Below are positions 1 through 25,516 of a stretch of DNA of 25,516 bases, piece after piece. The stretch comes from a virus. The position numbers and the translations under genes are program-made. The stretch lies in IMG/VR virus record IMGVR_UViG_3300042566_000237, positions 1 to 25,516 of that record. One strand, given 5' to 3'. Every line of letters begins with the position of its first letter. Position 1 is the first letter of the stretch. The notes under the pieces were generated by a model. That model ran no database searches, was not told the DNA's origin, and saw nothing but the letters and a program-made list of their open reading frames with translations.

Positions 1-637
1 TTGCCAAGAGGCCACGGGTGCCAGAACGGCCACTGGCTTCAACGGCGTTGGGCAAAGTGCCACCGCCCAAGGAGCCGATGACCTCGCCTACCACGCGTCC
101 GGTATCGCCGCCAACATACTCACCAACATCGCCGCCAGCGTACTGGCCCAAAACAGACGCGACCGCAGAGGGCACCTCCCGAGCAAGCGTGGCCATGCGG
201 CCCGTATTAGAGAAGGCGTATCCGCCCGCAAGGCCACCGCCAATGGCTTCTAGTACATCAGTGCCGAACCCGGCGTCGTGAGGCCGCGCATCAAGACCCA
301 ACGTGTCCTGAATACCCTGTGTGACACCGCCGAAATTCGTCTCGTTGCCAGCCAGCTTGTCGTAGCCCCACTTTGCGGCGTCTCCTACGAAGCCCGGCAG
401 CGACGTGACACCGCGTGCCAGCGGTGCCATCACGTTGTCGTCGGCCCAGACGGCGGCTTCCACAGCGGGTCGCGCCCAGTCTGCTACAGGCACGTCATAC
501 TGGCCCCCGAACGGCCCAACGAGCCGAACGGAGTTGGGGTCTTGCGCCGGAACCTGCGGAATACCCGTCGTCAGGTCATCAAACGCGCCATTAGCGGCTC
601 TTGGAACGTCTGCCAGAAGATCATCAAACGCGCCCAT
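1..637 (-). CDS. Partial internal virion / DNA-ejection-type protein (N-terminal part)
   Basis: An open frame runs from an ATG at 637 through the left edge of the window with no stop, so at least 212 residues of a longer protein are present. The start is firm: GGAGG lies 6 bases upstream, and the ATG shares its A with the TGA of the preceding gene (TGATG coupling). The N-terminus repeats a short motif (GAFDDL at about residues 2-7 and 18-23). It continues with aromatic and Gly/Ala-rich helical stretches such as SLPGFVGDAAKWGYDKLAG and GGDVGEYVGGDTGRVVGEV. That style is typical of the N-terminus of very large podovirus ejection or multi-domain (polyvalent) proteins, the position of T7 gp16. 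No catalytic domain (for example a transglycosylase) is visible in this part, so the function is inferred from position and style. Alternative: an unrelated long structural protein. Confidence 0.72.
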   Translation of the reverse strand, partial: MGAFDDLLADVPRAANGAFDDLTTGIPQVPAQDPNSVRLVGPFGGQYDVPVADWARPAVEAAVWADDNVMAPLARGVTSLPGFVGDAAKWGYDKLAGNETNFGGVTQGIQDTLGLDARPHDAGFGTDVLEAIGGGLAGGYAFSNTGRMATLAREVPSAVASVLGQYAGGDVGEYVGGDTGRVVGEVIGSLGGGTLPNAVEASGRSGTRGLLA

Positions 638-2412
638 CACTGGCCTCCGATCATCTGGTTGAAGCGCGCCATAATCGCCGCCTTCCGCCGCTCCTTCTCA
701 GAGGATGGCAGGTTCGACGCGTCGATCTGCGCGATAGCCGCGTCGGCTTCCTGACGGAGCCGCACGCGGTCATTCTCGACCGGAGGCGGCGGGACGGTGC
801 CAGCACCGCCCGGCTGGGCTGACACGGCGTCAGCCGCAGGGTTGCCACCCATGATGATGCTCTGGATACCGTCGATGGTCATGCCCCTACGACGAGCTTC
901 AACCGCCATCGCCATCTTCTGGCGCTTAACAGCGACGGTCTGTTCGTCGTCACCATAGCGCGGGATCAAAGCCGCGATGTATTTCGGGTATTCGCTGATC
1001 GGAACCGCCGCGCCGCTTTCGTCGCGGAGGATGGCGTTCAGGAACGTCATCATGTTGGCTTCAAATTGCTGCCCGGCGGGATCGACGGTGCCGCGTGCCT
1101 TCGCCGCGCCCAACTGGATGGCAAAGTCCATGATACCGTCTTGTTCAGACGCCGAGTTGGCGAGCCGCGACAGCATGGAACCGCTGAAAGTGGGCTGATA
1201 CCCGCCGTTCAGCATTTCAATCATCTGCTGGAGGCTCTGATCCATGACTTGGAGGTACTGGCCCTTTTTGACAAGATGCTCGGCGGGCATCTCGGGCGTA
1301 CCCTGCCTGATGCGCCGCACAGCGGTGCCGCTGCCGTCCACCACCATGACAGGCTGGCCGGGCTGCGCCTGCGGCGAGGGCACCCATCCGGCCTGCGGGC
1401 CGCGCGGTCCCGTGGGCACCGGCCCTTGCGCGGGGGGCGGCGACACCGGCTGACCCGCGCCCGGAGGCGTGAAACCGCCCGGCGTGGCCGGATACACAGT
1501 CACGTCGTCAAGCGCGCCGCCCGGCCCCGAACGCACCTCGCGCTTCGGGCCGTAGAGTGTGTTCCACGCCCACTGGGCTTGCGCTTCGACTTCTGGCGGA
1601 ACGGGCTGGTTGCTGCGCACCATGTTCTGATAGTTGAACAGGATGTTGGCGGCCTGCGCTTCGATAGCGTTGCCCTGCAACGGGCCAGTGGTCGTGCCAG
1701 TGGTCGTGCCAGCAGCATTCGGGTCAGCCGGTGGCCGCACGATAAACTGCCCGTTCGCATCTGCTGGCACGTTCATGACACGCGCCTGATCCGGTGTCAG
1801 GAGAGTGCCGTTTTCGTTGATCGGGATAGCCTCTTTCAACTTGGCCGCTTCGGTTTCAGCCACGTTGAGCCGTCGCTGGTCTTCGGTCAGTGCGACCTTG
1901 GCGTCGGGGATTTGGCCCGTGAGCATCGTCTGCGTAGTGCGAGCGTCGAGTTCGTTGGTCGGCACGCCCCCGGCGTACACGTTCCCCATGCCGAGCGAAG
2001 CGTAGGCCGCGCTGAGAGCATCGTTCGGATTGCCACCGCGCATGATGGCATTCGTCGCGGCGGCCCGCGCGAAAGCGAGCTTCTTGTCGAGATTGTCGTC
2101 AGCCGGGTTGTCCATGCCGGGCATTGGCCCCGAAAAACTGGGGGTTGGACGCGGCGTTTCGATCTCAGCCGGAATGTTGAAGTTCCCCGGCTGGAATGTC
2201 GAATTGATCTGACCGATAAGTCCCTGCTGGGCGCTCTGCTGGGCGCGCATGTTCTGCAACTCAAGCTGCTTCTGAGCGTTCTCAGCTTGCATGCCCGCGA
2301 TACGCTGCTTGTAGGCGTAGGCTTCCCACTGCGACTTGGGATCGCTCATGAGGGCACCGCCCAGCGCCCCGAGCGCCTGACCGATACTGTCGTCTCGAAT
2401 GACCGTCGGCAT
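637..2412 (-). CDS. Internal virion protein (591 aa), ejection-complex candidate
   Basis: The start is the ATG at 2412 (MPTVIRDDS), with AAGG 7 bases upstream and only two bases after the stop of the previous gene. Residues 1-70 are helical and Gln/Ala-rich, as in phage ejection proteins. The middle (about 210-370) is a Pro/Gly/Thr-rich, probably disordered linker that includes a Thr/Gly repeat from a 12-bp DNA duplication. The C-terminal third has a pattern I recognise from podovirus internal proteins: a block around LGAAKARGTVDP, then LRDESGAAVPISEYPKYIA and a basic helix. By order (after the gp13- and gp14-type genes) it occupies the place of T7 gp15. Homology to T7 itself cannot be claimed from the sequence. 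It is translationally coupled to the next gene by TGATG. Confidence 0.82.
   Translation of the reverse strand: MPTVIRDDSIGQALGALGGALMSDPKSQWEAYAYKQRIAGMQAENAQKQLELQNMRAQQSAQQGLIGQINSTFQPGNFNIPAEIETPRPTPSFSGPMPGMDNPADDNLDKKLAFARAAATNAIMRGGNPNDALSAAYASLGMGNVYAGGVPTNELDARTTQTMLTGQIPDAKVALTEDQRRLNVAETEAAKLKEAIPINENGTLLTPDQARVMNVPADANGQFIVRPPADPNAAGTTTGTTTGPLQGNAIEAQAANILFNYQNMVRSNQPVPPEVEAQAQWAWNTLYGPKREVRSGPGGALDDVTVYPATPGGFTPPGAGQPVSPPPAQGPVPTGPRGPQAGWVPSPQAQPGQPVMVVDGSGTAVRRIRQGTPEMPAEHLVKKGQYLQVMDQSLQQMIEMLNGGYQPTFSGSMLSRLANSASEQDGIMDFAIQLGAAKARGTVDPAGQQFEANMMTFLNAILRDESGAAVPISEYPKYIAALIPRYGDDEQTVAVKRQKMAMAVEARRRGMTIDGIQSIIMGGNPAADAVSAQPGGAGTVPPPPVENDRVRLRQEADAAIAQIDASNLPSSEKERRKAAIMARFNQMIGGQ
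1685..1712. repeat. 12-bp direct repeat inside the 591-aa gene
   Basis: Two adjacent copies of CCAGTGGTCGTG (1685-1696 and 1697-1708) plus a partial third encode the Gly-Thr-Thr-Thr repeat in the disordered linker. This looks like slippage-type expansion in a region tolerant of length change. Confidence 0.8.
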
Positions 2413-2414
2413 GT

Positions 2415-3092
2415 CTACACCTTCCCGCCCATATGGTTGCCCCACGCCTTGCCAGCTATGCCAGCCAGAGCGTTTCCGACGCCACTGGCGTAGTCCGTAA
2501 CGGGAGCCAACTGCATGGGCTGTACGTTCTGTGCGATCTGATACTGAGCGAGATTGCCCCGGCGCATGTTGTTTGCCAGATCGATGCCCTGCCCGCTTTC
2601 AGCAAAGATTTCGCTGTTACGCGCCGCGAGGCCATTGAAGCTGCCGCCATAGGAGTTGATGTCGGCCAGAGCTTTGATGCGGGCGCGGGCCTCCTGCGCG
2701 GCGGTCGTCAGTCGCTTGGCAACGTCAGTCTGGAACTCTTCGCCACCATCCTGCTGACCCGACAAAAGCGCCGCGTTGACGCTGGCCTTGTTCACGTCAG
2801 TGGCACCGCCATCGTAGTAGTCGGATAGACGCGCGCTTTCGGTTGTCTGGGCTTCTTTCTGCTGTTCAGCGCCGAGCTTTTCGAGAGAACCGTTACGGGC
2901 GGCGTCAGCCTGACGGCGAAGCTCCTCGTCCTTCTGCTGCGCCGCAAGCCGCTGCTGTTCCTGCCACCTGCGCCACTGTTCGTTGGCCGCATTCTGGTCC
3001 TGAATGGCTTGGTTCTGCTGATACATGCCATAGCCGGACGCGGCGAGCGACCCGACGGTGGCGACGGCTGCAAGAGAGAGCGGATCACACAT
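2415..3092 (-). CDS. Internal virion protein (225 aa), T7 gp14-like in position
   Basis: The start is the ATG at 3092 (MCDPLSLAAV), with GAGG 6 bases upstream. The MCDP plus small-residue/hydrophobic start (residues 1-25, Ala/Gly/Ser-rich, possibly membrane-active) is a recurrent signature of podovirus internal virion proteins. Residues 26-90 are a long Gln/Glu/Arg-rich amphipathic, coiled-coil-like helix. The rest is helical with a Gly/Ala-rich tail (about 202-215). It sits between two other ejection-type genes in one transcription unit, with gaps of 8 and 2 bases. In T7 the equivalent protein is ejected and inserts into the outer membrane; that role is an inference from order and composition. 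The exact family is not assigned. Confidence 0.85.
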   Translation of the reverse strand: MCDPLSLAAVATVGSLAASGYGMYQQNQAIQDQNAANEQWRRWQEQQRLAAQQKDEELRRQADAARNGSLEKLGAEQQKEAQTTESARLSDYYDGGATDVNKASVNAALLSGQQDGGEEFQTDVAKRLTTAAQEARARIKALADINSYGGSFNGLAARNSEIFAESGQGIDLANNMRRGNLAQYQIAQNVQPMQLAPVTDYASGVGNALAGIAGKAWGNHMGGKV

Positions 3093-3100
3093 AGTTCACC

Positions 3101-4144
3101 TCAACCAACCACTCGGCCCGAAGTCTGCGCGCCGGGCGGCGTACCCCAGTTCTGTTGATCGTTGTAGGCGCTGGCATAGTTGCTGGCACCGACCACGGCA
3201 TTCTTGAAGAGTTCACCCATGGGCGAGAACTCAGGCGTCGTGTTCTGAAGCGTGCGCACCGAGTTGGTAGCTGTATTCGCGGCGATAGTCGGGTCTTCCG
3301 TGGAATAAAGCTGCGTAAGCGCGGCGCTCTTCTGGGCCGCCACAGAGTTCTTCAACTGGGTCGTCGCGTTGTCAGCCTTGGAGCGGAGAAGCGCCTTGTT
3401 CATCGTGTTCTGGTACACGAGGTCAGCCACGTTCTCGCTCGCCATGCTCGACTGGAGGGTGCCAGCACGGGCATGGTCGAAGTTCAGGTTCGACTTAGCC
3501 TTGGTGAACTGCTTTTCAAGCTCGGGCATGTAATAACCGAGGGACGCCCTGCGGTACTTGTTGTAAAAGTTGTCGCCAAAACCGCCCTTGCGTTCACCAG
3601 TGTCGTATTTCTCCATATACTTTAGTTCGTCACCGGGCTTGTACTGCCTACCGTCCGGGCCAACGAGGACGTAGCTTGTGGTCGGAGCTTTGTTCTTGCC
3701 GGGAATTTTGAAGTCAGGAAAGCCCGGAATGGTGATGCCCGGGTTGCCGCTGCCGCCCGTAGTAATTTCCTTGACCGTAAAACCTTCCGGCAGCTTCAAT
3801 CCCGCGAAAGGATCGACGTTCTGGTTTTTCTTGCGGTCGATGATCGTATCAAGCCCGAAGAAATCATCATTCCAGAAGCCATCATCGGTGCTCTGGTTGT
3901 TGCCCTGCGAAGCCGAAAGCTGTGCCTGCCTTTTTGCAAGTGCTTCGTTAAAGGCTTTCCAATCATAAACAGCCTCTCGTTCCGCCATGACAGGCTTGCC
4001 GTCGAAGAGATTGTCGATAACGCGCGTACCCTTCCTCAACCGCTGCTGGCGCTCACGTTCCTTGCGCGCAGCTTCGGCAGCCATCTTCTTCTGGTAATCC
4101 AGAGCTTTTTTCGCTTCGTTATTGCTGCCGCCGCCGAAACACAT
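3101..4144 (-). CDS. Internal virion / structural protein starting MCFGGG (347 aa)
   Basis: The start is set by a strong GGAGG 7 bases before the ATG at 4144, inside the last 26 bases of the preceding gene. The N-terminus (MCFGGGSNNEAKKA) followed by a highly charged helix to about residue 45 (QRLRKGTRVIDNLFDG) is a pattern seen in podovirus structural proteins encoded just before the ejection proteins. Residues about 90-190 are Gly/Pro-rich, including the segment NPGITIPGFPDFKIPGKNK. Residues about 210-310 are helical and Asn/Gln/Ala-rich. I see no enzyme motif. It lies between the gp13-like and gp14-like genes, so it is probably a virion component or ejection protein. The specific role is unknown. 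Confidence 0.82.
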   Translation of the reverse strand: MCFGGGSNNEAKKALDYQKKMAAEAARKERERQQRLRKGTRVIDNLFDGKPVMAEREAVYDWKAFNEALAKRQAQLSASQGNNQSTDDGFWNDDFFGLDTIIDRKKNQNVDPFAGLKLPEGFTVKEITTGGSGNPGITIPGFPDFKIPGKNKAPTTSYVLVGPDGRQYKPGDELKYMEKYDTGERKGGFGDNFYNKYRRASLGYYMPELEKQFTKAKSNLNFDHARAGTLQSSMASENVADLVYQNTMNKALLRSKADNATTQLKNSVAAQKSAALTQLYSTEDPTIAANTATNSVRTLQNTTPEFSPMGELFKNAVVGASNYASAYNDQQNWGTPPGAQTSGRVVG

Positions 4145-4622
4145 TTTCGGGCCTCCAAACGTAAAGACTAAAATCCTCACGCTGGCGGCCGAACCCAGCT
4201 AGTACGGCCTCAAGTTCCATGCCGAGGCTCGGGAGCCACTTGGCGGTGTCAGCACGCTCCGTGAGAGCGGCGCACTCGGCCCGGTGATACCCACCTTCGA
4301 CAAGCGACGGGACTATAACCCGCCGCACGGTCTTTGTCATCGATTTTACGGCTTCCGGCCACCTTTCCGTGCCGAACGCCCAGACAGTTGCCACGCCCTT
4401 CCGAAGCATGTGGTAGCCCATGACGGAGATGGGCTCCCCGTCATCCGAAAAATGGGTGAAGGACATCCCCGGACGGTCTGCCGCCCACAGGAGTTCCCAG
4501 ACAAGGCGGTCCTCGTCGTCGTCGTCCCGCGTGGCAAAAATCTCCTTCCGGTCGATCTCGCGCATGTTCTGCACGATGTACCGGGAAGGCTCCGCACCGA
4601 TACCATTTACCCGGAAGCTCAC
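4119..4622 (-). CDS. Acetyltransferase-fold internal protein, T7 gp13-like (DUF2833-type)
   Basis: The reading frame extends upstream of 4622, but that part overlaps the tail nozzle gene. The likely start is the GTG at 4622, which overlaps the nozzle TGA (GTGA) and gives 167 residues (SFRVNGIGAEPSR...). No strong SD is present, so translation probably depends on coupling. The sequence has the layout of the DUF2833 / T7 gp13 family, which has a GNAT-like fold: an early NMREIDRKEIFA segment, a central GEPISVMGYHML strand pair, GVATVWAFGTERW, and a late WLPSLGMELEA segment. This family is found in podovirus genomes immediately before the ejection proteins, which is exactly the position here. I do not see a convincing acetyl-CoA loop, so catalysis is doubtful. 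The C-terminus overlaps the next gene by 26 bases. Confidence 0.78.
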   Translation of the reverse strand: MSFRVNGIGAEPSRYIVQNMREIDRKEIFATRDDDDEDRLVWELLWAADRPGMSFTHFSDDGEPISVMGYHMLRKGVATVWAFGTERWPEAVKSMTKTVRRVIVPSLVEGGYHRAECAALTERADTAKWLPSLGMELEAVLAGFGRQREDFSLYVWRPENVFRRRQQ

Positions 4623-6016
4623 GTTGTCACCGTTTCCGTATAGTGGATCATCAGGTTGCTCAGCGTACACTCTCCCGGCACCTGCGAACGCATCCGAACA
4701 GAAATGTGGGTGGAATGCCCCATCATGGCAAACTGGCCCGTCAGGAAGGTTGGCCCGGTGGTTGTACCCAAGAGGTCTTCGGCGGCAGTCTGGTGCGGGT
4801 TCAACCCAGCGTAAATAGCCCACGTACCCGTGGCAGAAAGGTCTACGCCATTGAACTGCTTGAACGTGGCTGGCTTCTGGAAACTCAGGTACGGCAGAAT
4901 GACCTCGACGGCGCAGCTATCGTAGATCGGCGCGCCCGGCCCGTTTCCATATCGGTAGATTTGGCCGGTCGAAGAACGGAGATACAGGAAAGCCCCGGCA
5001 GTCACGGCATCCACGATCTCAAAACCGGGCTCATAGACGCACCACGCCGAGATTTCAGGGCTGGGGTAGTTCGACAGAACCAAAACGCCCGTCTTCGTGA
5101 TAACCCAGTAGCGTCCGGTCAGCGGTTCCAGAAGGGAGATGGTCTTGCGCAGCGCGGAGGTGCCCGCAGCCATGAGGTCACGGACATAGGGGTCAACCGG
5201 AGAGCCGATGTCTGACACGGAGGCCGTGATGGACTGCATGCGGGCCTTGAGCGACCGGATACCATCTGGGGCCAGATAGAGCACGTCGCCGGAACCATAC
5301 TGGCGCACGCTGCGGGGAGCGTAAGTGCCAGCCTGACGGAGGGTCTGTATGTGCTGGCTCTTGTTCGGGTCAGGATCGATGAACCAAATCTGGCACGCCC
5401 GCTCGGAGAACACGGCCAGTTTGTCATAGTAGACCTCAATACCGACCAACGTGGACATTTCACTGTCTTCGGTAGCAAGGTTGATGAAGCCCGCGCCATC
5501 CGCTGCGGTCGCCCAGTCGGTGGGATCGCCCACCGCAGAGAAATAGAGGTATGAACCCTCGACGGTGTAAATTTTGGACTTATAGGTACGGCAGGAGATG
5601 CCTTTGGCACCAGTCACCAACGCGCCGTCATAGAAGCGATAGACGTTGCCGTCAGTGCCTTGCGCGATCACGAAGAACTTGCCGTTATATGTATCCCAGT
5701 CCAGTATTTCTGAGATACCCACGCCAGCGGGCATAGCGACCGAATGGACGCCAAGACGCGTGGGCGACGGCGTTACAGGCGTGCCGTTGGGGACCACAAC
5801 ATAGAGGTTATCGCCCATCGAATTTCCCAGCGACATCAAGCCTTGGGAGCCAGCCGGGGCGGTGAACGCATCCACAAACGCTTGCCGCTTTTCAATCTCA
5901 CCGCCCGGCGTCACGTGCGCATTCTTGAGCATGCGCAGCGTGCCAGCCGGGGCCGTGAGGGGTGACTTCCTCACGTCCATACCTGCGGCGAAGTTATCGA
6001 CTGAGTAGTACGGCAT
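4619..6016 (-). CDS. Tail nozzle / tail tubular protein B-like (465 aa)
   Basis: The ATG at 6016 opens MPYYSVDNFAAGMDVRKSP. That N-terminus, followed by LKNAHVTPGGEIEKRQAF, is characteristic of the podovirus nozzle and tail-stabilisation proteins, which begin by describing a per-feature offset strand and then form a beta-propeller. Repeated beta segments (YLYFSAVGDPTDW, DKLAVFSERACQIWF, DVLYLAPDGIRSL, GRYWVITKTG) fit a propeller. The length of 465 aa is shorter than T7 gp12 (about 790 aa) and close to P22 gp10. The protein would close the end of the tail and hold the DNA in. It follows the adaptor by 3 bases. The SD is weak (GGA), and the GTGA overlap couples it to the gp13-like gene. Confidence 0.85.
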   Translation of the reverse strand: MPYYSVDNFAAGMDVRKSPLTAPAGTLRMLKNAHVTPGGEIEKRQAFVDAFTAPAGSQGLMSLGNSMGDNLYVVVPNGTPVTPSPTRLGVHSVAMPAGVGISEILDWDTYNGKFFVIAQGTDGNVYRFYDGALVTGAKGISCRTYKSKIYTVEGSYLYFSAVGDPTDWATAADGAGFINLATEDSEMSTLVGIEVYYDKLAVFSERACQIWFIDPDPNKSQHIQTLRQAGTYAPRSVRQYGSGDVLYLAPDGIRSLKARMQSITASVSDIGSPVDPYVRDLMAAGTSALRKTISLLEPLTGRYWVITKTGVLVLSNYPSPEISAWCVYEPGFEIVDAVTAGAFLYLRSSTGQIYRYGNGPGAPIYDSCAVEVILPYLSFQKPATFKQFNGVDLSATGTWAIYAGLNPHQTAAEDLLGTTTGPTFLTGQFAMMGHSTHISVRMRSQVPGECTLSNLMIHYTETVTT

Positions 6017-6019
6017 GCG

Positions 6020-6733
6020 TTAGTCCGTGGGCGTTCGGAAGCGGCGGCTGTTGGTCGGGTTCAGGGCGGCGGCGATCTGGGCACCGCTCATGACCGGGAT
6101 TTCGCGCTTGTCCGAACTCTGGTTGGCGAGGAGCCTACGAAGGTACTGTTGGGCCTTCTGGAGCTTGAGGGGAGCGTTTTCTGCCTTCTGCGCGGCGAGA
6201 ATTTCAGCCGCCGCGTAGAGCGTGATGAGCGTGCTGTCGAGAACGCACACGTCCTCGTCCTTGACGAGTGGATTACAGGGGGCCTGACCGACGAAACGGA
6301 GCGTGCCGGTCTGGGTCGGCTGCGGGAGCACCCGGAACTGCCCGGCGGGCACCACCACACCCTTATTGATCTTTACGGAGTTGGCCCAGCGCACGACGGG
6401 CCAGCCGGGGGTCTGGTAATCGTTTGTGTGCCCCATATCGATCCCATAGAACACGGGATCGTACTGCCTGTTGTTCAGGACAAACACCTTGTTGATGTTG
6501 TCGAACGGCATATCAGCCGGATAGTCGTAAACCTGCTGACCCGCGAAGAGTTGCACCTCAGACTGGAACTCAAGGTGAGGCCAATCGTAGGCTTCCCAAA
6601 GTTCTTGCTGCTGCCGCGCCAGAATGAGGTCGTACTGACCCTGCGCGTTCACACCCTGTGCCACGTTGAGCGTCTGGCCGACTTCGGCGCGAAGCTGGCG
6701 ACGGAGTTCTTGAAGCTGGACGCCAACGGGCAT
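6020..6733 (-). CDS. Tail adaptor / gatekeeper, tail tubular protein A-like (237 aa)
   Basis: The ATG at 6733 has GAGGA about 7-8 bases upstream and lies three bases after the previous stop. The helical N-terminus (LQELRRQLRAEVGQT) leads into ARQQQELWEAYDWPHL. This helix-then-YDWP pattern is diagnostic of the tail tubular protein A / gp4-type adaptors that bind the portal and prolong the channel. A beta-rich centre follows (QVYDYPADMPFDNINKVFV, FRVLPQPTQTGTLRFVG), then a helical C-terminus with AAAEILAAQKAENAPLKLQ and a final flexible tail. Length and order (capsid, small protein, adaptor, nozzle) agree with the assignment. Confidence 0.88.
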   Translation of the reverse strand: MPVGVQLQELRRQLRAEVGQTLNVAQGVNAQGQYDLILARQQQELWEAYDWPHLEFQSEVQLFAGQQVYDYPADMPFDNINKVFVLNNRQYDPVFYGIDMGHTNDYQTPGWPVVRWANSVKINKGVVVPAGQFRVLPQPTQTGTLRFVGQAPCNPLVKDEDVCVLDSTLITLYAAAEILAAQKAENAPLKLQKAQQYLRRLLANQSSDKREIPVMSGAQIAAALNPTNSRRFRTPTD

Positions 6734-6736
6734 GAG

Positions 6737-7102
6737 TTATTCCTCGTCAGCCGTCAGCGGCGGAATGCTTGTCGTGCGACGAGAGGTCTTGGTGCCAGCT
6801 TTCGGATCGATTGTTTCTTCGCCCGGAGCGGAGGTGCCGGGCATCTCCATCTCCATGACAGGGCTCTTGCCCGGATAGATAAGCTCGACGGCTTGCGGGT
6901 CGTAGATGCCCGTAAGGCGCAGCTTTTCCTGCGAGGAGGTGGACTTTACGCTTTCAACGACTTCAATGTTGTAGACAGCTTCCTCTCCGTGGAGATGCTG
7001 GAGCAAGCCAATCTCAGGCCACGACACGGGGTTTGACTGACTACGCACCATGACGTTACCCACGTCACCCGCGATCATCACAAAGCAAGAGCAGATGTGC
7101 AT
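6737..7102 (-). CDS. Conserved hypothetical protein between capsid and tail adaptor (121 aa)
   Basis: The ATG at 7102 has GGAG 6 bases upstream. The protein has a short hydrophobic beta start and then WPEIGLLQHLHGEEAVYNI, followed by EKLRLTGIYDPQAVELIYPG. This pattern, in which a WPEI-type motif leads to an HG-dipeptide and then an EK-RL helix, recurs in small proteins encoded directly downstream of podovirus major capsid genes. The last 35 residues are Pro/Thr/Ser/Glu-rich and probably disordered. Function is unknown; candidates are a head-tail completion or minor capsid factor. Later ATGs (codons 9 and 18) are possible starts but lack an equally good ribosome site. Confidence 0.75.
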   Translation of the reverse strand: MHICSCFVMIAGDVGNVMVRSQSNPVSWPEIGLLQHLHGEEAVYNIEVVESVKSTSSQEKLRLTGIYDPQAVELIYPGKSPVMEMEMPGTSAPGEETIDPKAGTKTSRRTTSIPPLTADEE

Positions 7103-7121
7103 TTACTTCTCCATGAAGAGG

Positions 7122-7149
7122 AGACGGCGGGCAGTGTCGCCCGCCGTCT
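7122..7149 (-). terminator. GC-rich hairpin directly after the capsid gene
   Basis: An 11-bp perfect stem (7122-7132 with 7139-7149) around a 6-base loop lies 12 bases past the capsid stop. On the transcribed strand it is followed by TCCTCTTC rather than a true T-run, so it may be a partial terminator, or an mRNA 3'-end stabiliser that raises capsid expression over the downstream genes. Confidence 0.6.
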
Positions 7150-7160
7150 TTCGAGTTTCA

Positions 7161-8264
7161 CTACTTAATGTCGATGACGAGATGGCAGTTGGCCTGTGTC
7201 ATCACCATCTGGCCCGTGCTGGTGATCGAACGATACAGCACGAACTGGTTGGCCGGACGAGCCGGGGTGTGGTCCTTGCGCCACTCGTTCTCCATCGCCA
7301 TCAGGAACAGACGCTTGCTGTCGAACCAGTAGGCACGCTTGGAGAAGCCCATGTCGTCCAGCGTCGGATCGTACTGGATGGACTGGCCCGCAAAGGAGAG
7401 AGTGCCGACAGCGCCGTCGATGGACTTGTTGAAGCCCGTGTCAGAGTAGCCGCCGTTGGCACGGATTTCCTTTTCCATAGCGTCGAGGAACGCCGAGCCG
7501 CAGAGCATGGTGTCAGGCTGGCCGCCGTAGCGGATGAGCTGACGACGCTCATACTGTAGCACCTGCAACAGCGCGCCGCCATTCGTCGTGGCTGACGTTA
7601 CTGCGTCGCCGCCGTGTGCGGAAAGCGACGGGGTGGCCGTCACCTTGGCACCGAAGGCGGCAGTGCGGGCGCGGTTACGCCACCAGTTTACGTTCGCGCG
7701 GTCCAGACCGCCCGCAACGCCAACCGACGGATCGGCAGCAACGAGAAGCTGGATGCCAGCGAGGGCCTTCGGGTCGGCAGTTCCGTCGCCGTAAAGCAGG
7801 GTGTTCATGGAACGGGCATACTGCTCGCCAAGTTCACCGAGCTTGTCTTCAAGAAGCCCGACCAGCACCGTCATCTCGCGCTGCGAGTGGTTGCTGGTGC
7901 TTTCACCGTTGGTATCGACAACGGAGATGCCGTCGATCTTGAGTTCGGTGTGGGTCAGCGTCAGGCCGATGTGGTGCTCGCGCCACGGATAGTTCGCGCG
8001 CTTGATGTTGGCGGGCGTGAAGAAGTTCACGGTGTCATTGTGGGTGTAGCCCTTGATGACATCGTTGCCCGAGCCGTCGCCGTAGTTACCCTTGACGGCG
8101 AGGGAAATATTGCCCTTGCCACCGGGGAACGCCTTCTTCTTACGCTCCATCTTGTCGAGGAGCGGGCGGGCCTGAATGGTCTGGTTAAACAGGTCACCCT
8201 TGTTGAAGTAATAGTCCAACGCCGCGTTGGCGATGTTGGTGATTTCATTTGCGGTAAACGCCAT
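7161..8264 (-). CDS. Major capsid protein (367 aa)
   Basis: The ATG at 8264 has GAGG 8 bases upstream and lies 13 bases after the scaffold stop. The protein begins MAFTANEITNIANAALDYY and carries a segment FPGGKGNISLAVKGNYGDG. It continues with YPWREHHIGLTLTHTELK and a long central helix (VLVGLLEDKLGELGEQYAR), then beta and domain-A-like segments (RYGGQPDTMLCGSAFLDAM, FAGQSIQYDPTLDDMGFSK). The C-terminus is strand-rich (RPANQFVLYRSITSTGQMV). This is the arrangement of an HK97-fold capsid protein of the podovirus type. Placement after a scaffold gene and before the adaptor, and the hairpin after it, support the call. It is expected to be the most abundant virion protein. Confidence 0.92.
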   Translation of the reverse strand: MAFTANEITNIANAALDYYFNKGDLFNQTIQARPLLDKMERKKKAFPGGKGNISLAVKGNYGDGSGNDVIKGYTHNDTVNFFTPANIKRANYPWREHHIGLTLTHTELKIDGISVVDTNGESTSNHSQREMTVLVGLLEDKLGELGEQYARSMNTLLYGDGTADPKALAGIQLLVAADPSVGVAGGLDRANVNWWRNRARTAAFGAKVTATPSLSAHGGDAVTSATTNGGALLQVLQYERRQLIRYGGQPDTMLCGSAFLDAMEKEIRANGGYSDTGFNKSIDGAVGTLSFAGQSIQYDPTLDDMGFSKRAYWFDSKRLFLMAMENEWRKDHTPARPANQFVLYRSITSTGQMVMTQANCHLVIDIK

Positions 8265-8277
8265 CTCTTAATCCTCG

Positions 8278-9366
8278 TCAGGCAGATCGGCGCGAACGAG
8301 AAAGCCCAAGCATTGCTGCTTCCATCATGTTTTTGGGCTCTGCGGTCGCACCAGTTGAACGATGGATGCTTGAAGGAACGGGGGCTGTGGCCCGAGGCTT
8401 CGGTGCCATACGCGAGGTCAGTTCATTGGCCCGGCGGTAGGCTTCCTTGGCGATTTCGACCGCGTGCTGGGGGCTTTGTGGGGCACCCTGCTCACGGACG
8501 ACGGCCCACAGGATGTTCTTCACGGCATCCTGTTTGAGGCCATAGTCGGGGTCTGTCTGACGGACTTGGTTTTCCCAGTTCGACACCGCTCCAGCGATCT
8601 CGTTCTGCATCTCAGTGACCATGGCGCGCTGCTGCGCGCTCTCCACGGCGGCCTGAGTGCGATACGCGTTCGCTTCCGCCATCTGGCGGGCGTAGCGTTC
8701 CTGAGAGAATTGACGAGCGGCGTCGGTGGTCATGTGACCCTGCTGAACCCGCTGCGCGAGGTCTTGGGGTAGCCTGACACCGAGAGCTTCCTCGGCAACC
8801 TGAACGTAGGGCTTCACACCCGCATAGAAGGTCTGCCAATCACCACGACGCAGGGCCGCGCCAAGGTCGAGAAGAACGGCAAAGTCTTCCTTTTGGATGT
8901 CGTTCTGCTGGAGGTATTCGCGCACCCCCCTCCCCATGTCAGCCTCGCCACGAAGGGTTTGGACTTCCATCTGGAGTTCTTTGCGCTGATCCAGCAGCTT
9001 CCCGATGCGCTTGCGCGTGCGGGACGTGTACCTGCTCAACTCTTCCGGTGTGGGATCGTCGGGTAGGTCTTCCTGCCCATCCTGTCCGTCAGCCGTTTCC
9101 GGCTTTGGCTGTTCCGAAGTGAGCGGGTCTTCGGTTCCGGGGAGCTTGAGCTTGTCGGCGTCGTCAGGTGGTTTGACCACCTTCATTACCGCTTCAAGCA
9201 GGCTCTCCTTGGTTTCGCTCTCGGGTGCGCCCGACGCTGGCGCGGATGACGCGTCGTTTGTGGGGGTAGTGTCCGGGGTTTCCGGTGAAGCGACTGCCGC
9301 CTCGGTAGCCGGGGCTACCGGGGAGATTGTTTCGCTGACAGACGGCGAACTGTCGTTAAGGTCCAT
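8278..9366 (-). CDS. Scaffolding protein (362 aa)
   Basis: I chose the ATG at 9366 (MDLNDSSPSVSETIS) because GGAGG lies 4 bases upstream and the upstream extension falls in repeat-rich intergenic DNA. Residues 1-110 are acidic, Ser/Thr/Pro/Ala-rich and disordered. Residues about 110-160 form a basic coiled coil (YTSRTRKRIGKLLDQRKELQ). Further helices rich in Gln/Ala/Arg follow (YARQMAEANAYRTQAAVES), and the C-terminus is basic (SSIHRSTGATAEPKNM and LGLSRSRRSA). An acidic disordered N-terminus, coiled coils and a basic C-terminal helix, located between portal and capsid, are the hallmarks of a phage scaffold. The basic C-terminus would contact the capsid shell. Confidence 0.87.
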   Translation of the reverse strand: MDLNDSSPSVSETISPVAPATEAAVASPETPDTTPTNDASSAPASGAPESETKESLLEAVMKVVKPPDDADKLKLPGTEDPLTSEQPKPETADGQDGQEDLPDDPTPEELSRYTSRTRKRIGKLLDQRKELQMEVQTLRGEADMGRGVREYLQQNDIQKEDFAVLLDLGAALRRGDWQTFYAGVKPYVQVAEEALGVRLPQDLAQRVQQGHMTTDAARQFSQERYARQMAEANAYRTQAAVESAQQRAMVTEMQNEIAGAVSNWENQVRQTDPDYGLKQDAVKNILWAVVREQGAPQSPQHAVEIAKEAYRRANELTSRMAPKPRATAPVPSSIHRSTGATAEPKNMMEAAMLGLSRSRRSA

Positions 9367-9380
9367 AACGCCTCCAACTA

Positions 9381-9397
9381 ACGAACCGTAGGTTCGT
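9381..9397. promoter_or_regulatory. Small inverted repeat just upstream of the scaffold ribosome site
   Basis: ACGAACC-GTA-GGTTCGT is a perfect 7-bp inverted repeat ending a few bases before the scaffold SD. In the mRNA it could form a hairpin next to the ribosome site, or it could be an operator. Confidence 0.5.
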
Positions 9398-9402
9398 GTT
9401 GG

Positions 9403-9486
9403 TTTGTGTCTGACACAAAAGCTGACACGTCGCAACGTGTCAGCTTTTGGTGTCAGGTGTCAGGCGTGTCAGGTTTTTGGTGTCAG
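9403..9486. repeat. Iteron-like array of seven GTGTCAG heptamers between portal and scaffold
   Basis: On the plus strand GTGTCAG occurs at 9437, 9450, 9457, 9466 and 9480. Its complement CTGACAC occurs at 9410 and 9422. This packs seven copies into 77 bp of a 135-bp intergenic region. Spacings between the direct copies are 13, 7, 9 and 14 bases. The two inverted copies form the terminator-like hairpin at 9417-9448, and a further near-perfect palindrome (TTTGTGTC-T-GACACAAA) lies at 9403-9419. Such an array would suit a DNA-binding protein operator, but no binding protein can be named from the window. Confidence 0.85.
9417..9448. terminator. Bidirectional terminator-like hairpin between portal and scaffold
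   Basis: A perfect 13-bp stem (9417-9429 with 9436-9448) surrounds the 6-base loop TCGCAA. The stem has four A at one end and four T at the other, so on either strand a hairpin is followed by TTTT. It would separate the portal message from the scaffold/capsid message, partly or conditionally. The stem contains two inverted copies of the repeated heptamer. Confidence 0.72.
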
Positions 9487-9501
9487 ATTGTCGTCCAGCG
9501 A

Positions 9502-11769
9502 TCAATTCATGGAGCCGCCGGGGGGAGGCGAGCCAGCCAGCATCCCGACCTGATCCGGGGCGGGCGATCCGCCCCGTCCGGGTGTCGCAGGTGCATTCTG
9601 CGCACCAGCCGGGCCAGCCGCTTGACCCGGCCCCATGCCTGACCCCGGAGCCATTGGCCCCCGCATGGCGTTCATGAGGGTGATGCTGGGGATATTCGGC
9701 TTGAAGGCGCTTTGGAGGTCCAGCTTGTCGTCCAGACGGCGCAGGAGTTCCTTGGCGATAAACTCCGGGTCAATGCCCGGAATTTGGAAAAGGAGCGGAG
9801 CCACGCGTTCGATGTTGGCGATCTCCTGCGCCTGATTTGGCCGCCCGGTCGAACCCGCTTCGATCTCCAGCCAGACCTCTTCCGCGATGTCCTGTTTGGA
9901 AAGTTCCGGCCAGACTGCGCCGGGTCCGACAATCTTCTTGGCGGTTTCGGTGCTCACCTCGCGGAGGAGGATTTGACCGCCCGCGCGGGCAAGCTGTGTC
10001 AGGAGGTCGTCAAGGTCATCGATGTTGGAGCCCATCGAAGTCTGGCGCGAGGCTTCCGCGATCTGGCTTTCTGTGGCGGTGCCGTTGGAGGTGCCGCCCA
10101 TGTTCGCTTCCTGTACGCCCGTCGTGCGCTGCACGTCGGAGTACACCTCGTTGACCTCGTACAGGTTCGGGTCGATCCCCGGCCCGGAAAAGGGCTGGAG
10201 AACGCTCTTGATGTCCTGCTGGGGCTGGAGGCCGTTCAGTTCCAGAACGGCGTTGGCCGGATGATTTTGTAGCTTGGCGATGTCACCGTCATCCAACATA
10301 CCAGACGCAACGGCAGTGAAAGGCCGCGCCGCAATGCGGTGCTCCCGCAGCCCTTCGCGGGCGCGGTTGTATTCAAGCTGCATGTCGCGCATCAGGCGAA
10401 CGTCGGACGGCGGGAAGATTTCATCCTCGTGCTCGCACTCGTTGAAGGCGATGGCGAACCATGGATAGAAGCGTTCGATGTAGACCTCGGGGCTGGCGGG
10501 CTCGCGGAGGAAGTCCGGGTATCCGTCGCACACGTGGTAAACGAGCCCGTCACGTCGGGAGTAGATTTCCCAGATGAGGCAGTCGCCCTTCTTGCTCTCA
10601 CGACGGCTGTTCGCGTCGCCCCCGGCCATAATGGCCTGTAGGGACGCCTCACCACTGCCCTTGGGCTTGGTGTAGGCGGTGAAATTCTTCCCAACATCCA
10701 CGCCGTAGATTTCCTGCACCTGATCGGGTGTCAGAATGAACTCTTGGGCTACCCAGTCAGCGCCCAGAAACTCCCTGAGATGGATGCACTTGGGGTCAGG
10801 GATGATGCTGGTCGAGCCCGGATAGTCGAAAACCAGACCTTCACGGGAAACAAACTCCACCTGCGTCGAAAGGTCTTTCACAAGGAGACGAAGCTGTTCG
10901 GCCTCGGCGCTGAACTGATCGAACTCGCCGTCAGCCATGTCAGCCGAAAGCCGCTCCAGTGTGGAGAGCTTTTCGCTGGCGTCAGCAATGCGCGCTTCGA
11001 TCTCCGGGCGCTTCTCCATGACGCGCTGGAAGCCCAGCTTCACATAACCCACGCCCGTCGTGATGACACGCCGCACCATCAGCTTCATCATCTGCTTGAA
11101 CGGGTGTGTTTGCTCGGAGATGTTGTAGGAATAGAGCAGTTCCAGCGTTTTGCCGACAGCATCCATCTGCTTGTTGTAGGCGAAGACGTTATTCATGTCT
11201 TCGATGACCGCCGACGCTTGCTGCGCCGCAGCCATGACCTCCGGTGTCATGGGCATACCCATGCCGCCCGCGCCGGGCATCCACATACCCATGCCGCCCG
11301 CGCCGGGCACCCCCATACCCATGCCGCCCATCGCCATCTGTGCGGCTTCCATCATCTGGTTGATCTGGCCCTGCGTGCCATCCCAGACGGTGTTCATCAG
11401 GCGCTCACGGCGACGCGCAACAGCCTTCGGGTTCTTAGCGTAAAGGAACGCCGTCTTCTGCGCCACCATACGGAGGGCAATGTTGGCCGTGTACCGCTTC
11501 TCGTCAGCGTCAGCCGACCACTGGCGGCCCAGCGCAAAGTCCATGTCTTCGCGCATCCGTCGGAAAGACGGCTCCCAGTGGCTCTTCGCCTGTTTCACGT
11601 CGTCGGCCCACTGGGTCACGAGCGCCTTGCGGGCCTCGTCCACCTCGGGAGTGTCGCGCTGCACCACCTTGCCGTCCGTCGCGGAGGCTGGCGACAACGA
11701 CATCATAGGGGCATCCGCCATGGCGGGGTCCATTCCCGTATCCATGCCAGTGATCGGGTCAATAGGCAT
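9502..11769 (-). CDS. Portal protein (755 aa)
   Basis: The ATG at 11769 (MPIDPITGMD) has GGAGG 6 bases upstream and shares its A with the terminase TGA (TGATG). The ATG at 11775 is too close to the SD. After a Met/Pro-rich lead, residues about 45-120 carry the helical start DEARKALVTQWADDVKQ, the EDMDFALGRQWSADADEKR segment and ALRMVAQKTAFLYAKNP, which are typical of long podovirus portals. Core segments follow: FKQMMKLMVRRVITTGVGY, FDYPGSTSIIPDPKC and WVAQEFILTPDQVQEIYG. Later come the wing/stem helices (DMQLEYNRAREGLREH) and a barrel-like helical C-terminus, then a Gly/Pro/Ala tail. It would form the dodecameric DNA channel contacted by TerL and the tail adaptor. A Met/Gly-rich insertion lies near residues 146-174. 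Confidence 0.9.
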   Translation of the reverse strand: MPIDPITGMDTGMDPAMADAPMMSLSPASATDGKVVQRDTPEVDEARKALVTQWADDVKQAKSHWEPSFRRMREDMDFALGRQWSADADEKRYTANIALRMVAQKTAFLYAKNPKAVARRRERLMNTVWDGTQGQINQMMEAAQMAMGGMGMGVPGAGGMGMWMPGAGGMGMPMTPEVMAAAQQASAVIEDMNNVFAYNKQMDAVGKTLELLYSYNISEQTHPFKQMMKLMVRRVITTGVGYVKLGFQRVMEKRPEIEARIADASEKLSTLERLSADMADGEFDQFSAEAEQLRLLVKDLSTQVEFVSREGLVFDYPGSTSIIPDPKCIHLREFLGADWVAQEFILTPDQVQEIYGVDVGKNFTAYTKPKGSGEASLQAIMAGGDANSRRESKKGDCLIWEIYSRRDGLVYHVCDGYPDFLREPASPEVYIERFYPWFAIAFNECEHEDEIFPPSDVRLMRDMQLEYNRAREGLREHRIAARPFTAVASGMLDDGDIAKLQNHPANAVLELNGLQPQQDIKSVLQPFSGPGIDPNLYEVNEVYSDVQRTTGVQEANMGGTSNGTATESQIAEASRQTSMGSNIDDLDDLLTQLARAGGQILLREVSTETAKKIVGPGAVWPELSKQDIAEEVWLEIEAGSTGRPNQAQEIANIERVAPLLFQIPGIDPEFIAKELLRRLDDKLDLQSAFKPNIPSITLMNAMRGPMAPGSGMGPGQAAGPAGAQNAPATPGRGGSPAPDQVGMLAGSPPPGGSMN
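11254..11328. repeat. 30-bp tandem repeat inside the portal gene
   Basis: Three copies (the third truncated) start at 11254, 11284 and 11314 with a strict 30-base period. They encode repeats of GGMGM with PGAG spacers, near portal residues 146-174. The first two copies are identical over about 26 bases. The insertion lies between two predicted helices and is likely surface-exposed. Confidence 0.9.
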
Positions 11770-13331
11770 CACCATCCTCCGCGTTGACGTGCGAACGAGG
11801 CGTTGCGTTCGCTGCTTTTCGTGTTTTCCTTGATCCAGCCGAGGGTGCCGAAGCGGGGAGCCGACGACTGGGGTTTGATGATCCGGCGCGGGCTCTGTTT
11901 TCCGAGCCCGAGGCCGACATAGGCAAGGGCGTCAACAAAGTCGTCGTGAACGCCAGCCGGGAACTTGAGTATCTGGTCGCGGGCTTCGCCGTACCAACGC
12001 GAGAAGGCCGGGAAGCGCACCTTCCCCATGGCCATGCGGGCTTGGATCGACTGCGCGCGTTGCTGTTTGTCGCCAATGGGGGTGATTTCATCGATGGCGC
12101 AGAAGATGCCTTCTTCGATCATGCGCTTGCGCAGGAAGGGGCCGATGGACTTGGAGATGTGGCCGCGTTCCGCCCACCAGAAGATGGGACGGTACTTGCG
12201 GAGCATTTCGATCCAGACGTTGACAATCTGATCGGTGGTTGTGCGGCCCCAGTAAATATCCGGCATAACCCATATTGTATCATGTTCGTCCACGCCTACC
12301 ACCAACAAACATGATTTGTCACGGTCTTGAGCAGTCGAAACTGCGTGGTCGCTGGCCCCGTAGAAGCGCATCGTTTCGATGGGCGGCATGTCATTCATGC
12401 GGGAGTAGGTCGTAATGTGGTCGGCCCGGAAGAACGTGCCATCTTCGGGCGTCGGGCGGCCCTGATACAGGGCTTGGAAGCCGCGCACGTCAGTCCGGCG
12501 GATGGCTTCAAGATAGCTGACACCGAAGCGTTCCGGCCAGAGCGGTTCGCCCTTCTTGCGGCCCAGCACGTCGTTTTCGCTCGCCAGCGCGGGCAAGTCG
12601 ATGATGCGCCAGTGCTTGGCCTCCTCCTCGGAGTAATAGGGGTTCATAGGGTCAGTGAGACGCCCCACGAGGTCATCCTCGTGCCAGCGTGTCATGATAA
12701 TGATGATGGCACCGTCTTCGGTCATCAAGCGCGTGGAGAGCACCTGCGTGTACCAGTTCCAAAGCTGCTCGCGGATCGTCGGGCTGTCAGCCTCTTTGCG
12801 GTCCTTGAGCGGGTCGTCCACCAAGATTACTCTGGCACCGCGACCTGTCAGCGAGCCGCCGCGACCGACGAAAAACAGGGTCGCGCCCTTTTCGAGTTCC
12901 ACGCGGTCCACCGACGCGGCCCCCGGCTTGAGGGCCGCGTCAGGGAACACCTGCTGGTAGAGCGGGCTCTGGAGGATGTCGCGCACGTTCCGACCGAAAT
13001 CCCACGAGAGGGTTTCGTTGTAGGTCGTGAGGATCATATTTTCGGTAGGGTTCCGGCCCACGAACCAAGCCGGGAACAGGCGCGAGGCCAGTTCGGACTT
13101 GCCGTGGCGGGGCGGGCACGAAATGATGAGCCGCTTGATCTTACCCTTGTCCACCTCCTCCAGAGCCGCCGCGATCACCTTGTGGTGCTTGACGGGCAGG
13201 TAGAGGCTCTTGTCCACGTCGTCGGGATCGTCGGCGGTGGGCCTGACGTAGCGGGCAAAGCGGATCATGTCCTCGCGGCTTTCGAGGATGGCCTTGCGGC
13301 GCTTCAAGAGGGACAGGCGACGGTCGCTCAA
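11769..13331 (-). CDS. terL: Terminase large subunit, packaging ATPase and nuclease (520 aa)
   Basis: Walker A is CPPRHGKS (residues 72-79), Walker B is VILVDDP (168-174), and the coupling-type motif MTRWHEDDL lies near 213-221. The C-terminal RNase H-like nuclease shows its acidic residues at ASDHAVS (D328), WWAERG (E388) and VHDDFVDALA (D463/D464, D467). The length is normal. The start is a TTG at 13331 that overlaps the preceding TGA (TTGA), with AGGAG 8 bases upstream. The next ATG is at 13268 and would remove a conserved-looking helix. The enzyme docks on the portal, translocates DNA into the procapsid and cuts concatemers. The expected small-subunit partner is not adjacent but about 12 kb upstream in the reading direction. 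Confidence 0.96.
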   Translation of the reverse strand: MSDRRLSLLKRRKAILESREDMIRFARYVRPTADDPDDVDKSLYLPVKHHKVIAAALEEVDKGKIKRLIISCPPRHGKSELASRLFPAWFVGRNPTENMILTTYNETLSWDFGRNVRDILQSPLYQQVFPDAALKPGAASVDRVELEKGATLFFVGRGGSLTGRGARVILVDDPLKDRKEADSPTIREQLWNWYTQVLSTRLMTEDGAIIIIMTRWHEDDLVGRLTDPMNPYYSEEEAKHWRIIDLPALASENDVLGRKKGEPLWPERFGVSYLEAIRRTDVRGFQALYQGRPTPEDGTFFRADHITTYSRMNDMPPIETMRFYGASDHAVSTAQDRDKSCLLVVGVDEHDTIWVMPDIYWGRTTTDQIVNVWIEMLRKYRPIFWWAERGHISKSIGPFLRKRMIEEGIFCAIDEITPIGDKQQRAQSIQARMAMGKVRFPAFSRWYGEARDQILKFPAGVHDDFVDALAYVGLGLGKQSPRRIIKPQSSAPRFGTLGWIKENTKSSERNASFARQRGGW

Positions 13332-14749
13332 AGTTGGGGCTCCTGTTCGTCACGCTCGAAAAGACCAGAGAACCAGCCGGGGGCGACGTTGCCCGCCAGC
13401 GTGTCAGCCGCATCTGCCTTGCGCGGATCGAATTTGGCGTTCACCGACCGAATAGCGGGCGCATATGGCATTGCGATGGTTTTGCCGTTTTTCCAGTGCG
13501 CAGTTTCATCCGCCACACGTGAACCCGTGAACCCAAGCCCAAGTTGCCCGGTCTGGAAGAAGCTGGGTGCGCCGCCTTGGCCGCCAACGCTCTTCACAGC
13601 GCCATGTTCGTAGAGGCCATAGCCGGGAACGCCCGGCTGGGTCTTGCCACCCGGCACGGGAATGAAATCATCCGGCCCAAGCATCCCGCCACCCATTTCG
13701 GGGGCGTAGTACATGCGCGCGATGTGCTTGGCGAGGCTTTCGTCTGTCTGTTCGATCTGCGACTTGATCCAATGGCGGTCTTGCGGTTGCGCCGCAGCAA
13801 GGCGCGCCTCGACGGCCTCTTCCCGGTAAGGCCCGTTGCGGATGCCCGCCATGAGGTCTTGGATCGACTGGGGTGTGGCAAACGCATCCGGGGCGCTGCT
13901 GGCAAACTTGAGGGTGTCAGGCAGTGCGGCGAGGGCTTCCTCGGGAATTGCGTGCTCGCCCATGATCGGTGCGCGCAGGAGAAACGGGAAGACATACGCG
14001 CCGTCGCCGCCACCTGCACCCACCGCTGCGCCGGAACGGACAATGCTCGACGGCATGTCGCCAAAATATACCGCGCCGCGTCCGGCGCGGTTCGGGTCGG
14101 GTGTCAGGAACGGAACGGAACCATCCTTGAGGGGTTTCTCGCCCGCCCGATAACCTGACACGTGGAACATCGGCGTGTCATACCCAAGCTCAGCAGCGCG
14201 CTCCACGACGCCCATGGCGTTTTTCGATGGTGGCAACGAGAGCTTTGTGAGGGCGTTGTCGGCCTTGTCCAAAGCGCCTTCGCCGCCGAGTTTGTAGCCC
14301 ATGGGAGCGCGCTTGCGCATGGCCTCGACGTGCTGGGCCAAATACTCCGCAGCCGTAGGGTCCATGTTAAGGAGTTCGCTCGGTCGGGACTTGATGATCG
14401 GACCCGCACCCAGCACTGTCTCTCCAACCGCAGCGCGCACCGGGGCCGCAACGCCGCCCATGGCATTGCCGAACAGGTCCATGAGGCTCGCAAGCTGCGG
14501 CCTGTCCACCCATTCGATTGGCTGGCCGTCAGGCGTGAACCATTGGCCGCTGTCGTCCACGGTTTCGCCCTGCTGGGGTGAGTACGCGTATCCGTCCATA
14601 AGACCCGGACGGAGCCGCTGATTTGGTCCGAGGAACGTCTCTGGAGCCAATTCATACTGGCCGAACGTCTTTGCAAAATCGAAGGCGTTCGACAGAATGT
14701 CAGGAAGGCCGCCACTACCAGACGGGGGATTGGGGCGCGGTGCTGGCAT
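13328..14749 (-). CDS. Putative ADP-ribosyltransferase-like phage protein (473 aa)
   Basis: The ATG at 14749 directly follows the holin stop, and the 3' end overlaps the terminase start. The N-terminal 120 residues are Pro/Gly-rich (YSPQQGETVDDSGQWF) with a hydrophobic/Ala segment ending in a GAGP turn. The region 184-262 resembles the ART core seen in phage polyvalent proteins: AAELGYDTPMFHVSG (H196 at the place of the usual YHGT histidine), AVYFGDMPSSIV (Y228) and AYVFPFLLRAPI. Near the C-terminus, AIRSVNAKFDPRKADAADTL closely matches the RSrfAaFDP-type end of those domains. The third catalytic residue cannot be placed by eye, and the intervening 265-425 is longer than usual. It could modify host or phage proteins, or be a virion protein with a degenerate fold. 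Coding status is firm; function is tentative. Confidence 0.6.
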   Translation of the reverse strand: MPAPRPNPPSGSGGLPDILSNAFDFAKTFGQYELAPETFLGPNQRLRPGLMDGYAYSPQQGETVDDSGQWFTPDGQPIEWVDRPQLASLMDLFGNAMGGVAAPVRAAVGETVLGAGPIIKSRPSELLNMDPTAAEYLAQHVEAMRKRAPMGYKLGGEGALDKADNALTKLSLPPSKNAMGVVERAAELGYDTPMFHVSGYRAGEKPLKDGSVPFLTPDPNRAGRGAVYFGDMPSSIVRSGAAVGAGGGDGAYVFPFLLRAPIMGEHAIPEEALAALPDTLKFASSAPDAFATPQSIQDLMAGIRNGPYREEAVEARLAAAQPQDRHWIKSQIEQTDESLAKHIARMYYAPEMGGGMLGPDDFIPVPGGKTQPGVPGYGLYEHGAVKSVGGQGGAPSFFQTGQLGLGFTGSRVADETAHWKNGKTIAMPYAPAIRSVNAKFDPRKADAADTLAGNVAPGWFSGLFERDEQEPQL

Positions 14750-14980
14750 CTATTTCTCCATCTTTCCCCTGCCCGCGAAGGCCAAGGCCGCCGCCAAGGC
14801 CGCCGCCATGATTTCACTGACCTTGCCGTCGGCGGCGACGCACTTGCTGCCGCTCTGGATAAGGTCAGAAGCAAACATGAGACAGCCGCCCGTGATTGCC
14901 AGCCCTACGAGAAGCTGCGACACGATAACAGCCGCAACGAGGATGAAGGCCGCCTTCTCCAGATTGAAGCCGCTATTCAT
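14750..14980 (-). CDS. Putative holin (76 aa, two hydrophobic segments)
   Basis: The ATG at 14980 has GGAG 6 bases upstream and lies 13 bases after the endolysin stop. A long hydrophobic stretch covers about residues 10-37 (AAFILVAAVIVSQLLVGLA). A short polar loop follows (SGSKCVAADGKVSE), then a second Ala-rich hydrophobic helix (57-70) and a charged end (RGKMEK). Small size, membrane segments, charged tail and position next to the GH19 endolysin fit a holin that opens the inner membrane. No sequence motif proves it; another small membrane protein of the lysis cassette is possible. The second helix is encoded by a 12-bp tandem duplication. Confidence 0.6.
   Translation of the reverse strand: MNSGFNLEKAAFILVAAVIVSQLLVGLAITGGCLMFASDLIQSGSKCVAADGKVSEIMAAALAAALAFAGRGKMEK
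14781..14806. repeat. 12-bp tandem duplication in the holin gene
   Basis: GCCAAGGCCGCC occurs twice in direct succession (14781-14792, 14793-14804) and encodes the Ala/Leu repeat of the second hydrophobic helix. Confidence 0.75.
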
Positions 14981-14993
14981 GTCGCTCTCCGTT

Positions 14994-15692
14994 TCACGCG
15001 CTGTTCTTGTTGATGAGTGCGTCGGCCAGCTTATTGACCTCGGCCATATAGGCTCGAAACTCGGCAACCGGGATCGCTGGCTCCTCCGGCTCGGTCGGCG
15101 CGGGCTGTTCGGGTTCGGGTGTCGGCGCGGGGGCTTCGGCGGTGTAGGCCGCTTGGAACGCCTCCAAGAACTTCCGGTGATACCCGGCAATCGTCTCGGC
15201 GCGGTCGGTGCCGTTGATGATGCGGCGGGCGTTCACCGGATCATCCAGCGCATCCGTGAAGTATGACGAGAGACGCTTCGACGTGAAGTCGCCGTCGCGC
15301 ATACCCGAATACATGACCTCGGCCGCGATGGCGGGCTCAAGCGCACGCTCCTTGTTCGCACCCAGCATGTCGATGCCGAGCTTCTGGCCCATCTTGCGGT
15401 AGTTGTCCTCCCACGTAAGCTGCACATAGCCCCGCCCGTAGTAGGGATAATACGGCTTGCTCTGGAGGTAGCTCTGCCCGCCGTACTCGGAGATCGGCTG
15501 CATTGTGTAGGCCGTCTCATGGTAGGCCGTGGCGAAGCAATAGCTGATCCAACGAAGGTCGGGCCAGTTCCTTTCGTACTTCGCCTCGTAGGCGTCGAGC
15601 ATGTAGTTCATGCCGTCCACCTGTTTCTGCGAGAGCGAGCCGCTGAAGAGGCTCGACCGGACCTTGCCGAAGAATGTTTCGCGGTTAATCAT
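14994..15692 (-). CDS. Endolysin, glycoside hydrolase family 19-like (232 aa)
   Basis: The ATG at 15692 (MINRETFFGK) lies one base after the previous stop; the longer upstream frame is arginine-rich shadow sequence. The GH19 (chitinase/lysozyme superfamily) signature is clear: FATAYHETAYTMQP with the catalytic glutamate E59, ISEYGG, the substrate-cleft motif YYGRGYVQLTWEDNYRKMG (84-102), and the late RRIINGTDRAETIAGYHRKF segment. Residues about 185-208 are a Pro/Glu/Thr-rich linker followed by a short helix. It would cleave peptidoglycan at lysis. No signal peptide or membrane anchor is visible, so export should depend on a holin such as the adjacent gene. Confidence 0.92.
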   Translation of the reverse strand: MINRETFFGKVRSSLFSGSLSQKQVDGMNYMLDAYEAKYERNWPDLRWISYCFATAYHETAYTMQPISEYGGQSYLQSKPYYPYYGRGYVQLTWEDNYRKMGQKLGIDMLGANKERALEPAIAAEVMYSGMRDGDFTSKRLSSYFTDALDDPVNARRIINGTDRAETIAGYHRKFLEAFQAAYTAEAPAPTPEPEQPAPTEPEEPAIPVAEFRAYMAEVNKLADALINKNSA

Positions 15693-15693
15693 G

Positions 15694-16212
15694 TCACTTT
15701 CTCTTCTTGCGGGTTGTGGTCTTCTTCTGCGTCGTCGTCGTGGCCCGCGCCGTGACCCCGACCACAAGCGTACCGCTCTGCATTGCGAGGGTCAGGCTTG
15801 TCAGTTCTTCTGCCGTCGTAACAGCGTCGATCTGACTTTGAATGGCCGCATACTTGTCACGAATGAGCTGGCGGGCTGCTTCCGCGTCCGTTGCGCTGGT
15901 GCCGGGGATTTGCCTTGCGATCACATCGTCGTAGGGCTTGAACTCCTCCGACCGAAGACGGCGGCGAATGTCATGCGCGATAATCTTCGCCTTTTCGAGA
16001 TCAACGCCCACGCGGCCCTTTTGCTTGACCCACGCATTACGGAAGGTGCGGTCGGTCGGGATGACCGACACGTCCACGATCTCGGCGTCAAGCGCCTCCT
16101 TCGGTACGTCTTTCTTTATGATCTGTTCAAGGGTGAGGCCGCAATCCACGTAAGGGACGAGGATCACCGCCCGACCATTTGAACCTGAAAAGATTACTCG
16201 ACTGTTTTCCAT
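15694..16212 (-). CDS. Conserved phage protein of unknown function (172 aa)
   Basis: Two starts are possible: a GTG at 16224 overlapping the fibre stop (GTGA) and the ATG at 16212 (MENSRVIFSG). I prefer the ATG because GAGG lies 6 bases upstream. The sequence follows a pattern common in small proteins near phage tail fibre genes: a beta start (RVIFSGSNGRAVILVPYVD), LEQIIKKDVP, then IVDVSVIPTDRTFRNAWVKQ, followed by a helix with lysines (DLEKAKIIAHDIRRR). The C-terminus is a low-complexity Thr/Lys tail (TTTTQKKTTTRKKRK) suggestive of nucleic-acid or charged-surface contact. Position between fibre and endolysin suggests a fibre accessory, but no role is established. Confidence 0.78.
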   Translation of the reverse strand: MENSRVIFSGSNGRAVILVPYVDCGLTLEQIIKKDVPKEALDAEIVDVSVIPTDRTFRNAWVKQKGRVGVDLEKAKIIAHDIRRRLRSEEFKPYDDVIARQIPGTSATDAEAARQLIRDKYAAIQSQIDAVTTAEELTSLTLAMQSGTLVVGVTARATTTTQKKTTTRKKRK

Positions 16213-16220
16213 GTCTGTCC

Positions 16221-18314
16221 TCACCTGAAAATGACAATGAGAGCGGGGTCAACATCGACCTCGTTTCCGCTGCTCGTTCTGTTGCGAAGCTGCACGCTGC
16301 CCGGAAGAAGCGCGCTCTGGGCGGAAAACGCGGTAGACGCCGCGCGGGGTGCAATAACGGCTACGTTACTGCTGTTGGTCAACGCGGAAGCCTGACTGGC
16401 GGCAATGCAGTAGTTGGCGTCCGGCATAGCCACGGTGAAATTCACCGTGTACTCGCCCACGCCATCGTCCAGCACCGAGCTACAGTTCGCGGCCTTCCTG
16501 ATCGTAACGGTGCCGATACCATCAAAATTGACCCACGCGCGAGACGCAAACGTGGGGGCCGCGCCTTCCGATGGAGTGATCCCCAGCATGGTCTGGACCT
16601 GCGCGGTCGTCAGGTCGCGCGGGTCGGCAGCGGCAGCGGTATTGTTTCCCTTGATGGTAAGGGCGGGCATGTCTGCGAGCTTGAGGTTCGTGACGGCGTT
16701 CGCGTCGATAGCCCACGCAGTGCCTGTTCCCGATACGGTGATGTCACCCTTGTCGCCGTCCACAAGCCCCACGCCCGTCATCGTGGAGCTTACAGTCAAC
16801 GTGCCAGCGGTATCGTCATAGGCGACGGAAACACCGTTGCCAGCCTTGACCAATACGCCCACGCGGTCATCGACAGCCTCCGAAAAGTCCGTGATCTGAG
16901 ACGCCGTGTGTGTGTGGCTGTTGGTGGAAGCCCAGACCGGCGGGAGGGCAGCGCCCTTCGACGTGAGAACCTGACCGTCAGTGCCAAAGTTCGCTCCACC
17001 CAGACCAATCGCGCCCGACGAGTTAATGCGAAGACGTTCTGTCGGCACTGCTGCACCGTCAGCAGTCGTACTGAGCACAAGTCGCCCCGGCATGTCGTTT
17101 GTGCCGGGTGTTCCGTCAACGGCAGCCGAAATTGCTGCCGCTACAATAAAGGACGCGCCGTCGTCACCGTTAAATGCAACTGCGCCAAGATCGTCCCCGC
17201 TTTGAACAATTACTCTGGTGCCGATTGTGGCCCCGCGCGATTTTGAGAGGGCAACCTGACTTCCTGCACCCGAACCCGTCCAAAGCGTTGCGCCAAGCGC
17301 GGCATTATCCGTTATGGTGCCGTGTGTCTGGACGCGCGGGGTGATCTGACCGCCATAAGAATTGTCCGTGTTAACAGTCGTTGTGTGGCCCGAAACGATT
17401 TGACCCGCCTGTGTGATGATCGTGGGCGTTGCGTCAGGGCTTGTGCTGTCTTCAACAACAAGAGCATCGCCCGCCCCTGTCTGGGTAATGATAATAGCTG
17501 GAGTAGCGGCATTCTCCGCTACATGAAGTCTTGCGCCTGCGGCATTCGTGCCGATACCAACCTTACCGTCAGAGGCAATACGCATCCGCTCACTTGGGGC
17601 TGAAGCGCCGTCTGCCGTGGTTGCAAAAACAAGCCGTCCCGGCATGTCACTTGTGCCGGGCGTCCCGTCGGACATACCAATAATGGAAGCAGCCGTAACA
17701 AAAGCGGAGCCGTCATCGCCTGCAAATACAAGAGCGCCAAGGCCGTCACCGCTTTGAACGGGGCTATACGCTCCAATGGCCGCAGAGCGAGACTTGGACA
17801 TAATCATCTGGACAGGTGAGCCAGAGTTGTTCCAGAGAGTATTGCCGAGCGTGGAAGCTGTTGACGATACTCCGTGGAGCTGCAACCGAACAGAGGTCGG
17901 TAGCCCGGTGTATCCGTCTGTGTCGATGGGTAAAGTGTGCCCTGAAATAATGGTCCCGACATCGGTGATTACGAACGGGGTTGCGTCAGGGTTAGTGCTG
18001 TCTTCAACCAGCAAAGCGTTGCCCGCGCCGCGCTGCGTGATGCGGAGGCCGGGAGAACTGTCGCTCACGTCGATGATACGCGGAACAGGCGTGTAGACAC
18101 CGCCGTCAGTGCCAAGCACCGTCGTATTGCCCGCATCAGTCGAAACGGAGGCACCGTCGGAGGAAATGAGATCGACCGGGTTGCCCGCAGGATCAATCAC
18201 GCCAAGTTGCTTATCTGCGAAATTCACATAAAGCGAACCCGTCGGCTGAGAGCCCGTTGCGGGACGTGCGCCAGCAACGCTGGACCGGGATACTTGAACG
18301 TGGGTACGCGACAT
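16221..18314 (-). CDS. Large tail fibre / receptor-binding protein with two duplicated modules (697 aa)
   Basis: The ATG at 18314 has AGAGGAG 8 bases upstream and lies one base after the HNH stop. The N-terminus contains GSLYVNFADKQLGVID, a small attachment-type motif shared with two neighbours. Two homologous modules follow at about residues 88-255 and 272-438. Both carry ALLVEDST/ALVVEDST, SGHT, LSKSR/MSKSR, VQSGD, DGTPGT-DMPGRLV and ERMRI/ERLRI segments. Next comes SHTHTASQITDFSEAVDDR, a frequent fibre motif. The C-terminal domain, with WVNFDGIGTVTIRKAANCSS and VNFTVAMPDANYCIAAS, is widespread at the ends of phage fibres. The protein probably contacts the host surface. Translation is coupled to the preceding HNH gene. 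Confidence 0.88.
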   Translation of the reverse strand: MSRTHVQVSRSSVAGARPATGSQPTGSLYVNFADKQLGVIDPAGNPVDLISSDGASVSTDAGNTTVLGTDGGVYTPVPRIIDVSDSSPGLRITQRGAGNALLVEDSTNPDATPFVITDVGTIISGHTLPIDTDGYTGLPTSVRLQLHGVSSTASTLGNTLWNNSGSPVQMIMSKSRSAAIGAYSPVQSGDGLGALVFAGDDGSAFVTAASIIGMSDGTPGTSDMPGRLVFATTADGASAPSERMRIASDGKVGIGTNAAGARLHVAENAATPAIIITQTGAGDALVVEDSTSPDATPTIITQAGQIVSGHTTTVNTDNSYGGQITPRVQTHGTITDNAALGATLWTGSGAGSQVALSKSRGATIGTRVIVQSGDDLGAVAFNGDDGASFIVAAAISAAVDGTPGTNDMPGRLVLSTTADGAAVPTERLRINSSGAIGLGGANFGTDGQVLTSKGAALPPVWASTNSHTHTASQITDFSEAVDDRVGVLVKAGNGVSVAYDDTAGTLTVSSTMTGVGLVDGDKGDITVSGTGTAWAIDANAVTNLKLADMPALTIKGNNTAAAADPRDLTTAQVQTMLGITPSEGAAPTFASRAWVNFDGIGTVTIRKAANCSSVLDDGVGEYTVNFTVAMPDANYCIAASQASALTNSSNVAVIAPRAASTAFSAQSALLPGSVQLRNRTSSGNEVDVDPALIVIFR
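17001..18053. repeat. Tandem duplicated module within the 697-aa fibre gene
   Basis: Two protein modules (encoded by about 18053-17550 and 17501-17001) align throughout with an offset of about 185 residues, again with diverged DNA. Confidence 0.78.
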
Positions 18315-18315
18315 A

Positions 18316-18807
18316 TTAGGCGCTCCTCTTGAGTGGGTAGAACCAAGTTGTTTTTCCTGTGGGCAACGTCACACGAACGCGGCCCTTTGCTGTCTCCGAA
18401 AGACGCGAGCGCATGGCAGCGGTCTTCTCCCGCCCCTTCTGCTTTGCGGAAATAGCTGCGCTCCGCGCACGGCGTTCCTCGGGTGTGGCGGCAGTCCAGC
18501 CGTTCGTGCGCGGATGGCGGTTACGACCGTGCATGTCCCGTGCGTTCGAGGTAGGATCGCCCGCGTAGTGATGGTCTGGGTTACAGCAGCGAGGGTTATC
18601 GCAGCGGTGACAGACGATCTTGCCTTCCGGCACAGGTCCGTGAACGCTTTCAAACGCCCACACATGAGCGCCACGAGTTTTACCGCCGCGTGTGATCCAC
18701 CCGTAGCCCGTGCTATTCACGGGACCAAGCCATTCAACGCACCCAGTATCCGGGTCTTTCTTGGTTCTCGACCAAAGCTGTTCTTCAATAGTTTTGACAT
18801 ATGTCAT
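18316..18807 (-). CDS. Free-standing HNH homing-type endonuclease (163 aa)
   Basis: The ATG at 18807 has GAGG 6 bases upstream. The core shows PDTGCVEWLG, GAHVWAFESVHGPVPEG, then CHRCDNPRCCNPDHHYAGD (residues 66-84) and TSNARDM. These give the HNH zinc and catalytic His/Asn positions of the phage/intron-associated HNH family. The basic helical region 108-143 (TPEERRARSAAISAKQKG) resembles NUMOD-like DNA-binding repeats. The C-terminus ends in LPTGKTTWFYP. It sits exactly between two fibre genes and reads in the same direction, as is usual for free-standing homing endonucleases. It is a relative, not a copy, of the HNH protein at 24315-24797. Confidence 0.9.
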   Translation of the reverse strand: MTYVKTIEEQLWSRTKKDPDTGCVEWLGPVNSTGYGWITRGGKTRGAHVWAFESVHGPVPEGKIVCHRCDNPRCCNPDHHYAGDPTSNARDMHGRNRHPRTNGWTAATPEERRARSAAISAKQKGREKTAAMRSRLSETAKGRVRVTLPTGKTTWFYPLKRSA

Positions 18808-18835
18808 TAAGCACCTCGCTCATCTGGCAGGGGTA

Positions 18836-18859
18836 TGGGGCGCACCGGAGTACGCCCCA
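18836..18859 (-). terminator. Weak hairpin between the 330-aa fibre gene and the HNH gene
   Basis: A 7-bp stem (TGGGGCG with CGCCCCA) with a 10-base loop lies 13 bases after the fibre stop. There is no T-run on the transcribed strand, so termination would be inefficient at best. Confidence 0.35.
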
Positions 18860-18872
18860 CCGATTGCGTTAG

Positions 18873-19865
18873 CTAAAATGTCCCACCGTCGATGGGAGCG
18901 AGAAGCGCCACCTCGACCTGATCGAGAGCGCCCTGCACGTCGGTGGCGGTGATGATGGCGTTGCCGGTGGCGTCGTAGGCAACATCCGAAGCAACCACAG
19001 TCGTCGGGCCGAGCGGGAGAACCGCCAGCTTCACGCCGTCACAGCCAACCCAGTCAGCCTTGCCAGCGGAGACGCCAGTAACGCCCGTGACCGAGCCAGC
19101 CACCGTGACGATCCAGAAGTAGTTCTTCGTGAGGGCCGGGTCCACGTCAGCGATGTTCGCCGGGACGTTGGCAACATTCGAGGCGGGCGTGATGTCGCCC
19201 GTCGAAGCGTCAAGCGTACCAGCGTAGATGATGCCGCCAGCCACCATAGCGAAGTTCGACTGGAGTTCGTTGATCGCCGGGACGAGGGTCTTGGCGGTCG
19301 TCGTGAGGGTCGAGAGGCCACCACCGAGAACGTCAGTCTTGAGGAGGGCCGTATCGACAAACTTGTTGGCGGTGCCAGCCTCAACGTCGGCAGTGACGGC
19401 CTTGTTGACAGCCAGCTTGCCCGAGCTGTCGATGATGGTGACGCCATCAGCGATGCCGCCAACGGCCACGGAGAGCGTGCCGTCGCCATTGTCGATGATG
19501 GTGGTGCCGTCACCCGTGTTCGACGGGCCGCTTGCCGCGCCGAAGGTCAGGTTGCCAGCGCCGTCGGTGACGATGGTCTGGCCAGCCGCGCCGCCCGAGA
19601 CGAGAAGGTCGGCGATGGCGATGGCGAGCTTGGCACCGGCCCCGAAGGTCTTGTTGCCGGTGATGGTCTGCGCGCCCGCCAGTTCGACCTGACGATTGGA
19701 GCCGATAAGAACCTGATGCGCGGTGCCGTCACCGATCACAAGGCCGTTGGCGGCAGCGCCGCCAGTGAAGCCGCCCTTGGCGTAGGCGAGTTCGCCTTCC
19801 AGCAGGGTCGGAACCGCAACGGCGGTCGCGCCGACATTACGGAGAATTTGGATTTTCGTCGTCAT
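18873..19865 (-). CDS. Fibre-like / tail protein with attachment motif (330 aa)
   Basis: The ATG at 19865 has AGGAG 9 bases upstream. The N-terminus (PTLLEGELAYAKGG and NGLVIGDGTAHQVLIG) matches the short motif found at the start of many phage receptor-binding proteins. Then follow Gly/Thr/Asp-rich beta repeats (GDGTTIIDNGDGTLS), the motif ANKFVDTALLKTDVLGG, and LVPAINELQSNFAM, which recurs in fibre and tail proteins. The C-terminus is TATDVQGALDQVEVALLAP. I see no depolymerase or lectin motif. Most likely it is a minor fibre or a fibre-attached protein. A weak hairpin follows the gene. Confidence 0.8.
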   Translation of the reverse strand: MTTKIQILRNVGATAVAVPTLLEGELAYAKGGFTGGAAANGLVIGDGTAHQVLIGSNRQVELAGAQTITGNKTFGAGAKLAIAIADLLVSGGAAGQTIVTDGAGNLTFGAASGPSNTGDGTTIIDNGDGTLSVAVGGIADGVTIIDSSGKLAVNKAVTADVEAGTANKFVDTALLKTDVLGGGLSTLTTTAKTLVPAINELQSNFAMVAGGIIYAGTLDASTGDITPASNVANVPANIADVDPALTKNYFWIVTVAGSVTGVTGVSAGKADWVGCDGVKLAVLPLGPTTVVASDVAYDATGNAIITATDVQGALDQVEVALLAPIDGGTF

Positions 19866-19883
19866 AGTCAGTTACTCCTGTTT

Positions 19884-20174
19884 TTAGAAAGACCCGGCGG
19901 AAATGGCTCCGCCCCACTTCACGACACCTGCCGGGTCTACGGTCAGGGCATCGTTTTGGCCGAGAGGCGGCGTGGGCAGGGTTGCGCCCGGCGTGCTTCC
20001 GCTCCCGAAGCTCGATGTCGGCACCAGCTTGAGGGTGCCGTTTGCGCCCGTGACGAGCGCGTGGTCTGTGGCTGCGCCGACAACGCGCATCTGCGCGATG
20101 TCATCGACGGAGAAGTTCTCTCCGGGCTTCAGTGTGATGTCGTATGCGCGATCAAGAGTGCGGCTCATGGTCAT
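19884..20174 (-). CDS. Small protein of the fibre module (96 aa)
   Basis: The start ATG at 20174 overlaps the previous stop (ATGA); an in-frame ATG at 20168 is also possible. The protein has AYDITLKPGENFSVDDIAQ, a short beta segment and a Gly/Ser/Pro-rich middle, then NDALTVDPAGVVKWGGAISAG at the end. I do not recognise a family. Beta-rich composition, size and tight coupling to a preceding structural gene point to a small virion or fibre-connector protein. Confidence 0.65.
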   Translation of the reverse strand: MTMSRTLDRAYDITLKPGENFSVDDIAQMRVVGAATDHALVTGANGTLKLVPTSSFGSGSTPGATLPTPPLGQNDALTVDPAGVVKWGGAISAGSF

Positions 20175-20587
20175 GCCCTCGGAGCGATAGTGAAATTGAT
20201 AGTTTTGAGTTCTTTGCCGGGGATGCTCGACAAGTCTTGGAGGGAGCAGTCGAGATTGCCGTAACCGTTCGCGGCGAAGGTCTTGGTGAACGAGCGGCCC
20301 ACATAGCCATTACGCGGCATCTGTGTGCAGCGGAACATATATACTTCGTTGGGATCGCCAGCGGGCCAGCCGTCCAGAACCGTGAACTTGACTTCGTAGT
20401 TCGGCAGATACTCGACCTCAACGTCGTAGAGGTAAGGCGGGGCTGACACCGCTGCGGTCCACACTTGCTTCCAAGCGCCGCCTACAAGCGTGTGAACCTT
20501 CTGGGGGGTCTTCCAGACGCCATTTACGAGGACGCCTTTCGGAGTTGCCGCCTTCCATGCGTTCGCGTTGAGGACTTTGATCGTCAT
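20171..20587 (-). CDS. Small virion-type protein of the fibre module (138 aa)
   Basis: I chose the ATG at 20587 (MTIKVLNANAWKAATPKG) because it lies one base after the previous stop; the upstream extension is a shadow of the 576-aa gene. The first 45 residues include GVWKTPQKVHTLVGGAWKQVW, a short Trp-centred repeat found in phage virion proteins. The remainder is beta-rich (YDVEVEYLPNYEVKFTVLDG) and may form a small immunoglobulin- or fibronectin-like domain. Function is unknown; a fibre tip or decoration role would fit the context. Confidence 0.72.
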   Translation of the reverse strand: MTIKVLNANAWKAATPKGVLVNGVWKTPQKVHTLVGGAWKQVWTAAVSAPPYLYDVEVEYLPNYEVKFTVLDGWPAGDPNEVYMFRCTQMPRNGYVGRSFTKTFAANGYGNLDCSLQDLSSIPGKELKTINFTIAPRA

Positions 20588-20588
20588 C

Positions 20589-22319
20589 CTAGTATTCCAC
20601 CCACAGAGTTCCGGGCGAGAGGCCCGTGGTTGCGGGGGCCGAAGCGCCAGCCGCCGTGGCGATGACGCGGCCATCCACATAATCCTTGCGAACGGCTTCA
20701 CCTGCGGCTGGCGCGGTGGTCGGCAGTTCGATCATGCCGCTGGAGGCGATTTTCGTTGCAGCAGAGCCGCGAGAGAGGGTCACACCGCCGGAACCGAACT
20801 GCACGCCCACGCCCGTCGCGGGCGTGACCATCGGGACGAGGTTCGTGATGTTTGCGCCCGCGAAGATGACGATGTTCGTCGTGTTGCTGCGAACGGCAAC
20901 GCCGCCAGAGCCGCCAAACACGTTGTAGCCCGTGGTGCCGTACTGGAACCCGGCGATAGAGGTGGGCATCGTGATCGTGCCCGTCATAGTCCCGCCAGCC
21001 AGCGGGAGCCTTCCGTCAACGTACTTCTTGTTAGCGAGGTCGTTATCAACGGTCGGCGAGAATGCCGTCTGCGGAGCGCCGCCCAAGAACTGAGCGACAC
21101 CCGTCTCTGGGCTTGCAACGAATACCTGCTTGCCGCTCGGAGCAATGAGACGGATGTAGGCCGTGTCCATGTAGAGGTAGGCGTCAGTGCCGTTCTGCCC
21201 ACCCGAGTAGGCCGAGGGCGAGAACCGCAGGGGGCCGCTCATCACATCGCCCGACTTGCGGACGTAGGCAGTGCTGGTGAAGCTATCCACATACTGCTTC
21301 GTAGCCGCGTGGAGGGCATCCGTGGGGTCAGCCGGGAGCTTGACCGGAACCGTGGCGGTGATGGCCGCGCTGCCGAAGGCGATGATGCTCGTCCCACCCT
21401 TGCGGATCAGGAGGCCCGTCGCGTTGTCGTAGAGGCTGTAGCCGTTCGGCGTCGAGATGAAGTCCATCGTCGCCGGGACATTGATGGCACCCGTCATCGT
21501 GCCGCCCGCGAGGGGCAGGTACGCGCCAGTCGTGCCGCCAGCCGCCGACAGGACGCCATTGGCGTCGATGGACAGGTTCGCGCCTACCTTGATGCCGCCA
21601 AGGACGGTCGCAGAGGCCGTGGGAAGGGTGTAGGGCGTGGCGGGCGGGAAAGTAACATTGCCGAAGAGAAGCTGCCCGTCTTCCTGCACGCCCCTCACGA
21701 ACTCGTTTTCGGGATTGACGGTCGGGACGTTCGCGTAGACGCCGCCCAGCTTGTTGCCCTTGGCGGGCGGCACCGCGATTTCCTTGAAGATCGGCGCGCC
21801 GCTCGTCGAGATGCCGTACTGTGTGAAGCCGGGTTCTGCCTCTGCCGCGTACACGCCGCCCAGCTTGTCAGTCTGCGGCGTGGGGATGCCGAGGGCGGCG
21901 ATCCGCTGGTTCACATAGTCCACACGCGCCGCGTGGTTGTCTTCGATAGCGTAGAGGGGCAACTCAATCGGGCGCGAGGCGACGATCTTGTCCACCTGAA
22001 GGGTGAACGTCGCGTCTCCGTCGTTCACGGACAGGACGACCTTCGTTCCGTCAGAGGACACAGCCGCATTGAAGGGGCCGGAAGCCCACGTCAGGGTGTC
22101 GGTGTCAACGGGGCCGACAATGCTGCCAGTCATTTCCCCGCCAGCGAGAGGCAGGTAGCTTGCGAACTCACCCTTGTCGTTGATGAGGACAGGCTGGCCC
22201 GCCGCGTCGCCGATCCAGACCTTCTTGTCGGTCACGTTGACGGCGAGTTCGCCGGGCGCGAGGCTCGCGGGTTCCGTACCCGCCGTGAAGCTGCGCTTGA
22301 TGAGGATTGTGTTCGTCAT
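20589..22319 (-). CDS. Tail fibre protein with PLAGGxMTG repeats (576 aa)
   Basis: The start ATG at 22319 overlaps the previous stop by ATGA. The N-terminus, with PASLAPGELAVNVTDKKVWI then GDAAGQPVLIN, is a common virion-attachment motif in phage fibres. Three copies of the LPLAGGxMTG motif (YLPLAGGEMTGSI, YLPLAGGTMTGAI, RLPLAGGTMTGTI) and three xxYVDxR-type segments (ATKQYVDSF, NKKYVDGR, RKDYVDGR) are classic tail fibre repeats. KLGGVYA repeats (about residues 155 and 190) resemble the registration repeats of trimeric fibres. No chaperone or peptidase domain is visible. Together with the 635-aa protein it forms a two-gene fibre unit. Confidence 0.88.
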   Translation of the reverse strand: MTNTILIKRSFTAGTEPASLAPGELAVNVTDKKVWIGDAAGQPVLINDKGEFASYLPLAGGEMTGSIVGPVDTDTLTWASGPFNAAVSSDGTKVVLSVNDGDATFTLQVDKIVASRPIELPLYAIEDNHAARVDYVNQRIAALGIPTPQTDKLGGVYAAEAEPGFTQYGISTSGAPIFKEIAVPPAKGNKLGGVYANVPTVNPENEFVRGVQEDGQLLFGNVTFPPATPYTLPTASATVLGGIKVGANLSIDANGVLSAAGGTTGAYLPLAGGTMTGAINVPATMDFISTPNGYSLYDNATGLLIRKGGTSIIAFGSAAITATVPVKLPADPTDALHAATKQYVDSFTSTAYVRKSGDVMSGPLRFSPSAYSGGQNGTDAYLYMDTAYIRLIAPSGKQVFVASPETGVAQFLGGAPQTAFSPTVDNDLANKKYVDGRLPLAGGTMTGTITMPTSIAGFQYGTTGYNVFGGSGGVAVRSNTTNIVIFAGANITNLVPMVTPATGVGVQFGSGGVTLSRGSAATKIASSGMIELPTTAPAAGEAVRKDYVDGRVIATAAGASAPATTGLSPGTLWVEY

Positions 22320-24223
22320 CCGAAGACCCCGCAATCGTGATTGTGCTGCGGGACCGGCCCCTTCGCGTTCGGGATACCCACGACTGCCCACGCCTGTGCG
22401 CTGGACAGCGGAGCTTCCGAGAAGGTGATGTCGGTGCCGCTGATGGTGAAATCGATGCCCGGATTGAGCATCACGCCGTCGAGGGACGTGAACACGCCCG
22501 CCTCGGAAGGCGGCGAATATAAGCTACCCGCGACGTAGATCGGGAAGGTCTTGCTGATACCGTTGAAAATCCAACGCTCTGTTTCGATCTTCTCGGCGGT
22601 CGTCGGGACGATCTGGACGCCGCCCAGTTTCGCCACCTCGAAAACTTCGATGATGACCGAAGTCCCTACGCTGACACCGCGAATGAGGACGATCTCAACG
22701 TCAGACGCGATACGGTACTCGTCTTCCTCAATCCGCACGCCATTTACGTGTACGATGGTGTTGGCGGTCGGGGCCAGAAGCCCCATGAGGGTATTCCCAA
22801 ACTTGTCAGTGCCGCCGAACGCCGCCTGCCCCTGCACTGAGGCGGAATACGTGAACCGCGTGAAGGTGCTGGGGCTGGGATAGAGAACCCGTATTTCCTC
22901 GGGGCCGAGGGGCATACCCAACAGACCCCACGAACGGGCGTCCTTCTGGGGCGCAAAGTCGAACGTGATGAAAGTTCCTGACACCGTGAAGTCGATGCCG
23001 GGGTCGTGCATGACGCCATCGATGCTGATGAGGACGTTCGCCGCGTTCGTCGGCGCGTAGAGCGCGCCCTGCACGTAAATCGGGAAGGTGCGGGTTTCGC
23101 CGTCGAAGGTCCACATCGACGTGTCGATCTTGCCCGCTGTCGCGGCGTAGATCGTCTGCGGAATATCAAGTCTTTCGACGGTGACAACGCTGTTGTTGGC
23201 GGGGGCGCGGGTCAGCCGGATGTGGGTGCTGTCTGCGACGTGCCAGTCATACGTCTCAAGGAGCCTGACACCGTTGAGGTAGACATTCACATTGGCGTTG
23301 CGGTTCGTCAGGTCTTGCGGCGTGCGACCGAAAATATCGACGCCGCCGAAGAGCGTCTGGCTGTCGGCGCTGAGATACTGGAACTCCTGCAAGTCGCCGG
23401 TCGTCGGAATAGCGGCCCGCTGCCACTCGTCGCCGGTCCAGACATACATCGCCTCTTCGGCGGTATTCCAGTACATCGTGCCGGGAACAAGCGGATCGCC
23501 GTGGGGGCATTCGACTGGCGGTGCGCTGTAGGCACCGAGGAAGAACCGGCAGAGGTCTTTGATCTCTTCCCGAACGATCTCGCCCGCGCGATGCGCCCAC
23601 CACCGAGACGACCAATGGTCGCCCGTGATGCCCATGACCTCCAAGATGTTCGGCGGGATCGTGTCAGGCATATACTCGGCCCAGTGGGCCGAAAGCACCG
23701 CGTAGTCCTGCGCCTGATTGCGGGCGTAGATCGCGTCATTCGCGTAATTGAACGTGTCGAATGCCTTGTCCTCGACCCGCCGTTCTACCTGTTCGGCAGC
23801 TCCAGCCGCGCGAGCAATGATCTCCAGTGCGCTTCCGGCACCGCCCGTGATCTCATTCGTAGCCAGCTTGGCTTGTTCAGCGGCCTCGGAGGCTGCTTGG
23901 GCCGAAGACGCCGCGCGGTCTGCCGCGATGCGCGCCTCGACGGCCCCGCTGCTGATCGCCGCAACGTCCTGCGCGACATCCTTGCGGATGTCCTTCGTCA
24001 GGTCATCGATAAGACTGGGGTCGAGGGTGTCCTTGGTAACAAGGCCGTTCTTGAGTTGGCCGTCGTCGCGCCGAATGTCTTGCAGGGCTTCCTGCGTTTC
24101 GGTGATGGCCTGACGGTGTTCGCTGAATTGGGCGTCAATGCGATCCCCCGGAAGGGGCACCCCCGGTTGGTTCACGGCATGCGATGTAAAGGAATATACC
24201 TGATCGGGCTTCTTCATCGTCAT
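22316..24223 (-). CDS. Tail fibre / virion-anchoring fibre protein with a tandem module duplication (635 aa)
   Basis: I chose the ATG at 24223 because the sequence then opens MTMKKPDQVYSFTSHAVNQP, the usual start of this fibre type. The frame could begin at 24268; neither start has a good SD. Residues to about 60 (PLPGDRIDAQFSEHRQAI, then IRRDDGQLKNG) match the N-terminal anchor of many podovirus fibres. Then a helical, Ala-rich coiled coil runs to about 180. WNTAEEAMYVWTGDEWQRA follows. Two related modules lie at about 291-440 and 468-618: both contain LFGG/AFGG-x-D-x-FG, VNGVR or LNGVR, TFPIYV, LY(A/S)P, DGVM and PGIDFT(V/I)SGT. It probably joins the other fibres to the tail. Confidence 0.87.
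   Translation of the reverse strand: MTMKKPDQVYSFTSHAVNQPGVPLPGDRIDAQFSEHRQAITETQEALQDIRRDDGQLKNGLVTKDTLDPSLIDDLTKDIRKDVAQDVAAISSGAVEARIAADRAASSAQAASEAAEQAKLATNEITGGAGSALEIIARAAGAAEQVERRVEDKAFDTFNYANDAIYARNQAQDYAVLSAHWAEYMPDTIPPNILEVMGITGDHWSSRWWAHRAGEIVREEIKDLCRFFLGAYSAPPVECPHGDPLVPGTMYWNTAEEAMYVWTGDEWQRAAIPTTGDLQEFQYLSADSQTLFGGVDIFGRTPQDLTNRNANVNVYLNGVRLLETYDWHVADSTHIRLTRAPANNSVVTVERLDIPQTIYAATAGKIDTSMWTFDGETRTFPIYVQGALYAPTNAANVLISIDGVMHDPGIDFTVSGTFITFDFAPQKDARSWGLLGMPLGPEEIRVLYPSPSTFTRFTYSASVQGQAAFGGTDKFGNTLMGLLAPTANTIVHVNGVRIEEDEYRIASDVEIVLIRGVSVGTSVIIEVFEVAKLGGVQIVPTTAEKIETERWIFNGISKTFPIYVAGSLYSPPSEAGVFTSLDGVMLNPGIDFTISGTDITFSEAPLSSAQAWAVVGIPNAKGPVPQHNHDCGVFG
22370..23353. repeat. Tandem duplicated module within the 635-aa fibre gene
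   Basis: Two protein modules of about 150 residues (encoded by roughly 23353-22904 and 22822-22370) share motif order and many identical residues, but the DNA has diverged. This indicates an old duplication that lengthened the fibre. Confidence 0.75.
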
Positions 24224-24314
24224 GTTGCTTGCGTTGACTGTGGCCCTTGCCGATGGGGCAGCGAACATGACGGCAACGCGATTTGTAGCTCAAAGTTGGC
24301 TGCGTGGCAAGACG

Positions 24315-24797
24315 CTATCGACCAAAACGCGGCCCAACGGCGGCAAAGCGGGCTAGTAGCTTCTTGCGGCGCTCCGCAGCGGCGAGATCGGGCGGGCCGC
24401 GCCGAGAAGCACTAATCTTGGCCTTTGTTTCGGCGCTATGCTTGTATCCCTTGGGCCGACCGCGCTTATTTTTTGCGATCCGGCCCCGTCGAACCATATC
24501 CATGGCGTTTGTCTTGGCGTCGCCCACGTACAGGTGGGCTGGGTTTACGCAGCGCGGGTTGTCGCAGTGGTGGCACGCCATCTGGTTCGGGCCGACAGGT
24601 CGCCCGTCAAGCTCCAAGGCGAAGCGGCTGGCGCGGATGGCCTTGCCGCGCTCTGCGATGAAAACGACCGGATAGTGTTTGGCGTCCGGTTTGCCCCACT
24701 GGGCGATGTAGTTCCAGCAGCCAGTATCGGGATCGACGGTATACCGGGTGTGAAATCTGGCAACCGGGTCGGTGCGGGGGCGGGTCTTGCGTGGCAT
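24315..24797 (-). CDS. Free-standing HNH homing-type endonuclease (160 aa)
   Basis: The ATG at 24797 (MPRKTRPRTD) is preferred over a GTG at 24830; neither has a clear SD, so translation may be weak. The core has VDPDTGCWNYIA, ASRFALELDGRPVGP, then CHHCDNPRCVNPAHLYVGD (residues 75-93) and KTNAMDM, the HNH active-site and zinc-binding layout. The C-terminus is very basic (RIAKNKRGRPKGYKHS, then ETKAKISASRRG), like the NUMOD3-type DNA-binding helices of homing enzymes. It lies between the GC-rich intergenic block and the first fibre gene. It shares the core but not the flanks with the HNH protein at 18316-18807. Confidence 0.88.
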   Translation of the reverse strand: MPRKTRPRTDPVARFHTRYTVDPDTGCWNYIAQWGKPDAKHYPVVFIAERGKAIRASRFALELDGRPVGPNQMACHHCDNPRCVNPAHLYVGDAKTNAMDMVRRGRIAKNKRGRPKGYKHSAETKAKISASRRGPPDLAAAERRKKLLARFAAVGPRFGR

Positions 24798-24855
24798 GCC
24801 GTTAATGTAGGGCGAGTTAAACCGACACACAACAAAATTTCAAAAGTTGGGGAAA

Positions 24856-24867
24856 CCAAAATTTTGG
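24856..24867. promoter_or_regulatory. Perfect AT-core palindrome
   Basis: CCAAAATTTTGG is a perfect 12-bp palindrome in an AT-rich patch beside the GC-rich array. A half-related sequence (CAAAATTTC) occurs at 24833-24841. It may be a protein-binding site, but this is inferred from symmetry only. Confidence 0.45.
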
Positions 24868-24916
24868 AGACGCCCCTGCCCAGCGCGCGTTCCGCGTCGC
24901 GCGCCGTGCGCCGGGG

Positions 24917-25025
24917 GGCGGGTGCGCGGGCGCGGGCACCCGCCTGCCCGCGATACGCGGGCACGCGCACGCGGGGCAGCGCGCGTGACGCGCACGCCCA
25001 CGTGACGCGCACCCCCACGGGTGCG
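24917..25025. repeat. Array of four GC-rich hairpins with direct repeats
   Basis: Perfect stems lie at 24917-24944 (9 bp, 10-base loop), 24945-24963 (8 bp, loop ATA), 24962-24987 (7 bp, 12-base loop) and 25008-25025 (7 bp, 4-base loop). CGTGACGCGCAC is repeated at 24984-24995 and 25001-25012. The first two hairpins abut exactly. No T-run follows any of them. Confidence 0.8.
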
Positions 25026-25066
25026 GGGCAGCGCATGCGCACGTAATACACCCATACGCGAGGACG

Positions 25067-25083
25067 CTACCTAGGGCAGGTAG
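25067..25083. promoter_or_regulatory. Inverted repeat after the small terminase-like gene
   Basis: CTACCT-AGGGC-AGGTAG is a 6-bp inverted repeat with a 5-base loop. It may be an operator or a weak hairpin downstream of the TerS-like gene. Confidence 0.35.
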
Positions 25084-25115
25084 TGGACACCGTGTCAGAT
25101 CAATAGGTTAGAGCC

Positions 25116-25472
25116 CTATCTCTGGACTGAACCGCCGGACAAGGCCCGGATTTCTGCGTCAATCTCTGCCAAGCTCATTTCTGACACGGGCCTCGTGTCG
25201 GTGTCAGCACCCGCCCCGCCGAGCACGCCGAGATAGTCCAAAATCGTGCGGGCGGCGCTGGCTTTTGCCGCGCCACTCTCGCCCGGATCGGCGCAAATTT
25301 GGGCCAGCGCGCCAAGGGCCACCGCTAGTAAATCGCCCGGTGTTTGTTTCGCCTCCGAAACGACCGAGCCATTGGGAAGCCCGCTGGCGGCTGACACGTC
25401 GTCCGGGCTACCTGACACCGCCCGACCTGCCCGACCGCCTTCCTTGGCCTTCCTAGGGCCTTGGCGGGGCAT
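25116..25472 (-). CDS. Putative terminase small subunit-like protein (118 aa)
   Basis: I used the ATG at 25472 (MPRQGPRKAKEGG); a GTG at 25490 is an alternative, and neither has an ideal SD. The N-terminal 40 residues are basic and Gly/Ser-rich. A helical core follows (GDLLAVALGALAQICADP, then GAAKASAARTILDYLG). The C-terminus ends in VSEMSLAEIDAEIRAL. A helix in which a repeated Ala pattern leads to a leucine-rich segment, and a short acidic C-terminal helix, resemble small phage terminase subunits and their relatives. I cannot see a definite helix-turn-helix. The gene is separated from TerL by about 12 kb. Alternative: another small DNA-binding or structural protein. Confidence 0.5.
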   Translation of the reverse strand: MPRQGPRKAKEGGRAGRAVSGSPDDVSAASGLPNGSVVSEAKQTPGDLLAVALGALAQICADPGESGAAKASAARTILDYLGVLGGAGADTDTRPVSEMSLAEIDAEIRALSGGSVQR

Positions 25473-25516
25473 CCTGACGCCGCCCCTCACGTCGCGCCCC
25501 GCTCGTGCATCCGTCG
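25473..25516. other. Upstream edge of the window
   Basis: Only 44 bases precede the last gene. They are GC-rich and include a possible purine-rich ribosome site (GAGGGG) about 10 bases from the ATG at 25472. No promoter is visible. Confidence 0.3.

Follow-up and report, generated by a model that had tools for sequence, protein, structure and literature searches.

A lineage-specific heptamer maintained by selection in phage DNA, with a CobS/CobT-like AAA+/VWA module as a candidate reader

Short over-represented words, spread through genes on both strands, are familiar as Chi sites and DNA-uptake sequences, which belong to the host genome. Among phages, the stoperators of the cluster A mycobacteriophages L5 and Bxb1 are dispersed, asymmetric sites that differ among related temperate phages (PMC6550527), with 20-30 copies of 13 bp that are mostly intergenic, oriented with transcription and read by the immunity repressor. 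The PrimPols ORF904 and NrSPol need 5'-GTG-3' (PMC8718748, PMC12205980), and the 8-nt primase site of NrS-1, TTTGGTTA, occurs twice in its genome (PMC7102993). Pairs of a MoxR AAA+ ATPase and a metallopeptidase-vWA protein, annotated in phages as cobS-cobT, have so far been proposed to act as a cobaltochelatase in cobalamin synthesis (PMC8651126), as a chaperone of virion assembly (PMC7824862), or as a counter-invader defence system (PMC12839542). The literature searched yielded no link between these pairs and a DNA motif.

The upkeep of tens of copies of one short non-palindromic word, scattered through genes on both strands, is not a generally known property of phages. Yet the window, a viral DNA fragment of 25,516 nucleotides, contains 31 exact copies of GTGTCAG or its complement CTGACAC, 17 on the plus strand and 14 on the minus, compared with a mean of 3.36 and a largest count of 10 in dinucleotide shuffles; the same word read backwards occurs three times. 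The approximately ninefold excess claimed in an earlier note was thus borne out, and the 30 positions it gave were correct to within two bases, with a single copy (12517-12523, minus strand) overlooked. The same note had raised the concern that coding copies might derive from common dicodons such as Ala-Asp-Thr, and in a GC-rich genome, in which heptamers are constrained by codons, the excess could in principle reflect codon usage, composition or chance. However, genes contain 19 copies, against 1.8 +/- 1.2 (maximum 5) in 200 synonymous-codon shuffles, and in a scan of all 8,192 heptamers GTGTCAG alone reached z>=8 relative to codon shuffles, which rules out a codon or composition artefact and equally refutes the idea that many other heptamers are as enriched. 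The excess also extends to noncoding DNA, where 12 copies fall within 1,613 bp, a density of 7.4 per kb versus 0.79 per kb in genes. The flanks of the sites hold little information: the G/C flanking described in the earlier note survives as a slight preference before the motif, and no extended or palindromic consensus was found.

The sites are also conserved in related phages. Those at 819-825 (minus) and 1794-1800 (plus) are conserved in L057; 5212-5218 (minus) in L057 and L006; 4246-4252 (plus) in L057, L006 and G011; 8774-8780 (minus) in L057 and L001; 7438-7444 (plus) and the overlooked copy in L057, L001, L004 and L006; 7510-7516 (plus) in these four and G011; 9996-10002 (plus) in L004, L006 and G001; and 10728-10734 (plus) in L057, L001 and G011. 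Further exact matches are found at 13401-13407, 13914-13920, 14101-14107 and 23661-23667 on the plus strand, at 14155-14161, 20443-20449, 22671-22677, 22978-22984 and 23265-23271 on the minus strand, and in a right-end group at 25092-25098 and 25201-25207 (plus) and 25181-25187, 25391-25397 and 25412-25418 (minus). In the relatives sharing GTGTCAG, coding sites were kept beyond coding constraint, at 9/10 positions in L057 against a 40% background, and at 8/12 in L006 against 25%. The sister phage L007, which uses GTGACAG, kept 0/8.

Motif density peaks in a seven-copy array (9410-9486), within the 135-bp gap that separates the portal gene from the late gene following it, and an array occupies the same place in L004, L006, L057, L007 and G011. 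Its members are at 9410-9416 and 9422-9428 on the minus strand, and at 9437-9443, 9450-9456, 9457-9463, 9466-9472 and 9480-9486 on the plus strand. The copies at 9450-9456 and 9466-9472 have been switched in place from GTGTCAG to GTGACAG in L007, and that at 9410-9416 reads GTGACAG in L004, L006 and L003. Inverted copies are predicted by RNA folding to form a long hairpin (9410-9456, minus strand), with inner arms at 9417-9429 and 9436-9448, which include the copies at 9422-9428 and 9437-9443, and outer arms at 9450-9456 and 9410-9416; the 135-nt gap folds at -55.5 kcal/mol (z -6.87). The inverted pairs that had been read as a terminator do fold into a very strong hairpin, but no intrinsic terminator appears there in the terminator-scan list.

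GTGTCAG is therefore a selected phage motif rather than a product of codon usage, as close relatives that share the motif have kept most of its sites. Set against the codon-preserving shuffles, the noncoding excess, this conservation and the in-place switching, an origin in codon usage, composition or chance retains practically no probability.

Every motif-bearing relative has its own enriched word, including GTGTCCG, GTGTCTG, GTGCCTG, GTGACAG, TGGTCCC, TTGTCC, TGTCCT (the word of Mae-Yong1326-1) and TGTCTG. Across lineages, the motif is 6-8 bp long and has up to about 90 sites, mostly inside genes. Several other signals were judged not to be the same motif: GTGCTGT in L071 is one-sided and near its codon expectation, CTCGAG in G017 is a palindrome, TTGTCT in T5S1 is weak (86/40), and the signals of SSU5, cyanophage S-P4, ICP2 and RHEph10 are weak or different. 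A word that differs between close relatives, and is rewritten in place, bears the signature of strong selection acting on a sequence-specific system, which may be one of self/non-self discrimination or replication priming. The earlier suggestion that such a motif could be bound by a phage regulator, or by a packaging or recombination protein, stands in its general form only, as the motif is specific to the phage, is conserved more than coding constraint would require in relatives that share it, and evolves as if following a trans factor.

The same note likened the motif to DNA-uptake sequences, and a host word copied by the phage, whether an uptake sequence, a host Chi site or KOPS, would likewise be genome-wide, short and intragenic. 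The family's only motif-bearing chromosomal prophage, in a Rhizobiales genome (AFS002495), argues otherwise. Its own motif, TGTCTACG, has 16/40 of its copies in that genome within the prophage (C18:147607-179724), and TGTCT occurs 97 and 87 times in the 20-kb pieces holding the prophage, versus 5, 3 and 5 times in three host pieces. With the motif dense in the prophage and scarce in the genome of this one host, uptake or Chi-type readings fail for that host, the analogy is unsupported, and a host origin is very improbable.

In most genomes, sense and antisense enrichment were about equal after codon correction, and polarity along the genome or with transcription was rejected, as the raw antisense excess mostly disappeared with that correction. 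Such strand symmetry, with a site about every 1.6-2 kb on each strand in G001, would suit a template site at which an archaeo-eukaryotic primase-helicase begins lagging-strand primers, and which would hence be kept on both strands. Several motif-bearing genomes encode primases with AEP-type domains, the words of several lineages begin with the GTG that related PrimPols need, and the motif is absent or weak in the three examined cobST phages with TOPRIM primases (ICP2, SSU5 and T5S1). However, the evenness expected of Okazaki start sites was not seen on either strand, gaps in most genomes being like those of random placement. Furthermore, homologous AEP primases are encoded by the motif-free G013, G016 and N65; G001 and G011 share GTGTCAG with primases only 34% identical; the TGGTCCC and TTGTCC lineages lack GTG; and an HMM search found no primase homologue in G015 or G026. 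Primer initiation is therefore an unlikely function for the motif, albeit one of appreciable probability. A restriction-modification or BREX-type site would be expected to carry a modified base and to have a cognate methyltransferase; G001, the genome examined in this respect, has a ParB-MT-A70 gene.

Instead, it is the CobS/CobT-like module that follows the motif. A CobT-like gene was present in 11/11 motif-bearing near-complete genomes, and a CobS-like gene in 10/11, the contig of the eleventh ending there, versus 0/8 motif-free genomes in both cases. This co-occurrence was exclusive, and no other gene family separated the two sets (11 + 8 near-complete genomes) as cleanly, with the 11/11 versus 0/8 contrast holding perhaps 3-4 independent events because the motif-free genomes are partly one clade. 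A phage-encoded Chi-like site, controlling end processing by a machine formed of a SNF2 helicase, a RecB-family nuclease and SSB, would match the short, sharp, strand-symmetric and intragenic character of the motif, and the SNF2 and RecB genes too are present in 11/11 motif-bearing genomes; but they also occur in 6/8 motif-free genomes, and the motif-bearing CRP-810 and G041 have no homologue of them at the sensitivity used, making this quite improbable. By contrast, genomes reached through CobS alone bear motifs: CTGTCTG in G026, GGACGTG in G027, CGTCTG in CRP-810 (131 coding copies versus 52 +/- 7), and TGTCTGA in G041 (53 versus 6.1), a genome that was selected for its motif after the fact and that, of 15 families tested, shares the AAA+ gene alone. 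The top heptamer reached z>=9 in 14/36 CobS-derived loci and 3/57 controls (Mann-Whitney p 3e-9). CobST is not sufficient, as ICP2, SSU5, RHEph10 and a T4-like cyanophage with distant cobST lack such a motif. The 25.5-kb window itself does not include cobST.

The CobS-like ATPase has AAA_5 and CbbQ_C matches, and its adjacent partner matches VWA; the CobT-like partner combines an N-terminal HExxH with a C-terminal VWA domain, and has an invariant HExxH...ED..IE. Neither protein gave a full-length match to the cobaltochelatase enzyme models, with CobS scoring 60-71 bits against a cut-off of 559 for NCBIfam PD_CobS, and CobT 0-17 bits against a cut-off of 759. No DNA-binding fold was found, the model of the CobS N-terminal extension being poor (pLDDT 54) with no PDB match. 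The motif is denser than average upstream of cobS in 8/10 genomes, which is no proof of a link, because no other noncoding stretch is as long and the motif is enriched in all noncoding DNA. In partial Mantel tests, motif distance did not track CobS or CobT distance; the strongest values came from portal and stabilisation proteins, suggesting that the test mainly tracks phylogeny, and it was uninformative for identifying the reader.

In the same tests, repressor distance correlated with motif distance (partial r 0.41, P 0.013), as would be expected were an immunity repressor to bind the motif genome-wide and silence transcription, its variants defining immunity groups. The dispersed asymmetric sites, differing between related temperate phages, resemble stoperators in this respect, but stoperators follow the direction of transcription, and the present motif is enriched to about the same degree in either orientation. 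Nor is there a motif excess in the 600 bp upstream of ten repressors (0-3 copies versus means of 1.2-2.5). Gene content is also contrary: no repressor or integrase homologue was detected in the motif-bearing G001, G004 and G006, and N65, G012 and G017 have both genes without such a motif. Silencing by a repressor is hence not favoured, and is decidedly unlikely.

The leading explanation, approaching but not reaching an even chance, is that GTGTCAG is a phage-specific site read by the phage's own trans factor, with the CobS/CobT-like module as the best candidate. GTGTCAG would be this phage's variant of a motif that differs from one phage lineage to another, kept by selection genome-wide, on both strands and inside genes. 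The trans-acting reader would be encoded by the phage outside the 25.5-kb fragment, and may comprise a CobS-like (MoxR-class, AAA_5) AAA+ ATPase with a VWA partner, either a CobT-like zincin-VWA protein or DUF7192. In replication or recombination, this module may serve as a DNA-directed motor with the phage's own genome as its substrate, and the archaeo-eukaryotic-type primase may work alongside it. Recognition of the motif as a self-DNA site is most likely the task of this module, or of replication proteins that cooperate with it. More generally, these patterns suggest a fast-changing tag by which phages label or recognise their own DNA, and it is a tentative but realistic proposition that this widespread MoxR-class AAA+ and VWA/DUF7192 module uses a lineage-specific, fast-diversifying, genome-wide motif for self-recognition. 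If so, a self tag would run through the whole genome of each phage and change along with the specificity of its reader. Few unexplained phage genes are as widespread as cobS-cobT, which are usually classed with vitamin B12 synthesis; linking them to the motif would give them a directly testable DNA function, since the substrate in each phage can be predicted from its motif.

This motif resembles several known systems in part and differs from each. It shares its short length and intragenic spread with Chi and uptake sequences, but in the one testable case it is restricted to the prophage. As with stoperators, its consensus differs between related phages, but it is 6-8 bp rather than 13 bp, occurs in both orientations, is mostly intragenic, and is not enriched at the repressor. 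The GTG-initial words of several lineages, and their AEP primases, recall PrimPol sites, but dozens of 7-mers are present rather than the two copies of the NrS-1 site, and motif-free relatives share the primase type. In the proteins, as in the phage MoxR AAA+/metallopeptidase-vWA pairs, a CobS-like AAA_5 ATPase adjoins a CobT-like VWA protein with an N-terminal HExxH.

The window holds the late half of a phage genome, with every gene of the 25,516-bp IMG/VR virus record on the minus strand, including those for the terminase large subunit (11769-13331), portal (9502-11769) and major capsid protein (7161-8264), as well as genes for tail and fibre proteins and for two HNH endonucleases. The two endonuclease genes (18316-18807 and 24315-24830) belong to the same PHROG families, lie in the late region, and are possibly homing elements. 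This sequence contains 31 copies of GTGTCAG/CTGACAC, whereas dinucleotide shuffles average 3.4. There are 19 genic copies, compared with 1.8 +/- 1.2 in synonymous-codon shuffles, and 12 in 1,613 bp of noncoding sequence; when all heptamers were scanned against codon shuffles, GTGTCAG alone reached a z of at least 8. Hence neither codon usage nor a general enrichment of heptamers, the two explanations that note had raised against its own observation, reproduces the count, and the over-representation is real and stronger than the earlier note had claimed.

Scanning relatives identified by their major capsid protein found a distinct top heptamer in each motif-bearing lineage: GTGTCAG in G001 (58 copies in 49 kb), GTGTCCG in G006 (75 copies), GTGTCTC/T in G004, GTGTCTG in G002, GTGCCTG in G003 (62 copies), TGGTCCC in G007-G009 (61-94 copies), GTTGTCC/TTGTCCC in G005, GTCCCGG/GTCCTGG in G010, TGTCCTG in Microcystis phage Mae-Yong1326-1 (89 copies) and, more weakly, CGTCC[CT] in G015. 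Nearly all were clearly above codon shuffles, with G015 the weakest, and refined matrices had 6-8 bp cores, mostly around G-T-C. On the capsid tree motif type follows phylogeny, yet changes between near relatives. Gaps between copies were no more regular than chance. Some relatives lacked any such motif in the same scan; in one, G017 (L185-L187), the palindrome CTCGAG is over-represented (67 copies, 20 expected).

Coding GTGTCAG sites are preferentially conserved in aligned relatives sharing the window's motif: 9/10 in L057 (40% for other coding heptamers), 8/12 in L006 (25%) and 6/10 in L004 (26%). None of eight is conserved in L007, which has an 84% identical capsid protein, the enriched heptamer GTGACAG, and GTGACAG in place of GTGTCAG at 9450 and 9466. 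These alignments suggest that sites follow a trans-acting reader whose preference changed. Seven copies lie at 9410-9486, within the 135 bp that separate the portal gene from the next gene, where a long hairpin is predicted from inverted copies (fold z -6.87); the array is kept at the equivalent place in L004, L006, L057 and G011, and in L007 with GTGACAG.

Searching bacterial genomes with the capsid gene found a Rhizobiales chromosomal prophage (contig C18, 141-181 kb) with integrase, repressor, CobT-CobS, terminase and capsid genes, which also holds the motif. This stretch contains 16 of the 40 copies of TGTCTACG in the 4.2-Mb genome, and the pentamer TGTCT was counted 97 and 87 times in the two 20-kb pieces that cover most of the prophage, whereas three host pieces gave 5, 3 and 5. 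In the single host examined the motif is thus concentrated in the prophage and scarce elsewhere, making a host-encoded reader, as for Chi, uptake or KOPS motifs, unlikely and counting against the DNA-uptake parallel drawn previously. The motif is very probably a selected, phage-specific, lineage-diversified recognition site. The 72% GC Mae-Yong1326-1 (L190, OP028995) is assigned to Microcystis; its close relatives include this prophage, and its best CobS match is a Devosia protein, according to that phage's paper. An associated alphaproteobacterium may be its real host.

When 11 motif-bearing and 8 motif-free near-complete genomes were compared with iterated HMMs, one association was clean: a CobT-like protein (11/11 versus 0/8) and a CobS-like ATPase (10/11, the G006 contig being cut there, versus 0/8). 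The unweighted Fisher P of 1.3e-5 reflects few independent events, because five motif-free genomes form one clade. Repressor, integrase, primase, SNF2, RecB, SSB, PolA and RuvC did not separate these sets. Predictions from CobS alone were upheld by motifs in G026, G027 and, as CGTCTG, Roseobacter phage CRP-810. In G001, G005, G007, G008, G009, G015 and Mae-Yong1326-1 the DNA upstream of cobS is noncoding over a long stretch and carries 6-12 motif copies per kb; it may serve as an origin or a control region. The motif-bearing G001 also encodes a protein (L141, 6356-7618) with ParB N-terminal and MT-A70 methyltransferase domains, which could methylate a specific site.

The module ATPase has AAA_5 and CbbQ_C domains behind a poorly conserved N-terminal extension; its partner combines an invariant, zincin-like HExxH...N..ED..IE part with a C-terminal VWA domain, and both score far below cobaltochelatase models. 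In G041-G043 the partner is DUF7192 (PF23822), which in its C-terminal half can be aligned with the VWA domain found in CobT-like proteins. Three phages (L301:7337-8170, L303:1722-2600, L306:9577-10407) encode DUF7192 next to a CobS-like AAA_5 ATPase, and this alignment and neighbourhood are a possible clue to the function of an unnamed family.

An alignment of CobS yielded 48 viral loci, of which the 36 with an AAA+/CobT or AAA+/DUF7192 pair were scored: 14 had a de-clustered heptamer at a z of at least 9, compared with 3/57 controls. Four of the 14 carried a different, palindromic motif, GTTTAAAC. AAA+/CobT phages (L257-L260; contigs G035, 58 kb, and G036, 64 kb) have this palindrome strongly over-represented (GTTTAAA in G036, 117 copies versus 10.5 expected), and it could function as an operator or as part of a promoter. 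G041 has 53 copies of TGTCTGA (6.1 expected) and, among 15 tested families, shares only the AAA+ gene with the phage family; having been chosen for its motif, it illustrates the pattern but does not test it. Many unrelated AAA_5-DUF7192 phages (L262-L290) have other enriched words, GCTAGCA, GATTATG, TTGCCAG, TGCTAAA, TTGCAAA and TCTAAAG, and therefore the phenomenon may extend far beyond the window's phage family.

The AAA+/VWA module is a plausible candidate, if slightly short of a probable one, for the reader or for one of its components. The distant cobST phages ICP2, SSU5, RHEph10 and S-P4 have no such motif, so cobST alone is not enough; as cobST lies near replication genes in all four, we prefer a role in replication or recombination, during which the module would read the motif. 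Related systems have been assigned other functions: MoxR-vWA-metallopeptidase pairs of jumbo phages are proposed virion-assembly chaperones (PMC7824862), other MoxR-vWA systems are proposed to act in defence (PMC12839542), and phage CobST has been proposed as a B12 aid (PMC8651126). Among the papers located, none links a DNA motif to MoxR-vWA pairs or phage CobST. Stoperators, by comparison, are oriented along transcription (PMC6550527, PMC9283540), whereas codon-corrected enrichment here leans to sense in Mae-Yong1326-1 and G005, but is similar in sense and antisense in most genomes, in early and late regions alike.
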